A stretch of DNA of 64,000 nucleotides from Paenibacillus sp. FSL H8-0537 (GTDB lineage Bacteria > Bacillota > Bacilli > Paenibacillales > Paenibacillaceae). The notes beneath the pieces were generated by a model. The model made no database searches and was not told the DNA's origin. It saw only the letters and a list, made by a program, of their open reading frames with translations. The DNA is taken from positions 4,206,001 to 4,270,000 of the forward strand of contig NZ_CP150290.1 of assembly GCF_038051995.1 (NCBI RefSeq), read 5' to 3'. The translations under genes were made by a program, and so were the position numbers. Every line of letters begins with the position of its first letter. Position 1 is the stretch's first letter. Below are positions 1 to 64,000 of the stretch, piece by piece.

Positions 1-1662
1 GACCGACTCAAATCCAAAATCGGCCAGGTTCGTCCCCACGTCCAACTTGTCCCGCGAGACCTTTAGAATTACGCCGATCAGTTCTTGCAACTCCCACGTC
101 AAGCATTGTGCCACCGTGAATCCCTTCATCTCCGGACATCTTCCGGAACCGGAAGAGAGGACCGCTTGCGAGGTCGGAGCCTTCGAAGGCTCAGGCTGTG
201 ACTGGCCGAGGAAGTGCTCGACTCGACGGCGCTCTCCGGCCATGACCAGATGCTGCGTCCGCTCCTGCGAGAGAAGGAGGTCAAACATCGCCAGCCCTTC
301 TTCCACTTCCAAGAAGCGCTGACCGCTCGTTTTCAGGTAGATCTTGGCGCTCTCCTCATCTTCAAGCCCCATACCTCCGTCTCTCCAGAGCGGCCAGTTG
401 ATCACCAGCGCCTTACCGGGAAGCCCCTGTTCGTTTCGCATGGCTGCATAGGCCATCTGGAACCGATTCGCCAGCGCATAGTCACCCGAACCAAAGTCAC
501 CGAGGACCGCCGAAGACGACGAGAAATAGCAGACGAACTCCAACGCCTCTTCGTCTGCGAGCAGCTCGTCAAGCACTTGAGTGCCCCTGATTTTCGGGTC
601 GAGGATGCGCTTGAAACTCTCCTCATCTTTCTCAAGGATGCTTCGGTCGCTTGTGACACCCGCCGTATGCACAACGCCATGAATCGCGCCAAACTGCTCA
701 CGCGCTTGAGCAAGCCCTTCCCGCATCGCATCCGCATCGCAGACATCCGCTTTCACATACAGGACTTGGCTGCCCAACTTTTCCAGAGCACGGAGCTTGG
801 TTAGCTTCTCATCGTCAAGCGCAGAGCGACCAGTTAGAATCAGCTTGACCGGACCTTTTTTCGCAAAATATTCCGAAAATAAATACCCAAGCCCGCCGCA
901 TCCTCCGGTGATCAGATAAGTGCCCCCTGCTCTCACCTTCAAGCCGCCTGCTTGCAAGTCGGTCGGCTGCACGGAGCAGACATAGCGCTTGCCGGATCGG
1001 TAGAGAACGCTGGAGAGCGATGGCGCTTGCAGTTCCGTCAAAATCTTCGGCAGGCACGCAGCGAACGAGACCTCTCCCTCTTGAATGAACATGGCCGCCT
1101 GCGTCTGTGGCAGCACGAGCCGTAGCGAGCGGGTCAGCGCGATCCACGACTCCAGATGACAACGCTCCAATTCGTTGGCATAAGAACCGAGGAGCAGCAG
1201 TCGCTTGGCCTGCACGTTCGACTTCGCCAGATCTTGAACAAGAGGAACGAGCGCAGCCGGGTCCTGACGGCAGCTCGCATCCTCCAGCGGACAAAGGTAC
1301 AGCACGGCGTCCACCACTTGCCAGTCCTGCCGCCCGTCGCCGAGCACGTCCTGAAGGCTCTCCCCGCTGGTGACGAACGCAACCTGTGCGCGATGATCGA
1401 CAGCCTGCACCGCTTCAACGACCGCTTGCTGATGTTCCGGCTCTGTCAGGAAGCAGATCAGCTTGCTCGTACGAAGCGGCGTTCCCTCGGCCGCCTTTTC
1501 CTCCTTCCAGACTTCTTCATAGGTCAACAATTTAGAAGTCGGCTCAGAAACGGACTCATTTCTGCTTGCCGCATGTGCATTTCGAATCATATCTATCGCT
1601 TCGGATTTGGACAAACGATTGTGTTTCACTTCAGACAATAGTTGCTGCAGGAAATCTTTCAT
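1..1662 (-). CDS. Trans-AT PKS subunit PKS4 (docking domain-KR-ACP...), truncated by window edge
   Basis: The ATG at 1662 follows GAGGAGG at 5-nt spacing, and the frame stays open to base 1 (554 codons). Residues 1-30 (MKDFLQQLLSEV...) form a short helical segment like the N-terminal docking domains of trans-AT PKSs. It would mate with the C-terminal tail of PKS3, which ends in a KS. A ketoreductase follows: its N-terminal structural half begins near the LLTYEEVW motif at about 47, the NADPH motif TGGCGGLG is near 246, and the catalytic Ser and Tyr lie in FSSSSAVLGDFGSGDYALAN near 355-375. An ACP begins near 520, and the window ends at its serine motif (GFES). The split KS | KR-ACP module is common in these systems. 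The KR reduces the beta-keto group made by KS8 of PKS3. The gene has its own promoter and leader (see 1718-1953). The rest of the protein lies outside the window. Confidence 0.93.
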   Translation of the reverse strand, partial: MKDFLQQLLSEVKHNRLSKSEAIDMIRNAHAASRNESVSEPTSKLLTYEEVWKEEKAAEGTPLRTSKLICFLTEPEHQQAVVEAVQAVDHRAQVAFVTSGESLQDVLGDGRQDWQVVDAVLYLCPLEDASCRQDPAALVPLVQDLAKSNVQAKRLLLLGSYANELERCHLESWIALTRSLRLVLPQTQAAMFIQEGEVSFAACLPKILTELQAPSLSSVLYRSGKRYVCSVQPTDLQAGGLKVRAGGTYLITGGCGGLGYLFSEYFAKKGPVKLILTGRSALDDEKLTKLRALEKLGSQVLYVKADVCDADAMREGLAQAREQFGAIHGVVHTAGVTSDRSILEKDEESFKRILDPKIRGTQVLDELLADEEALEFVCYFSSSSAVLGDFGSGDYALANRFQMAYAAMRNEQGLPGKALVINWPLWRDGGMGLEDEESAKIYLKTSGQRFLEVEEGLAMFDLLLSQERTQHLVMAGERRRVEHFLGQSQPEPSKAPTSQAVLSSGSGRCPEMKGFTVAQCLTWELQELIGVILKVSRDKLDVGTNLADFGFESV

Positions 1663-1717
1663 ATGTGCCTCCTCGCGCTTCGGCGTTCCTTTTTGAATTT
1701 CTCTCATAAAATAGAAA

Positions 1718-1743
1718 AAAAGGGAGGATCGCTCCTCCCTTTT
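1718..1743 (-). terminator. Intrinsic terminator in the PKS4 leader
   Basis: An 11-bp perfect stem (AAAAGGGAGGA with TCCTCCCTTTT) closes a 4-nt loop. On the minus strand it runs into seven T residues, a classic factor-independent terminator. It lies 56 nt upstream of the PKS4 start codon and downstream of a promoter-like sequence and an RNA hairpin. PKS4 expression should therefore need read-through, plausibly by the LoaP-type antiterminator encoded at 42766. Confidence 0.85.
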
Positions 1744-1832
1744 CTTAGGTTCTGCTATGAAAATATGTCATGCGGACATACTCTTCCCATGTCATCTGCC
1801 CACATGCACACGACACAATGCAACTGGATGTG

Positions 1833-1884
1833 CCCCTTACACCCGCCAACGCGCCGCAACATCGATTGGAAAGCAAATAAGGAG
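1833..1884 (-). promoter_or_regulatory. Structured leader RNA element, copy 2 (candidate LoaP recognition hairpin)
   Basis: In the minus-strand RNA an outer 7-bp helix pairs 1884-1878 with 1839-1833. An inner helix pairs 1869-1866 and 1864-1863 with 1851-1846, leaving U1865 bulged. It closes an 11-nt loop at 1862-1852. The core AATCGATGTT..GGC.CGTTG matches the leader of the first PKS transcript (42462-42514) in sequence, bulge position and loop length. Paired bases differ by compensatory changes (C-G here against U-A or U-G there), which supports a conserved RNA fold. Linking it to LoaP is inference from position and from the known RNA-hairpin dependence of LoaP. Confidence 0.65.
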
Positions 1885-1923
1885 TTTGTTTCAAATATGC
1901 TATCATTTACCATCTTCTACCTA

Positions 1924-1953
1924 ATACTAATCTCGCAACATTCATTTAGTCAA
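1924..1953 (-). promoter_or_regulatory. Probable sigma-A promoter for PKS4
   Basis: On the minus strand a -35 TTGACT (1953-1948) and a -10 TAGTAT (1929-1924) are separated by 18 bp, starting five bases after the PKS3 stop codon. The hexamers, the spacing and the bases after the -10 (TAGTATTA) match the promoter proposed for the first PKS transcript at 42592-42621. Transcription would start near 1917, giving a leader of about 255 nt before PKS4. The remaining sequence from 1744 to 1832 shows nothing else I can name. Confidence 0.6.
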
Positions 1954-1957
1954 GAGA

Positions 1958-4900
1958 TCAATTCGGGATCAGGGCGCTGCTGATTTTCAGAAGGGCTTCT
2001 TCGAGGGTGATCTCTTCGTCCACCATCTCGTCCAGAATCTGCTCATAGAACCCTTCGTCAAAATTCGGCCCCTCCACCGCCCAGCATCTCTCACGGGCAA
2101 ACGGATAGGTCGGTAGCGAGAGGCGGCGCGGTCTCTCCGTACCATACAAAGAACCGTACTCCACACGCAGGCCCTTGACCCAGAGGTCGGCCAGCTTGGC
2201 AAGCTGGCCGCTCTCCCACCATTTCGTCACGAGCTCCTGCATATCTTGATCCGCCGCGAACGACAGCGAGCTGTCCGTCGCGCCTTTGACCTGACCGCGG
2301 AAGACCGCGCCAAGCGCCGGATGGCCTTGCAGATAAGCGGACAGCTTCTGCTGCAGGTCCTGTGCGGAGGTTGCCACCACGGCAAGCCGCTCTTCCATCA
2401 CTTCGCGCCCCACCTGCAAGGTATAGACCGCATCGGCGAGCGTTTCATCCGTCACAACCTGTCTGTTGATCGCCGCCTGCAGGCGCAGCACCTGCTCGTG
2501 CAGACGCTGCTCGTCTTTGGCGGACAGCACGAGCAGAGCCGGACGGTTCTGCGCGATACGGGCAGCCGCTCGCGGTGCTACCTCCGGCACATGCTCCTCG
2601 ATCACAAGATGCGCATTGGAACCTCCCGCTCCGAACGAGGAGATGCCAGCGATGCGCGGAACCTCGCGAAGCTCGCCGTCCACCTCCAGCAGCGGCCGCT
2701 TCCACTCCGCCAGTTCCCGCTGCACGACGAACGGCGTCCGACCAAAGTCGATGTTCGGGTTAAGCACGTCTGCGTGCAGAGACGGCACTAGCTGGCGATG
2801 CTTCATCTGCAGCAGCACTTTGGTCAGGCCCGCAATGCCAGCCGCACTCTCGCAGTGGCCTATATTCGATTTGACTGATCCGATCGAGCAGAATTGCGTG
2901 TCTGTCGTGTCTTCTTGGAAGACTCTCATCAATCCGGCAATCTCGATCGGGTCGCCGAGCGCCGTTCCCGTGCCGTGCGCTTCCAAGTAAGAGAGGGAGC
3001 GCGGGTGAATGCCAGCCTTTTTGAACGCGCGTCCGATCACGCGAGCTTGCAGATTCGGATTCGGGACGGAGTAGCCATTGGTCTTGCCGCCGTGATTGAC
3101 CGCCGTCCCCTTGATCACGCCGTAGATCTGGTCGCCGTCCTCTAGCGCCCTGGCGAGCGGTTTGAGCAGCACAGCGCCGACGCCTTCACCCGGCACGTAC
3201 CCGTCGCCCCCTTCACCAAAGCTCTCACAGCGCCCTTTGCTCGACGCAAACTTGCCTTGGCCGAGCATCAGGTACTTGTTCGGATGCAAGGACAGGTTGA
3301 CCCCTCCGGCCACGGCCAGCTCGCAGTCGCCTTGCTCCAGACTCTGGCAGGCCAGATGAATCGCCGTGAGCGACGAGGAGCACATCGTATCGACCGCAAG
3401 GCTCGGGCCGTGCAAGTTGAAGAAATAGGACACGCGGTTGGCGATCGACGACGGGTTGCCCGACAATGCCATCGGACGGCCCCGCAACGTCTCCTCCGCT
3501 CCGTAGAACTGATACTCCGAGTACATCACCCCGACATAGACCCCGACATTGCGCTCCTCGCCCGATTCCCCGCCTGACACAAGCGTGTCGCGAGTGTAGC
3601 CCGCATCTTCCATCGCCTCATACACGGACTGCAGGAACAGGCGCTCTTGCGGGTCCATGATCTCAGCTTCCCGAGGTGCAATGTTGAAGAACAGCGGGTC
3701 GAACTTGTCGACATCGCGCATGAACCCGCCCCACTTGCTGTACGTCTTGCCACGCTTGCTGCGATCCGTGTCATAATACGGGCTGTGATCCCAGCGCTCC
3801 TTTGGAATTTCGGTGATCGAGTCCCGACCCTCGCGCAAGTTGTTCCAGAATGCCTCCAGATCATGCGCCTGCGGGTAGCGCCCTGACAGGCCGATGATCG
3901 CGATGTCGAGCGCGCCGCTCTGTTTGGTCGGCTCCTTGACCGCCGCGCGAACCGGCGCGACGACCTTCCGCACAGGTGCTGCCACCGAAACCGATGCAGG
4001 CTCTGCTAGTCGCTCCTCGACCCCGAGCAGGTCAATCAGATGGGCACGGTGATTTTTCAAAAAGTACCCGGTCAGATCACGAATGTTCTGGTACTCGAAG
4101 AACAGCGTCTTCGGCAACGCACCGAACGTTTTTTCCAATTGACGGGTCAGCTGCATCACCATGATCGAGTCGATGCCGTACACTTCCAGCGGCCTAGACG
4201 CTTCGATGCTCTCAGCCGGAACTCCCAGGACGGAGGACAGCTGCTTTTTGAAAAAATCGGCCGCTGCGCTCGCCAGAACCGCCTCTTCCTTGGCAGTCGG
4301 GATTGGAGCTGCGGGAACCTGCTTGTTGGTCTCGCCTGTCAGCAGGTCGATCACCTGCTGAATCGTCGGCAGTTCCGAGAAGGTGCTCGGCGTCAGATCC
4401 AGGCCGAACTCCTCGTTGAGACGATCGGCCAGCTCATTCATCAGAAACGCATCGATCCCGTAGTCCAACCACTCGGCCTCGGCATCCAGTTCATCAGGTC
4501 TGACCTGCAGCAAGTCCGAGGCGAGCTGCAGCACTCTCGCTTGCACTTGGCCAGCTACGCTGTGAACCGGACGGGCAGCAGGAGCAGGGAACAGCGGGTG
4601 CAGCTTCTCCGTGATCCGGGCGAGGTCGCCCTGCACCACCATCAACTGATCGCACCCGATGGCCAAGCCCTGATAGAGAGCCCGAATCCCGTTCCGGCTC
4701 TCCAGCGGGATCATCCCCGTATGCTCTCTCATCCATTGCTCCGTCTCTGCATCCACCTGCATTCCGCCGTCTTGCCAGAGCGGCCAGTCGATCGCAAGCG
4801 TGCGGCCTTGGCGTTGCCCGCGAGCGACCAGACGATTGCGCTCGGCAGCATAAGCATCCAAGAATCCATTGGCCGCCGCATAATCGGCCTGCCCCGGATT

Positions 4901-7900
4901 GCCGAGGCAGCCGGCCACAGCGGAGAACAGCACGAAGAAGTCCAGCGGCAGCCCAATGCTCGAACGGTCGAGGTGGACCAAACCGCTCACTTTGGGAGCC
5001 AGCACCTCCTGCATCTCCTGCCCGGTCTTGCGGATGATGAAGTTGTCGCGGATCACGCCAGCTCCGTGCAGGATGCCTTGGAGGGTGCCATAGTGCGCCC
5101 GGATCTCCTCAAACAGTCCTGCGACCGCCTCTTCTCGCGTCACATCGACCTGTTGGTACTCGATGTGTGCGCCGAGATCCTTAAGCTCCCGCAGAGCCGC
5201 TTGCTGCTGCAGGCCCAAGGGGGAGCGGCCGGTGAGGATCAGTCGCGGAGCCTTGACTTGGCTTGCGATCTCTTTGGCAAAAATCAGGCCGAGTCCTCCC
5301 GCACCGCCGGTCAGAAGGTAGACGCCGCCATCGCGCCACGGGATATGTAACGCCTGCTGCGAGACTTCCGCCACATCCCAAGAAGCGACCCAGCGCTGCC
5401 CGTATCGGTAGCGGATGCGGTCATCTTGCAGGGAATGGCGATTTTCCAAAAGCTTGAGTTCCAATCCTGCCGTGTCCTCGACCTCGATCAGCTGCGCGGT
5501 CAGGTTCGGGTTCTCGCGGCGGGCGCTGCGAAGCAGTCCGGCAAGGCCGCTGAAGACCTGACCTTCTCCGTCGGCAGGCACCACGACTTGCACCAGCGCC
5601 TTGCCCTGTGGCTTGCTGCGCAGAAGGGTCTGAATCTCTTCGAACACGCGCACCGCATACGCTTGGTAGCGCTCGGCGATGTCCTGACGATCCGACTGCA
5701 GCGCCACGACCTGTCCACCGAGCACGAGAGGTGCCGTCAGCTCGCAGAGCAGCACCAGATGCTGCGACAGGGCAGGAAGGGCCGTCTTCTGCGCGATGCC
5801 CTGCTGCTTCCAGCTCGGCTGCAGCAAGTGCGCTCCCTGCGTGCGCCCCCCTGCTCCCTCTTCCAGAACGCGCGAGGTGTAGCCTTTCAAGCGCACGCGC
5901 ACCTGACCATTTTCGTCACACGCATCCACGTCGAACTTTTGCACCTTGTCTTCCGCTCTGCTGCCTTCGCTGCGGCGCACCACGGCCCACATCGAGGGCG
6001 TGCACGGACCGTAGATCTCGACTTCCTCAAACGCGAAGGGCACAAGCGGCTTGAATGACGCAGTGCCGAGCATCAGGCCGATCGCGGCCTGCAGCGCCGC
6101 GTCCATGAGGCTCGGGTGCAGAACGTAGCGGCTCTCTATGTCAGCCACGCAATCGGGCAGCGACAACTTCGCCAGCACCTGCCCCGTTCCGATCGACAGG
6201 CTCTCGATCCCTTGGTGTGCCGGCCCGTAGTCCAGCCCGGCTTGGCGGAAGAGCTCGTACAGCTCGGAAGCGCTGATTCGGTTCTGCGAGCAGGCCGTCT
6301 GCAGCGTAGCGAGATCGACGGCAGGAGCATCTGCCTTACCCAAGCGTCTCGCCCGGCCTTGGCTGTGTACGACAGCCCCCCGCCCGTCTCTGACTTCAAA
6401 GGAAATCTCCTCGCCCTCTTCCGCCCGCAGCCCGACCTGAACCTCGACCGGCCAGTTCCCTGCGAGGATCGGGCTTGCGAAGCCCACATGCTGCAAGCGC
6501 CATGCGCTGCCTTCTTCGCTCGCTCCCGCCGCCAGCTCAAGAGCTGCGCGGACCATTTCGAGATGGGCCACGCCCGGCAGAATCCGCTGTCCGTTGATCA
6601 CATGATCGGCAAGGAAGAACTCTTTTCCTGTAAAAACAGACGCATAGCGCTGCTCTTCCAGCACCGAAATGTTTTCGTGCAGCAACGGATGGAGCATGCG
6701 GGAGTTTGTGCCGCCCGCCTTCGCGACAGACTGCGCCGAACCTTCCGGCTTCCAATACCGCTCCTTGGCAAACGGATATGTCGGCAGCGGGATGCGTGCA
6801 TAGGGAAGCCCTTCAAACAGGCGTCCGTACTCCAGCGCATAGCCTTGTGCATACAGATCGGCCACGGCCGCGAGCTGTTCGAGCAGGTCTGCCCCTTGGG
6901 CAGCATGGCGACAGTTTTCGATGCACTGGTTGCCGTAGCGTTTGAGCGACGGCTGTTCCCGAAGTTCGTTCTCAAGCAATTCGCCGTGATGCACACCAGC
7001 GACTTTTCCCGTCTCCCGCCATTTTTGCAGTGACTTGACCAGTTCCGGCACATCGCGCACCACGCAGGCCAAGCGGTGAGACAGATGCTTGCGCCCGACG
7101 AGCAAGGTGTAGCTGATGTTGCCGCAGTCCGCATTCGGTTCCTGCTCGCAGAAGGCGATCAGATTCTGCACCTGCTTGCGAAGCTGTTCGGCGGTGCGAG
7201 CGGACAGCACGATCAGATGCCCCGCTCTGTCAATCGGCGTCTGAACGGTCTGCGGCGGTTCCTCGATCACCATATGCGCGTTGGTGCCGCTGAACCCGAA
7301 GGCGCTGATCGCCGCGCGGCGCTTGCTCCCCGGCTCGATGCTCCAGTCCCGCAGCTTGGTGTTTACATAGAACGGGCTGCCTTGATGCTCGATGTCTGCA
7401 TTCCACGCATCAAAATGAAGCGAGGGCGGCAGTTGTTTGTGTTCCAGCGCAAGCAGGATTTTGAGCACCCCGGCGACCCCGGCCGCCGCAGCTGCGTGTC
7501 CGATGTTCGTTTTGATCGAACCGATCGCGCAGTATTCCTTGCGATCCGTGTAGGCGCGGAAGGCGCGGGTCAAGGCGTCGAACTCGATCGGATCGCCGAG
7601 CTTGGTTCCGGTGCCGTGCGCTTCGACCAGTTGAATCTGCTCCGGATCGATCCCATGCGTCTCATAGACCTTGCGCTCTAGACGCTCTTGCGAATTGGCG
7701 CTGGGAGCGGTGATTCCGTTTGTCGTGCCGTCCTGGTTGAGCGCTGAGCCTCGAATCACGCCATAAATATGATCTCGGTCAGCGAGCGCGTCTTTCAGTC
7801 GTTTGAGGACGACGACCCCCACGCCTTCTCCCGGCACGAATCCGTTCGCCTGGTCATCGAACGTGTGACAGCGCCCCGTCGCCGAGAGCATGCTCGCACG

Positions 7901-10258
7901 CTCTGCCGTCAAGTAGAAACGAGGCGTGCTCTGGATAAAAACGCCGCCGGCCAGCGCCATGTCCGTCTCCCCCGACCGCAACCCTTGGCAAGCCAAGTGG
8001 ATGGAGACGAGCGAGCTCGAACAAGCCGTATCGACCGCGACCGCCGGGCCTTGAAGGTCTAGGAAATACGAGATGCGCGCCGGAATCACAGAGGCGGCGT
8101 TGCCCCACATCGATTGTGCTGGTGCCTGTTCAACCATCGACTGCTGGTAGTCGCCTCCGTTGATCCCGACATACACCCCGCAGGAGGCTCCTTTGACCGC
8201 GTCGCCGGCATAACCGGCCAGTTCGAGCGCTTTCCAAGACTCTTCGAGGAAAATGCGCTGCTGTGGGTCCATGTACGTCGCTTCAACGCCCGAGATGTGG
8301 AAGAACAGCGGATCGAAGCGGTCGATGTCATCGAGGAAGCCGCCTTCGTTGCAAAAGCGTGCTCCCTCCGCATGATAAGAGCGAAGATCCCATCGCGTCA
8401 CCGGTCCCACGAGATCGTCTCCGTTCGCCAGATGCTCCCACAGCTCGCCCAAGTCCCCCGACTTCGAAAAACGCCCGCTCATGCCGACGATCGCAATCGC
8501 ATTAAAATCTCCGCCTTGTTCGGAGATCTTTTTCCCCGCATCGTCTCGACCGTCAACACGACCGCCTTCTCGAGCACTTTCTCGAGCGCCTTGCTGAACG
8601 TCAGCTTGAGCTCTTGCCGTTTGCACCAATTTTGCTGCCGATGCAATTGTATTTGCAATTGCAGGGTCATTTGCGATTGCAGTCGCTGAGGTCGTCGCCG
8701 ATGTTTGAGGCTTGGCGGGAGCGAACGCTGTGGCAAGCGCTTCTTTGTATTGCCGGAGTATGTAGGAAGCCAGTTGGTTGACCGAGCTGTAATCGAACAG
8801 GTTCGTCGTCTTCAAACCGATCGGCAGCTTGTCGTTTAGTGCCTGCACCAGATGAACACCCGTGATCGAGTCCAGACCGTAATCGGCAAACGACTTGTCA
8901 GAATCAATCCGTTCCCGATCCACTTTTAAAGAAGAGAAGAGCTGGTCCTTGATCGCCTTCTTCACCCGCTCCTCGATCAGCGCTTCCGTCACCTCGGATG
9001 CCGGAGCCTCGCCCGCTTCTCTCGACACGACGGGGGTCTCCGTTTTGGGCGACTTCGCTGCGGTGGAGGCCACCGTCTGCCCTTGCCCCTGTTTCTGTCG
9101 CACCACCCCGTCGCTTTCCGCCACGATGATCTGCTGGCCGAGATCGTGCGCCTTTTGCGCCGGATGATCGACCGCGCGGAATCCTTCCGTTTTCAGCACC
9201 GAGGACCAGGTCTCCGGAGACAAGCCCGGGCAACCCGGCATGCGCAGCTCCGCATCCTCATACCGCCACCATCCATCGAGCAGGCCAAAGGTCAGGTGCG
9301 TGAACACCGAATTGCGGCTCATCTCGTTGAGCAGCAACAGGCCGTTTTTTGCTAAAACAGCCTTGGCATTGCGCAAAGTCTGGCGAATGTTCTTGGTGGC
9401 ATGTAGGCAGTTGGTCGCCAACACGAGGTCATACGCCCCCGCGTCCAGTCCCTGCCCGGCGATCGGCTCCTCCACATTGAATACTCGATAGGTCAAATAC
9501 GGAGCCTTCGGAGCATACTCCCGTTCGGCATGGAGCAAAAACGCCTTGGAGATGTCCGTGTAGCAATATTCTTCGACGTGCTGCTGATAAGGTTGCAGCT
9601 TATCAAACACCATCGCGCTCGTCCCGCCGGTTCCGGCTCCGATCTCCAAGATGCGAATGCGCGCCGCCGGCTCGTTTTTCAAACGCTCCTGCAGGTAGAG
9701 GACCACGGTGTCGGCCAGCACTTCGTTGTAGCCGTCAGAGATCGCGTTGATTTTATACACGCCTTCCACCAGCTTCATCGAGGCATCAGGAAACAGGATG
9801 TCCGTCGCCGCCCGCTTGCCCGTCAGAATGTCCGGCAGTGCGCGCATCGTCGTCTCGACCAGCACGACCTGCGCCTTGAGCTCCGCTTTTTCCAGCCAGC
9901 GAGACTTTCTCGCCTCCCACTCCTGCCAGAGCGTTTCCGACGATTCGTCGAAGCTGAGATGCGCATAACGGGTCAATAGGGCGAGGCTTTCTTCGTACCA
10001 CTTGTTATATAAGTCGGTCAAGAACCCGCGAGCCGGGTTCTTGACCGGATGCAGTCCCAGTTCGCGCAGGTGCGCCCCGAGCAGACGACAGAGGAGTTCA
10101 TCCAGTTCCTCGCGTTCACGGCTGCCTTCCGCCCAGACGCGAAGGAGGGTGGCGTCATCAGACACGAACTCCTTTCGGATCTGTTTTACAATGGAGGGAT
10201 GCTTATGCGGATAAACGGTGATGATGTCTCCTGCTCTTGTCCCTAGATACCGAATCAT
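1958..10258 (-). CDS. Trans-AT PKS subunit PKS3: MT-ACP-KS-DH-KR-ACP0-ACP-KS
   Basis: 2766 aa; the ATG follows GAGGGGG at 7 nt. Approximate order: C-methyltransferase (ILEIGAGTGGTS near 206, completing the KS-KR module of PKS2); ACP (YGLDSI near 459); KS7 from 586 (DTACSSS, EAHGTGT and NIGH all present); DH (HxxxGxxxxP near 1221, HPSLMD near 1383, both catalytic residues kept); KR (TGGAGGLG near 1650); an ACP-like domain whose serine is alanine (YGIDAF near 1935); a normal ACP (YGIDSI near 2028); KS8 from 2118 (DTMCSSS, EAHGTGT, NIGH). The C-terminus is an acidic helical tail (FYEQILDEMVDEEITLEEAL) typical of docking domains and should pair with the PKS4 N-terminus. There is no AT domain, so malonyl units must come from the AT encoded at 37903. 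Module 7 would install a methyl-free double bond; module 6 supplies a methylated carbon. Domain calls are secure; chemistry is inferred. Confidence 0.95.
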   Translation of the reverse strand: MIRYLGTRAGDIITVYPHKHPSIVKQIRKEFVSDDATLLRVWAEGSREREELDELLCRLLGAHLRELGLHPVKNPARGFLTDLYNKWYEESLALLTRYAHLSFDESSETLWQEWEARKSRWLEKAELKAQVVLVETTMRALPDILTGKRAATDILFPDASMKLVEGVYKINAISDGYNEVLADTVVLYLQERLKNEPAARIRILEIGAGTGGTSAMVFDKLQPYQQHVEEYCYTDISKAFLLHAEREYAPKAPYLTYRVFNVEEPIAGQGLDAGAYDLVLATNCLHATKNIRQTLRNAKAVLAKNGLLLLNEMSRNSVFTHLTFGLLDGWWRYEDAELRMPGCPGLSPETWSSVLKTEGFRAVDHPAQKAHDLGQQIIVAESDGVVRQKQGQGQTVASTAAKSPKTETPVVSREAGEAPASEVTEALIEERVKKAIKDQLFSSLKVDRERIDSDKSFADYGLDSITGVHLVQALNDKLPIGLKTTNLFDYSSVNQLASYILRQYKEALATAFAPAKPQTSATTSATAIANDPAIANTIASAAKLVQTARAQADVQQGARESAREGGRVDGRDDAGKKISEQGGDFNAIAIVGMSGRFSKSGDLGELWEHLANGDDLVGPVTRWDLRSYHAEGARFCNEGGFLDDIDRFDPLFFHISGVEATYMDPQQRIFLEESWKALELAGYAGDAVKGASCGVYVGINGGDYQQSMVEQAPAQSMWGNAASVIPARISYFLDLQGPAVAVDTACSSSLVSIHLACQGLRSGETDMALAGGVFIQSTPRFYLTAERASMLSATGRCHTFDDQANGFVPGEGVGVVVLKRLKDALADRDHIYGVIRGSALNQDGTTNGITAPSANSQERLERKVYETHGIDPEQIQLVEAHGTGTKLGDPIEFDALTRAFRAYTDRKEYCAIGSIKTNIGHAAAAAGVAGVLKILLALEHKQLPPSLHFDAWNADIEHQGSPFYVNTKLRDWSIEPGSKRRAAISAFGFSGTNAHMVIEEPPQTVQTPIDRAGHLIVLSARTAEQLRKQVQNLIAFCEQEPNADCGNISYTLLVGRKHLSHRLACVVRDVPELVKSLQKWRETGKVAGVHHGELLENELREQPSLKRYGNQCIENCRHAAQGADLLEQLAAVADLYAQGYALEYGRLFEGLPYARIPLPTYPFAKERYWKPEGSAQSVAKAGGTNSRMLHPLLHENISVLEEQRYASVFTGKEFFLADHVINGQRILPGVAHLEMVRAALELAAGASEEGSAWRLQHVGFASPILAGNWPVEVQVGLRAEEGEEISFEVRDGRGAVVHSQGRARRLGKADAPAVDLATLQTACSQNRISASELYELFRQAGLDYGPAHQGIESLSIGTGQVLAKLSLPDCVADIESRYVLHPSLMDAALQAAIGLMLGTASFKPLVPFAFEEVEIYGPCTPSMWAVVRRSEGSRAEDKVQKFDVDACDENGQVRVRLKGYTSRVLEEGAGGRTQGAHLLQPSWKQQGIAQKTALPALSQHLVLLCELTAPLVLGGQVVALQSDRQDIAERYQAYAVRVFEEIQTLLRSKPQGKALVQVVVPADGEGQVFSGLAGLLRSARRENPNLTAQLIEVEDTAGLELKLLENRHSLQDDRIRYRYGQRWVASWDVAEVSQQALHIPWRDGGVYLLTGGAGGLGLIFAKEIASQVKAPRLILTGRSPLGLQQQAALRELKDLGAHIEYQQVDVTREEAVAGLFEEIRAHYGTLQGILHGAGVIRDNFIIRKTGQEMQEVLAPKVSGLVHLDRSSIGLPLDFFVLFSAVAGCLGNPGQADYAAANGFLDAYAAERNRLVARGQRQGRTLAIDWPLWQDGGMQVDAETEQWMREHTGMIPLESRNGIRALYQGLAIGCDQLMVVQGDLARITEKLHPLFPAPAARPVHSVAGQVQARVLQLASDLLQVRPDELDAEAEWLDYGIDAFLMNELADRLNEEFGLDLTPSTFSELPTIQQVIDLLTGETNKQVPAAPIPTAKEEAVLASAAADFFKKQLSSVLGVPAESIEASRPLEVYGIDSIMVMQLTRQLEKTFGALPKTLFFEYQNIRDLTGYFLKNHRAHLIDLLGVEERLAEPASVSVAAPVRKVVAPVRAAVKEPTKQSGALDIAIIGLSGRYPQAHDLEAFWNNLREGRDSITEIPKERWDHSPYYDTDRSKRGKTYSKWGGFMRDVDKFDPLFFNIAPREAEIMDPQERLFLQSVYEAMEDAGYTRDTLVSGGESGEERNVGVYVGVMYSEYQFYGAEETLRGRPMALSGNPSSIANRVSYFFNLHGPSLAVDTMCSSSLTAIHLACQSLEQGDCELAVAGGVNLSLHPNKYLMLGQGKFASSKGRCESFGEGGDGYVPGEGVGAVLLKPLARALEDGDQIYGVIKGTAVNHGGKTNGYSVPNPNLQARVIGRAFKKAGIHPRSLSYLEAHGTGTALGDPIEIAGLMRVFQEDTTDTQFCSIGSVKSNIGHCESAAGIAGLTKVLLQMKHRQLVPSLHADVLNPNIDFGRTPFVVQRELAEWKRPLLEVDGELREVPRIAGISSFGAGGSNAHLVIEEHVPEVAPRAAARIAQNRPALLVLSAKDEQRLHEQVLRLQAAINRQVVTDETLADAVYTLQVGREVMEERLAVVATSAQDLQQKLSAYLQGHPALGAVFRGQVKGATDSSLSFAADQDMQELVTKWWESGQLAKLADLWVKGLRVEYGSLYGTERPRRLSLPTYPFARERCWAVEGPNFDEGFYEQILDEMVDEEITLEEALLKISSALIPN

Positions 10259-10310
10259 GTTCTTGCCCCCTCAAGTCAGGTGATTTGCTTTCCTATCTTT
10301 TGCATAATAA

Positions 10311-10349
10311 AAAGCGCCCCCTTCCCAGACAGGAAGAGGAGCGCTTTTC
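10311..10349 (-). terminator. Intrinsic terminator between PKS2 and PKS3
   Basis: An AAAAGCGC/GCGCTTTT outer stem and a CTTCC/GGAAG inner stem flank a small mismatched region. On the minus strand five T residues follow. The hairpin begins 3 nt after the PKS2 stop codon, inside the 93-nt gap before PKS3. Without antitermination or read-through it would stop most transcripts before PKS3. Confidence 0.65.
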
Positions 10350-10351
10350 AT

Positions 10352-13300
10352 CTAGTTCAAAATCTTCATCAGTGCCATCTGATCCATCGGGCCTGCCAGC
10401 AGCGTCTCCAGCGCCTGCATGCCCTCAGACGGCTCGATCGAGCCGATCCCCGCCCGGGTCATGCGTTCCTGATAGGCCGGAGATGCGACGACCCCGACCG
10501 AGCCCCAGTAGCCCCAGTTCATCACTTTCACGGCACAAGGCCATTCCTGTGCGAGCCGGTGCGCAAACGCGTCGGTAAAGGTGCAGCCAGCCACATAGTT
10601 GCTCTGGCCTGCCGCTTTGAGAAACACGTTCACCGAGGAGAAGATCAACACGAAGTCGAGCGGTTCTTCGCCAAACACCTGCGCCATGCGGACGCTGACA
10701 TCCACCTTGGCTGCGAGCGAGGCACGGAACTGCTCCTCCTCCATGTTGGCCAGGCTGCTGTCCGCCAGCACGATCGCGGAGTGTATGATCCCATCGACCT
10801 GTCCGTAGCGAGCCTTGATCTCCTCATATGCGCGCTGCAGCGACTGTCGATCCGTCGCATCCGCCGCGATGTAGTGAGGTGCAGGTCCCAGCTTGGACAG
10901 GGCGATCCGCTTGGCTTCAATCGCGGCATCCTGCGAACGGCGGCCGATCCAGACGATCTGCGCCGCGTAAGTACGGATCATGTACTCGCTCCAGACTTCG
11001 CCGATGCCGCCAGCCCCGCCGATCACCACGTATACGCCGCCCGGCTTGTAGATCGTCTGATCCGGCTGTGAACAACTCAGCTCCGCCAGTTGCTGGCGAT
11101 GCCATTGCCGTCCTCGATAGACCCATGCATCCCCTTGCGGGTCTGCCGGGATCGTAAACAGGTCGGGCAGCGGCCATGCCTCCTCTGCGTCCAGATCGAC
11201 CAGGCGAATGTTCCAGTTCGGATACTCCTTGGCCATTGAACCGATCAGGCCATGCAAGCCGGCGTGAACCGGGTTGACCGTCTCTTCGCGGTGCAGAGCC
11301 TGCGTCTGCGTCGTCAGCACCGTCCAGCCAAGGCTTCGAGCTCCGTACCCGAGATCGAGCACCGCTTTGATCAGGCGGAAGGCGAGCAGAACCCCTTCGT
11401 GCTGCCCGGTGATCACCGCCCCCAGCTCCAGCCCGTCAGAAGAACGATCGGGCGCGATCCAGAAAATGTGATCGAGCGCACCGCGCGCCTTCAGCTTGCT
11501 GGCGATGGCCTCCACGCTCTCTCCCGGCTTGATGTCAAGTTCGCGCGCGTTCGGCAGATACTGCCGGATCGCTTGCTGCTGCTCCGGCGTGCCGCCTATG
11601 ATGGCGATCTGATCGAGCGGGGATGGGTGCAAGGGGCCTCGCTCCAAGGGAACTGCATCCCAGACAGGAACCAGACTCACAACCTCGCCTTGCTCATCGT
11701 GCAGAAGGTTCGCTTCTGCGCTTGAAGTCTGCGGTGCAAAGGAAGCCGCTCCCGGATTCTCCATCAGCGGCTCCACCCAGCAGCGCTGCTTGGCGAACGG
11801 GTAGCTCGGCAGGGAGATGCGTCGCGGTCGGTTTCCTTCGTAGAGCCGGCTCCAGTCAAACGCCAATCCTTTGACCCACAGGTCGAGCAGCTTCGCATAT
11901 TTGCGCTTGCTCACCCACGCCTCGATCGCCGCCTGCAAGTCTTCATCGGCCGCAAACAATGACAGGGTCTCTTTGTTGCCTTTGAGCTGACCACGGTACA
12001 AGCCGTCGATACCGTCCTCCCCATTCAGGAAGCCCGCCAGCTTTTCCACCAACTCCCCGACGCTCGAAGCCGTCAGGGCCAACCGCTCCTCCATCGCTTC
12101 TCGTCCGACCTGCAAGGTGTAGGCGAAATCGACGAGGTCGGCTTCGGTGAACGCTTCCTCTTGCAAAACGATCAGAAGATGCCTTGCCTGCTCGATCAGG
12201 CGCGGCTCTTCTTTGGCCGACAGCACAACGACCGCCGGGTTCTCTACGGTGACCTTCCGCTGCACGCGAACCTCCGCTTCGGGAACGTATTCCTCCAGCA
12301 AGAGGCAGGCATTGGAACCACCCGCACCAAAGCTGCTTACAGTTGCTCTCCTCGGCACTTCCCGCCCGTCGATCACCGGCCGCTTCCATTCCGCCAGCTC
12401 CTGCTGGACGACGAACGGCGTACGGTCAAAGTCGATGTGCGGGTTGAGCACGGCTGAATGCAGAGAAGGCACGAGCTGACGATGTTTCATTTGCAGCAGC
12501 ACCTTCGTCAGACCGGCGATGCCCGCGGCGCTCTCCGAGTGCCCGATGTTCGATTTGACCGAACCGATCGCGCACTTCTGCCCGCCGACACGCGATTCTT
12601 GGAAGACCTTGGTGAGACCGGCGATCTCAATCGGGTCGCCCAGCGACGTTCCGGTGCCGTGCGCTTCCACATAGGAGAGCGTGCCCGGATCGATGCCGGC
12701 CTCTTTAAAGGCACGGCCGACCACGCTCGCCTGCGCGTTCGGGTTCGGGACGGTATAGCCGTTGGTCTTGCCGCCGTGGTTGATGGCGGTCGCTTTCAGC
12801 ACGCCGTAGATCTGGTCTCCGTCTTCCAGCGCTTTGGCCAGCGGCTTGAGCAGCACAGCGCCCACGCCTTCGCCCGGCACATATCCGTCGCCGCCTTCGC
12901 CAAAGCTCTCGCAGCGCCCTTTGCTCGACGCGAAGTTGTTCTGCCCGAGCAGCAGGTACTTGTTCGGGTGCACCGACACGTTGACGCCGCCGGCAATCGC
13001 CACCTCGCACCCGCCATGCAGCAAGCTCTGACAAGCCAGATGAATCGCGGTCAAGGACGAAGAGCACATCGTGTCGACCGCCAGGCTCGGCCCGTGAAGG
13101 TTCAGGAAATAGGACACGCGATTGGCGATCGAAGACGGGTTGCCGGCCAGCGCCATCGGCTTGCCGAGCAGCGTCTGCTGCGCCCCGTACAGCTGATACT
13201 CTTCATACATTACGCCGACGAACACCCCGACATTGCCGTCGAGCCCATAGGCGCGGTGCTTGGCGAGCGCATCGCGGGTGTACCCCGCATCGTCCATCGC

Positions 13301-16300
13301 TTCACAGACGGTCTGCAGGAACAGCCGCTCTTGCGGGTCCATGAACTCCGCATCGCGAGGGGAGATGTTGAAGAACAGCGGATCGAACTTGTCCACATCT
13401 TGGAGGAAGCCACCCCACTTGCTGTTCGTTTTGCCCGGATTGCGCTTGTCGGCGTCGTAATACGGGCTGTGATCCCAGCGGTCAGCTGGAATCTCCGTGA
13501 TCGAGTCCCGACCATCGCGCAGGTTTTTCCAAAACTCGCGCAGGTTCTGCGCCTCCGGGTAGCGGCCGGATACGCCGATGATCGCGATATCCAGCGGTTT
13601 TGCATCAGAAGTTGCTCCATCGGTCGGCACGTTTGCACCCACCTTCGAAGGAGCTTGTACGAAGCGGCCTCTCCCTCGCTTGCTGAGCACGGGCGCTTCC
13701 CGCTCTCCGATCGGCTCGGCTGCGGCGACCGGCTCAGCGGCTGCCGCAGCCGGCTGATCTGTCGGCACCTCGACCCCGAGCAGCTTTTTCATCGGCTCCG
13801 GATAGGAGTCGATGAAGTACCCGGTCAGATCTTCGATGTTCTGATATTCGAAGAACAAGGTCTTCGGCAGCGAACCAAACGTTTTTTCCAGCTGGTTGGT
13901 CATCTGCATGACCATGATCGAATCGATGCCATAGTCCTCAAGCGGCGCATCCGCTTCGATGCGGGCCGTCGGCATCTTCAGGACGGTCGAGAGCAATTTT
14001 TTGAAAAAGAGAATCGACTTGTCACGCAGGATCTCTTCCGACACCGAAGACATGTCCAGCACAGAAGCCGATGCAGTCGGAACTGCCGTCTCTTGCGGCT
14101 GCTCCAACAAGGAAGCCCGCAGCTGTCTCATGTCGCCGTGAAACACGACAACCTGATCCTGTTCCACCGCGAGGCTCTGATACAGCGCCTGTACGCCGCT
14201 CAAGGTCGGCATCGCGGTCATGCCTAACTGCTCTTGCAAGGCTCGCTCCGTCTCGGCATCCAAGCGCATGCCGCCGTCCTGCCAGAGCGGCCAGTTAATC
14301 GACAGCGTGCGACCTTGGCGCTGCTTGGCTGCCACCTGCCCGTTGCGATACTGGGCATATGCATCCAAGAAGGCATTGGCCATGCTGTAGTCCGCTTGGC
14401 CCGGATTGCCGAGCACACCGGCGATTGACGAGAAGGTGACGAAGAAGTCGAGAGGCATGTCGCCACTCGCTTGATCCAGATTCACCAGACCCGCCACTTT
14501 GGGAGCCAGCACCTCGGCCAGTTCCGCTTCCGTTTTCTTCAGCATGAAGTTGTCGCGAATCACGCCGGCGCTGTGGACGAGCCCGTCCAGCTTGCCGGAG
14601 TCGGCGCGGATGGCGTCAAATAGGCGCTCGACCTGTGCTCTGTCTGTTACATCTACACGCTTGTACTCGATGCGAGCACCTGTCGCTTGCAGCTCCTGAA
14701 TCGCGGTCTGCTGTGCCGCTCCAAGAGCAGAGCGGCTGGTGAGATACAAGGTCGTGCCGCTGACTTGCTGCACGATCTCCCGAGCCACGATCAGGCCGAG
14801 ACCGCCTGCGCCGCCCGTGATCAGGTACGTCCCGCCATCTTTCCACGGGATGTGCACCTCCTGCCGGGAGACCTCCGCTTCGCTCCAGCCTGCCACCCAG
14901 CGCTTGCCATCTTGGTAGCGAATGTGCCGATCTTCCAAGCGGGCGAGATTCTCTTGCAGGCGAGCGGCCACTTCCGTCGCAGCGGACGTGCGCTCCAGTT
15001 CGATCAGTTGCCCGATCAGGTTTGGATTCTCTTGCGACGCCGTTCGCAGCAGAGCGGAGAGTCCTGCGCTCAAGCGATGCTCCGGCTCGGTGCCGACTGC
15101 GATCTGCACGAGCACTTGGCCTTTGGGCTTGTGCTGGAGCAGAGCTTTGATCTCTCGGAACGCTTGGGTCGCGTGCGCTTCATAACGCGCTGCCGGATCG
15201 GATGTCTCCGAGCGCAAAGTTATGCAGCGAGCGTCGTTCACGTCTGCCTCCATGTCGCAGAGGAGCACCAAGCGCTGGCTGTAGCTCGGCTGTTGTGCCG
15301 GCTCGCCGACCGGTTGCTCCGTCCAGTTCGGGAGCAGCATCAGCGTTCCTTCTCGGCCGCGCCCATCGTCCAGTTGTCGTGCGGAATAGCCCTTGATGCG
15401 AACGCGGACATCGCCTTCTGCGGCGCAGAGGTCAAGGTCGAACTTCTGCACCTTGTCCCCCGGACGGCTGCCAGCGCTGCGGCGCACGAGCACCCACATC
15501 TCGTCCGTGCACGAACCGAGGATGTCTACTTCCTCCAACGCGAACGGCAGAGCCGGATGCTTGATGTCGGCACCGTCGGACAACAGGGCCAGCGTGACCT
15601 GCAAGGCCGAATCCATTAGGCTCGGATGCAGCATAAACGAGCTTTCCTGCTCAACGGAAGCCGGCAGCACAAGGCGGGCGAGCGCTCGATCCGTACCCAG
15701 ATGCACGCGCTCGACGCCGCGATGTGCCGGCCCGTGGTCGATGCCAAGCGACTCAAACATCGAGTAGAACGCGGAGGCATCAAGCGTCTTCAGGGAGCAC
15801 TGAGACTGCAAAGTCTTGAGGTCAAGGCTTGGCATGGCTTCAAACGACTTCCAGACCGCACGCCCTTGCGAGTGAATGACCAGTTCCTGACCTGTCTCCT
15901 CCTCGCGATAGACCTCAAACCCGATCTCGTCATCCGCTTCCGGGAACAGGCTCAGATGCACATCCAGCGGCTGCTCCCCGAGGAGGAGCGGGCTTGCCCA
16001 GATGACATGCTTCAGGCGCAGGCCGTCTCTTCCATCTTTCAGAGAAGCGGCTGCCAGTTCGACAGCTTCGCGCGCCATCTCCAGATACGCCACGCCCGGC
16101 AGCATGCGCTGGCCTTGCACGACATGGTCGGCCAAGAAGAACTCCTCCCCTGTGAAGGTCGAGGTAAATCGCTGCTCGGTCAGGTCGGACGTGTTGCGAT
16201 GAAGCAGCGGGTGAAGCGCCGTGTTCATTGCGTGCGACGAACGGAGTCCACTGCCCGCCGTCCCCTCCTCCTTGGACATCCAGTAACGCTCTTTGGCGAA

Positions 16301-19300
16301 CGGATAGGTGGGCAGGCTGATGCGCTGCGGTAGGGTTTGATACAGCTCGTTCCAGTCAATGCTGCCACCAAGGACCCAGAATTCGGCGAGCTTGTCGTGC
16401 TGACGATTCTGCATCCAATCGTTTGCCTCGGATGCGAGGTGGCCAAGGCTCGGCTTGTCCTTGCCGCGTCTGACCTGACCACGGTACAGCCCTGCGATGT
16501 TTTCCTGCCCTTGCACGTACGCTACCAAACGGTCTGTCAGCTCTTGCAAGGAACGTACCACGAGGGCCATCCGCTCTTCCATCTTTTCGCGTCCCACCTG
16601 CAACGTGTAGGCCGCGTCCACTAGATCGGCATCCGTGAGGCGTCCTTCCGCCACGAAGGCGAGCAGTTGGCGGCTCTTTTCCTGCAGGCGCTCCTCATTC
16701 TTCGCCGACAGCACGACGATCACTGGCTGCTCCGGCGCGGTGCCTTTGGTCTGGCTTGCTCCGCTCGGGATATATTCCTCGATCACCAGATGCGCGTTCG
16801 AACCGCCGGCGCCAAACGACGAGATCCCTGCGATGCGCGGATATACTCGACGAACCCCATCCAGTTCCAGAACCGGACGCGGCCACTCTCCCAGTTCCTG
16901 CTGCACGACAAACGGTGTCTTGCCGAAGTTGATGTTCGGGTTAAGCGTCTTGGCGTGCAGGGTCGGAGCGATCTGTCCATGCAACATCTGCAGCAACACT
17001 TTGGTCACGCCCGCGATGCCTGAAGCGCTCTCGCAATGGCCGATGTTCGACTTGGCCGAGCCGATCGCACAGAACTGCTTGTCCTCCGTGCCTGTTTCAA
17101 ATGCTTTGGTCAGGCCGGTGATCTCGATCGGGTCGCCCAGCGACGTGCCGGTTCCATGCGCTTCGAGATACGAGACCGTCCGCGGGCGAATGCCCGCCCG
17201 CTGCAGAGCGTCTGCGATGACGCGAGACTGCGCGTTCGGGTTCGGCACCGTGTAGCCGTTGGTTTTGCCGCCCGCGTTTACCATGCTGCCCTTGATGACG
17301 CCATAGATGTGGTCGCCATCGGCGATCGCCTTGTGCAGCGGCTTCAGGAGGATCGCGCCGACGCCCTCTCCGTCGACAAAGCCGTCGGCCCCATCGCCGA
17401 ACGCCTTGCACGCATCGGTCGCCGAGAGCATGGTCATCGCCGAGAGCCGCAGATAGTGCGCCGGATCAGAGATCAGGTTAACACCGCCTGCGATCGCACA
17501 ATCGCTCGTACCGCTGTACAAGCTCTCCAAGGCGAGATGAATCGCCGTCAAAGACGACGAGCAAGCCGTATCTACATTGATGCTCGGCCCTTGGAAGTTA
17601 AAGAGATACGAGACGCGGTTCGCCAGCGACCAGAAGTTCGCACCCGTCGGGTAAAAAGCGTTCATAATCCCGGCGAACACCCCGACCTTGCCACTCTCGG
17701 CGAGAGTGCCCGGCGTGTACCCCGCATCTTCGATGCTCGTGTATACCGTCTCCATGAACAACCGCTCCTGCGGGTCCATCTTCTCCGCTTCGGCAGGGGA
17801 GATCTGAAAGAACAAAGGATCGAACTTGTCGATGTCCTTCAGGAACGCTCCCCATCGGGTGTACATCGTCCCCGCTTTTCCTTTTTCCGGGTCAAAATAG
17901 TCCTGCCAGTTCCAGCGTTCTTGCGGAATCTCGCCCACGCTGCTGCGACCCTGCTTCAGATTGTTCCAGAAGCTGTTCACATCGTCAGCGCCCGGGTAGC
18001 GCCCGGCCAGCCCGACGATCGCGATGTCCTGCAGGCGCATCGGAGGCTCTTCAGCTCTCACTTCGCGGGCGACTGGTGCCTCTTCTTGCCGCTGCAGATA
18101 GCGCTTGGAGGATGTGCGGAAGGTCAGGCTCGTGCGTGTTTGCGCAGCCTGTGCAGGCATGGGAGCCTCCGTGCGCGGCGTCTGCTGCACCTCCGTCTGC
18201 CCGGCCAGCCCGAGCTTTGCGACAAGCGCCTCGCGCTGCGTGTCGACCAGATGACCGGCCAGCGAGTCTAGGGTCTGGTATTCAAAGAACAGCGTGCTGT
18301 TGAGATCCTCCCCAATCCCTACGCGCAATGCATTGGTCAGTTGGACGACGAGAATCGAATCGATGCCATACTCCTCCAGCGATTCGGACGGGTCGATCTG
18401 GTCACTCGGAATCTTCAGCGTGTCACCGACCACATTTTGAAGGTAGGCGATGACGTTTTCACGTAGGTGTTCTTTCGTAACAGGAGCCTGCGCGACAGGC
18501 GCGACGGATGCCGGCTGCACAACCGTAATCGGTTCTGCTCTCACCGGTTCCGGCTCGAAGCCGATCGCCTTTTGCAAAGCGTCCTTGTGTGCCTTGACAA
18601 AATAGTCGGCCAGCTCGCCGAGCGTCTGATATTCGAAGAACAAGGTGCTGCTGATCTCCCCAAACACCTCGCGCAGAGCATTGGTCAGCTGCACGACGAG
18701 GATCGAGTCGATCCCGTACTCCTCCAACGCTTCCGTCTCGTCGATCTTGTTCACCGGAATCTTCAGCGTGTCGCTGACGAGCTCTTTCAGATACGTCACG
18801 CTCTTCTCGCGCAGAGATTCAGGAGAAAGCGCGGCGACTGTCGCCTGCACATAGGCCGGCTTGATCGATACCGCTTGCGGTTTTGCTGCTTGTGGCTTGG
18901 TCGCCTGCTTGGCCACCGGCTTGCTTTTCTTCGCAGCCTGCTTCTGGCGAACGACGCCGTCGCTCATGGCGACGACAACCTGCTGGCCGAACTCATGCGC
19001 CTGCTCTGCCGGATGGAACACGCCGGAGAAGCCTTCGCTCGCCAGCACCTTACCCCAGACCTCCGGGAACAGGCCCGGGTTGCCCGGAATGCGCAACTCT
19101 GCATCTTCGTATAGCCACCAGCCTTCGAGCAGGCCGAACGTCAGATGCGTGAACAGCGCATTTTGCGAGATCTCGTTCAGCAAAAGTAGGCCGTTCGGTC
19201 GAAGCACGGCTTTGGCGTTGCGAATCGTCTGCCGGATGTTCTTGGTCGCATGCAGAACGTTGGTCGCGATGACAAGGTCGTAGGCCCCCGCTTCAATGTC

Positions 19301-22300
19301 CTGTCCGGCGAGCGGTGCTTCGACGTTGAAGATCTTCGGTGCGAGATACGGATTGTCAGCCCTGTACTCACGCTCTGCATGCAGCAGAAACGCACGCGAG
19401 ATGTCGGTGTAGCAGTACTCCACAATGCGATCCTGATACGGCCGCAGCTTGCGGAAAACCATCGCGCTCGTGCCTCCTGTGCCGGCACCTACCTCCAGAA
19501 TGCGCAGGGAGACGGCCGGATCGTCCGCCAACCGTTCCTGCAGATAGGTCACCACCGTGTTGGCGAGCACCTCGTTGAAGTAGTCGGAGATCTGGTTGTT
19601 CTTGTAGATCCCCTCCACCAGCGCCATCGAGGAGTTCGGGAACATGATCTCCGTCGCCGGCACTCGGCCGGTAAGGATATCCGGCAAGGCGTGCAAGGTG
19701 GCCTCAACGAGCTGCACCTGGGCTTTCAGGTTCGGGTTGGTGAGCCAGTGCGGCTTGCTCGCTTCCCATTCCTGCCAGAGCACCTGTGCCGGCGTATCGA
19801 ACTTGAGCGCAGGATCGCGCTCCAGAACGGCGACGCTCTCCGCCAGCCATTTGCGGTAAAATCCGCGCACCGCATTTCCGTCCTGCAATTGCGGCGCTTG
19901 CAGCTGCGCGCCGAGCAGACGAACCAGCAACTCCTCCATGTCCGTCTTGTCCAAGCTCTCGTCCGCCTTCATGCGCGCCACGCGACCGTTCTGATCCGGC
20001 AGGCGCTTTTGCAGCGACTCTGCAAGCGCAGGCAGAACGTCCGTCCCGATCTGCATCGTTTCGGTCGCGTTCACCCCTTCGACCTGCACGGCCTTAGTGG
20101 TTTTCATCAGCCCTAATTGGACGATCGGGCGTGTCAGCAGCGTCTCCAGAGCTTCCATCGCTTCCTTCGGCTCGACAAATCCGATGCCGACCTGTGACAA
20201 CAGCTCCCCTTCTTTGGAATGCACGATCTCCTCGGCGTTCCAGTAGCCCCAGTTCATCACCTTCACGCGGCAAGACATCTCGTGCGCCATCTGATGGGCA
20301 AAAGCATCCATGAACGTGCAACCAGCCGCATAGTGGCTCTGGTTCGCATTTTTGATGAACGAGATGATTGAAGAGAAGAACAGGACAAAATCAAGCGACT
20401 TGTCGCGGAACACCTGGGCCACGCGCAAAGAGACGTCCGCCTTTGCCGAGAATCCGGTGCGGAATTGCGCCTCCTCCATGTGATCCAATCCTGCGTCCTG
20501 CAACACCATCGCCGAGTGGATGATCCCGTCAATTCGGCCATACCGCTGCTTGATCTCGTCATGCGCCCGCTGGAGCGACGCGGTATCGGTCGCATCGGCG
20601 GCCACATAGTGCGGAGCCTTGCCATGCCGTCCGAGGGCTGCGAGCTTGGCTCGAATGGAGGCATCCGGTTGACGGCGACCGATCCAGACGACCTGCGCCT
20701 CGTAGCGGCGGATCATGTACTCGGTCCATGCTTCTCCGATCCGTCCGGCCCCACCGATCACCACATACACGCCGCCCTGTCGGTACAGCGTGCTGTCAGC
20801 CCGCGCCGCTTGGAGCAAGACGAGCTGTTGGCGGTGCCATTCGCCGCCTCGATAGACCCAAGAACGACCACGGCGATCCGTCGGGAGCTGCAGCAAGTCA
20901 ACCAGCGGCCAGGCGCCCGCTTCGAGATCGACCAGGCGGATTTTCCAGCGCGGGTACTCCTTCGCCAGAGAGCCTACCAATCCGTGCAAGCTGGCGTGGG
21001 TCGGGTTGACCTGCTCCTGCGCGTGCAACGGTTGGGCCTGCGTCGTGAGTACCGTCCAGCCCAGCGGGCGGGATTCGTATCCCGCTTGCAAAAGAGCTTT
21101 GATCGTGCGGAAGAGCAGCAGCACGCCTTCTTCCTGCTCGCGGACCAGCGCCTCGTTCATCACCGAGGAGAGAGCGCGCTCCGGAGCGATCCAGAAAATG
21201 TGGTCGAAGCTGCCCAGACGCTGCAGCTTGTCCCCGATCTCTGCGATGGAATCGCTCGGCTGAAGGTCGAGCGATTCCACGTTCGAAAGGTGCACGCACA
21301 CGGAACGCTGCTGCTCCGAAGTGCCTCCGGCCACCAGCACGCGATCGGCAGAAGCCGGGTAAGACGGAACGCGTTCCGGCGTGACGACATTCCATACCGG
21401 TGCCAAGGTCAAGTTGCCGACCAGCGGGTCTTTTTCACCCTCCTGCCCGGACGGCGTTTTCGCATCCAACGTACGGTACGTGAAGCCTTTGATTCGAACC
21501 GAAACGCGGCCTGCCTCGTCGCACAGATCGATGTCGAGCTTTTCCACCGCGCCTCCTGCTTGGCTGCCTTCGCTGTGGCGGAGCACCGCCCACATCTCAG
21601 AGGTGCAGGCTTGGTAGACCTCCAGCTTTTGCAGCACGAACGGCAAAATCGGGTTCGGCGAGAGGTCTCCGCGCGCGCCGAGCAGGAAGCCAACCGACGC
21701 CTGCAGCGCAGAATCCATCAGGCTCGGATGCAGAACATACCGGCTGGCGGATGCTGACAGCGCGGACGGCAGAGACAGTCGAGCTAGCACGAGACCTTCG
21801 CCGACGTAGAGCTCTTGAATGCCGCGATGACCTTCCCCGTACTCGATGCCCATCGACGAGAAGGCTTCATAGCAGGCTGCCGAAGTCAGCACCTGCGAGG
21901 ACGCTTGCTTCTGGAACGAGGCAAGATCGACCGTCGGAGGAGCCGTGACAGAAGCGAGAAGCGCGCGGCCTTCGCCATGCACCACCGGCTCGGAGTCCTG
22001 CCCCACGGTGTATATCTCATACGCGACCTCGCCGTTCTCTTCCGGGAACAGTCCGATGTGCACCTGCACAGGCTGCTCTCCTAACGTGATCGGGCGAACC
22101 CATGCGACATTCTGCAGTTGCACCTCGCTCGGCCCTTCGACCAGCCCGCCGGCTGCATGCTCGACTGCGGCCCGCGCCATCTCCAGATAAGCCACGCCCG
22201 GCAGGACGCGATTGCCTTGCACCCGATGATCGTTCAGGAAGAACTCCTCGCCGGTAAAGGTCGACGAGAAACGCTGTTCGGCAAAATCGGACGTGTTCTG

Positions 22301-25300
22301 ATGCAGCAGCGGATGAAGCACGCTCTGCACGCTCGCTGTTTCGGCCGCGACCTGTTCCGTCGCTCTGCTTGCAGCCTTGAGAACCCAATAGCGCTCCTTG
22401 GCAAACGGGTAGGTCGGCAGGCTGATGCGCTGCGGACTCCCTTGACGGTAAAGGCGATTCCAGTCGATCTCCACGCCTTTGACCCAGAGGTCTGCCAGCT
22501 TGTCATGCTTGCCTTTGGCGATCCATCGGTTCAGGAGTTCCCGCGAGTCTTCGTCTGCGCTGAAGAGCGCAACCGTCTCTTTGTTCTGTTTGACGGAGCC
22601 GCGAGGCACGCCCGCCTGCCCGTCCGGGTCTGCCAGATACGCTTCGAGCTTTTGCTTCAGCTCCGAGAGGTCTCGGACGACAAAGGCCACGCGCTCCTCC
22701 ATCGCCTCCCGTCCGACTTGTAGCGTGTACGCGAGGTCGATCAGGTTAAGGCGTTGAAGAGCCTCCTCAGCCGGGGTGACAGACTCTAGATGCAGGCTGG
22801 CCGCCACCGTTTCCCGCACCGTTCCCTCAAGCTCTGCCACGTGGGCCACCGCCGCCGCGATCGACTCTTGCTCCAGCAGTTCTTTAGGATCGACCTCCAG
22901 TAGGAATTCCGCTTGCAGACGCTCGCTCAGTTGGGCGAGGTGAATCGGTTCGATGCCATATTCGCTCCACTCGACATCCGCTTCCAATGCGTCTGCCTTC
23001 ACGTGGATCAGCTCCGCGAGCATCTCCCGCATCACCGCTTCCAAACGCAGTTCCATCCCTTGCGCTTGCACAGGCTCCACAGCTTGCACAGCCACCCGCA
23101 CCGGATTCTGACGCTGCGCCTCCTCATTCTTGTTCAGAGCCGCCAGCAAGCGGTCCGCATAGGCGACCAGGCGCTCTTTGTTCTTCGCGGACAGAGGAAC
23201 CAGCGCGGCACCCTGCCCTTCCGTGCTCGTCACCGCTTGCGGCGGGATGTATTCCTCCAAGATCACGTGCGCGTTCGAGCCGTACGCCCCGAACGAGCTT
23301 AGCCCGGCACGGCGCGGGTACTCCACCCGCTCACCGTTTTCAATGAGCGTCGGACGCTGCCACTCTTCGGTCTTGTGCTGGACGTAAAAAGGCGAATTTT
23401 CCAGATCGATATAATGGTTGAGTTCCGCCGAATGCAGTGACGGCACGAGCTTTTTGTGATGAAGCTGCAGGGCGACTTTGTGCATACCGCTGATGCCGGC
23501 CGCCGATTCACTGTGGCCGATGTTGGACTTGACCGACCCGATCGAGCAGTATTGCTTGTCCGGCGTGAAGTTTCGGAACGCCTTGACCAGCCCTTGGATC
23601 TCGATCGGGTCGCCGAGCGACGTCCCGGTGCCGTGCGCTTCCATATACGAGATCGTGCGCGGATCGACACCCGTTTTTTCCAAACATGTCTGAATCATGT
23701 CCGCTTGGGCCACCTGGCTCGGGACGGTGATCCCGCTCACCGCGCCCACGTGGTTGGTCGTGCTTCCTTTGACCACCGCATAGATGTGGTCGTTGTCCGC
23801 AATCGCCTTGCTCAGCGGCTTGAGCAGCACCGCGCCGATGCCTTCGCCCGACACATACCCGTCGCCGCCCTTGCCAAACGTGTGGCAGTACCCGTCGCTG
23901 GAATGCATGTCCATCATGCCATACGTCATGTACTTATTCGGATGCAGCGACAGGTTCACCCCGCCGGCCAGCGCCACTTCACACTCGCCGCGCTTGATGC
24001 TCTCCAGCGCCAGATGCACGGCGATCAGCGAAGACGAGCAGACGGTGTCGATCGCCATGCTCGGTCCGTGAAAATTGCAAAAATACGACACGCGGTTTGC
24101 GATCGAGGCATAGCTGAGCGACAAAGGCTGCGGCTGTCCGTCGCGCACCGCTTCGGCTTGAATCAGCGTGTAGTCCTTGTGCATCACCCCGACGAACACG
24201 CCGACATTGCGGCGCTTGTTCGGCCCTTTTGGCGTCACCACCGTCTTCGGGGTGTAGCCGGCGTCTTCCACCGCTTCCCAGCAGGTCTCCAGGAACAAGC
24301 GCTCCTGCGGGTCGATCGTCTCCGCCTCACGTGGCGAGATGCGGAAGAATTGCGGGTCGAAGCGGTCCGGATCATGGATAAAACCGCCCCACCGCGACAT
24401 CGGCTTGCCGGACGGAGACTTGACGCCCTCCAGCCGCTCCCGCTCCCAGCGCGACTCCGGAACCTCCGTGATGCAGTCTTTGCCAGCCAGAAGATTCTCC
24501 CAGAACTCGTGAAGGTCGCGCGATTGCGGATACTTGCCGGACATCCCGATGATCGCGATGTCCTCCCCCGCATCCGGCACGCCATAGCTGCTGATCTTCG
24601 GGAGTTCGTGCTCAGCTTCGTACAGCTCGTCCGCCTGCTCGCTCCACACTGCCTCTGCCTGATTCGCTCCGCTTGCACCACCGCCGAAGCGGTCCGCATG
24701 ATGCTCAGCGAGGTACTCGGCCAGCTCCGTGATCGTCGTGTACTCGAACAACAGCGTCGGCATGAGCTGCGTTTCGAGCTTGCTGCCGATCGCTGTCACG
24801 ACTTCCAGCAGCATCGACGAGTCAAGGCCGATCTCGTAGTACCCGACATCTGTCGCCACTTGATCTTCCGGTTTGCCCAGCTTTTCGGCGATCAACTGGC
24901 GCAGGAAAGAGGACGCCTCCTCGACCGCCGAACCGCCTCCCGATGCATACGCAGGAGGTGCGATCGGTGCGGAAGGTCGGGGCTGTGGTTTTGGCTTTTC
25001 TTGCACAGCGGCCTCCGCCTTGCGGGCCGGATTGATCAGCCCTGCCCCGCGCACCAGCTTGCCCTTGTAATTGAGCAGCTCCGCGATCTTCTTTCCGTTC
25101 GTGTCAAAAAACTCCATCGTCAGAAAATTGAGCTCTTTCTTCCGCTCAACCGGCTTGGCGATACGCGTCCAGCACTCCGTTCCGAGCAGCGCGGAGGCGC
25201 GGAATTTTTCATAAAACAGCGGCAGGAACAGCCGCTGCTCCTCCTGATTCGTGTTGTCGAACAAGACACCGGTGCCAACGCCGCTGCCATCGATCAGCGT

Positions 25301-25861
25301 CGGGTGGAACATGAAGCCCTCCGCACTGCGGCGCGCCTCGTCCCCCAGCGCGATCTCGATGTAAGACGCCCCGTTCTCGCCCTCATAGACCACGCCGTCC
25401 GCCAGCATGAACCCGGTATGCATGAGCTCTTGGTGGCGGCACTGCGCATAAAACGAATCAAGCGATACCGAGCGCGCGGCCGTCTGCTTAATCTGGCTGA
25501 TATCAAGAACCTCGTCGAACGTCAGCGGATCGCACAGATGCATCTCCGCCGTGATGTGCAACTTGCGCTCCGGGGACAAGACCCCCTTACGCTGCTCCTG
25601 CCCTTCCACGCGAATCTGCCAGCGGCCGGCTTCCGTCTCGTCGCACTGAACGCGGAGCAGGACGTTCAGATCCTGCCCCACGACCAGCGGGTTATAAATG
25701 GAAAGATTGAGAAGCTCCAGCCGTGCGAAATCATAGCCCCGCTCTCGAAACAGCTGATAGAGCAGATCGATGTACGCAAATCCCGGAAACAGCTCTTGAC
25801 CGTAGGCCTTGTGATGCTTGACGACCGGATGATCCTTGCCGATTATAATTTGATCTTCCAT
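10352..25861 (-). CDS. Trans-AT PKS subunit PKS2: DH-ACP-KS-[ACP-like]-DH-KR-MT-ACP-ACP-KS-DH-KR-ACP-KS-KR
   Basis: 5169 aa from ATG 25861, one base after the PKS1 stop, with GAGGTG as ribosome site (an in-frame TTG lies at 25879). Order (rough residues): DH (HKAYGQELFP 20, HPTLIDG 188) and ACP (LDSS 347), completing the split KS0 module of PKS1; KS4 from 433 (DTVCSSS 605, HGTGT, NIGH); an ACP-like segment at 943-1020 inside the post-KS linker with GIEPI instead of a serine motif; DH (1215, HPSLMD 1380); KR (GGAGRIGE 1704); C-methyltransferase (ILEVGAGTGGTS 2125); tandem ACPs (YGIDSI 2383 and 2499); KS5 from 2609; DH (3250, HPSLMD 3412); KR (3682); ACP (3979); KS6 from 4087 (DTMCSSS); KR (GGAGGIGEV 4947). 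The protein ends after the KR, so module 6 continues with the MT-ACP at the start of PKS3. All KSs keep Cys-His-His. No AT and no integral enoyl reductase. Confidence 0.95.
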   Translation of the reverse strand: MEDQIIIGKDHPVVKHHKAYGQELFPGFAYIDLLYQLFRERGYDFARLELLNLSIYNPLVVGQDLNVLLRVQCDETEAGRWQIRVEGQEQRKGVLSPERKLHITAEMHLCDPLTFDEVLDISQIKQTAARSVSLDSFYAQCRHQELMHTGFMLADGVVYEGENGASYIEIALGDEARRSAEGFMFHPTLIDGSGVGTGVLFDNTNQEEQRLFLPLFYEKFRASALLGTECWTRIAKPVERKKELNFLTMEFFDTNGKKIAELLNYKGKLVRGAGLINPARKAEAAVQEKPKPQPRPSAPIAPPAYASGGGSAVEEASSFLRQLIAEKLGKPEDQVATDVGYYEIGLDSSMLLEVVTAIGSKLETQLMPTLLFEYTTITELAEYLAEHHADRFGGGASGANQAEAVWSEQADELYEAEHELPKISSYGVPDAGEDIAIIGMSGKYPQSRDLHEFWENLLAGKDCITEVPESRWERERLEGVKSPSGKPMSRWGGFIHDPDRFDPQFFRISPREAETIDPQERLFLETCWEAVEDAGYTPKTVVTPKGPNKRRNVGVFVGVMHKDYTLIQAEAVRDGQPQPLSLSYASIANRVSYFCNFHGPSMAIDTVCSSSLIAVHLALESIKRGECEVALAGGVNLSLHPNKYMTYGMMDMHSSDGYCHTFGKGGDGYVSGEGIGAVLLKPLSKAIADNDHIYAVVKGSTTNHVGAVSGITVPSQVAQADMIQTCLEKTGVDPRTISYMEAHGTGTSLGDPIEIQGLVKAFRNFTPDKQYCSIGSVKSNIGHSESAAGISGMHKVALQLHHKKLVPSLHSAELNHYIDLENSPFYVQHKTEEWQRPTLIENGERVEYPRRAGLSSFGAYGSNAHVILEEYIPPQAVTSTEGQGAALVPLSAKNKERLVAYADRLLAALNKNEEAQRQNPVRVAVQAVEPVQAQGMELRLEAVMREMLAELIHVKADALEADVEWSEYGIEPIHLAQLSERLQAEFLLEVDPKELLEQESIAAAVAHVAELEGTVRETVAASLHLESVTPAEEALQRLNLIDLAYTLQVGREAMEERVAFVVRDLSELKQKLEAYLADPDGQAGVPRGSVKQNKETVALFSADEDSRELLNRWIAKGKHDKLADLWVKGVEIDWNRLYRQGSPQRISLPTYPFAKERYWVLKAASRATEQVAAETASVQSVLHPLLHQNTSDFAEQRFSSTFTGEEFFLNDHRVQGNRVLPGVAYLEMARAAVEHAAGGLVEGPSEVQLQNVAWVRPITLGEQPVQVHIGLFPEENGEVAYEIYTVGQDSEPVVHGEGRALLASVTAPPTVDLASFQKQASSQVLTSAACYEAFSSMGIEYGEGHRGIQELYVGEGLVLARLSLPSALSASASRYVLHPSLMDSALQASVGFLLGARGDLSPNPILPFVLQKLEVYQACTSEMWAVLRHSEGSQAGGAVEKLDIDLCDEAGRVSVRIKGFTYRTLDAKTPSGQEGEKDPLVGNLTLAPVWNVVTPERVPSYPASADRVLVAGGTSEQQRSVCVHLSNVESLDLQPSDSIAEIGDKLQRLGSFDHIFWIAPERALSSVMNEALVREQEEGVLLLFRTIKALLQAGYESRPLGWTVLTTQAQPLHAQEQVNPTHASLHGLVGSLAKEYPRWKIRLVDLEAGAWPLVDLLQLPTDRRGRSWVYRGGEWHRQQLVLLQAARADSTLYRQGGVYVVIGGAGRIGEAWTEYMIRRYEAQVVWIGRRQPDASIRAKLAALGRHGKAPHYVAADATDTASLQRAHDEIKQRYGRIDGIIHSAMVLQDAGLDHMEEAQFRTGFSAKADVSLRVAQVFRDKSLDFVLFFSSIISFIKNANQSHYAAGCTFMDAFAHQMAHEMSCRVKVMNWGYWNAEEIVHSKEGELLSQVGIGFVEPKEAMEALETLLTRPIVQLGLMKTTKAVQVEGVNATETMQIGTDVLPALAESLQKRLPDQNGRVARMKADESLDKTDMEELLVRLLGAQLQAPQLQDGNAVRGFYRKWLAESVAVLERDPALKFDTPAQVLWQEWEASKPHWLTNPNLKAQVQLVEATLHALPDILTGRVPATEIMFPNSSMALVEGIYKNNQISDYFNEVLANTVVTYLQERLADDPAVSLRILEVGAGTGGTSAMVFRKLRPYQDRIVEYCYTDISRAFLLHAEREYRADNPYLAPKIFNVEAPLAGQDIEAGAYDLVIATNVLHATKNIRQTIRNAKAVLRPNGLLLLNEISQNALFTHLTFGLLEGWWLYEDAELRIPGNPGLFPEVWGKVLASEGFSGVFHPAEQAHEFGQQVVVAMSDGVVRQKQAAKKSKPVAKQATKPQAAKPQAVSIKPAYVQATVAALSPESLREKSVTYLKELVSDTLKIPVNKIDETEALEEYGIDSILVVQLTNALREVFGEISSTLFFEYQTLGELADYFVKAHKDALQKAIGFEPEPVRAEPITVVQPASVAPVAQAPVTKEHLRENVIAYLQNVVGDTLKIPSDQIDPSESLEEYGIDSILVVQLTNALRVGIGEDLNSTLFFEYQTLDSLAGHLVDTQREALVAKLGLAGQTEVQQTPRTEAPMPAQAAQTRTSLTFRTSSKRYLQRQEEAPVAREVRAEEPPMRLQDIAIVGLAGRYPGADDVNSFWNNLKQGRSSVGEIPQERWNWQDYFDPEKGKAGTMYTRWGAFLKDIDKFDPLFFQISPAEAEKMDPQERLFMETVYTSIEDAGYTPGTLAESGKVGVFAGIMNAFYPTGANFWSLANRVSYLFNFQGPSINVDTACSSSLTAIHLALESLYSGTSDCAIAGGVNLISDPAHYLRLSAMTMLSATDACKAFGDGADGFVDGEGVGAILLKPLHKAIADGDHIYGVIKGSMVNAGGKTNGYTVPNPNAQSRVIADALQRAGIRPRTVSYLEAHGTGTSLGDPIEITGLTKAFETGTEDKQFCAIGSAKSNIGHCESASGIAGVTKVLLQMLHGQIAPTLHAKTLNPNINFGKTPFVVQQELGEWPRPVLELDGVRRVYPRIAGISSFGAGGSNAHLVIEEYIPSGASQTKGTAPEQPVIVVLSAKNEERLQEKSRQLLAFVAEGRLTDADLVDAAYTLQVGREKMEERMALVVRSLQELTDRLVAYVQGQENIAGLYRGQVRRGKDKPSLGHLASEANDWMQNRQHDKLAEFWVLGGSIDWNELYQTLPQRISLPTYPFAKERYWMSKEEGTAGSGLRSSHAMNTALHPLLHRNTSDLTEQRFTSTFTGEEFFLADHVVQGQRMLPGVAYLEMAREAVELAAASLKDGRDGLRLKHVIWASPLLLGEQPLDVHLSLFPEADDEIGFEVYREEETGQELVIHSQGRAVWKSFEAMPSLDLKTLQSQCSLKTLDASAFYSMFESLGIDHGPAHRGVERVHLGTDRALARLVLPASVEQESSFMLHPSLMDSALQVTLALLSDGADIKHPALPFALEEVDILGSCTDEMWVLVRRSAGSRPGDKVQKFDLDLCAAEGDVRVRIKGYSARQLDDGRGREGTLMLLPNWTEQPVGEPAQQPSYSQRLVLLCDMEADVNDARCITLRSETSDPAARYEAHATQAFREIKALLQHKPKGQVLVQIAVGTEPEHRLSAGLSALLRTASQENPNLIGQLIELERTSAATEVAARLQENLARLEDRHIRYQDGKRWVAGWSEAEVSRQEVHIPWKDGGTYLITGGAGGLGLIVAREIVQQVSGTTLYLTSRSALGAAQQTAIQELQATGARIEYKRVDVTDRAQVERLFDAIRADSGKLDGLVHSAGVIRDNFMLKKTEAELAEVLAPKVAGLVNLDQASGDMPLDFFVTFSSIAGVLGNPGQADYSMANAFLDAYAQYRNGQVAAKQRQGRTLSINWPLWQDGGMRLDAETERALQEQLGMTAMPTLSGVQALYQSLAVEQDQVVVFHGDMRQLRASLLEQPQETAVPTASASVLDMSSVSEEILRDKSILFFKKLLSTVLKMPTARIEADAPLEDYGIDSIMVMQMTNQLEKTFGSLPKTLFFEYQNIEDLTGYFIDSYPEPMKKLLGVEVPTDQPAAAAAEPVAAAEPIGEREAPVLSKRGRGRFVQAPSKVGANVPTDGATSDAKPLDIAIIGVSGRYPEAQNLREFWKNLRDGRDSITEIPADRWDHSPYYDADKRNPGKTNSKWGGFLQDVDKFDPLFFNISPRDAEFMDPQERLFLQTVCEAMDDAGYTRDALAKHRAYGLDGNVGVFVGVMYEEYQLYGAQQTLLGKPMALAGNPSSIANRVSYFLNLHGPSLAVDTMCSSSLTAIHLACQSLLHGGCEVAIAGGVNVSVHPNKYLLLGQNNFASSKGRCESFGEGGDGYVPGEGVGAVLLKPLAKALEDGDQIYGVLKATAINHGGKTNGYTVPNPNAQASVVGRAFKEAGIDPGTLSYVEAHGTGTSLGDPIEIAGLTKVFQESRVGGQKCAIGSVKSNIGHSESAAGIAGLTKVLLQMKHRQLVPSLHSAVLNPHIDFDRTPFVVQQELAEWKRPVIDGREVPRRATVSSFGAGGSNACLLLEEYVPEAEVRVQRKVTVENPAVVVLSAKEEPRLIEQARHLLIVLQEEAFTEADLVDFAYTLQVGREAMEERLALTASSVGELVEKLAGFLNGEDGIDGLYRGQLKGNKETLSLFAADEDLQAAIEAWVSKRKYAKLLDLWVKGLAFDWSRLYEGNRPRRISLPSYPFAKQRCWVEPLMENPGAASFAPQTSSAEANLLHDEQGEVVSLVPVWDAVPLERGPLHPSPLDQIAIIGGTPEQQQAIRQYLPNARELDIKPGESVEAIASKLKARGALDHIFWIAPDRSSDGLELGAVITGQHEGVLLAFRLIKAVLDLGYGARSLGWTVLTTQTQALHREETVNPVHAGLHGLIGSMAKEYPNWNIRLVDLDAEEAWPLPDLFTIPADPQGDAWVYRGRQWHRQQLAELSCSQPDQTIYKPGGVYVVIGGAGGIGEVWSEYMIRTYAAQIVWIGRRSQDAAIEAKRIALSKLGPAPHYIAADATDRQSLQRAYEEIKARYGQVDGIIHSAIVLADSSLANMEEEQFRASLAAKVDVSVRMAQVFGEEPLDFVLIFSSVNVFLKAAGQSNYVAGCTFTDAFAHRLAQEWPCAVKVMNWGYWGSVGVVASPAYQERMTRAGIGSIEPSEGMQALETLLAGPMDQMALMKILN

Positions 25862-25862
25862 T

Positions 25863-28800
25863 TTACACCTCAACTCCAATTTTCTTCCAGATATTCATCG
25901 CGCTCTCTGCCCGTTCGCCCTGTCCGCGCCCGCTCACATCGCAGCGCTGCAAGACAGGAAGCGGAAGCGGCCTGCGAAGGATCGAACGCTCCTCAGACTC
26001 TTCCCAGCCTTCGAGGATCACGTGCGCGTTGGTGCCGCCGTCGGCAAAGCAGTTGATCGCCGCGATGCGAGCCGTGTCCGTCCAAGGCATGAGTTGACGG
26101 GCCATCTCAAACGGCGACGCCTGCAGATCATAATGCGTCATCGCCTCTTCGCCCGACAGGAACGGCACCATCTGCCGGCGCTGTAGCATCAAGACGACTT
26201 TGATAAATCCGGCGATCCCTTCCGCGCACAACGGATGCCCGATGTTCGGTTTCATCGACCCCAATCCCAGCGGGAGGTTCGAGGAAGCACGATACACCGA
26301 TTGGATCGTCTTCAGTTCCAAGAGGTCGGTCACTTCCGTGCCCGAACCGTTTGTTTCGATATAGCGAACCGCTGCAGGCGATACCCCGCCTTTTCGGAGC
26401 GCCGCCTGCAGCACTTGTTTTTGTGCCTCAAGGCTCGGGGTGGCAGGTCCGGCGGTCCGTCCGTTGTTGTTGACAGCGACCGCTTTGATGACGGCGTAGA
26501 TCGTATCGCCATCGCGCAAAGCCTGCTCCACCGTCTTCAGCAAGACCATACCACAGCCTTCCCCGACCACGATGCCGTCCGCTCGACGGTCAAAGAGGTG
26601 GAACGCCCCTTTTCGGTTCAGGATGTTGCGCTGTTCAAAGATGCGGTGCGTCTCATCGGTGGTCAGCAGAGAAACCCCCCCGACGATCGCCGACTCGATC
26701 TCTAAGCTCTGAAGCGCCTGCGCTGCCATGTTCATCCCCACCAGAGCGGAGGAGCAAGCGGTGTCCACTACGACACACGGGCCGCGCAAGTCAAAATACT
26801 GCGAGATGTTCGCCGCCAGATAGTTCTGTCCGACAGCCAAAATCGGGTTGCGCGTCTGGCTCAGATCCGCCGTGCTCGGCGAGTGCTTGCTGCGCGCCCC
26901 GAGGTAAACGCCGACCGAGCGGCCTTTGACCTCCTGCTGGGTGTAGCCGGCGTGGCACAAGAGCTTGAGGCTCTCTTCCAGCACCAGAAGGGCTTGCGGG
27001 TCCATCGCTTTGGCGTCTTCCTCCGAGAGATGGAAGAACGACGGATCATACTGCGTGATGTCGTCGAGCAATCCGGCATCGAAGCCGCTCGAATACCCCC
27101 AGCGCCCCTGCGGCACCTTGCGAATGGCGGAACGGCCCTCGGACAGCAACTGCCAATACTGCTCCAGAGAAGCCGCCCCCGGCAGTCGGCAAGACAGGCC
27201 GACGACGGCCAGATCAGCGGCCCCAGAGGCCGGGGCCGCTTTGCGCACGGCTGCTTGTCCTTGCTTCTCGACACGTTGCTTGGCAGGACGACTCGGCGCA
27301 CGATAAGAAGGTGCCGCCAGCTCTTCTTGCTGAACCTGCGTGGCCCCCGTCGCGTTGGCGAGGGGGGGCCCATGCAGAGCCTCCAAATGCTTCGCCAGTG
27401 ATTCGATCGTCGGGAACTCCAGCAGGAGAGACGGGTCGAGCTTCACTTGCAACGCCTGCGCGATCTGACGCAACAATTGCACTTGCAAAATGGAATCGAC
27501 CCCGTAGTCTGCAATCTGCGCATCGACCTCGATCTTGGCCGGGTCCATTTTCAACTCTTTTGCAAAAATCGACCGAACCCAAGCCTCCGCTGTCTGCCCT
27601 TGGCCGCCTGCCACCACGCTTGCTTTCTGCGCAGGGGCCGCCGGACGCTGTGCCGGAACCACAGGGGGTGTCGGGAGCGCCGCCGTCTGCTTTTTGCGCT
27701 GCATCAGCGTTTGCGGATTCCAGAGCGATGGGTTGACCACGGCGGACATGACGACCGGGCCGATTTTTCTCGCCAGCACATAATCGAGGAACTCCAGCCC
27801 CTCGGCGTTGCTCATCGTCAGAAGGCCTGTCTGCTCGTAGGCTCTGCTCTTGACTTCGCCCATGCCCGCCTCTTTCCAGCTCGGCCATTGCACGCTGACG
27901 ATCGGACATTCCGGACGCTTCGCTTCCGCCAGATAATCCATGTAGGCATTGGCCACCGCATAGTCGCTCAACCCCGCCGCGAGCGACGGGATCGTGGCAG
28001 ACACAGACGAGAACGCGACGAAGAACTGCAGCGGCTCTGCGCGGAGACTGCGGTACAACGCGTCAAGTCCCGCCACTTTCGGCTCCAGCACCTTCTCGAT
28101 GCCTTCGACCGACTTGCGAATGAAGGCCGAGTTCTCTTCATCGAGCAGGCCCGCCGCATGCAGCACCCCGCCGATCGGGCCGAGGCTGCGGCGAACCGCC
28201 TGCACGCTCTCTTCGACCGCCTGAACATCGGACAGCGGCACAGACAGAGCCATCACCTGCGCCCCTTCTCGCTCCAGAGCTTGGATGCCCTGAATCTTCC
28301 GGGAAACAGACGTCTGCTCCCGAAGGTGCGCCGCCCACGTCTCGCGCGGCGGCAAGGTTTCCCGTCCGGTCAGCACCAGGCGCTTGACGCCATAGTGTTT
28401 GACAAAATGCTGCGCGCACAGATACCCAAGGCCCCGCGTGCCCCCAGTGATCCAGAGAACTTGATCTTCCGGGAACGGCGTTCGCGCTTGCTGCTCGCCT
28501 TTTTCCCATTCCTTGAGCCGCGCGCGATAACGCAGCCCGTTTCGCCAGCACGCTTCCGTCTCCTCATCTTCGACAAGGAACTCAGCGGCGATCTGCTCGG
28601 CCAGCCTCATCTCATCAGTGACCGGCTCCAGATCGAGATGGCGGGATTGCACATAGCCATATTCACTCTGCAGCATGGTATAGAGCGCCGCACGGGAGGC
28701 ACCTGCGAGGTTGACCGTCGCATTCTGATACCCTTCCAGCCCCTTGGTGACACCCAAAAGCATCATCCCATCGCGGCGACCGTGTTCGATCAGCAGCTGA

Positions 28801-31800
28801 AGCCAGCTCATCCATTCCGCCGACTCCTTGCGCTCCTGACCGCAGCCGACCAGATCGATCAGGCCGTCATACGCCTGCCAATCCAGCTCTTGCCGCTCTT
28901 GCGCCACATCAAACAGGCGGCTTTGCGGCAGTCTCTTCGCCAGCTCGGTGGCCAAACTGCGCGTCTCCGGCGTGGTCAAGATCGCCACCACCAGGTTGAC
29001 GCTGCGGCTTGGAGCTGCCGAACATGGCTCCCACACTTTTTTCAGAAAATACATCTTGCGCTCTGCCGCCGTGCTGTTTCCTTGCCACTCGCCTTCGACC
29101 GGCTCCAGCACCAGTCCGCGCATCTGCACGCAGACCTCGCCCGTTTCGTCGCAGAGGTCGAGGTCATAGCCGGCCTCACCGCTTCGAATCAGCGCCCACA
29201 TCGCAGACCGGCACGGACGAAGGATGTCCAGCGACTGCAGGGAGACCGGCCGGGTCGGCTTGCGGTCGGTCTGTTTCAGCGTAAAAGCGTTCATGGCCTG
29301 AACCGCAGCTTCCAGCAAGGTCGGGTGCAGTACATAGTCCGCTTCCGTGGCAAGAGCTGCTGACGGCAGGGCGAGCTTGGCCAGCACATGGCTCTCTCCC
29401 AGATAGAGCGTCTCGATCCCTTGCAGGCTCGGCCCATAGGCCGTCCCAAGCGCGCGGAAGACATCATAGCATTGCTCAGCCGTCAGAACGCCGAGTCCCG
29501 ACTGCACCTGCAAGGCATGCAGATCGAGCGGCGGTGCCGGATCGAACGCGCAGATCTCGACTTCGCCATAGCTATACAGCGTCGGAGCTTCCTCCCCTTG
29601 TGGGATATCACCGCTGATCTCATAGGCGATCTCGCCGTCCTCCAGCGCATGGAGTCCGACATGCAGACGTATAGATTCGCCTGCTGCGACGATCGGTTGC
29701 GGCCAGACGACATCTTTCAAACGCATGGATGTCGGATCGTTCGCTTCAAGACCCATCGCCAGCAGAGCAGCCGCTCGCGCCAGCTCCAGCTCTGCGACGC
29801 CCGGCAGTACCAGGTTGCCATAGACGACGTGATCGCGGAGGAAGAATTCGCGGCCCGTCAGCGTCGAACGGAACCGCACTTCGGTCAGGTCGGACGTGTT
29901 CTCGTGCACCAGCGGATGCAGCAGAACGGCCCGTCCTACGCCCGTCCCGCTCTGCACAGCTCCGTCGATCGGAAGCCAGTAGCTCTCCTTGGCAAACGGA
30001 TAGCCCGGCAGCGAGATGCGACCTGGCTTGCCTGTTGCATATTGCCGGCTCCAATCGATCGACAGCCCTTTAGCCCACAGGTCGAGCAGCTTGCTGAACT
30101 TGCCTTTTGCCTGCCATGCCTCGATCACCGCCTGCATGTCCTCGTCCTGCGCGAAGAGGGCCAGCGTGTCCTTGTAGTGCTTGATATGTCCGTGGAACAG
30201 GCCGTCGATGCCTCGTTTGCCGGACAGGAAATCTTGCAGTTTGGCACTGAGTTCCTTGAGCGACGAGGCCAGCACGGCCAGACGCTCCTCCATCGTCTCG
30301 CGGCCCAGCTGCAAGGTGTAGGCGATCGCCGGCATGTCCGCTTCGCTGTATGCACCGCTCTCGACAGCCTGCAGCAAGCGCTGTGCCTGTTCTTGCAGAC
30401 GGTCTGCGTTCTTGGCCGAGAGCACGATGACGTGCGGAGCCGTTCCGAAATGGTCACGCTGTTGCTCTACTGCTTGGTATTCCTCGATGATCACATGCGC
30501 GTTCGCACCGCCGGCCCCGAACGACGAGAGACCCGCAAGGCGCGGGAACTCCCTTGTCTGACCGTCGATCTCCACCAGAGGGCGCTTCCATTCCATCAGC
30601 TCTTGCGGCACGACAAACGGGCTGTTCCGGAAGTCGATGTTTGCGTTGAGCTGTTGAGAGTGCAAGGACGGAGCGATTCTGCGATGCTTTAGCTGGAGCA
30701 GCACTTTGGTCAGGCCGGCGATGCCGGCGCTCGCTTCCAGATGCCCGATGTTCGACTTGACAGAGCCGATCGCACAGAACTGCTTGTCTCGCGTGTACTT
30801 GCCAAACGCGCGGGAGAGCCCGGTGATCTCGATAGGGTCGCCCAGAGCCGTACCGGTGCCGTGCGCCTCGATGTAGCTGATCGCGCGCGGGTTGATCTTC
30901 GCCCACTCCAGCGCTTTCAGAATCATGTCCGACTGCGCCGTCGGGTTCGGCACCGTATACCCGTTGGTCTTGCCTCCGTGATTGACAGCGGTCGCCTTGA
31001 TGACGCCGTAGATGTGGTCGCCGTCCTTCACCGCTTGGTCAAGTGGCTTGAGCAGCACGGCGCCGATGCCTTCGCCCGGCACATACCCGTCGCCATCCGC
31101 ACCAAAACTTCTGCATCTGCCATCCGTCGCCAGGAACTTGTACTGGCTCAGGAACAGATATTTCCCCGCGCCGATCGACAGGTTGACACCGCCGGCGATG
31201 GCGACGCTGCTCTCCCCGTTCAGAAGGCTCTGGCAGGCGAGATGCAGCGCGGTCAGGGACGAAGAGCACGCGGTATCCACCGTCAGGCTCGGCCCGTTGA
31301 AGTTGCAGAAATACGAAACGCGGTTGGCGATGCTGTAGAGCAGCGTGCTTGGGCTGAGCACATGGCCCTGCGCCTGTGCGAGCACACCAAGCTCTTGATA
31401 CGGCTGCCACAGCGCCCCGACGTACACGCCGACCGACTGATCGCTGAGGCTCTGTCTCGTATAGCCGGCATCTTCGAGCGCATGCCAGACCACCTCAAGG
31501 AACAAACGCTCCTGTGGGTCCATCAGCTCGGCTTCACGCGGCGGGATGTTGAAGAACATCGGGTCAAACTTGTCCACATCATCGAGGAAACTACCCCATT
31601 TGCTGTACAGCTTGTCGTTTTGCTTGTCCGGATCATAGTAGCGCACGTAATCAAATCGATTCGGTCGGATCTCTTCGATGCAGTCCTTGCCCGCTTGGAT
31701 GTTCGCCCAGAATTCCGCCAGCGATCCGGCCTGCGGATAGCGCCCGGCAAGGCCGATGATCGCGATATCCCGCACAGCCGGAGCGTGCGGTGTCATCTCG

Positions 31801-34800
31801 ACCGTCTCGACCATATCTGCGGAACGCGCGATTTCTTGAGCACTTGCCACAGCCGCTACTGTCGATTCAACTGCCGCCTCTACCACCTCATCCACTTCAA
31901 CCGTTTCCGGCAATTGCAGCAGCGAACGCAGCGTCTCTTCATACTCCTCTAGGAAATAACCCGTCAGATCTTCCAAGTTGCGGTACTCAAAGAACAGAGT
32001 CTTGGACAGCTCGGACCCAAACGCATCCTCGAATAGCTTGTTCAGCTCCAAGATCATCACCGAGTTGATGCCATACGCTTCGAACGCTTCCTCCGTCCGG
32101 ATCATCGACGGCTCCAGCCCGATCGCCTCAGACAGCAGACCCCGCACGAATTCCTGTGCGCGAGATCTCAGCACCGCCATACAACGGTCGCGAGCTGCCT
32201 GCGTTTGGGCCGTCGACACCGGGGCTGCCACCTGCACCAAGGACGATTTTTCATAATTCGTCGCCTTTATCAAGAAATTGACGAGCCGCGCCACCACGCG
32301 CCCCTCCTCGTCGCAAACGGTCAGGTTAAACTTCTTGATGTCCGGGTTGTTCTTCGTCTTCGGGCTGACTTCACTGTAAACGTGGCATCTGCGCGGCACG
32401 CTCCCCCACATCTCCAAGCTTTCGATCGCAATCGGGATAAAATCGCGCTCGTCATCGCCGTGGAAGCGGTTGTTGATCAGCGCCGTCTGGAACACGCCCG
32501 TTAGCATCGTAGGGTGCAGCAGGTACTCCTCATATGTGTCTGCGATCATCTCCGGCAGTTCCAGCGTCGCCAGCGCTTCCTGCTCGTTGAGCACCATCAC
32601 CTGCATCGGCATGAAGCTCTCCCCGACGATCAAGCCCTCCGCATGAATCTGCTGATAGACCTGCTCCCGCGTCCAGCTCGCCGTGCAGCGCTCTCGAATC
32701 GCTGCGAGATCGAGCGTTTCCACCTCGCTCTGCGCCAGCTGCCAAGGAGCATATTGTAGCGCCCCGGTCGCATGCACGACGCGTTCGGCCCCTTCCATTC
32801 TGTAGATCTCGTAGTCGGTGCGCTCCCCTTTTGGCAGCAGTTGAATGAACACATCAAACGGCTCTCCGCTCGAAGACAGTTGCTTCGCCCAGTAGCAGTT
32901 GAGCAGCTTGCTCACCCGCTGGCCCGGAAGAGCGAGTGCGCCGGCCTGTCTGGCCATCTCGGCATAGCACGCGCCTGGCACATTGTATTTGTTGTCCACC
33001 ACATGATCGACCTGATAGAACTCCGTGTTGTCATAACGTCGCTGGTACAGCCCCTGCTCGCCAGCGACCTTGTTCAGATCGATCAGCCCCGAGCTGCGAT
33101 ACAGCGGAGCCAGAGCCCCCAGCTCGGCATAGTGCGCCTCGATGACCGCGCGCTGCTTGTCTTGCAGCAGATAGTCCAGAATCTGTTGCGAGGTTCCATG
33201 TTCAAACAGCAACGGCGGTTTGAAATCGACGCCAAAATACTGCGAGATCAGGTTCGCAATCTGCAGCAGCGACAGCGACGCCACCCCGAGCTGCTGCAGC
33301 GGCTGGCTGGCACCGATCTCCGCCGGAGCCAGGTGCAGCGCTTGTGCGAGGATGCTGTAGAGATCCCGACGGATCATCGTCGGCACATCCAGTTCTCGCA
33401 CAGTCTCCGCTTTGCGGATGCCAAAGTGCTGGTTGATTTTCATCTGGTCACCTTCGATCCCTACGATGTGAGCGAAACCTTCCTGACTTGCCAGATGCAG
33501 CGCTTCCCTGAGCAGAACCCAGCCCTGCGGTGTTTCCAGCGGCTGCATCCCGAACACCTTCCAGAGATGCTCCTTCTCCTCCGGCTCCACGGTCATCCCG
33601 CCGTTCGCCCAGAGCGGCCAGTTGATCGCCAGCGACAGACCGCTGCGCCTGCCCTCGGCGACGAGCTGCTGCCGGTGCGCCGCATACGCATCCATGAAGC
33701 TGTTGCCCGAAGAATAATCGCACTGCCCTTGATTGGGCATCAGCGCTGCAATCGACGAGAACATGACAAAAAAGTCCAGTTCGTCGCCGGCCGTCGCGTC
33801 GTCCAGATGGAGCGTCCCCGCGAGTTTGGGCTGCAGGACTTTTTCAAAAGACTCAGTTGTTTTGCGCAGGATGAAGCTGTCTTCAATCAACCCGCTTCCC
33901 TGCAAAACGCCGTGGATGCTGCCATAGGTCGCACGCGCTTGCTCCACCGCCGCACGCACTTGTTCGGCATCGCCGAGGCCCGCCCGAATGTACAGGCCGG
34001 AGCCGCCCAGACTAGCCAGCCTGTCAAGCTGTGCCACGATTCTCTCATCCTGCTCTCTTCGCCCGAGCAACACGACCTTCGCCTTATATTCCTTGGCCAG
34101 ATAGTCGGAAAAAATCTGCCCCAGGCCGCCCGTGCCGCCTGCAATCAGATACACCCCGCCTTGACGCAGCGCATAAGCCTGCTTCTGCAAGCCGCCCGCC
34201 ACGGTCACCATCTCGCGCAGCTGCCTTGTCCCGCCTACATATCTCACTTCATGCAGCGGGGCCGGAGCACTCGCAAACAGCTCCTCTAGAAGCGCCCGGC
34301 CGCAGTTTTCAAAGTGATCTGTGAACGCCGCCACCTCCAGATGAAGGCGCGGGTACTCATACTTCAGCGTGCGAGCCAGCCCTCCGGCCGCATACAGGGC
34401 GGGCAGCGCCTCGGACGACATGCTCTCGCCGGCGTAGAGGATCTTGATCGGCTCTTTAAACCGGCTCTTAATCAGAGCTCCTGCCAGCACGAGCAGCCCC
34501 CGCAGGTCTTCCACCCCCGGAAGGGCGGCCGGCACGAGAATCTGCCGCACGGCAAATCCGCTTGCCTTGATCTCCTGCAGCGCTTCCAGATAGCGATCTG
34601 GGTCCTGCTCGGCGATCGTCAAGCGCCGGAACGGCACCTCCTCGCCCAGTTCGCCGTGCATCCAATCGGCCAGCGACTCCGAACCGTTGAGGAGGAGCAA
34701 GCCCTTCGCCTCCGCTTCTGGACCGCAGGCTTCCTCCCGCCACTTCGAGGTGTAATAGAGCAGCCCCTGTTCGCTCGCCGCTTCTTTTCTCGTTTCTTCG

Positions 34801-37370
34801 TTCCTTGCTTCTTCATTTCTCACCAACGCCCGCTTCGTAAAATTCTTCACCGAAGCCAGCACGCGACCTTCGCCGTCGCAGAGATACAGGTCGAACTGGA
34901 TCGAACCGCTCTGCTGCACCTGACGCTGCTTAACATAGTAATAGCGCACAGCTTCCAAGCTTCCCGCAACCGTGAAGCTCTCCGCATAATACGGCACATA
35001 CTGCGATTCGCTCGCTGTTCCGTTTCGCACGCTCAAGCACACCGCCGTCTGCAGCGCCCCGTCCAGAATGCCGGCTGCAATGCGCCAGTGATTCCGGACG
35101 TCCACCTCCGCAATCGCCTCATCAGCCGAGCAGTGCAGCGTCTCGATCACCTGGAACGAAGGCCCATACACCAGACCGTTTTCGGAAAAGAGACCATACA
35201 GCCCGGCCTTCGATTCCTTCGTCTCGCAGCGCTTGCGAATCTCCTCCACCTCGATGCGCTCTTCCATCCGCGCCACCTGCTTGAGCAGGCGGCCTTGGCA
35301 GTGCAGGTCCGCCCCCGAACGAATGCGCACAGCCCGGTCGCTTCCTTCCTCCTTCACGTTCAAGAGGAGGGTGCGCGGCTCGTCGAAAACGGCCAGCGGC
35401 TTCAGCCAATACACATCTTGGAACGTTACACCGGCTGTCCACTCTTCCTTCAGCTCTCCGACGATCAGGTCCAGATAGCCCACGCCCGGCAGCACTTTCT
35501 GCCGCTGAACGAGATGGTCTTGCACCATCCGCTCCGTAGCAGGGAGCAGGATCTGCTTGTCGCCGGAAGCCGTATCCGCCTTCAGCGTCTTCGGCTCAAA
35601 CCAGCATTGCAACCGCTCAAACGGATACCCCGGCACCTCGATGCGAGAACCGTGGAAGCTCGCCTGCTCCCAATCGATCCCCTCTCCCTTCACCCAAGCC
35701 TCGGCGAGCAGGAACAGATCGTCCGTCGACGTAGCGACCTGCACAGGCGCGTCAGGCTTCGTCACCACGACGCCTTGGAACAGCGACAGCGAGGCCTGCT
35801 CGCTCACATACCGCTCCAGCTCCTCCACCACCTGCTCCACCGACGAAGCGACCATCGCCAGACGCTCCTCGAACTCCTCGCGCCCGAACATCAGCGTGAA
35901 CGCGAGATCATCCACATGCACAGACTGTCCGGCTTCGCTTTGCAAAAATGTGAGCAGTCGCTCAGCCGATGCCCGCAACTTCCCTTTTTTCGCAGACAAA
36001 AGCACCAACCGCTTCTGCGACGCGCTCTTGGCGCGAGGTCTGTTGCTGCGCGGCGGCTCTTCCAAGATTACATGCGCATTGACGCCGCCCATGCCAAACC
36101 CGCTGACCCCCGCCTGTCTCGGCAGCAGCTTGCCTTCGATGCGCCGCTTCTTCCACGCGGTCGGAGCCGTGACGAGGCCAAACGCCGACCCCTCAAACGA
36201 GATGTACGGATTAATCTCTGTAAAATTGAGCAACTCCGGCAGCACGCCATGCTTCATCGCCAGCAGCACCTTGATGATCGAAGCCATCCCGGCCGCGCTC
36301 TCCAGATGGCCGATGTTCGTCTTGACCGAGCCGAGCAAGCAAGAGTTCTCGCGCGGCTGCAGGCCCCGCTCCTCATAGTACTGCCCATATGCATTCTTCA
36401 GCGCATTGATCTCGATCGGGTCGCCCAGCGGCGTGCCTGTGCCGTGCGCTTCTATGTAGGAGATGTTGCGCGGGTCCGCTTCGGAGCGCTGCAGCGCCGT
36501 GTAGACCACCTCAGACTGAGCGGTCACGTTGGGGGCCGTCAGGAAATTCGAGCGCCCACCATGATTGATCGCCGTCGCCTTGATTACGCCCAAGATGTTG
36601 TCACGGTCTTCCACCGCCTTGTCCAGCGGCTTGAGGAACAGGGCCGCCACGCCTTCACCGCGCACATAGCCGTTCGCCGACGCATCAAACGATTTACATT
36701 GCCCGTCCACTGACAGCATGCCGGACTTGGCATGGGAGATGTACATCCGCGGGCTGAGCAGCGCATTGACGCCCCCGACGATCGCCGCCTCGCATTCCCC
36801 TTCCCGAATATCGCGCACCGCGTTGTGCAGGGCGACCAGAGAACTGGAGCACGCGGTGTCCACGGCTTCGCTCGGCCCTCTGAAGTTGAAAAAATACGAC
36901 ACGCGGTTCGCGAGAATCGAGTGTACCGTTCCTGTGGAAACAAAGGCGCTGATGTTCTCCCCCAGCAGCTCGGCATAGTCGTTTTTCGAAACGCCCGCAT
37001 AGACGCCGATCTTCCGGCCCGACAGACTCTTCGGGCTGTAGCCAGCGTTTTCAATCACCTGCCAGACCGTTTCTAGGAACAGGCGGTGCTGCGGGTCGAT
37101 AAAATTCGCCTCTTTGGGCGAGATGCCAAAAAACAGCGGGTCGAATCGATCGACCTCCTCGATGAATCCGCCCCACTTGCTGTTCGTCTTGTTCTCTTCC
37201 TTTTGCGGGTCGCCGTACACATCCTCCCACTTCCAGCGGTCTTGCGGAATGACAGAGATGCTGTTGAGGCCTGCATTAAGGTTGTTCCAAAATTCCTGTG
37301 TGTTCTTTGCCCCCGGAAAACGACCGGCGATTCCGACGATGGCCACTTCTCGCTTTGGCGTTTGAGTCAT
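25863..37370 (-). CDS. Trans-AT PKS subunit PKS1: KS-DH-KR-ACP-DH*-ACP-KS-DH-KR-ACP-KS0
   Basis: 3835 aa; the ATG follows GAGGAG at 9 nt. Order (rough residues): KS1 at the very N-terminus (DTACSSS 170, EAHGTGT 310, NIGH 353); DH (DHLVQRQKVLP 618, the usual motif glycine replaced; ILDGALQ 768); KR (GGTGGLG 1077); ACP (GVAS 1363); a DH-fold domain directly after the ACP (DHVVDNKYNVPG 1458, but HPTMLT at 1620, so the catalytic Asp is Thr); ACP (GINS 1767); KS2 from 1866 (complete); DH (DHVVYGNLVLPG 2513, HPTLLE 2683, Asp to Glu); KR (TGGTRGLG 2976); ACP (YGVDS 3289); KS3 from 3385 with DTACSSA and NIGH but NGSGT in place of HGTGT. Loss of that His marks a non-elongating KS0. The KS0 at the C-terminus and the DH-ACP opening PKS2 form a split dehydrating bimodule, which would dehydrate the hydroxyl made by KR2. 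There is no loading domain in front of KS1. Confidence 0.95.
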   Translation of the reverse strand: MTQTPKREVAIVGIAGRFPGAKNTQEFWNNLNAGLNSISVIPQDRWKWEDVYGDPQKEENKTNSKWGGFIEEVDRFDPLFFGISPKEANFIDPQHRLFLETVWQVIENAGYSPKSLSGRKIGVYAGVSKNDYAELLGENISAFVSTGTVHSILANRVSYFFNFRGPSEAVDTACSSSLVALHNAVRDIREGECEAAIVGGVNALLSPRMYISHAKSGMLSVDGQCKSFDASANGYVRGEGVAALFLKPLDKAVEDRDNILGVIKATAINHGGRSNFLTAPNVTAQSEVVYTALQRSEADPRNISYIEAHGTGTPLGDPIEINALKNAYGQYYEERGLQPRENSCLLGSVKTNIGHLESAAGMASIIKVLLAMKHGVLPELLNFTEINPYISFEGSAFGLVTAPTAWKKRRIEGKLLPRQAGVSGFGMGGVNAHVILEEPPRSNRPRAKSASQKRLVLLSAKKGKLRASAERLLTFLQSEAGQSVHVDDLAFTLMFGREEFEERLAMVASSVEQVVEELERYVSEQASLSLFQGVVVTKPDAPVQVATSTDDLFLLAEAWVKGEGIDWEQASFHGSRIEVPGYPFERLQCWFEPKTLKADTASGDKQILLPATERMVQDHLVQRQKVLPGVGYLDLIVGELKEEWTAGVTFQDVYWLKPLAVFDEPRTLLLNVKEEGSDRAVRIRSGADLHCQGRLLKQVARMEERIEVEEIRKRCETKESKAGLYGLFSENGLVYGPSFQVIETLHCSADEAIAEVDVRNHWRIAAGILDGALQTAVCLSVRNGTASESQYVPYYAESFTVAGSLEAVRYYYVKQRQVQQSGSIQFDLYLCDGEGRVLASVKNFTKRALVRNEEARNEETRKEAASEQGLLYYTSKWREEACGPEAEAKGLLLLNGSESLADWMHGELGEEVPFRRLTIAEQDPDRYLEALQEIKASGFAVRQILVPAALPGVEDLRGLLVLAGALIKSRFKEPIKILYAGESMSSEALPALYAAGGLARTLKYEYPRLHLEVAAFTDHFENCGRALLEELFASAPAPLHEVRYVGGTRQLREMVTVAGGLQKQAYALRQGGVYLIAGGTGGLGQIFSDYLAKEYKAKVVLLGRREQDERIVAQLDRLASLGGSGLYIRAGLGDAEQVRAAVEQARATYGSIHGVLQGSGLIEDSFILRKTTESFEKVLQPKLAGTLHLDDATAGDELDFFVMFSSIAALMPNQGQCDYSSGNSFMDAYAAHRQQLVAEGRRSGLSLAINWPLWANGGMTVEPEEKEHLWKVFGMQPLETPQGWVLLREALHLASQEGFAHIVGIEGDQMKINQHFGIRKAETVRELDVPTMIRRDLYSILAQALHLAPAEIGASQPLQQLGVASLSLLQIANLISQYFGVDFKPPLLFEHGTSQQILDYLLQDKQRAVIEAHYAELGALAPLYRSSGLIDLNKVAGEQGLYQRRYDNTEFYQVDHVVDNKYNVPGACYAEMARQAGALALPGQRVSKLLNCYWAKQLSSSGEPFDVFIQLLPKGERTDYEIYRMEGAERVVHATGALQYAPWQLAQSEVETLDLAAIRERCTASWTREQVYQQIHAEGLIVGESFMPMQVMVLNEQEALATLELPEMIADTYEEYLLHPTMLTGVFQTALINNRFHGDDERDFIPIAIESLEMWGSVPRRCHVYSEVSPKTKNNPDIKKFNLTVCDEEGRVVARLVNFLIKATNYEKSSLVQVAAPVSTAQTQAARDRCMAVLRSRAQEFVRGLLSEAIGLEPSMIRTEEAFEAYGINSVMILELNKLFEDAFGSELSKTLFFEYRNLEDLTGYFLEEYEETLRSLLQLPETVEVDEVVEAAVESTVAAVASAQEIARSADMVETVEMTPHAPAVRDIAIIGLAGRYPQAGSLAEFWANIQAGKDCIEEIRPNRFDYVRYYDPDKQNDKLYSKWGSFLDDVDKFDPMFFNIPPREAELMDPQERLFLEVVWHALEDAGYTRQSLSDQSVGVYVGALWQPYQELGVLAQAQGHVLSPSTLLYSIANRVSYFCNFNGPSLTVDTACSSSLTALHLACQSLLNGESSVAIAGGVNLSIGAGKYLFLSQYKFLATDGRCRSFGADGDGYVPGEGIGAVLLKPLDQAVKDGDHIYGVIKATAVNHGGKTNGYTVPNPTAQSDMILKALEWAKINPRAISYIEAHGTGTALGDPIEITGLSRAFGKYTRDKQFCAIGSVKSNIGHLEASAGIAGLTKVLLQLKHRRIAPSLHSQQLNANIDFRNSPFVVPQELMEWKRPLVEIDGQTREFPRLAGLSSFGAGGANAHVIIEEYQAVEQQRDHFGTAPHVIVLSAKNADRLQEQAQRLLQAVESGAYSEADMPAIAYTLQLGRETMEERLAVLASSLKELSAKLQDFLSGKRGIDGLFHGHIKHYKDTLALFAQDEDMQAVIEAWQAKGKFSKLLDLWAKGLSIDWSRQYATGKPGRISLPGYPFAKESYWLPIDGAVQSGTGVGRAVLLHPLVHENTSDLTEVRFRSTLTGREFFLRDHVVYGNLVLPGVAELELARAAALLAMGLEANDPTSMRLKDVVWPQPIVAAGESIRLHVGLHALEDGEIAYEISGDIPQGEEAPTLYSYGEVEICAFDPAPPLDLHALQVQSGLGVLTAEQCYDVFRALGTAYGPSLQGIETLYLGESHVLAKLALPSAALATEADYVLHPTLLEAAVQAMNAFTLKQTDRKPTRPVSLQSLDILRPCRSAMWALIRSGEAGYDLDLCDETGEVCVQMRGLVLEPVEGEWQGNSTAAERKMYFLKKVWEPCSAAPSRSVNLVVAILTTPETRSLATELAKRLPQSRLFDVAQERQELDWQAYDGLIDLVGCGQERKESAEWMSWLQLLIEHGRRDGMMLLGVTKGLEGYQNATVNLAGASRAALYTMLQSEYGYVQSRHLDLEPVTDEMRLAEQIAAEFLVEDEETEACWRNGLRYRARLKEWEKGEQQARTPFPEDQVLWITGGTRGLGYLCAQHFVKHYGVKRLVLTGRETLPPRETWAAHLREQTSVSRKIQGIQALEREGAQVMALSVPLSDVQAVEESVQAVRRSLGPIGGVLHAAGLLDEENSAFIRKSVEGIEKVLEPKVAGLDALYRSLRAEPLQFFVAFSSVSATIPSLAAGLSDYAVANAYMDYLAEAKRPECPIVSVQWPSWKEAGMGEVKSRAYEQTGLLTMSNAEGLEFLDYVLARKIGPVVMSAVVNPSLWNPQTLMQRKKQTAALPTPPVVPAQRPAAPAQKASVVAGGQGQTAEAWVRSIFAKELKMDPAKIEVDAQIADYGVDSILQVQLLRQIAQALQVKLDPSLLLEFPTIESLAKHLEALHGPPLANATGATQVQQEELAAPSYRAPSRPAKQRVEKQGQAAVRKAAPASGAADLAVVGLSCRLPGAASLEQYWQLLSEGRSAIRKVPQGRWGYSSGFDAGLLDDITQYDPSFFHLSEEDAKAMDPQALLVLEESLKLLCHAGYTQQEVKGRSVGVYLGARSKHSPSTADLSQTRNPILAVGQNYLAANISQYFDLRGPCVVVDTACSSALVGMNMAAQALQSLEIESAIVGGVSLLTTDETHRIFEQRNILNRKGAFHLFDRRADGIVVGEGCGMVLLKTVEQALRDGDTIYAVIKAVAVNNNGRTAGPATPSLEAQKQVLQAALRKGGVSPAAVRYIETNGSGTEVTDLLELKTIQSVYRASSNLPLGLGSMKPNIGHPLCAEGIAGFIKVVLMLQRRQMVPFLSGEEAMTHYDLQASPFEMARQLMPWTDTARIAAINCFADGGTNAHVILEGWEESEERSILRRPLPLPVLQRCDVSGRGQGERAESAMNIWKKIGVEV

Positions 37371-37527
37371 CCAGATCCGCTCCTCGTATAGTATTCTTGA
37401 ATCTATTTCTCAGTCATTTTCCAGCGTCCTCGGGAGCTGGTGGCGACCTTCAAACCTTCCAATAAATTTGCTCCTTGAAATCTGAATTAGGGACTGGACT
37501 TTCTGGCATGCCTCTGGACAATTGGTT

Positions 37528-37728
37528 GAAGCTGCCAACTCAGTGAAGAACCGCGATGAAGAATTCGGCGAGCATTACCTGAAGAAATGAAATACATGGA
37601 AGTCCTTGAGCACCAACACAAACGCGCCCTCGTCTTAACGTAAGAAACTTGTGTGTCTGGTCGATGTGCTGCTGTGCAACGGCCAACTCTACACGCCTCG
37701 AAGGAAGGTAAACACGACGAAGGAATAA
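37528..37728 (+). pseudogene. Relic of an IS110-family transposase (C-terminal end)
   Basis: Three plus-strand pieces in different frames read like the end of an IS110-type transposase. They are EAANSVKNRDEEFGEHYLKK to a TGA (37528-37590), KYMEVLEHQHKRALVLT to a TAA, and KLVCLVDVLLCNGQLYTPRR to a TAA at 37726-37728. Frameshifts and stops rule out function. The relic lies inside the 532-bp gap (37371-37902) between PKS1 and the trans-AT gene, opposite to operon transcription. The rest of that gap is AT-rich toward 37740-37800 and shows no other gene. Family assignment is from remembered motifs. Confidence 0.6.
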
Positions 37729-37902
37729 CGACCCTTTGCTAAAGTCCTTTGCGAATTCCCAGTTAAAATATGGAATATTATTTAATTTTCTACTGGGTCT
37801 AATTTGATGCGCCTATTTTTCTGTACTCCCAGCCGTTACAGCCAAGAAGATTTCCAGTTCAACCGAATCAGGGACTTGACATCATACCGCTGGACTTTTT
37901 GC

Positions 37903-40900
37903 TTACAATCCGACCAATTCAGAGATGCGCCGGCTCAGCAGGTCTGCCGTTTCGCGCATCAGTTTTTCGCCGATCACATCGACATGGCGTGCTCTCCAGC
38001 TTTCCAGCGACGTGCCTTTCACCCAGCGGTTGAACGCCCCCAAGGCCGGGCCGCAATGTACCTGATAATCCACCGTGTGCTCGGCGTCCCCGCTGAGCGC
38101 CATGCGCGACGAATAGCCAAAATACCATTTGAAGATCAGCCCCATCTTGTGCTTGGGATTGCGATCCGCCTTCTCGATCTCCTGCGGGGCCACATAGGCT
38201 TGCACTTCGCGGTAGACCTCGTCGAAACTGCGCTTGAAGTAACGCTCTTGCAAAATGCGGCGGGTCTTCTCATCGATCTCCTCCAGCGAGTTGAACTGGC
38301 GGTAGAGATCGTACAGCTTGTTTGCACGGGCCGGGAAAAAGACGCCTTTTTTCAAAACCTGCACGCGAGCGCCGATCTCAAACATGTCGCCCGCGGGCGC
38401 ATAGGCCGTGTCCTGCACGTTCATCTCCTGCAGCAGATCCTTCACCGACTCGGACGTCTGCGCTTCCACCGTGCATTGGTTAATCGAGCCGGTCACGAGA
38501 TAATCCGCCCCGAGCACGAGCGCCGCCACCGCCGCTTCCGGGGTTCCGATGCCGCCGGCCGCTCCGATGCGAATCTTCTTCTTGTATCCGTATTTGACCA
38601 TCATCTCTTCGCGCAGGCGAACGATCGACGGAAGCAGCACGGAAGAGACTCCCTGATCGGTATGTCCGCCGGAATCGGCCTCGACGGTGATGTCATCCGC
38701 CATCGGAACTTCACGAAGCAGATCTGCTTCCTCGCGCGTGATCCGCTGTTCCAGCAACAGCTTGTCGACGATGCGCTCCGGTGCCGGGCTCAGAAACGCC
38801 TCAGCAACTTCCGGGCGCGAGATTTTGGCGAGGATGCGGTTTTCGACGATCACGCCGCCTTCTGCCGAGCGTTTCAGCCCTTTCGCCCGGTAGCGAACCA
38901 ATGCGGAGTTCACCGCCATGTAAGCGCTTGCTTCCACGTTTCGCACGCCGGTGCGTAGCAAGAGATCGACCGTCATCTCCTCCATCGATGGGCTGCCTTG
39001 GTTATGCAGCAGGTTCATACCATACGCCTCACCGCGCGTCAACGCCTGCTGAATCGTGCGGATCGCCTGTTCGATCTGCTCCAGCTTCATGCCACCGGTC
39101 CCGTAAAAACCCAGCATGCCCGCCTTGCCGACCTGAATGACCAGGCGCTCAGAAGCCACGCCGCGATACATCGAGCCCGTGACATAGGCATACTTCAAGT
39201 TATAATCCTTCTTGAACTCCTCATCCCCCAGCGATTCTGCCGTGCTCACCCTTCTCGACACACGCACGATCGGCCCGCTCACAGCTTCCCTCACCGGCAC
39301 GACCTCCACCGGAGCCAGAGCAGGCGCCTCAACAGCGGCTGCCACCTCCGCGACCGACGCTTTCGTCACCTCAGGCACAGTCACAGACACCGCCACAGCC
39401 ACCGGCACCACCTCTTCCGCCTCCTCCGCGTCATCCGCTTCCGGCTCGATCACGAGCGGTTCCGCTTTGCGGCGGATCGTGGTGACGAGCTTGGTCAGGA
39501 CATTGCCCGGCCCAACCTCTTCGATCTCGATCTCGCCAAGGCCCATCAGATAGCGCACGCTGTCCGTCCACTTGACCGGAGACACGATCTGCTGCACCAA
39601 ATTATCCTTCACCTGCCGTTGCTTATACGGACGCGCAGAAATGTTCGAGATGACTGGAATCTCCAGTTTTGAAAATTCAAACGATTCCAGATACGCTTCA
39701 AAACTCCGCTTGCTCTCCGCCATATACCGGGAATGGAAAGCACCGCTCACATTGAGCGGAATGTACATGCGCACGCCCGCTTCCTCAAAAAACGGCTGCG
39801 CGCGCAGGATGTCCGTATTCAAGCCAGCGATGACGATCTGGCCCGGCGAATTGTGGTTGGCGATGTCGATCCCGTCCAGCCCGTTCTCCATCAGCACCCG
39901 GTCGATCTGCTCCACCGTAAACCCGATCACCGCCGCCATGCCCCCACCGCTCGCAAGGCTCATCAGTTCGCCCCGCTTCTTGACCATCCGCAGACCGGTA
40001 GCAAAATCAAACGCCCCTGCTGCAAACAGCGCATTGTACTCACCCAAGCTGTGCCCGGCCACATAATCCGGCTTGCCTCCCGTCTCCTGCACCTTCTTGA
40101 GAAAACTCAGTGCGCTGACCACATACAGAGCCGGCTGCGTGTACTGCGTCTGGTCCAGCTGATTATCCGGGTCCTCCAAGCATAGCCTTTTGATGGAATA
40201 GCCCAAGATCTCATCCGCTTGTGCCATCAGTTCTGCAAACTCGTCAAACAGCGTACCTCCCATGCCTTTGTGCTGAGAACTTTGTCCAGGAAACACGTAT
40301 GCTTTCATAGGTTGTCCTCCCTTTCTGATGCGCAATGAAATGAGTTGCTCCAATTGCTCGCAAACCTTGTTGAAGTTCTTGAGATCCTGCTGATACGGCG
40401 TGAGGACCGCATAGCTTTGCGAGAGCGAATCCTGTTTAAAATTCCGCTTGGCCAGATTAGCCAGCGTTCCCGAAGGACCCAAGTCCACGTACAGGCAATC
40501 GTCTCCCTGCTCCAGCGCCTGCACCGCTTCGGCAAAGCGAATCGGCTGTCGCGCCACCTCCCAGAAATACTCGCTCCTCAGCGCCGTCTCCCGCCGCCCG
40601 GTCACCCCGGAATAAAATCGCACTCGAGGCTGGCGATACGAGAGCCCGCGCAGCCGCGCCACATAGGAAGCGGCAGCCGGATCAATCCATGAGGAATGGT
40701 ACGCAAAGGAGGCCGGCAGAATCTGATAGGTGATGCCTTTCTCCCGCAGCGCCTCCCCGATGCTCGGCAGCATCGCCGCCGGGCCGGCCACCACAAAATG
40801 CGCGTCCGAATTGATCGACGCCATCTCCGTGTTCTGACGCAAGAGCAGCATCCTGTCATAGAGGCTCGGCTCCTGCAGAATCCCGATCATCCCGCCGGGG

Positions 40901-41298
40901 AGACAGGTAGCCTCAAACGCCTTGGCCTGCTCCACCACCAACTCCAACGCTACCTCCACATCGAGCACACCTGCCACAGCCGCCGCCGCGAACTCGCCCA
41001 TGCTGCTGCCAAGGACCGCATCTGGCTTGACCCCGCGGGCCATCAGCGCCTGCGCCAGCGCATATTCCACCATGAAGATCGCGGGGTGGGTCAGCAGCGT
41101 CCGTTCAAACGGCTCGTCTCGGCGCTTGTCCTCCGCATACAGACGCGCCAGCACCGACTCCCCAACGAGCGGCGTCACCATCTCGTCCAACTTGTTCATC
41201 CACTTGCGAAACTCAGATACCTCCTCATAGAGCCCTCGACCCATCTGGTAAAACTGAGAACCCTGCCCGGAGAAAAGAAACACTACCGGATTGCCCAT
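37903..41298 (-). CDS. Trans-acting acylhydrolase/acyltransferase-acyltransferase-enoyl reductase fusion
   Basis: 1131 aa; the ATG follows AGGAGG at 7 nt. Three parts. Residues 1-320: an AT-fold domain with GQGSQ and nucleophile motif GSSMGE. This resembles the first AT of tandem trans-AT proteins, often an acyl hydrolase that clears stalled chains, though an acyl-loading role is possible. Residues 329-620: a second AT with GQSSQ, GHSLGE and GAFHSRYM, the malonyl-type AT expected to load extender units on every ACP. After a proline/alanine/valine-rich linker (about 630-690), residues 700-1131 are a PfaD-type FMN enoyl reductase ([37 protein letters not shown]). None of the PKS modules has its own ER, so any saturation depends on this domain. 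The gene is 36 bp after the hydrolase gene. Domain assignment is firm; the role of the first AT is inferred. Confidence 0.93.
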
Positions 41299-41334
41299 CC
41301 ATGTCCCTCCTGAACGCGACTAGTCTGCCTTGAT

Positions 41335-42015
41335 TTATTTAAAATTGAACAATTGTCCCTGATTCTTGCGCATCCGAAACCGGACAAAATGCTCTATTTT
41401 CTCAATCTGAAAATAGATATTGTGCTCCAGCACATCCCGAAACGCCATGCCCGGCTCCTTGCCATAAGAATGACCCGGATACACCCGCACATGAGGGGGA
41501 GTGGACTTGCGAATCCTCTGAAAACTGTCATGCATCTGCTCCGGGGAACCTCCGGCCCCATCACAGACGCCGCAGCCTTCAATAAACACCGTATCCCCTG
41601 TGATCAGATCGTCTGCGAGCCGAAAACAAGCCCCGCCGGCCGTGTGCCCTGGCGTCAGCATGCAGGTGATAGGCGTCTCTCCCAGCCAGATCGTCTCCCC
41701 CTCCTCAAACGGATGCAGATTCCGACATACGAACCCGTAGGCATCGATCTCCTTGACCGACATGTACGCCCGCGCCGCCGGGTGGAGCTTGAGCAGCGGC
41801 TCCACCTTGTTGACATGATCGTGATGCGAATGTGTCAGCAGGATGCAAGCCAACTCCGCCTCCAATGAGCGAAGCATCCCGTCGAGCAACTCCAAGTCCC
41901 AAGCCGGGTCCACCACAGCCGCCTGCCGGGTTGCTTTGTCTACGAGTATGTACGCATAATTTTTCATGAACAAAAACTCAACCTTTAACGGGTGTAACTC
42001 ATAGCTCCGCCTCAT
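41335..42015 (-). CDS. Metallo-beta-lactamase-fold hydrolase (glyoxalase II-like)
   Basis: 226 aa from the ATG at 42015, preceded by GGGGAGG at 4 nt. The frame extends upstream, but only through the leader hairpin, so the longer version is not credible. Residues 1-30 start with MRRSYELHPLKVEF. The metal-binding signature THSHHDHV is near 68-75, and later GHTAGG, the aspartate of DLITGDTVF and GHSYGKE complete the fold. Homologous hydrolases (BaeB/PksB type) sit in many trans-AT PKS clusters and are thought to hydrolyse thioesters, but their role is not settled. This is the first gene of the PKS transcript, immediately after the leader terminator, so its expression should depend on antitermination. 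Confidence 0.88.
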   Translation of the reverse strand: MRRSYELHPLKVEFLFMKNYAYILVDKATRQAAVVDPAWDLELLDGMLRSLEAELACILLTHSHHDHVNKVEPLLKLHPAARAYMSVKEIDAYGFVCRNLHPFEEGETIWLGETPITCMLTPGHTAGGACFRLADDLITGDTVFIEGCGVCDGAGGSPEQMHDSFQRIRKSTPPHVRVYPGHSYGKEPGMAFRDVLEHNIYFQIEKIEHFVRFRMRKNQGQLFNFK

Positions 42016-42042
42016 CCTTCCTCCCCTCTCTTCAAGTCCTAA

Positions 42043-42098
42043 AAAGCAAGCACAAAAAAGTAGAGGAATGATCTCCTCTACTTTTTTGTGCTTGCTTT
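42043..42098 (-). terminator. Leader terminator of the PKS operon (25-bp perfect stem)
   Basis: Bases 42043-42067 pair perfectly with 42074-42098 around a 6-nt loop. Within it, an 8-bp stem (GTAGAGGA/TCCTCTAC) is flanked by six A and six T residues, the canonical layout of an intrinsic terminator that works in either direction. The outer 11 bp (AAAGCAAGCAC/GTGCTTGCTTT) extend the helix past the T-run. The structure ends 28 nt before the start codon of the first operon gene and about 490 nt after the proposed transcription start. Confidence 0.88.
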
Positions 42099-42112
42099 GG
42101 CTATTTATATAT

Positions 42113-42350
42113 ATATCTTCTTCCACCTTGCACAACAGATCCTGCACAGCCTCCAAGTTCAAACGGCAGTCCTTGGGACAGGCAATCGCAAAGACACGCT
42201 CCCCACTACCCAGCCCGCAACTCGGAACTGCGGAAAATGAGAGTAAGCCGCCAACTCGTCGCAATGAGAGATGCTAACCTGCAGATTGAGAGCGGCAGGG
42301 TGTACGATCAGCGGCTGGTGAAGAATCCCCCGATAGCGCACAGCAAACGC
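42113..42350 (-). pseudogene. Decayed PPTase-like gene fragment in the operon leader
   Basis: One minus-strand frame from 42341 reads RYRGILHQPLIVHPAALNLQ then VSISHCDELAA. This resembles the stretch of Sfp/AcpS-type phosphopantetheinyl transferases that ends in the SISH motif. After a frame change near 42200 the text VFAIACPKDCRLNLEAVQ could correspond to the following metal-binding D..E region. An in-frame TGA at 42351-42353 cuts the frame upstream, and the start of the gene is not recognisable. PPTases activate ACPs and often accompany trans-AT clusters, so a relic here is plausible, but the call rests on short motifs. A non-coding leader remains the alternative. Confidence 0.35.
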
Positions 42351-42461
42351 TCAACCAAGCGCTGTACGGGTCCACTCCCCCTCACACGTCAAGTCCCTGC
42401 ACGAAGCTCTCCAGAGGACACACTTCCCCCATGCTTCTTCCTCTCAATGCGATTCAATATG

Positions 42462-42514
42462 ATACCCTAAGTTCCTTCAACGTGCCTAAACATCGATTAA
42501 ATTAGCTTAGGTAT
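42462..42514 (-). promoter_or_regulatory. Structured leader RNA element, copy 1 (candidate LoaP recognition hairpin)
   Basis: In the minus-strand RNA an outer helix pairs 42514-42506 with 42471-42462 (nine pairs, G42467 bulged). An inner helix pairs 42501-42497 and 42495-42494 with 42482-42476, leaving U42496 bulged. It closes an 11-nt loop at 42493-42483 (AUGUU..GGC.). The loop and closing C-G/G-C pairs match copy 2 at 1833-1884; the outer helix has a different sequence but still pairs. It lies about 70 nt after the proposed start of the main PKS transcript. Function is inferred from the adjacent loaP-type gene and the downstream terminator. Confidence 0.65.
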
Positions 42515-42591
42515 TTTCTTAGATTCAACCAAATATCCGACCAACGAACTTACGAATTGAACAACATAACCCATTACACGAATACAGCTTA

Positions 42592-42621
42592 ATACTACTC
42601 TCATTCAACTTTGTTCGTCAA
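42592..42621 (-). promoter_or_regulatory. Probable sigma-A promoter of the main PKS transcript
   Basis: On the minus strand a -35 TTGACG (42621-42616) and a -10 TAGTAT (42597-42592) are separated by 18 bp. The same hexamers and spacing occur before PKS4 (1924-1953). Transcription would start near 42585, giving a leader of about 570 nt that contains the hairpin element, the PPTase-like relic and the terminator. Confidence 0.55.
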
Positions 42622-42687
42622 GGATTACTTACTAGAGACCTATTTATTCTATCCCCAGGTCTTGATATGGTATGGTAAAATAATACA

Positions 42688-42696
42688 TGGTATAAT
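42688..42696 (+). promoter_or_regulatory. Extended -10 promoter of the loaP-type gene
   Basis: TGGTATAAT is a perfect -10 hexamer (42691-42696) with the TG extension. No good -35 is found at 16-18 bp, as usual for extended -10 promoters. It precedes the antiterminator gene by about 70 bp and fires away from the PKS promoter, which lies about 70 bp to the left. Confidence 0.5.
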
Positions 42697-42765
42697 GTTG
42701 TAAAATATACTATTTTTTGCTTGGATATTTATTCAACATAATACACAAGTTGGGGGATGGCTATT

Positions 42766-43320
42766 TTGAATTGGTACGTACTATTCGTAGAAACCGGTCA
42801 AGAAGAGGTGGTGCAAAAGTTCCTGAACCTGTACTTTGATGAAACTTCCCTCCATTCTGTCGTACCGAAACGCAGAGTCCCCGAGAAGAAGGCAGGCGCT
42901 GTCAAGCACGTGCTGAAGAAAATATTCCCCGGCTACGTGTTGATCAAGACCCGCATGACCGATGAAGTTTTTCACACCTTGAAAAAAGTCCCCAAGTGCT
43001 ACAAGCTGCTTAGCCAAGGCAAACTCTACTCCAAAGATGAAGGAACCTATTACTCCAAAATTGACGAACGCGAGATGTCGCTGATCTTGCAGCTGATTGG
43101 AGACGGAGAGATCGTTGGCTATTCGGGCATCTACATAGAAAATTCACGTGTCTCCGTAACCTCCGGCCCGCTGCAGGGCATGGAAGGCATCATCACCAAA
43201 ATAGACCGTCGCAAAAAGCGGGCGAAGATCCACCTCAACTTCATGGGTGCCGAGAAGATCATCGACGTAGGCGTGGAGATCCTCTCCCCATGCATCCCGC
43301 AGCTACAAAAGACCACGTAA
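42766..43320 (+). CDS. loaP: NusG paralogue of the LoaP type (processive antiterminator)
   Basis: Most likely starts at the TTG at 42766 (NWYVLFVETGQEE...), 9 nt after GGGGG; an ATG at 42757 overlaps that ribosome site too closely. 184 aa. Residues 1-100 form the NGN domain that contacts RNA polymerase (NWYVLF..TGQEE, FPGYVLI). Residues 130-180 form a KOW domain (SGPLQGMEGIITKIDRRKKR). The protein is basic and is not the housekeeping NusG, which sits with secE and ribosomal genes. LoaP proteins are known to suppress intrinsic termination in long polyketide operons of Bacillus. This gene is divergent from a PKS operon whose leaders contain terminators and matching RNA hairpins, which fits that role. 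Distinguishing LoaP from other NusG paralogues would need a phylogeny. Confidence 0.85.
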   Translation: MNWYVLFVETGQEEVVQKFLNLYFDETSLHSVVPKRRVPEKKAGAVKHVLKKIFPGYVLIKTRMTDEVFHTLKKVPKCYKLLSQGKLYSKDEGTYYSKIDEREMSLILQLIGDGEIVGYSGIYIENSRVSVTSGPLQGMEGIITKIDRRKKRAKIHLNFMGAEKIIDVGVEILSPCIPQLQKTT

Positions 43321-43323
43321 AAA

Positions 43324-43356
43324 AACATCCCCGTTCCGGTTAGGAACGGGGATGTT
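43324..43356 (-). terminator. Terminator downstream of loaP, oriented leftward
   Basis: A 14-bp perfect stem (AACATCCCCGTTCC with its complement) closes a 5-nt loop. On the minus strand it is followed by a run of T, so it best stops transcripts coming from the sigF side. It lies 3 nt after the loaP stop codon and may also help end loaP, though no T-run follows on the plus strand. Confidence 0.6.
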
Positions 43357-43701
43357 CAGGCTGTTGAGAAAGTCTCGACAGCCCTCTTTATAAGCATTCG
43401 GTTTAATACGTCACCGCGTTACTATGATATAATAATGGTGACTTATACGAACGGAAGGTGTCGACCTATGCTGCGTTCTAATCGAGATAAACAACAAAGT
43501 TACGAGTTTGTTTCCATTGAAAGCTTAGTGCCTGCTGATCATATGCTTCGCAAGGTTGACAGCTGGTTTCTAGGTCTGGGATTAACAGAAAATGGTCGGC
43601 GGTCGTGTACTAGTTTCGGATTCAACCCATGTCGTTTAGATAACCAAAACAAAGAGAAACCCAAGCGTCTTGGAACAAGACGTAGGGTTTCTCGACAATC
43701 T
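43357..43701 (+). mobile_element. Internally deleted IS1182-type element
   Basis: A plus-strand frame with a start at 43468 encodes MLRSNRDKQQSYEFVSIESL followed by VPADHMLRKVDS, the characteristic N-terminus of IS1182-family transposases. After about 33 residues the similarity stops, and the catalytic region is absent. The segment is bounded by imperfect inverted repeats, about 10 of 14 bases: GGCTGTTGAGAAAG near 43359 and the complement of GTTTCTCGACAATC near 43687-43700. At about 345 bp it is far below the usual 1.7 kb, so it is a dead or MITE-like remnant. It sits exactly between the PKS control region and the sigF terminator. Confidence 0.6.
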
Positions 43702-43739
43702 AAAAGATCAAACCGCCCTATAAGGCGATTTGATCTTTT
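43702..43739 (-). terminator. Terminator of the spoIIA operon
   Basis: A 16-bp stem (one G-U pair in the minus-strand RNA) closes a 6-nt loop and ends in four T residues. It overlaps the last codons and the TAG stop of sigF, so the operon ends here. Confidence 0.75.
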
Positions 43740-44473
43740 ATGGACTGCAATATTTTTTTCTCCAGACGCGACACCTGTACTTGTGAAATGCCTAAACGAC
43801 TCGCTACTTCTGACTGCGTCTTATCCCGGTAATAACGTAAATATACGATGAGCCGCTCCCGCTCGCTGAGGCCTTCAATGGCCTCGGTCAGCGCAAGCTT
43901 GTCGAACCAGCGCTCCTGGGAATCATCAGCAATTTGATCCATCAGCGTAATGGGATCGCCGTCATTTTCAAATACCGTCTCATGAATCGAGGTTGGCGGC
44001 TTATTCGCTTCCTGCGCAAATACGACATCCTCTGGCGTAATACCCAGTCGTTCTGCCACTTCGCTAATGGTCGGCAGCCTTCCCAGCACCTTGGATAGCT
44101 CGTCTTTCATTTTGCGCACCTTATTGGCCGTTTCCTTGAGCGAGCGGCTAACCTTAAGCGTACCGTCATCGCGCAAAAACCGCTGGATTTCACCGATAAT
44201 CATCGGCACGGCATAGGTGGAAAATTTCACATCATAGGAAAGGTCGAATTTGTCAACCGACTTGAGCAGGCCGATACAGCCGATCTGAAACAGATCATCT
44301 GGCTCATAGCCGCGGTTGATGAAACGTTGAACGACTGACCATACCAAACGAATATTGCATCCTACAAGCGTGTCCCTTGCCAACGTGTCGCCAGACTGGC
44401 TTAATGCAATAAGCCGCTTTACTTCCGCATCATCCAAATACGGCTGAGCCGTTTGTTTCAACCCGGAATCCAT
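43718..44473 (-). CDS. sigF: Forespore sigma factor SigF (SpoIIAC)
   Basis: 251 aa from the ATG at 44473, 9 nt after AGGGG; an in-frame TTG at 44482 is less likely. Sigma-70 region 2 (FQIGCIGLLKSVDKFD, FSTYAVPMIIGEIQRFLRDD) is near 60-110, region 3 (GRLPTISEVAERLGI) near 130, and a region 4 helix-turn-helix (TQSEVASRLGISQVQVSRLE) near 215-238. SigF directs RNA polymerase in the forespore after engulfment begins and is held inactive by SpoIIAB. It closes the spoIIAA-spoIIAB-sigF operon. In Bacillus the spoVA genes usually follow; here a terminator, an IS relic and the PKS cluster follow instead. Confidence 0.97.
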   Translation of the reverse strand: MDSGLKQTAQPYLDDAEVKRLIALSQSGDTLARDTLVGCNIRLVWSVVQRFINRGYEPDDLFQIGCIGLLKSVDKFDLSYDVKFSTYAVPMIIGEIQRFLRDDGTLKVSRSLKETANKVRKMKDELSKVLGRLPTISEVAERLGITPEDVVFAQEANKPPTSIHETVFENDGDPITLMDQIADDSQERWFDKLALTEAIEGLSERERLIVYLRYYRDKTQSEVASRLGISQVQVSRLEKKILQSIKDQIAL

Positions 44474-44492
44474 GAGGTTCAACCCCTATGCG

Positions 44493-44939
44493 CTAGTTGT
44501 ATAGCGCTTTTTTCGATTCAATTCGTTTCAGCATGCTTACGCGCGTACCGCCGCCAAGCTCGCTGACAACCTCGAATCGGTCCATAAAATTTTCCATAAT
44601 CGTAAAGCCCATGCCCGAGCGCTCAAGCTCCGGCTTGGAAGTGTAAAGCGGCTGGCGAGCCAAGTCCAAATCTTCAATACCGCGTCCATGGTCAATAACC
44701 GTCAAGGAAACCGCGTCTCCTTCAATATAACCCTCTATCGTCACTTTGCCGGCTGCGTCGCTATCATAGCCGTGAATAATCGCATTGGTTACCGCTTCCG
44801 AGATTGCTGTCTTTAAATCATTCAGCTCCCCCAGGGTCGGATCGAGCTGGGAGACGAAGGCTGACACCGCTACGCGGGCGAAAGCCTCGTTCTCTGAGCG
44901 GGCGCTGAAGGTTAACATCATTTCATTGCGTCCATTCAC
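44493..44939 (-). CDS. spoIIAB: Anti-sigma-F factor / serine kinase SpoIIAB
   Basis: 148 aa from a GTG at 44939 that overlaps the spoIIAA stop by 4 nt (GTGA), with GGAGG upstream, so the two are translationally coupled. GHKL-type ATP-binding boxes are visible: [12 protein letters not shown] (N box), [10 protein letters not shown] (G1) and [14 protein letters not shown] (G2). SpoIIAB binds and silences SigF and phosphorylates SpoIIAA. Confidence 0.97.
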
Positions 44940-45289
44940 GATACCACCTCCAGACTTGAAATCGCCATCCGTTCATTATCATGAATCTCCAAAATTTTGA
45001 ACAAGCCCGACATTTCAAAAAGCCGGTGAACGCTTGGACTAACGGCACATACAACCATTTTCCCGCCTCTTGCCTTAACCTGCTTATACCTGCCCAGAAT
45101 GACGCCAAGCCCCGAGCTGTCCATGAATTGCAAATCCTTCAAGCTGAGAATGATGTGGTCGCTGCTTCCGCGTAAAATCGCATCCTCCATCTTGACCTTT
45201 ACGACGTCGGCTGTATGATGATCCAGCTCTCCGCGCAGACGTACAATAAGCACATTGCGATAATGCTCCAGTTCAGCTTGCAAATTCAT
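44936..45289 (-). CDS. spoIIAA: Anti-anti-sigma factor SpoIIAA
   Basis: 117 aa STAS-domain protein. The phosphorylatable serine lies in [16 protein letters not shown] near 57-58. The ATG follows AAAGGAGATG. Dephosphorylated SpoIIAA releases SigF from SpoIIAB. First gene of the spoIIA operon, preceded by a SigH-like promoter. Confidence 0.97.
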
Positions 45290-45334
45290 AATTGCTGTTC
45301 ATCTCCTTTAAGCTGTGCATTTGGATAGAACTAG

Positions 45335-45364
45335 CATTTCTCCAGCGGGACACACGTTTCCTGC
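45335..45364 (-). promoter_or_regulatory. Candidate SigH promoter of the spoIIA operon
   Basis: On the minus strand GCAGGAAAC (45364-45356) fits the SigH -35 (RnAGGAwww). After 12 bp, GGAGAAATG (45343-45335) fits the -10 (RnnGAAT) with one mismatch. It lies 46 bp before spoIIAA. The B. subtilis spoIIA operon is SigH-dependent, so position and sequence agree. Confidence 0.6.
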
Positions 45365-45459
45365 ACGGCGACAAAACTAGAAGCAGAGCCCTAAGAGGTG
45401 ACAAAATATTCAGCCTAAGCTCGCTATTTTCCGGCAAAACCTTGCTCCGATAACCCGAT

Positions 45460-46665
45460 TTAAGCGAACAATCCGCCAAACGAGCGCTTCAGCATTTTCC
45501 ACCAGCCAGCCCGTTCAATCGTCTGCGGCGCATCAACTGGGAATTCCTTAAGCAGTTTATCTCCCTGATACACGAGCAACTTGCCGATCGGCGCACCAAT
45601 TGCAATAGGAGCTTTAATCGAGCCGTCGATTTTCAGCTCGTAGCGGATATCGCTTGTGTTTGCCCCTTTTTTGAGCAGTATGCTGTAAGCATGGGGAGCG
45701 ACCAGCTCAAGCTCGGACACAACGCCCTTCTCTACATGCACCTTGCCCATGGCATCGCCCTCTTTAAAAATCGGATGCGTCGTATATTGGGCAAACGCAT
45801 AATCAAACATTTGCGACACTTCCGTGTTGCGCGTCTTCGTATTCGGCTCCCCCATCACGACCGCAATAACGCGAAGCCCATCCCGTCTTGCCGTTGCCGA
45901 TAAACAAAACTTGGCTTCATTCGTAAATCCGGTTTTCAGGCCGTCTGCCCCGCTATAGAACCGTACAAGCTTATTCGTGTTGACGAGCCAGAATGGCTTC
46001 TCTGACGTTTTGCGCAAATAATCCTGATACATGCCGGTATACTTCGTAATATCCGTATGCCCCAGCAGTTCACGGGACATAACCGCAATGTCATGGGCTG
46101 ACGAATAATGATCCTTTGAAGGCAAGCCATTGCAATTGGCAAAATGGGTTTCCTTCAGCCCGAGCTGCTTCGCTTTCTCGTTCATCATTGCTACGAATTG
46201 CTCCTCGGTGCCTCCGAGCTTTTCTGCCATCGCAACAGAAGCGTCATTGCCGGAAGCCAGAGCGATTCCTTTAATCATGTCATCCACGCTCATTTCCTCT
46301 CCAGGCTCCAGAAAAATTTGCGAGCCGCCCATGGAGGAAGCATATTCGCTCGTCTGTACCTTGTCGGTCAGCTTGAGCTTGCCGTCAGCCAGTGCTTCCA
46401 TAATAAGCAGCATGGTCATAATTTTAGTGATGCTTGCCGGAGGCAGCTGATCGTGGCTGTTTTTCTCATAAATAATCGTTCCGCTGTCCGCGTCCATAAG
46501 AATGGCAGACCGGGCCGATGGCGCCAGATGAGGCTCCACGCTTCCGGACTGCTCCGCTGCTGGAAGCGAGGGCATCTCACCCGCTTCTTCGGCGAATACA
46601 GCAGTTGGCAAAGAGACAGCGAGCGCAAGGATGCATAAGCAAAGTTTATTCCGTAATTTTTTCAA
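45460..46665 (-). CDS. dacF: D-alanyl-D-alanine carboxypeptidase DacF
   Basis: About 401 aa from a TTG at 46665, 10 nt after AGGAGG; the frame runs on to 46971, but the upstream part is a repeat and intergenic sequence. A signal peptide (KKLRNKLCLCILALAVSLPT, then AVFA) precedes the mature protein. The penicillin-binding motifs are SITK (about 78), SGN (about 137) and KTG (about 240), as in S11 peptidases. It trims the terminal D-alanine of peptidoglycan stem peptides. In B. subtilis dacF is next to spoIIA and is forespore-expressed; here 170 bp separate it from spoIIAA. Confidence 0.93.
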   Translation of the reverse strand: MKKLRNKLCLCILALAVSLPTAVFAEEAGEMPSLPAAEQSGSVEPHLAPSARSAILMDADSGTIIYEKNSHDQLPPASITKIMTMLLIMEALADGKLKLTDKVQTSEYASSMGGSQIFLEPGEEMSVDDMIKGIALASGNDASVAMAEKLGGTEEQFVAMMNEKAKQLGLKETHFANCNGLPSKDHYSSAHDIAVMSRELLGHTDITKYTGMYQDYLRKTSEKPFWLVNTNKLVRFYSGADGLKTGFTNEAKFCLSATARRDGLRVIAVVMGEPNTKTRNTEVSQMFDYAFAQYTTHPIFKEGDAMGKVHVEKGVVSELELVAPHAYSILLKKGANTSDIRYELKIDGSIKAPIAIGAPIGKLLVYQGDKLLKEFPVDAPQTIERAGWWKMLKRSFGGLFA

Positions 46666-46779
46666 GAACAGATTCCCTCCTATGAAGCTGCGGCAGCCCG
46701 GATTTCGCAAAAAAGTTCGGTTCACGGGAAGTCGCCGCAATTCGGCTATATTTAAATATAAGAATTTATAAGTTTCACA

Positions 46780-46853
46780 CTTATAAATGGGCTTATATTC
46801 CACCTGCGAAACGGCAGCTTTGCCGCCAAAGGACGGCTTCAGCCGTTTACGCT
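46780..46853. repeat. Dispersed palindromic repeat, copy 1
   Basis: About 74 bp beginning CTTATA, with TGCGAAACGGC and GCCGTTTACGC arms around TTTGCCGCC. A diverged copy in the same orientation lies at 61372-61446. It sits upstream of dacF and accounts for most of the gap from 46666 to 46910. Confidence 0.6.
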
Positions 46854-46910
46854 TGTCTTCCACAGTGTCGCCTGTTTTTATGTAAATTATTCCAAAGTTC
46901 CTATATTCAC

Positions 46911-46954
46911 AAAAAAAACCGCCCTTGCAGAAGCTTTCGCTTCCGCAAGCACGG
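46911..46954 (-). terminator. Terminator after the Spo0E-like gene
   Basis: A GC-rich hairpin (ACCGTGCTTGCGGAAGC against GCTTCTGCAAGGGCGGT, some mismatches) is followed on the minus strand by eight T residues. It separates the Spo0E-like gene from dacF. Confidence 0.75.
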
Positions 46955-47079
46955 TTTTTGAATTTTTTCACGTCATCACTTGCTTAATAAATCTAATTAC
47001 CCCTTTGTAATGCGACTCTCGCCCTCGCTCAAGCATCATAGGACCGTTCTTATCATACGTTTCATGCCATTTGCTCTGT

Positions 47080-47250
47080 TTATTTATGGCTGGAAACGGT
47101 CCGTCGCTCTTCCTGCGCACGAACGATTAAAACGTCTAGCGATTGGCTTAGCCGCAGTACCTCCCGGTTCAGAAAAGTTTGCTTGATGAGCGCCGTTTCA
47201 ACCATTTTATCGCGCAACTTCTCCATCTCCAAGAGCAATTGGTTGTCCAT
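47080..47250 (-). CDS. Spo0E-family aspartyl-phosphate phosphatase
   Basis: 56 aa from the ATG at 47250, preceded by TGGAGTG; an ATG 15 nt upstream has a poorer site. A two-helix protein with the family signature SQSLDVLIV near residue 38. Spo0E-type proteins remove phosphate from Spo0A and delay sporulation. It is monocistronic, with a terminator downstream. Confidence 0.8.
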   Translation of the reverse strand: MDNQLLLEMEKLRDKMVETALIKQTFLNREVLRLSQSLDVLIVRAQEERRTVSSHK

Positions 47251-47415
47251 TTCACTCCACTCCATTTTTCTATAATTACGGACATTATACGACGATGGCG
47301 TTTTAAAATACTGTCACAATGAGTCGAGCCAAATATTACAATTGTGTTACAAATATGCGGACAAAATAACACGACTATTTTGCTTTTTTTATCTACTTTA
47401 GCAATAAACTGTTCT

Positions 47416-48240
47416 TTAAATGAGCGGGACCAAACCTTTTACGAGGTCTAAAAACTCAGATTTCACGCGCTCTGCCGTCTCCATAACCTCTTCGTGATTA
47501 AGCGGTTGATCCAGAATGCCCGCAGCCATATTCGTAATACAAGAAATGCCAAGAACTTCAATTCCCGCATGTCTTGCGGTAATCACTTCCGCAACGGTCG
47601 ACATTCCGACAGCATCTGCCCCCAAAACGCGCAGCATGCGAATTTCCGCTGGTGTTTCATACGTTGGTCCGAGCAGTCCGGCATATACCCCTTCAGCAAG
47701 TGCAAGCCCTTGGCTTGCCGCAAGTTCACGGGCAATACCGCGCAGACGCTTGCTGTAAGCCTCCGACATATCAGGAAAACGAACACCCAGCTCGTTATCA
47801 TTAGGGCCAATTAGCGGGTTTTTGCCTGTCATGTTCAGGTGGTCGGAAATCAGCATCAGATTGCCGGATTCAAAAGCAAGGTTGACGCCGCCAGCTGCAT
47901 TGGTCACAAGCAGCGTCGATACGCCAAGCGCCTTCATTACGCGCACCGGAAATGCTGTTAGCTCAGGGCCGTAGCCCTCATACATATGGAAGCGGCCCCG
48001 CATCAATAGCACTGGCCGCCCTGACAGGGTACCGATAAGCAGCTCGCCTGCATGGCCTTCCACTGTGGACACTGGGAAATGGGGAATATCGTTGTACGCA
48101 ATCGTCACTGGATTTTCCAAATGATCGCCGAGAACGCCCAGTCCAGAACCCATAATAAGGCCGACCTCTGGCAACAAGTTCGTACGTCCGGCAATGTAAG
48201 CTGCCGCTTCTTTAATTTGTGCTGCTGTAATTACGCTCAT
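47416..48240 (-). CDS. punA: Purine nucleoside phosphorylase (PNP type I)
   Basis: 274 aa from the ATG at 48240, 8 nt after GGAGG. It cleaves purine (deoxy)ribonucleosides with phosphate to base plus (deoxy)ribose-1-phosphate. Visible motifs: GLIMGSGLG, the phosphate-site HFPVSTVEGHAG and RGRFHMYEG, VTNAAGG, GPTYETPAEIRM and DAVGMSTVAEV. Phosphopentomutase is directly upstream, giving the usual nucleoside salvage pair. Confidence 0.95.
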   Translation of the reverse strand: MSVITAAQIKEAAAYIAGRTNLLPEVGLIMGSGLGVLGDHLENPVTIAYNDIPHFPVSTVEGHAGELLIGTLSGRPVLLMRGRFHMYEGYGPELTAFPVRVMKALGVSTLLVTNAAGGVNLAFESGNLMLISDHLNMTGKNPLIGPNDNELGVRFPDMSEAYSKRLRGIARELAASQGLALAEGVYAGLLGPTYETPAEIRMLRVLGADAVGMSTVAEVITARHAGIEVLGISCITNMAAGILDQPLNHEEVMETAERVKSEFLDLVKGLVPLI

Positions 48241-48258
48241 AGTGATATCCTCCAAGTC

Positions 48259-48298
48259 GTTAGTTCGTTAGTTCGTTAGTTCGTTAGTTCGTTAGTTC
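48259..48298. repeat. Five tandem copies of an 8-bp unit (GTTAGTTC)
   Basis: Five exact copies in the punA-deoB gap, followed by degenerate copies to about 48313. The array ends 19 bp before the punA start, so it lies in the transcribed spacer just ahead of the ribosome site. Confidence 0.95.
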
Positions 48299-48320
48299 GT
48301 TCATTAATTCGTTTATTTAA

Positions 48321-49505
48321 TTAAGCTTCAAGCAAGTCGAGAAAGCTTGTGCCGTTTGGCGGAGCTTGTACATTAAAGTTGTCAGCAATCGTCGCTCCCA
48401 AATCGGAGAAGGTTGCTCTTGTTTCGAGCTGCCTTGGCTGCTTGAAAGCCGGGCTGTAAAGCAGCAGCGGCACATACTCCCGCGTGTGGTCCGTACCCGG
48501 ATGAACGGGATCATTGCCGTGATCAGCAGTAATGACTAGCAAATCGCGCGGTCCAATTGTTTGGACAAGCTCAGGCAAGGCGCGGTCAAACTCTTCAAGT
48601 GCAGCGGCGTAGCCTTCTGGATCTCTGCGATGCCCGTACAAGGAATCGAAATCAACGAGATTCGTAAACAGCAATCCCTTGAACGGCTCCTTCAAAGCTG
48701 CAATCGTACGGGCGATGCCATCGGCGTTGCTCTTCGTCGGCGTAGAAGCATTAATGCCCTCTCCGTCAAAAATATCATTGATTTTACCGATGGAGATCGT
48801 GTCGAGTCCCCCATCCTGAAGCGCATTTAGCACCGTAGGCTCTGGCGGCTTGACTGCATAATCATGGCGGTTAGGCGTACGCTTGAACGCGCCTGGCTCC
48901 CCTTCATACGGTCTTGCAATGACCCGGCCTACTGTATAACGCTCATCCATCGTCAGCTCGCGCGCAATTTCGCAAGCACGGTACAGCTCGTCTAGCGGGA
49001 TGATGCCTTCATGCGCTGCAATTTGAAAAACGCTGTCAGCAGAAGTGTAGACGATCCATGCCCCCGTCTCCATTTGCTCAGCGCCCAGCTCGTCCAAAAT
49101 TTCCGTACCGCTTGCCGGCTTATTGCCAATGACCTTGCGCCCGGTGCGCTCTTCGAATAAAGTGATCAGCTCATCCGGAAAGCCATCCGGAAACGTCTGA
49201 AATGGAACCATCAGCTTCAGCCCCATCAGCTCCCAATGCCCAGTCATCGTATCCTTGCCGACCGATACCTCCTGCATTTTTCCATAGTAGGCACCAGAAG
49301 GCTCATCTGCGGGCTTCCAATCACCCAGTGGCGCAATACGATCAAGACCAAGCTGGCGCAAATTCGGCAGGCTTGTCCCCTTCACTCTTTCCACGATATG
49401 ACCAAGCGTGTGCGACCCGAGGTCACCGAACGCCTCTGCATCCGGCTGTTCGCCAATTCCAACGCTGTCAAGCACAATAACGGCAATACGATCAAATTTA
49501 CTCAT
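48321..49505 (-). CDS. deoB: Phosphopentomutase
   Basis: 394 aa, full length for the family. Alkaline-phosphatase-fold metal sites: VLDSVGIG at 11-18, [11 protein letters not shown] near 83 (the Thr is phosphorylated), and near 328 ITADHGNDP and [11 protein letters not shown]. It interconverts ribose-1-phosphate or deoxyribose-1-phosphate with the 5-phosphates, taking the product of the nucleoside phosphorylase. A short AAAGG site precedes the ATG. Confidence 0.97.
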
Positions 49506-49640
49506 GTAGTCCCAACCTTTCTAATGTTAGATCTGGTGAAAAACAATAGGCTTATGTGAAAGGTTTGACTTTCCACCAGCATTCCGTGCGCATCCGCTCT
49601 GCCTGACCTAGTCTTAAGCAACCGGCGATCTCGCTATCTT

Positions 49641-50531
49641 TCAAGCGCGTGGATGCGCGCTGTTGTATACGTCTTTCATTTTCAGCTTTGTCAGCTTGGA
49701 GTATTTCTGGGTTGTAGCAACGTCGGCGTGGCCAAGCAAAGCTTGTACGGTACGCACATCTGCGCCGTTTTCCAGCAAATGAGCGGCAAACGAATGGCGC
49801 AGCGTATGCGGCGTTATATCTGCTTCAATGCCCGCCTCTTTTGCATACTTTTTGACCGTTTTCCAGAAGCCCTGCCGCGTCATCCGAGTTCCCAAATGAT
49901 TTAAAAACAGCGCATCCTCCTGCTTGCCGTGCCGCAGCAGCCCGATTCGCCCATGCTCCAAATAGCCATTCAGCGCCTCTGCAGCTTTTCTCCCAAATGG
50001 AACGATACGCTCCTTGCGGTTGCTGCCTACACACTGGATAAAACCGAGCTGCTGATTGACGCTTGACACATCCAGTGAAATGAGCTCTGACACGCGCATG
50101 CCTGTCGCATACAGCAGCTCCAGCATCGCCTTATCCCGCTTCCCTGCTGTCGTTACGCATTGGGGCGTGTCCAGCAGCAGACTTGTATGCTCCATCGATA
50201 AAATTTGCGGCGGCTTCGTTTCCTGCTTCGGCGATTCAATATAGATGGAAGGGTCGCGATCGATGAAACCTTCAACGAGCAAGTAATGAAAGAAGGCGCG
50301 TATCGACACGATGTGCCGTGATAAAGTGGACGGCTTGCGCCCTTCCTCCTTCAACTGCAGCAAATAATGCGCCAAATGATGCTTTTGAACGGCCGCTGCT
50401 TCCTCGATTTTCTGGCTTTCCATATAATCCAGCAGATACAGCAAATCCCGCCCGTACGACTCCAATGTATTTTTCGACAAGGAGCGTTCTACGCTTAAAA
50501 AACGAATAAAAGAGTTCACCAAAGATTTCAT
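49641..50531 (-). CDS. xerD: Tyrosine recombinase XerD
   Basis: 296 aa from the ATG at 50531 (AAAGGA 6 nt upstream), the usual XerD length; the frame extends to 50594. The N-terminal core-binding domain (SFIRFLSVERSLSKNTLESY) is followed by the catalytic residues: Arg in ATGMRVSEL, HTLRHSFAAHLL, LGHADVATTQKYSK. It resolves chromosome dimers at dif together with XerC or CodV. Order with deoB and yqzK matches B. subtilis (drm-ripX-yqzK). Confidence 0.93.
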   Translation of the reverse strand: MKSLVNSFIRFLSVERSLSKNTLESYGRDLLYLLDYMESQKIEEAAAVQKHHLAHYLLQLKEEGRKPSTLSRHIVSIRAFFHYLLVEGFIDRDPSIYIESPKQETKPPQILSMEHTSLLLDTPQCVTTAGKRDKAMLELLYATGMRVSELISLDVSSVNQQLGFIQCVGSNRKERIVPFGRKAAEALNGYLEHGRIGLLRHGKQEDALFLNHLGTRMTRQGFWKTVKKYAKEAGIEADITPHTLRHSFAAHLLENGADVRTVQALLGHADVATTQKYSKLTKLKMKDVYNSAHPRA

Positions 50532-50638
50532 CCTGTTTCCTTTCATGCTTCCAGCCTCTGCACGCGATTCATGCGTACTTCGGTATTTCCACACCCGGGA
50601 TCATAAATCCTGCTTGGCAAGCTTTTTATCCCGCCCCG

Positions 50639-50872
50639 CTATTCGCCGTACCAATAGAAAAAACGCAGCCTATCCGCTATATTACCATTATCCCACTCAT
50701 ATGTACTATGCCAAATAGCCTTTACGGCCTCACCCTGCGGAACTTCATAAGGATTGCTTGGCGACACGACATCAACGAGCCAATCATAGCCGCCAGTGGC
50801 AACTACGAACAAGCTGATGAACAGCAGCATAAATACGAAGCGGCTGAACCATTTGCGTGCAGAGAATACCAT
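50639..50872 (-). CDS. yqzK: YqzK-like DUF4227 membrane protein
   Basis: 77 aa from the ATG at 50872 after GAGGG. One N-terminal transmembrane helix (FVFMLLFISLFVVATGGY), then a polar tail with PYEVPQGEAVKA and a tryptophan-rich end. Function unknown. Assignment rests on size, topology and position beside xerD, as in Bacillus. Confidence 0.75.
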   Translation of the reverse strand: MVFSARKWFSRFVFMLLFISLFVVATGGYDWLVDVVSPSNPYEVPQGEAVKAIWHSTYEWDNGNIADRLRFFYWYGE

Positions 50873-51043
50873 TTTGCCCTCGCCCCTCTCTAGACATGCA
50901 GGCAGGTTTGTCCCGCCCACTTTACCATATGATGAGAGAGGGGCTTATATGCGGAAGGAAAGGGTCTTGTGCGCCGACTCGCGGCGGTGTTTATAGCCAT
51001 TCAAAAACAGCCGGGTATCCTTAACCATCTTAGCATCATTTGC

Positions 51044-52159
51044 TCACGACAGCAGCGTTTGGATCGGTGTAAATGGCAGGTCCAGTGCGGCAGCAACCTG
51101 CTCATAAGTTAATTTGCCGCTATGCGTATTGACGCCTTTCTGCAGAGGCTCGCTCAGCTTTATTGCTGCCAGCCCATCATTTGCGAGCAGCAGCGCATAT
51201 GGCATCGTAACATTCGTCAGCGCAAAGGTCGAGGTGCGCGGTACAGCACCTGGAATATTCGCTACCGCATAATGGATGACGCCATGCTTGATGTAAATCG
51301 GGTCCTTATGCGTAGTGGCTCGGTCAACCGTAGCTATGGAGCCGCCTTGGTCTACGGCGACATCGACGATGACTGCGCCTTTTTTCATCGTTTTGACCAT
51401 ATCCTCCGTCACCAGATGAGGCGCTTTGGCCCCCGGAATCAGTACGGCACCAATGAGCAGGTCCGCCTTCGCCACCGCCTCGGCAATATGATACGTACTC
51501 GACATCACGGTCTGAATACGGCCGCCAAATACATCATCGAGGTAGCGCATTCGATCAAGACTCCGCTCAAGCAGCACGACGGTTGCTCCCATGCCGAGCG
51601 CAACCTTCGCAGCATTCGTTCCGACGATGCCGCCCCCGATAATGACGACCTCGGCTGGCGCTACCCCAGGCACACCGCCTAGCAGAACGCCACGTCCCCC
51701 GTTAAACGCCTCTAAAAACTGTGCGCCAACTTGTACGGCCATTCGCCCTGCAACCTCGCTCATCGGCGTCAGCAGCGGCAGGCTCCCATTCTGAAGCTGA
51801 ATCGTTTCATAGGCAATGGCGGTTACCTCGCTGTCCATTAAAGCTTTCGCCAGCTCCGGCGCAGCCGCAAGATGCAAATAAGTGAACAACAGCTGCCCTT
51901 TGCGGAAATAACTATATTCCTCTGGGAGAGGCTCCTTTACTTTCATAATCATTTCTGCGCGTTCCCATACTCGAGCAGCCGAGTCTACAATTACGGCACC
52001 CTCACTTGCATAGTCGCCGTCCTGAAAGCCGCTGCCATCTCCTGCCCCTGTCTGTACAAGCACTTGATGTCCGGCCGCCTTAAGCATGGTGACGCCTGCT
52101 GGCGTCAATGCCACCCGGTATTCACTCGTTTTTATTTCTTTGGGAACGCCAATGATCAT
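51044..52159 (-). CDS. ald: Alanine dehydrogenase
   Basis: 371 aa from the ATG at 52159, 7 nt after AGGAGG. It oxidises L-alanine to pyruvate with NAD+. Visible: the N-terminal [20 protein letters not shown], the substrate region [11 protein letters not shown], the catalytic TYLHLAA, the NAD-binding [20 protein letters not shown] and the family-typical [16 protein letters not shown]. The 190-bp gap to the divergent protease gene holds both promoters; I could not fix either. Confidence 0.97.
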
Positions 52160-52351
52160 GAAAAAACCTCCTAAAGAAAATAATGGGGATATAGCCATAT
52201 TGTACGTCAACTGATTGTCCTAAGCGATACATTTTCCAACTGCTGCAAAAAATATGTATATGGGGACGAATACCCAGTCCACACCTGCCCCTCCTCCATA
52301 CACTACACAAGTAGTCTCATGTCTGCCTATAACATGGAGGAGGAGCCCATC

Positions 52352-53512
52352 ATGCCTCGTTTGGATAACCTGATCGCTTCCTGTTCTGCCTATAAACCAT
52401 CTAAACATACAGAACGCCAGCTCATCAGCTTTACTACGCACAGCTCTTATAAACGCTGCTTGCGCCTGCTTGAATCGCGCGGCATTCATCCATTCAAAAC
52501 GATGCCCGGCTGCAAAATGATTGGCTTTCTGCTGGATCGGCGCAGCTCTTGGAAAAATATTATTCGGCATCCTGATGTCAAGGTGATGGAGCGGGATGTG
52601 AAGATCCGCAAGCATGATACCACTCCCCGTATAACAACCCGTACTATAAAACCAAATCTCCCCATTATAAAAACGACCATAGACACGAATAAGGTGCCAT
52701 GGAATATTAAAAGAGTACAGGCGCCGCTTGCTTGGAAGCGCACACTCGGCAGGCCTGTCAAGCTTGCCATTATTGATACCGGCATTGCCAAGCATCCCGA
52801 TCTGCGCATAGCAGGCGGCGTCAATACGATGGGGGGCTTAAGCTATTACGATGATAATGGCCATGGTACGCATGTTGCTGGCATTGCCGCAGGCAGAGGC
52901 TTAACAGGCTTGTACGGCGTAGCTCCCAATGTAAAGCTGTATGCCGTAAAGGCACTCGACCGTTACGGTTCTGGCTACGTGTCAGATATTGTAGATGCCA
53001 TTGAATGGTGCATCCGCAACAAAATGAACGTTATTAATATGAGCTTTGGCATCGTCAGCGGCCAGCATAGCGATTTGCTGCGCCAGGCAATCAAGCGGGC
53101 AGCGAAGCAGGGAATCATCATATCAGCCTCAGCCGGCAACGAGGGGCCAAATACGACGACGATCGACGAGCCAGCTTCCTTTCCGGAGACGATCGCAGTC
53201 GCTGCTACCAATCGGCTTAATCAAATTGCCGATTACAGCAATCGAGGAATGGGCATTGATGTTGCCGCGCCGGGAACAGAAATTCTCTCAACTTGGCTGA
53301 ATGGCAAATATGCCATCATGTCAGGAACGAGCATGTCCTCTCCCCATGTGGCTGGCGGCGCTGCTTTATTGCTCTCTGTAAGGCCAAAGCTAAGCTCCGC
53401 CCGCGTAACAACTGTTTTCCGAAAATGGTCCGTACCTCTAAATGGTTATTTGCCCATTGCGCAGGGCTCCGGCTTGCTGCGGCTCGGACGCATTGGCAAT
53501 CTAAAATCCTGA
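52352..53512 (+). CDS. S8 subtilisin-like serine protease, no signal peptide
   Basis: 386 aa from the ATG at 52352, 8 nt after GGAGGAGG; earlier in-frame ATGs overlap that site. Residues 1-115 are a basic N-terminal region without a signal sequence or membrane helix. The catalytic domain has Asp in LAIIDTGI (about 145), His in NGHGTHVAGIAAG (about 176) and Ser in SGTSMSSPHVAGG (about 330). The lack of a secretion signal suggests an intracellular or mother-cell protease, although a degenerate propeptide could be present. Monocistronic, divergent from ald. Confidence 0.88.
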   Translation: MPRLDNLIASCSAYKPSKHTERQLISFTTHSSYKRCLRLLESRGIHPFKTMPGCKMIGFLLDRRSSWKNIIRHPDVKVMERDVKIRKHDTTPRITTRTIKPNLPIIKTTIDTNKVPWNIKRVQAPLAWKRTLGRPVKLAIIDTGIAKHPDLRIAGGVNTMGGLSYYDDNGHGTHVAGIAAGRGLTGLYGVAPNVKLYAVKALDRYGSGYVSDIVDAIEWCIRNKMNVINMSFGIVSGQHSDLLRQAIKRAAKQGIIISASAGNEGPNTTTIDEPASFPETIAVAATNRLNQIADYSNRGMGIDVAAPGTEILSTWLNGKYAIMSGTSMSSPHVAGGAALLLSVRPKLSSARVTTVFRKWSVPLNGYLPIAQGSGLLRLGRIGNLKS

Positions 53513-53564
53513 TGCAGTGGGCATCCGCTATATAGCCCAAACCGTCTAGCCATACGAAACGCCA

Positions 53565-53607
53565 AAACGGCTTCGCCGTCCAGAAGCACTGGGCAGCAAA
53601 GCCGTTT
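53565..53607. terminator. Hairpin shared by the convergent protease and fur genes
   Basis: AAACGGCTT pairs with AAGCCGTTT around an inner GC-rich stem. It overlaps the fur stop codon and lies 53 bp after the protease stop. T-runs are short on both sides, so efficiency is uncertain. Confidence 0.5.
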
Positions 53608-54073
53608 ATGATTCATCTTTTTTCGCATTCGCATTCTTCTCATTGCATTTACGACAAATGCCCTGGAAGTCCAAACGATGGTCGAGAACCGAAAAACCAA
53701 ATTCCTCTTCCAATCGCTCCTCAAGTGGCAGCAGCCAATCGTCCTTTATCTCATCCATCGATCCGCATTGCACACAAATAAGATGATGATGATGATGCTT
53801 GCTGCTGTCCGTTCTCAGATCGTATCTGGCAACCCCGTCGCCAAAATTAAGCTTCTCCACTACATGCATTTCGCTTAATAACTCAAGTGTCCGATACACG
53901 GTTGCAAGGCCAATTTCGGGTGCCTTGTCCTTCACAAGCATGAACACATCTTCAGCGCTCAAGTGATCTTCCTCATTCTCAAGCAATACACGTACTGTTG
54001 CTTCACGCTGCGGGGTTAATTTGTAGCCCTGCGACTGCAACTGTTGTTTAATCTTATCAATCCGGGCTTCCAT
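53606..54073 (-). CDS. fur: Ferric uptake regulator family protein (Fur)
   Basis: 155 aa from the ATG at 54073 after GGGGGG. Winged-helix DNA-binding part (KLTPQREATVRVLLENEEDH, IGLATVYRTLELL), then the metal-rich C-terminus: the histidine cluster KHHHHHLIC, and the CVQCG and CRKC pairs that form the structural zinc site. Its place between yqzK and spoIIM matches B. subtilis fur rather than perR or zur. It represses iron-uptake genes when Fe2+ is bound. Confidence 0.88.
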   Translation of the reverse strand: MEARIDKIKQQLQSQGYKLTPQREATVRVLLENEEDHLSAEDVFMLVKDKAPEIGLATVYRTLELLSEMHVVEKLNFGDGVARYDLRTDSSKHHHHHLICVQCGSMDEIKDDWLLPLEERLEEEFGFSVLDHRLDFQGICRKCNEKNANAKKDES

Positions 54074-54178
54074 GATTTCCCCCCTACCACACATGTCTGC
54101 GCCAACATCAGAAAACGTTTGCTTTCATTATAGATTCAAACCCTTGTGAAAGTCAAACATTTTGGCATAGAATGGGCA

Positions 54179-54823
54179 TCAGATTGCCGCGGCAGAAGCG
54201 TCTAAAATCGGCGCTGCCCAGCTCATTAACAGTGGAGAGACGTAAGCTTCAAGCAAAGCGGCACCGATTAAAACCATCAGCATCATCAGCGCTGTCGTCG
54301 TAAAGCTGAGCATTTGCGGGGCAAGCGTGCCATTTTGCCGCAGCAGCCTATTTTTCACCACATAAATCGAAAAAGAAAGCGCAGAAGCACTCGCCATCAA
54401 AATGGCCGGCACAATAATTAAATTAGGCGGCGCTATCGAGACGAGCGAAAACAGCACGCCCTTCCATGAATATTGCGTAATAAGCGTTCCAAGCGCAAAA
54501 CCGACGAGCACGCCTTTTAGAAAATCCATAGCCAGCACCAGCGGTATTCCAACAACGGTAATTCCAAGAAACCACAGCACCAGCAGCCATTTTCCATGAA
54601 AAAAAACGCGCTCCCAAAACATAGCCTCACTACCCGCTGCCGTCCCGCCATGCATGAGCTGCACATATTGGTCCATGTCCGTTGCCAAGTCCTGCTGCTG
54701 CTCAAAGGTCAGTGCATTCACCATCAACGCGCCAAAAATAACGCCCACGACAAACAGCACGCCTACAAATACATACAGCGTCAGCTGGCTCCCTGCGGGC
54801 CCCTTCCCCATTCGCGAACGCAT
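54179..54823 (-). CDS. spoIIM: Stage II sporulation protein M
   Basis: 214 aa integral membrane protein with about five hydrophobic helices; residues 16-38 are the first, and FWERVFFHGKWLLVLWFLGI and GVLVGFALGTLITQYSWKG are typical of the family. SpoIIM, with SpoIID and SpoIIP, drives septal peptidoglycan thinning during engulfment. It lies just upstream of the nudF-mciZ region, as in Bacillus. Confidence 0.95.
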   Translation of the reverse strand: MRSRMGKGPAGSQLTLYVFVGVLFVVGVIFGALMVNALTFEQQQDLATDMDQYVQLMHGGTAAGSEAMFWERVFFHGKWLLVLWFLGITVVGIPLVLAMDFLKGVLVGFALGTLITQYSWKGVLFSLVSIAPPNLIIVPAILMASASALSFSIYVVKNRLLRQNGTLAPQMLSFTTTALMMLMVLIGAALLEAYVSPLLMSWAAPILDASAAAI

Positions 54824-54913
54824 AGCCTTCCCCCTCTTGTCCCATGTGCTAAAGTGTATGTTCCTTCAAGCACACCTATGACGGAAGAGAAAGCGCTGAT
54901 TTCGTTCTTCTTT

Positions 54914-55477
54914 CTAAACAGGCAGTTTGCCCGTTAGCAAATAAAGCTTCCATACATAGACAGCCATAATTGTTTTGGCATCACTGATGCGGCCTTCGGA
55001 GATGAAGGCTTCCGCTTCCGGAAGCGTAATCGCCATCACTTCCAGAAACTCATCCTCATCCGTCTGCTGCTTGCCGGAAACGATCTGATCCGTGAAATAA
55101 ACATACAGCTTCTCATCCGCAAAACCCGGCGACGTATAAAAAGCGCTCACAAGCTGCAGCGTATCCGCTTTGTAGCCTGTCTCCTCCTCCAGCTCGCGCT
55201 TCGCCGCCTCAAGTGGATCTTCACCAGCATCCAGCTTGCCAGCCGGAAGCTCGATCTGGAATTTCTCAAGAGGCTTGCGGTACTGCTCCACGACGAGCAG
55301 CTTGCCATTTAATAGAGCGATAACGGCCGCAGCGCCCGGATGCTTGACGATTTCCCTTGTCGCCGTACTGCCATCCGGCAAGGCGACCGTGTCTACCTGC
55401 AGCGAAATGATTTTGCCAGAAAAAATCGATTCGGTGTGGGTTGTTTCTTCTTTCCAGCGATTAATTTCCTGATTCAT
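54914..55477 (-). CDS. nudF: NUDIX hydrolase, ADP-ribose pyrophosphatase
   Basis: 187 aa. The full Nudix box, G-x5-E-x7-REL-x-EE-x-G, is present (GKLDAGEDPLEAAKRELEEE then TGY near 90-112). The downstream proline and glutamate residues (YTSPGFADEKLYVYF) are typical of ADP-ribose pyrophosphatases, which hydrolyse ADP-ribose to AMP and ribose-5-phosphate. Neighbours spoIIM and mciZ match the B. subtilis nudF locus. Confidence 0.9.
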   Translation of the reverse strand: MNQEINRWKEETTHTESIFSGKIISLQVDTVALPDGSTATREIVKHPGAAAVIALLNGKLLVVEQYRKPLEKFQIELPAGKLDAGEDPLEAAKRELEEETGYKADTLQLVSAFYTSPGFADEKLYVYFTDQIVSGKQQTDEDEFLEVMAITLPEAEAFISEGRISDAKTIMAVYVWKLYLLTGKLPV

Positions 55478-55517
55478 GAATGAATATTCCCCTTTGCGTG
55501 TAAGAATATGGTAACAT

Positions 55518-55547
55518 GCATAACTTGTCCGATATCCGCATACCTAT
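55518..55547 (+). promoter_or_regulatory. Candidate SigE promoter of mciZ
   Basis: GCATAAC (55518-55524) and CATACCTAT (55539-55547) resemble the SigE -35 and -10 with a 14-bp spacer. MciZ is a mother-cell protein made under SigE in B. subtilis, which fits. The match is partial. Confidence 0.45.
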
Positions 55548-55589
55548 CCTTATCCAAATATTTTCAATAGGGAAGGAGCTTAGGTAACG

Positions 55590-55730
55590 ATGAAAACCTA
55601 TACAAGCGTCAGCCATCTTCGCCTTGTCGGCAAAGCATGGGAGATTCGCCATCAACTGCGCATGATGTCCTGCAAGGCAGCGAGTGGAGCTTCTGAGCCA
55701 TTAGCAAGCTTTTTAAAAGAACGCCAATAG
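55590..55730 (+). CDS. mciZ: MciZ, mother-cell inhibitor of FtsZ
   Basis: 46 aa, starting MKTYTSVSHLRLVGKAWEIR. The core LVGKAWEIR is shared with the 40-aa MciZ of B. subtilis, where it forms the beta-strand and helix that bind FtsZ. AAGGAG precedes the ATG by about 11 nt. MciZ caps FtsZ filaments and blocks Z-ring formation in the mother cell during sporulation. It lies divergent from nudF, as in Bacillus. It is slightly longer at the C-terminus than the Bacillus protein. Confidence 0.88.
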   Translation: MKTYTSVSHLRLVGKAWEIRHQLRMMSCKAASGASEPLASFLKERQ

Positions 55731-55759
55731 CCAGAAGCTTGCCCTCTTAACTAAATGGA

Positions 55760-55811
55760 AAACAAGCGATACGCCCGGGAAAATGCTCTTTTCCTGACCT
55801 ATCGCTTGTTT
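55760..55811. terminator. Long hairpin between mciZ and the convergent peptidase gene
   Basis: A perfect 12-bp outer stem (AAACAAGCGATA/TATCGCTTGTTT) encloses an inner stem (GGGAAAA/TTTTCC). It likely serves both convergent genes. Confidence 0.65.
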
Positions 55812-55848
55812 GGTTTCTCTGCTGTTCTCTATTATGTCACAGTGCCTA

Positions 55849-56976
55849 TTAAGCTTTTGCAGCCTGCTTCATAATCTCAACGACCAATTCCGTCGTTTTG
55901 ACCAGATCGGCTACTTTAATTTGCTCCTGCGTTGTATGGATATGCTCGTAACCAACAGCCAAGTTAACCGTCGGTACGCCGAGTCCGTTGAATACATTAG
56001 CATCGCTGCCCCCGCCTGAGTGGAAGGTTTTTGGCGTCAATCCAATCGCCTTAATCGCCGTTTGTGCAAGCTGCACTACAGCATCGCTCTCATCGTACGA
56101 ATACGACGGGTAAATGACCTCGCTGTTGAAAACGCCCTTGGCGCCAAACTCCGCTGCCGCACTTTCTACTGCCTCGCGCATAGCGCCGAGCTGGGCATCC
56201 AGCTTATGCTGAACAATACTGCGTGCTTCCGCATTCAGCTTCACATAGTCCACTACGATATTCGTAGCGCCGCCGCCTTCAAAAGAGCCAATATTCGCTG
56301 TCGTTTCCTTGTCGATGCGGCCGAGCGGCATTCTTGAAATCGCTTTTCCCGCCACTTGGATCGCACTGATTCCCGCCTCCGGGTTAACGCCAGCATGAGC
56401 CGACTTGCCGTGAAACTCAATCGTTACTCTCGCTTGTGTTGGCGCAGCAACCGCAATTTCACCTACCGAGCCATTGGAATCGAGCGCGTAGCCGAATTTC
56501 GCCTTCAGCTTGGACGCATCCAGTGCGCGAGCTCCGAGCAGTCCCGATTCCTCGCCTACTGTAATTACAAATTGAATAGGGCCATGAGGAATCGATTGCT
56601 CCTTAAGCACGCGAATCGCTTCAAACATGGCCGCAAGACCCGCTTTGTCATCCGCTCCAAGAATCGTAGTACCATCGCTGCGTATGTACCCATCGGCATC
56701 CAGTTGAGGCTTAATGCCTTTACCAGGCGTTACCGTATCCATATGGGAGGTGAAAAAGATAGTCGGAGCGTTTTCCACACCGGATGCCTCAAGAAAGGCA
56801 AATAGATTATTCGCGCCATGACCTGTTTTGGCTGCCGCATCATCCTCTTCCAGCGAAAGTCCCAGCTCCCCGAATTTCTTTTTTAACTCCACACTTATGA
56901 GCTGCTCATGCTTCGTTTCACTATCAATTTTCACCAATTGTACAAATTCATCTACTAACCGTTGCTCATTAATCAT
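55849..56976 (-). CDS. M20-family zinc peptidase (PepT-like, YqjE type)
   Basis: 375 aa; the ATG follows GGAGG at 8 nt. Metal-site motifs: SHMDTV near 77-82, GADDKAGLAAM near 106, TVGEESGLLGARAL near 140, and a late His in YEHIHTTQEQ. The dimerisation domain contains GKSAHAGVNPE. The family cleaves N-terminal residues from short peptides or deacylates small substrates; the true substrate is not evident. Confidence 0.85.
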   Translation of the reverse strand: MINEQRLVDEFVQLVKIDSETKHEQLISVELKKKFGELGLSLEEDDAAAKTGHGANNLFAFLEASGVENAPTIFFTSHMDTVTPGKGIKPQLDADGYIRSDGTTILGADDKAGLAAMFEAIRVLKEQSIPHGPIQFVITVGEESGLLGARALDASKLKAKFGYALDSNGSVGEIAVAAPTQARVTIEFHGKSAHAGVNPEAGISAIQVAGKAISRMPLGRIDKETTANIGSFEGGGATNIVVDYVKLNAEARSIVQHKLDAQLGAMREAVESAAAEFGAKGVFNSEVIYPSYSYDESDAVVQLAQTAIKAIGLTPKTFHSGGGSDANVFNGLGVPTVNLAVGYEHIHTTQEQIKVADLVKTTELVVEIMKQAAKA

Positions 56977-57048
56977 TAACGTTTCCTCCGTTCGTCATTT
57001 TCGACTATAATAGGGCTTATAGAAATGTTTAGAAAGGAGATCTGCCTT

Positions 57049-57150
57049 GTGAATCCTTCCAAGTATGTTCGAATTGTTGCCATCGTTGTTATTGCCGCCA
57101 TGCTGTTATCCAGCTTGGTAGCCGGCATCGGGATGCTGTTCTCTTATTAG
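57049..57150 (+). CDS. Prli42-like micropeptide
   Basis: 33 aa from GTG 57049, 9 nt after AAAGGAG. Short basic N-terminus (MNPSKYVR), then a single membrane helix (IVAIVVIAAMLLSSLVAGIG). This fits the stressosome-anchoring micropeptides of the Prli42 family in size, charge and helix, but so short a match is weak. The last 45 bp overlap the end of lipB on the other strand. A TATAAT at 57006-57011 could be its promoter. Confidence 0.5.
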   Translation: MNPSKYVRIVAIVVIAAMLLSSLVAGIGMLFSY

Positions 57151-57852
57151 AACAGCATCCGGCGCAAAACCAAATACATCGCAGAAATGCGGCAGCAGCT
57201 GCTGCGCCGCTTCGCTTACCGACAGCTCGCGGCCCGTCAGCGTATTAAATGAGGTGACCCCGAACTGTTCAATGCCACACGGCACGATGCCGCTAAAGCC
57301 ACTCTCCGCTATGCCCGCTTCTATATTCAGCGCAAATCCATGACTCGTCACAAAACCGCCGCGCCTCCGCGCCCGATTAAACTTCACACCGATAGCCGCA
57401 ATTTTCTCATCCCCTACCCACACTCCGGTGTATTCGGGCTTTCTGCCTGATTCGATACCATAATCCTTCAGCCAATTGATGATGACCTGCTCGACGTTGC
57501 GCAAATAAGCATGCAGATCGAGACCCACCGCATCGAGATATAGCAGCGGATAGCCGACAAGCTGCCCGGGCCCATGATAGGTAATATCCCCACCACGGTC
57601 AATTTCAAATACAGAAATGCCCCGCTCCGCAAGCTCCGCCTCACCGAGCAGCAAATGCTCGGGATGACGGTCTGAGCCAAGCGTGTAGGTCGGCGGATGT
57701 TGAAGAAGGAGAAGCGTCTCTGGACGCTCCTCCTGGTCAACTTGCTTCACCATTGATTTTTGCAGCTCCCACGCCTCCGCATAGCCAAGCATGGAAATAT
57801 AACGGGCTTCTAGCGGTTTCTTCCCATTAGATACATGAGTAGAGTCAGTCAT
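57106..57852 (-). CDS. lipB: Octanoyltransferase LipB
   Basis: 248 aa from the ATG at 57852, after GAGGG; in-frame starts run up to 57939. It transfers octanoate from ACP to lipoyl domains. Motifs: LLLQHPPTYTLG, the signature RGGDITYHGPGQLVGYPLLY near 106, the catalytic Lys in AAIGVK, and the catalytic Cys in IVPCGIE near 205. It follows the E2 gene by 17 bp, which suggests that the octanoyl donor enzyme is made together with its lipoyl-domain target. Confidence 0.93.
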   Translation of the reverse strand: MTDSTHVSNGKKPLEARYISMLGYAEAWELQKSMVKQVDQEERPETLLLLQHPPTYTLGSDRHPEHLLLGEAELAERGISVFEIDRGGDITYHGPGQLVGYPLLYLDAVGLDLHAYLRNVEQVIINWLKDYGIESGRKPEYTGVWVGDEKIAAIGVKFNRARRRGGFVTSHGFALNIEAGIAESGFSGIVPCGIEQFGVTSFNTLTGRELSVSEAAQQLLPHFCDVFGFAPDAVLIREQHPDAGYQAG

Positions 57853-57869
57853 AGCGGCGTCCCTCATTT

Positions 57870-59216
57870 CTAATACAATTTCGTATCGTTGTTGAAGCTC
57901 TCCAAGTTTTCCTTTACCTTCTGCATAAATCGGCCGCAAATAATACCATCCAAAATACGGTGATCCAGCGACAAACAGAGGTTTGCCATCGATCGAATGG
58001 CGAGCATGTCATTAATGACAACCGGACGCTTCACGATCGATTCAAACGTCATAATGGCCGCTTGAGGGTAGTTAATAATCGGATGCGTAATAATCGAGCC
58101 GAAGGAACCCGTATTGTTGACGGTAAACGTACCGCCCTGCATGTCAGCAAGCGTTAGGCGCCCTTCGCGTCCACGGCGAGCCAAGTCGTCGATTTCTTTC
58201 GCCAGACCGGCGATCGTTTTGTGATCGGCGTTTTTGATGACGGGGGTTGCAACCGATTCCTCGGTACCTACTGCAAGCGAAATGTTAATGTCGCGCTTCA
58301 CGATGATTTTATCGACCGCCCACATGGAGTTCATAATTGGGAACTCCTTGATCGCATTAACGACTGCTTTCAACACGAAAGCAAGATAAGTCAAATTAAT
58401 GCCCTCGCGCTTCATAAATTCATCCTTCACCTTGTTGCGAAGCACGACGAGATTCGTGACATCAACCTCAATCATCATCCAGCCATGCGGAATTTCGGTG
58501 ACGCTCTGTTTCATATTACGTGCAATTGCGCCGCGAATCGGCGTAACCTCAATATAATCTTCACCCCGCCCAGGCACCCCGGAAACTGGGGAATTATATT
58601 GCTGAATCGTTGGCAAGCGCGGTGTTTCTGTCAAATGCAAGCCAGACGAACGAACCTGCTCATTAATCGGCTCTCGCCCGGCTTGCGGATTTCCTTTATT
58701 AGCGGAATTGCCTGCCGCTCCGCCCGACTGGGCGAAGGTGAGTACGTCTTTACGGGTAATACGCCCACCCAGACCAGTACCTGGAACGTCGCTCAAACGA
58801 ATATTATGCTCGGCTGCCAGCTTCTGAACAGCTGGAGAGAAGCGATTGCGCATCGACATATCTCCTTCCGCCTCCTGTGCACCGCTTTGCGAGGCTGTGG
58901 ATGATCCCGCGCCTTGCCCTGCTGCGCTATAACCCGATGGGGTCCCGCCAGCAGCCTGCGTTTCTACTGCGCCTTCCGTTTCGATTAGGCAAACAGGCGT
59001 CCCAACAGGAACGGTTTCCCCGTTGCCAACCAAAATTTTAACCATCGTACCCGATACCGTCGAAGGCAGCTCCGCGCTTACCTTGTCCGTAATAAGCTCA
59101 CAAATAGGCTCATACATGTCAATGTGGTCACCAGGCTGCTTAAGCCACTTATCGATTGTTGCCGATACGAGCGATTCCGCCAGCTGCGGAATAACAATCT
59201 CCGTCACCGATTTCAT
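57870..59216 (-). CDS. bkdB: Branched-chain 2-oxoacid dehydrogenase E2 (dihydrolipoyl acyltransferase)
   Basis: 448 aa from the ATG at 59216. N-terminal lipoyl domain with the lipoylated Lys in ITDKVSAEL near 45; a Gly/Ser/Ala-rich linker; a peripheral subunit-binding domain near 125-165 (RFSPAVQKLAAEHNI, GRITRKDVL); a catalytic domain ending in SLDHRILDG, which carries the active-site His and Asp. It transfers the branched acyl group to CoA, giving precursors of branched-chain fatty acids. Between E1 beta and lipB. Confidence 0.95.
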   Translation of the reverse strand: MKSVTEIVIPQLAESLVSATIDKWLKQPGDHIDMYEPICELITDKVSAELPSTVSGTMVKILVGNGETVPVGTPVCLIETEGAVETQAAGGTPSGYSAAGQGAGSSTASQSGAQEAEGDMSMRNRFSPAVQKLAAEHNIRLSDVPGTGLGGRITRKDVLTFAQSGGAAGNSANKGNPQAGREPINEQVRSSGLHLTETPRLPTIQQYNSPVSGVPGRGEDYIEVTPIRGAIARNMKQSVTEIPHGWMMIEVDVTNLVVLRNKVKDEFMKREGINLTYLAFVLKAVVNAIKEFPIMNSMWAVDKIIVKRDINISLAVGTEESVATPVIKNADHKTIAGLAKEIDDLARRGREGRLTLADMQGGTFTVNNTGSFGSIITHPIINYPQAAIMTFESIVKRPVVINDMLAIRSMANLCLSLDHRILDGIICGRFMQKVKENLESFNNDTKLY

Positions 59217-59307
59217 CAATTATCCATCTCCCTAAAGGCTTGTGCTACGTGGACTGGCTTTCGTCCAAATTAACGCATTGCGGCGAAATGTCTCCTTCGG
59301 GCAAGCT

Positions 59308-60291
59308 TTAATACAAAGCCAAATTGCGCATAGCCTCTTTCACTTTTTCTTTATTCAGCAGGAAAAACTTCTCGCCAGGCGGATTAATAGGCATCGCCGG
59401 AACGTCCGGGCCGCACAAACGCATAATAGGAGCGTCCAGCTCATACAGCAGCTGTTCTGCAATAATCGCCGATACTTCGGCGCCTACGCCGCCCGTCTTG
59501 TTATCCTCGTGAATAATTAAAACCTTGCCCGTCTTGCGAACGGACTCCAAAATAGCCTCTTGATCAAGCGGCTGCAGCGTACGCAAATCTAGAATATGAG
59601 TGCTGATGCCTTCTTGAGCTAGCTCCTGCGCTGCCTGTTCAACGAACAGAAGCGGCATGCTGTAGCTGATGACTGTAATATCGTCGCCTTCACGCAATAC
59701 GTTCGCTTTGCCAATCGGCACAATATAGTCGTCATCCGGTACTTCGCCCGTAATCAGCTTGTAGCATTTTTTGTTTTCAAAAAAGAGAACCGGGTCCGGG
59801 TCGCGCACAGCGGCCTTAAGCAGCCCTTTGGCATCGTATGCCCGATACGGCGCTACAATTTTCAAGCCAGGCGTTCCGAAAAACACCGACTCTGGACACT
59901 GGGAGTGATACAGCCCGCCAAATACCCCGCCGCCAATTGGGGCGCGAATGACAATCGGACAGCTCCAGTCATTGTTGGAGCGGTAACGAATTTTAGCCGC
60001 TTCGCTAATAATTTGATTCGTTGCCGGAAACATGAAATCCGAATATTGCATTTCTGCAATGGGCCTCATTCCGTACATGGCCGCACCAATAGCTACACCA
60101 GCAATAGCCGATTCCGCAAGGGGCGTATCCATGACGCGCTGCTCTCCGAACTGGTCAATCAAACCTTTTGTCGTTGTAAAAACGCCGCCCTTGACGCCAA
60201 CGTCCTCGCCAAGCACGAACACGTCTTCATCACGCTCAAGCTCTTCCTTCATGCCAAGTCTGATCGCTTCAATATATTCGATAACTGCCAC
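59308..60291 (-). CDS. bkdAB: Branched-chain 2-oxoacid dehydrogenase E1 beta
   Basis: 327 aa from a GTG at 60291 that shares its G with the E1 alpha stop (TAGTG), 9 nt after AGGAGG, so the two subunits are translationally coupled. The frame to 60312 has no better start. Typical features: FVLGEDVGVKGGVFTTTKGL, TPLAESAIAGVAIGAAM, IGGGVFGGLYHSQ and the C-terminal transketolase domain (ILDLRTLQPLDQEAI). Forms the alpha2beta2 thiamine-diphosphate decarboxylase. Confidence 0.95.
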   Translation of the reverse strand: MAVIEYIEAIRLGMKEELERDEDVFVLGEDVGVKGGVFTTTKGLIDQFGEQRVMDTPLAESAIAGVAIGAAMYGMRPIAEMQYSDFMFPATNQIISEAAKIRYRSNNDWSCPIVIRAPIGGGVFGGLYHSQCPESVFFGTPGLKIVAPYRAYDAKGLLKAAVRDPDPVLFFENKKCYKLITGEVPDDDYIVPIGKANVLREGDDITVISYSMPLLFVEQAAQELAQEGISTHILDLRTLQPLDQEAILESVRKTGKVLIIHEDNKTGGVGAEVSAIIAEQLLYELDAPIMRLCGPDVPAMPINPPGEKFFLLNKEKVKEAMRNLALY

Positions 60292-61325
60292 TAGATGTCC
60301 CCTCCTTGCCAAGCATCTCCTGCATACACATGGTCAAGCACCGATTCCGGCGATGGGAATGCCGCCTTGTCGCCGTATTCAGTCGCTTCGTCGATTTGCT
60401 TCTTAATGCCGGCAAGCAGTTCGGCATCCTTCTCCTCCGTAAGGAGTCCACAGTCCATCAAATACTGCCTGTATTTCGGAAGTCCATCCTTCGCACGGTT
60501 CTCATCGACTTCTTCCTTTGTCCGATAAGCCAGATCATTATCCGACGTCGAATGCGGAGACAAGCGATAAACCATCGCCTCAATAAGCGTTGGCCCCTCG
60601 CCAGCAATCGCGCGCTCTCGCGCTTCCTTTACAGTGCGGAACACTTCCAACGCATCATTGCCGTCAATTTGCACGCCTGTGAAGCCATAGCCAAGCGCCC
60701 GATCCGCAACGCGGCCTGCAAGCTGCTTGTGAACGGGAACAGAAATCGCATATTGATTATTTTCACACATAAAAATGACCGGAAGCTTATGAACGCCAGC
60801 AAAATTGCAGCCTTCATGAAAATCGCCCTGATTGCTTGAGCCTTCTCCAAAGGTTACGAAGCTTACCAGCTTCTGCTTCTTCATCTTCGCAGCGAGTGCA
60901 ATGCCTACTGCATGCGGAACCTGGGTCGTTACAGGACTTGAGCCTGTGACAATACGCAGTCTTTTGCTGCCAAAATGCCCGGGCATCTGCCTGCCGCCGC
61001 TATTTGGATCTTCCGCTTTCGCAAAAACGGACAGCATCAGCTCTTTCACCGTCATACCGACGGACAACACAAAACCGTAATCCCGATAATAAGGCAAGTA
61101 ATAATCGACTGAGCGATCAAGAGCAAATGCCGCAGCAACCTGTGCGACCTCTTGACCCACACCCGATACGTGGAAGTTGATTTTTCCTGCCCGCTGCAGC
61201 AGCAAATTGCGCTCATCAAACTTGCGCGCCAGCTGCATCATGGCATACATTTCGATAGCTTGCTCATCCGACAAGCCAACTGCGGCATGACGGGATTGCT
61301 GCTCAATTGAACCGGATTTCCCCAT
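60291..61325 (-). CDS. bkdAA: Branched-chain 2-oxoacid dehydrogenase E1 alpha
   Basis: 344 aa; the ATG follows AAAGGAGG. The thiamine diphosphate/Mg site GEGSSNQGDFHEGCNFAGV is near 160, followed by CENNQYAISVP. PGHFGS and YRLSPHSTSDND line the substrate and phosphorylation-loop region. It decarboxylates the 2-oxoacids from Val, Leu and Ile. The 217-bp gap to lpdV holds a terminator and a dispersed repeat. Confidence 0.95.
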   Translation of the reverse strand: MGKSGSIEQQSRHAAVGLSDEQAIEMYAMMQLARKFDERNLLLQRAGKINFHVSGVGQEVAQVAAAFALDRSVDYYLPYYRDYGFVLSVGMTVKELMLSVFAKAEDPNSGGRQMPGHFGSKRLRIVTGSSPVTTQVPHAVGIALAAKMKKQKLVSFVTFGEGSSNQGDFHEGCNFAGVHKLPVIFMCENNQYAISVPVHKQLAGRVADRALGYGFTGVQIDGNDALEVFRTVKEARERAIAGEGPTLIEAMVYRLSPHSTSDNDLAYRTKEEVDENRAKDGLPKYRQYLMDCGLLTEEKDAELLAGIKKQIDEATEYGDKAAFPSPESVLDHVYAGDAWQGGDI

Positions 61326-61371
61326 GAGAATTCGGCCTCCTTTAAAAATGCAAGAGTGTTTAAGCTACGCG

Positions 61372-61446
61372 CTTATACTCGGCTTATAATTCACTGCGAA
61401 ACGTGCTTTTGCCGCCTAAGTACGAGGGCTACCGTTTACGCCTAAC
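61372..61446. repeat. Dispersed palindromic repeat, copy 2
   Basis: Same layout as 46780-46853: CTTATA start, TTCACTGCGAAACG, then TTTTGCCGCC and ACCGTTTACGC. It lies upstream of E1 alpha. Confidence 0.6.
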
Positions 61447-61503
61447 CAAAATTAAAACCAGGTACTAATACTTGATATTACCCATTATAACCTCTTTTTG
61501 CGG

Positions 61504-61536
61504 AAAAAGAAAACCCATGCTTTAAGCAAGCATGGG
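61504..61536 (-). terminator. Terminator after lpdV
   Basis: A 9-bp stem (CCCATGCTT/AAGCATGGG) with a 5-nt loop is followed on the minus strand by TTTTCTTTTT, 7 bp after the lpdV stop. It separates lpdV from the E1/E2 genes, so at least part of their transcription must start after it. Confidence 0.8.
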
Positions 61537-61542
61537 CAGCTG

Positions 61543-62970
61543 CTACATCGCAGTCGCCTTTCCGTCTATCGCCAGCATAGCCTCACCGAGCGCTTCGGAC
61601 AGCGTCGGATGCGGATGAATCAATTGCCCGACTTCCCAAGGCGTTGCATTGAGGAAACCAGCAAGCGCAGCTTCCGAAATAAGATCAGTCGCATGCGGGC
61701 CTATCATATGAACACCCAAAATATCGCCGGTCGCCCGGTCGGCTATCACTTTCACGAAGCCGTCCGCATCTCCAAGTACGAGCGCTTTAGCAATCGCTTG
61801 AAATGGGACTTTACTCGTCTTAATGTCATGGCCTTTCGTTCTCGCGCCATCCTCCGTCAATCCGTACGAGGCAATTTCCGGACGCGAGTATACGCAGCGG
61901 GTTATGAGATGCGGCTCTATCGCTGTATGACCCTGGCCGCCAATATGCTCCACCGCCGCAATTCCTTCATGTGCTGCTGCATGCGCAAGCTGAACTCCGC
62001 CGATACAATCGCCAATTGCATAAATATGCGGCTCACTCGTCTGGCCAAATTCATTGATTTGAATAAAACCGTCCTTCGTGCGAATATCGGTATTTTCAAG
62101 CCCAATTGCTTCCACATTTGCTTGACGGCCAACGGCCAGCAGCAGCTTGCTTGCACTTAGCAGCACATCGCCATCCGCAGTCGCAGCAGGTATGGAAACT
62201 TCACCATCTCCCACGCTTAGCTCAGCCGTGTTCAATTGCATACTTGTTAGTATACGAACGCCGCGGCGCTTAAGCAGCCGTGTAAGCTCAGCCGACACCT
62301 CAGCATCCTCGCCAGGAAGCAGCCTCGCTCCCGCTTCAACAAGCGTCACCTGTACGCCAAAGTCCTGCAGCATCGATGCCCATTCCACACCGATTACGCC
62401 GCCGCCTACGATCAGAATCGATGCCGGAAGCTCCTCTAAAACAAGCGCATCATCGCTTGTGAGAATATACTCGCCATCTGGCGTTAAGCCAGGCAAAGAA
62501 CGAGGTCTAGAGCCTGTTGCAATAATCAGGTTTTTGGAAACGACTTGCTCCATTTCTCCATCGGCGAGCTCGACAGCGAGCGATCCGCTGCGAGGCGAGA
62601 AAATCGATGGCCCAATGACGCGCCCTCTGCCTTTTATGACTTGAATGTTATGCTTTTTCATCAAATATTGCAGCCCTTTATGAAGCTGTTCCACCGTCTG
62701 TTCCTTGCGGCTCTGCACTTTATCAAATTGCAGCGAGATCGCTCCTTCAGCTACTGCAATGCCATAGGCATCTGACTCCAGCAAAGTGGCGTATACTTCC
62801 GCGCTTCTAAGCAGCGATTTGCTAGGAATACAACCTTTATGCAGGCATGTTCCGCCAAGGTTGTCCGCTTCGACAATCGCTACGCTTTTCCCCATTTGGG
62901 CCGCGCGGATTGCCGCCGTATATCCTCCTGGGCCGCCGCCCAGCACAGCTACATCTACTTCTACCGCCAT
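61543..62970 (-). CDS. lpdV: Dihydrolipoyl dehydrogenase (E3)
   Basis: 475 aa; the ATG follows GGAGG at 9 nt. FAD motif VLGGGPGGYTAAIRAAQ at 9-25, redox disulfide in GGTCLHKGCIPSK near 40-52, NAD motif LIVGGGVIGVEWA near 182, and a C-terminal His in LIHPHPTLSE. It reoxidises dihydrolipoyl groups for the branched-chain dehydrogenase. Confidence 0.95.
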   Translation of the reverse strand: MAVEVDVAVLGGGPGGYTAAIRAAQMGKSVAIVEADNLGGTCLHKGCIPSKSLLRSAEVYATLLESDAYGIAVAEGAISLQFDKVQSRKEQTVEQLHKGLQYLMKKHNIQVIKGRGRVIGPSIFSPRSGSLAVELADGEMEQVVSKNLIIATGSRPRSLPGLTPDGEYILTSDDALVLEELPASILIVGGGVIGVEWASMLQDFGVQVTLVEAGARLLPGEDAEVSAELTRLLKRRGVRILTSMQLNTAELSVGDGEVSIPAATADGDVLLSASKLLLAVGRQANVEAIGLENTDIRTKDGFIQINEFGQTSEPHIYAIGDCIGGVQLAHAAAHEGIAAVEHIGGQGHTAIEPHLITRCVYSRPEIASYGLTEDGARTKGHDIKTSKVPFQAIAKALVLGDADGFVKVIADRATGDILGVHMIGPHATDLISEAALAGFLNATPWEVGQLIHPHPTLSEALGEAMLAIDGKATAM

Positions 62971-63159
62971 CTATTTTAACCTCCGCCTGTATTTCATATG
63001 TATGCTATATTTATGAGCGTCTTTTGTTTGCATCATTATTATTGTAACCTTTTTAGCAGCGGTTTTCATCGTAAACTTTTCTGAAATAGACACTTTTCGC
63101 TGAAAAGGGTATCATATTAGCACAAGCCCATCTCACTATCATTAAGGAGTTACTCAATT

Positions 63160-63453
63160 ATGAAGCTAGTTACAGCAAGGCTGATTGCTATTTTGCTGCT
63201 TGTCATTCCAGGCATACTTGCCTGTATCGGATTTTTAAAAATGAAAAATGCTGTCTACAACTACTTTGTCTCCTTCGGCTATGATGACATGCAGCCTAAC
63301 TTTGAATGGCTGCCCTTCCTGCTGGGCCTGCTGCTGTTTGCCATTGGTGTCGGCTTTATCGGCGGCTGGACTTTTTTCCGCGACCGCAAGCGCAATTATG
63401 TCGCTCCCCGTTTCCGTCCGAAGCGTCCCAAGCCGCCAAAGCCAACCGCTTAG
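63160..63453 (+). CDS. DUF2627 membrane protein (YqzF-like)
   Basis: 97 aa; the ATG follows AAGGAG. Two hydrophobic helices (about 8-28 and 50-72) and a basic, proline-rich C-terminus (RPKRPKPPKP). The family is found next to bkd genes in Bacillus; here it is divergent from lpdV. No known function. Confidence 0.8.
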   Translation: MKLVTARLIAILLLVIPGILACIGFLKMKNAVYNYFVSFGYDDMQPNFEWLPFLLGLLLFAIGVGFIGGWTFFRDRKRNYVAPRFRPKRPKPPKPTA

Positions 63454-63503
63454 TCACTTATTCGCTCGCATGATCGCTGCCTTGCATCAAGCTCCTGCCG
63501 AAA

Positions 63504-63550
63504 TGCCACACTTCATTATAAGTGGCTCGTGGGGGCTTTTTCTTTTTTTC
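63504..63550 (+). terminator. Terminator of the DUF2627 gene
   Basis: A bulged hairpin, GCCACACTT with AAGTGGC, is followed after about 10 bases by a long T-rich run (63537-63550). Confidence 0.55.
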
Positions 63551-63723
63551 AGAGTATCGGGAGCTTCCATTCCACAATATGTAAACTCGAATAAAACAAG
63601 CATCTGGATTGTAAAAATCTATAAACATTTTTCTTTTTGCTGAAACGTATATTATTTTTGTTTCCATTATTTCCGATATAACCATTAGTCAATCATCATA
63701 ATGAATAAAAGGGGGAGCTTGCC

Positions 63724-64000
63724 ATTTCAGCTATATTATCTGCCTCATCAGCAACACGCTCAACGTCTACTTCTGCATCGAGGGAAGGCACCGCATCCGC
63801 TTCGCCACGCGAAAAAGAAATTCAGGCGCTCATGAAGCAAAAAGCTAGATTAAACGAAGAAATGCAATCCGTCAAAACGAATGAAAAGCTCGACACGAAG
63901 CTGAAAATGGAACGCGTAAAAGCATTAACCGCCACTATTTCCCAAATTGACGCGCAAATTGCACAGATTCGTTCAGAAGAAATTCAGGATAAAACCAAAA
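63724..64000 (+). CDS. FlxA-like coiled-coil protein, start only
   Basis: The frame opens right after a TAA at 63706-63708 and contains no ATG, GTG or TTG before 63828. The best start is an ATT at 63724, 6 nt after GGGGGAG. The visible 92 codons have a Ser/Thr/Ala-rich head (about 30 residues) and then a charged helical segment (EIQALMKQKARLNEEMQSVK, ISQIDAQIAQIRSEE) like FlxA-type proteins. The end lies beyond the window. Confidence 0.6.
   Translation, partial: MSAILSASSATRSTSTSASREGTASASPREKEIQALMKQKARLNEEMQSVKTNEKLDTKLKMERVKALTATISQIDAQIAQIRSEEIQDKTK

Follow-up and report, generated by a model that had tools for sequence, protein, structure and literature searches.

Two similar hairpins lie in the PKS cluster of the window (the whole 64,000-nt stretch of DNA analysed), one in the leader of the main PKS transcript (copy 1) and one in the gap between the third and fourth PKS genes (copy 2), raising the question of whether they are landing sites for LoaP, an antitermination protein that lets RNA polymerase pass stop signals in long biosynthetic operons. 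A first-pass annotation had proposed them as candidate antiterminator recognition elements with a common architecture, in a cluster that encodes a LoaP-type protein. Both hairpins were located where they had been placed (Table 1), and the divergent gene exceeds the curated NCBIfam cut-off for its family, the genome's other match to the same model scoring 79.6 bits.

Table 1. Positions of the hairpins, leader signals and genes of the PKS cluster in the window.
Feature	Position	Strand	Basis
Copy 1, main PKS leader hairpin with CATA	42458..42514 (hairpin 42462-42514, CATA 42458-42461)	-	Fold, covariance model, outer-helix comparison
Copy 2, internal leader hairpin (PKS3-PKS4 gap)	1833..1884	-	Fold, covariance model, outer-helix comparison
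Promoter-like TTGACG-N18-TAGTAT(TA), main leader	42590..42621	-	Kept in 6/7 aligned leaders (window and five close relatives; exception L062); genome match
Promoter-like TTGACT-N18-TAGTAT(TA), internal leader	1922..1953	-	Kept in 5/5 aligned internal leaders
Intrinsic terminator, ~20-pair stem then T run, just 5' of first gene	42047..42094	-	Also in G032
Intrinsic terminator, 14-pair stem then T run, between copy 2 and next PKS gene	1715..1746	-	
loaP, NusG paralogue, 187 aa, divergent from main leader	42757..43320	+	NF033641, 226.5 bits (curated cut-off 125)
First operon gene, metallo-beta-lactamase fold	41335..42015	-	Domain scan; start set by eye (ATG after GGGAGGAAGG; listed ORF longer)
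Free-standing acyltransferase protein, 1131 aa (Acyl_transf_1 twice, NMO domain)	37903..41298	-	Domain scan
Three giant PKS-sized frames	25863-37370, 10352-25879, 1958-10258	-	Domain scan covering the C-terminal 999 aa of frame 1958-10258
Next PKS gene, KR domain, past internal leader, runs off window	1..1662	-	Start set by eye (ATG after GAGGAGG)

The two copies have 18 of 21 core bases in common, about 20 of 25 having been claimed earlier, and the positions that differ stay paired: below the common A-U pairs, copy 1 has a U-G and a U-A pair and copy 2 has two C-G pairs. The outer helices are unlike in sequence and both are able to form (CCUAAG/CUUAGG in copy 1, CUCCUUAU/GUAAGGGG in copy 2). 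An 11-nt loop, part of the earlier description, did not survive: the minimum-energy folds of both copies, together with relatives carrying GC-UUCG-GC, put a bulged base above the C-G and G-C pairs, followed by three further pairs and a tetraloop, giving inner helices of UUUAA-(U)-CG-(A)-UGU[UUAG]GCA-CG-UUGAA for copy 1 and CCAA-(U)-CG-(A)-UGU[UGCG]GCG-CG-UUGG for copy 2. Both tetraloops are of the UNCG type, UGCG in copy 2 and UUAG, a variant that departs from strict UNCG, in copy 1. The folding energy of single copies is unremarkable against chance (z -1.68, -0.50, -2.14 and -1.56), so that the significance of the hairpins rests on comparison between sequences, and single-sequence folding statistics were set aside as too weak to serve as evidence.

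A motif composed from the two window copies themselves matches the 7.0-Mb genome exactly at two sites, which are both inside the PKS cluster; with three mismatches there are five further matches, against four for a reversed-pattern control. A covariance-model search of the same genome, with scoring restricted to 150 of the 1662 first-look candidates, reported two matches at E<=5, copy 1 (3.6e-13) and copy 2 (4.6e-7), both members of the model's training set. A plasmid search using the internal leader gave no match.

Relatives of the hairpin are found close to loaP in Paenibacillus, Thermoactinomycetes, Bacillus and Clostridia. Thirty-six pattern matches were retained by hand on their place and flanks, and the remainder, including some antisense to loaP, were set aside as presumed chance matches or duplicates; removal of L050, whose own fold has no such hairpin, and L061, which is near-identical to L059, left 34 aligned. 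Among 38 non-redundant copies the tetraloop is UNCG in 28, UNAG in nine and UUUG in one, the collecting pattern itself, which tolerated one mismatch over the core, having fixed loop positions as U, C/A and G. In the inner helix, 97.4% of cells are paired and six of the ten pairs show two-sided changes, with 46 cells changed on both sides against 14.4 in shuffles (0/500 as high). Five basal pairs outside the search pattern (columns 20-24 with 41-45) account for 40 of these 46 cells, a count on which the choice of copies by hand, with flanks in view, has a bearing. The outer helix, absent from both the search pattern and the model's structure, has a mean score of 12.7, where swapping the 3' flanks gives 7.8 and at most 10.2 over 1000 rounds; in the 13 of 38 copies outside model building it scores 12.9 against 8.8 after swapping (0/1000). 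Two-sided inner-helix changes and outer-helix scores both exceed their controls, in line with the earlier argument from covariation for a selected RNA structure, and the two hairpins are members of a covarying RNA family that accompanies loaP. In 22 of the 38 copies a CATA motif lies 17-20 nt past the core, as in copy 1; copy 2 has CACATC instead.

Each copy had also been placed between a promoter and an intrinsic terminator, and this arrangement was recovered. Sigma-70-like promoter matches are at about chance frequency in the main leader region (three found, 2.5 expected from shuffles) and somewhat above it in the internal leader region (two found, 0.6 expected), and the promoters therefore rest on leader conservation and on a common sequence that is rare in the genome, with two matches in all, one per leader. 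An intrinsic terminator follows the hairpin in both leaders, and one similar to that of the internal leader is present in the five internal leaders aligned. Among 39 leaders, 21 have a terminator of -12 kcal/mol or better within 480 nt downstream, where ten shuffles average 2.7, and 18 have none at this energy and distance; two other terminator scans were dropped, one as too strict (6/39) and one as too loose (32/39, with 20-26 in shuffles). The cluster thus contains two modules about 40 kb apart, each composed of the common promoter sequence, a hairpin and an intrinsic terminator, and the hairpin-to-hairpin distance is 40.3-40.6 kb wherever a single contig carries both hairpins, which is so in five genomes.

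The search that the first-pass annotation had proposed was run, and further copies were found near loaP at 32 of 49 loci within the fetched flanks, 31 by pattern and one by model. In the genus Bacillus (44 genomes), hairpin and LoaP coincide in the same four, and none of the 40 genomes without LoaP carries a hairpin by the covariance model. In a sample of 51 genomes of the same genus as the window, five have the hairpin and four of these have LoaP; among the 47 without LoaP there is one hairpin match, in G011, which has no LoaP over the cut-off. When the three training genomes are removed from this sample, one genome has both, one has the hairpin alone and 46 have neither (p 0.04). In a phylum sample of 398 genomes, the hairpin is present in two, both of which have LoaP and are training genomes; none of the 386 genomes that lack LoaP at E<=1e-40 contains it. 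Ten of the 12 LoaP genomes in that sample are without any match to the hairpin model, many clostridial LoaPs are without this element, and looking around 26 LoaP loci for a divergent form of the hairpin yielded one, against an expectation of 0.8. A weak but plausible divergent copy ending GUCAUAGA was seen in Caldicoprobacter (E 0.66 and 1.3) and was left uncounted. Acyltransferase or condensation-domain proteins account for eight of ten proteins encoded close to the beginning of hairpin-bearing operons.

The LoaP-binding hairpin of the dfn and mln leaders was reportedly first described by Elghondakly et al. in 2021. A genome outside the training set, G548, carries hairpins before two trans-AT PKS operons (E 2.8e-9 and 1.2e-5; cores AAUCGCUGUUUCGGCACGUU and AAUCGUUGUUUCGGCACGUU), one of which adjoins loaP and both of which precede acyltransferase and giant frames, and is called B. 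velezensis-like because of its LoaP residues E40, R41, K128 and I143 and its gene layout. In the published account, the difficidin (dfn) and macrolactin (mln) leaders of B. velezensis contain a LoaP-bound "UNCG hairpin" (PMC12691694). The window's hairpins are homologous to these via the G548 loci, an identification that rests on homologous loci. They resemble dfn and mln in having a UNCG-type hairpin in a trans-AT PKS leader, an intrinsic terminator after it and loaP in the genome, but differ in the UUAG loop of the main copy and in the presence of two modules with a common promoter sequence in one cluster; the outer helix and downstream CATA described in this analysis go beyond it. All 13 LoaPs aligned have E40 and I143 (B. 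velezensis numbering); in that of the window these residues are E43 and I146, and K44 replaces R41. K at this position is also found in L062, L005 and L006, LoaPs with a hairpin nearby. The same source lists E40, R41 and I143 as RNA-binding residues of B. velezensis LoaP and reports that R41 mutation reduces difficidin and macrolactin (PMC12691694).

On this basis, both hairpins are in all likelihood LoaP-recognition elements homologous to those of dfn and mln, gating the main operon and the fourth PKS gene, and are very probably members of the LoaP landing-site family already known; the earlier proposal of antiterminator recognition elements is supported by the loaP-linked copies, the co-occurrence and the dfn/mln-like loci of G548. 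Transcription would start at the leader promoter. The nascent leader would then fold into a hairpin of two parts: an outer helix unconstrained in sequence and, beyond an internal loop, an inner helix that is conserved, has two bulges and ends in a UNCG-type tetraloop. LoaP from the divergent gene would bind this hairpin and join the elongating RNA polymerase, which would then pass the intrinsic terminator that otherwise halts transcription ahead of the first gene; with one promoter sequence before the whole operon and again before the fourth PKS gene, LoaP would gate both. What the DNA itself shows is the elements, how they covary, their link to loaP and to terminators, and the promoter-like sequence that they have in common; LoaP binding with read-through by antagonising NusA would follow by analogy with B. 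velezensis (PMC12691694). The element resembles boxB/N of lambdoid phages, where recruitment of an antitermination protein likewise goes through a hairpin in the nascent RNA, but no sequence relation was seen and the partner here is a NusG paralogue; it also resembles the RfaH ops element in the operon-specific recruitment of a NusG paralogue, although ops acts through non-template DNA and a pause, and the window element is an RNA hairpin (PMC12691694).

The position of the hairpins just downstream of promoter-like sequences that are themselves common to both leaders would also suit inverted repeats that act as DNA, with a transcription factor bound to them, and no RNA element. This is very improbable, given that G-U pairs, one-strand asymmetric bulges, a UNCG-type tetraloop and covariation fit RNA, that both window copies are oriented with the operon, and that binding to the published homologue takes place on the RNA (PMC12691694). 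It is likewise hard to credit that the hairpins work independently of LoaP, for instance in attenuation, as part of a riboswitch or in stabilising the mRNA: they do lie in 5' leaders ahead of terminators, and G011 has a hairpin without a LoaP over the cut-off, but no Rfam 15 family matches the 64,000-nt window at gathering score and genomes without LoaP lack the hairpin in all three samples with that one exception.

The internal module (1922-1715) might instead be a site at which polymerases from the main promoter that have lost LoaP over 40 kb are re-loaded with it ahead of the intra-operon terminator, with no second transcription unit. Its position with a terminator between two co-directional PKS genes, kept in the five aligned internal leaders, and the near-constant spacing of the two hairpins agree with this, but the promoter-like sequence 5' of copy 2, which has 13 bases in common with the main promoter and is identical in 5/5, makes it rather unlikely, because a pure re-loading site would need none. 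The internal module may combine second-promoter and re-loading roles.

Within LoaP recognition itself, a two-part loading signal composed of the composite hairpin and CATA is a tentative proposal. LoaP would recognise the sequence of the inner helix but only the shape of the outer one, and CATA would be in the transcription bubble at about the time the hairpin exits the polymerase, acting by a pause or a non-template DNA contact; the motif may leave room for a DNA or pause component, as in ops. In the B. velezensis work, antitermination was abolished when the 10 nt preceding the dfn hairpin were deleted, and mln shares no obvious sequence with dfn in those 10 nt (PMC12691694); the outer helix, if true, would account for the effect of that deletion. 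Titles and abstract openings on LoaP/NusG antitermination contain no description of a covarying outer helix or CATA, which an earlier consensus may include, and both features, together with two modules on one promoter sequence, are absent from the published accounts covered.

LoaP-recognition elements can therefore be found from sequence by a covariance model, with 0/386, 0/40 and 1/47 matches in genomes without LoaP, and the model is a direct route to candidate LoaP-controlled antibiotic operons, including those away from loaP. The outer helix and the downstream motif are added as testable parts of LoaP antitermination, and the window provides a natural example of a single cluster with two LoaP modules.

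The genome containing the window is 7.0 Mb long and probably Paenibacillus-like, as the close relatives of its LoaP come from Paenibacillus; a PKS cluster of the trans-AT type occupies the minus strand of the window. The first-pass annotation had described two matching hairpins in PKS leaders, and both were found as described apart from the loop: minimum-energy folds replace the proposed 11-nt loop with a bulged base followed by three pairs that close a tetraloop, a reading with which GC-UUCG-GC in relatives agrees. The loaP side of the cluster is bordered by sigma-factor, histidine-kinase-like ATPase and D-Ala-D-Ala carboxypeptidase genes (43718-46971, minus; domain scan), a layout that we take to be the sporulation spoIIA/dacF region. 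Downstream of the main hairpin and ahead of the terminator, 42100-42400 (minus) holds a decayed coding stretch that presumably resembles, by motif, an Sfp-type phosphopantetheinyl transferase; P. tyrfis (L060) and P. maysiensis (L061) have a matching frame after the hairpin, open across the part that was read, and in a further genome (G032) it is decayed.

Features of the PKS cluster and its two hairpins
Feature	Position	Strand	Context or basis
Metallo-beta-lactamase-fold gene		minus	PKS cluster; domain scan
Free-standing acyltransferase protein		minus	PKS cluster; domain scan
Giant frames		minus	PKS cluster; ORF listing; ketosynthase and ACP domains found in one
loaP		plus	divergent from PKS cluster
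Hairpin copy 1 (main)	42462-42514	minus	leader of first gene
Hairpin copy 2 (internal)	1833-1884	minus	leader between two PKS genes

Further covarying copies near loaP, which the annotation had set as a check, were found. An alignment of 34 hand-picked copies has 97.4% of inner-helix cells paired and 46 cells changed on both sides of a pair, compared with 14.4 in shuffles; the apical pairs are fixed by the search pattern, and the five basal pairs, which lie outside it, account for 40 of the 46. Among 38 non-redundant copies drawn from 101 raw matches, the loop is UNCG in 28, UNAG in nine and UUUG in one, and the window carries one UNCG and one UNAG copy.

LoaP homologues were gathered with their surrounding DNA at 49 loci, and the element is present within the fetched flanks at 32 (31 by pattern, one by covariance model). 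Whole genomes were then searched with the model. The window's own genome has two matches at E<=5, both in the window (150 of 1662 candidates scored). Across 51 genomes of the same genus, the hairpin is present in five, LoaP over the cut-off in four and both in four; removal of the three training genomes leaves one with both, one with the hairpin only and 46 with neither (p 0.04). In 44 genomes of the genus Bacillus, the hairpin occurs in four and LoaP in those same four (p 7e-6). Leaving out the training genome G478 gives p 8e-5; the LoaP of G544, one of the other three, is 99% identical to that of G478. A phylum sample of 398 genomes, searched with stricter filters and 13 candidates scored per genome among the results listed, gave the hairpin in two, LoaP (E<=1e-40) in 12 and both in two, with no hairpin found by the model in the 386 genomes without LoaP at E<=1e-40; both searches cover the same genomes among the results listed. 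The two matches come from genomes that also supplied training copies (the window's own and L072's), which limits the weight of this sample to specificity. The hairpin is also present in 28 of 40 genomes picked through loaP loci; most of the 40 are sources of training copies.

By these comparisons the element has specificity for LoaP genomes, and many LoaPs, clostridial above all, lack a match to the present version of the model. No good model match was found in the stretches examined at loci L108-L117, L100-L103, L079, L084, L086 and L088-L090, which belong to gut-type Clostridia, Thermoanaerobacter and others and whose LoaPs may rely on another element or on one that has diverged strongly; a Caldicoprobacter LoaP locus holds a weak candidate copy. 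A match near a contig end in G011 (L171:15024-15039, E 2.7e-5, loop UUUG), a genome with no LoaP over the cut-off, may be either chance, an orphan element or the partner of a LoaP on a missing stretch.

The outer helix was absent from both the search pattern and the model's structure. It scores 12.7 compared with 7.8 when 3' flanks are swapped (1000 swaps, maximum 10.2), and 12.9 compared with 8.8 when the test is limited to copies outside model building (13 of 38); an outer helix of four pairs was looked for and not found in four of the 38. In the B. velezensis-like difficidin (dfn) leader, the outer helix is CCTATT/AATAGG and lies shortly 5' of the inner hairpin. Deletion of the 10 nt 5' of the dfn hairpin is reported to abolish activity, and the macrolactin (mln) leader to have nothing obviously similar to those 10 nt (PMC12691694). 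An outer helix conserved in pairing and not in sequence could explain both the deletion effect and the mln dissimilarity, depending on where exactly the published hairpin ends. The outer helix of the mln-like copy in G548, a B. velezensis-like genome of the genus Bacillus, is weak and at a different spacing (L163).

Each window hairpin has a promoter-like sequence 5' and an intrinsic terminator 3'. Taken by themselves, promoter matches in the main leader region are not above chance (three found, 2.5 expected). TTGAC-N19-TAGTATTA has two matches in the genome, one 5' of each hairpin, and a reversed control pattern has one; the pattern was composed after both promoters were seen, so its weight lies in the absence of a third match and in the fitting position of both. 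The window shares the main promoter with five close relatives; it is not conserved in the more distant L062. The internal promoter is identical in all five aligned internal leaders. Terminators follow the hairpin in 21 of 39 leaders, compared with 2.7 in shuffles. Those of several distant LoaP targets (L080, L097, L104 and L175) look similar (GCTTRCGG...CCGYAGGCATTTT, about 88-93 nt 3' of the core), and from this likeness the module's conserved parts may include its terminator. In 22 of 38 copies, CATA begins 17-20 nt 3' of the core (mean 0.63, maximum four, in 54 equal windows further downstream): 16 of 25 gathered by pattern via LoaP loci, and six of 13 found by the model, in whose own flanks the motif lies. 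The window's internal copy has CACATC in its place. Five genomes share the two-module layout, with hairpins 40.3-40.6 kb apart.

G548 has two model matches, both outside the training set: the copy beside loaP is followed by an acyltransferase protein of 792 aa, the other by one of 801 aa and by a frame of 4085 aa. Its LoaP carries E40, R41, K128 and I143, positions that PMC12691694 numbers for the LoaP of B. velezensis. The window hairpins are taken as members of the published B. velezensis LoaP hairpin element, and their proposed role as candidate antiterminator recognition elements is well supported by comparison for both copies. The window's copies very probably extend a known kind of element; putative additions to it are a composite hairpin whose outer helix varies freely in sequence, the CATA motif, the terminators and the two-module layout.

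Several Paenibacillus genomes carry at least three elements: G487 has four model matches, one at E 0.07, and G473, G495 and G499 have three each. Some of these elements lie near NRPS or trans-AT PKS genes and have a loaP in the DNA retrieved around them (L172, L173, L174, L176, L177), which suggests that a single Paenibacillus genome may hold several LoaP-controlled clusters.
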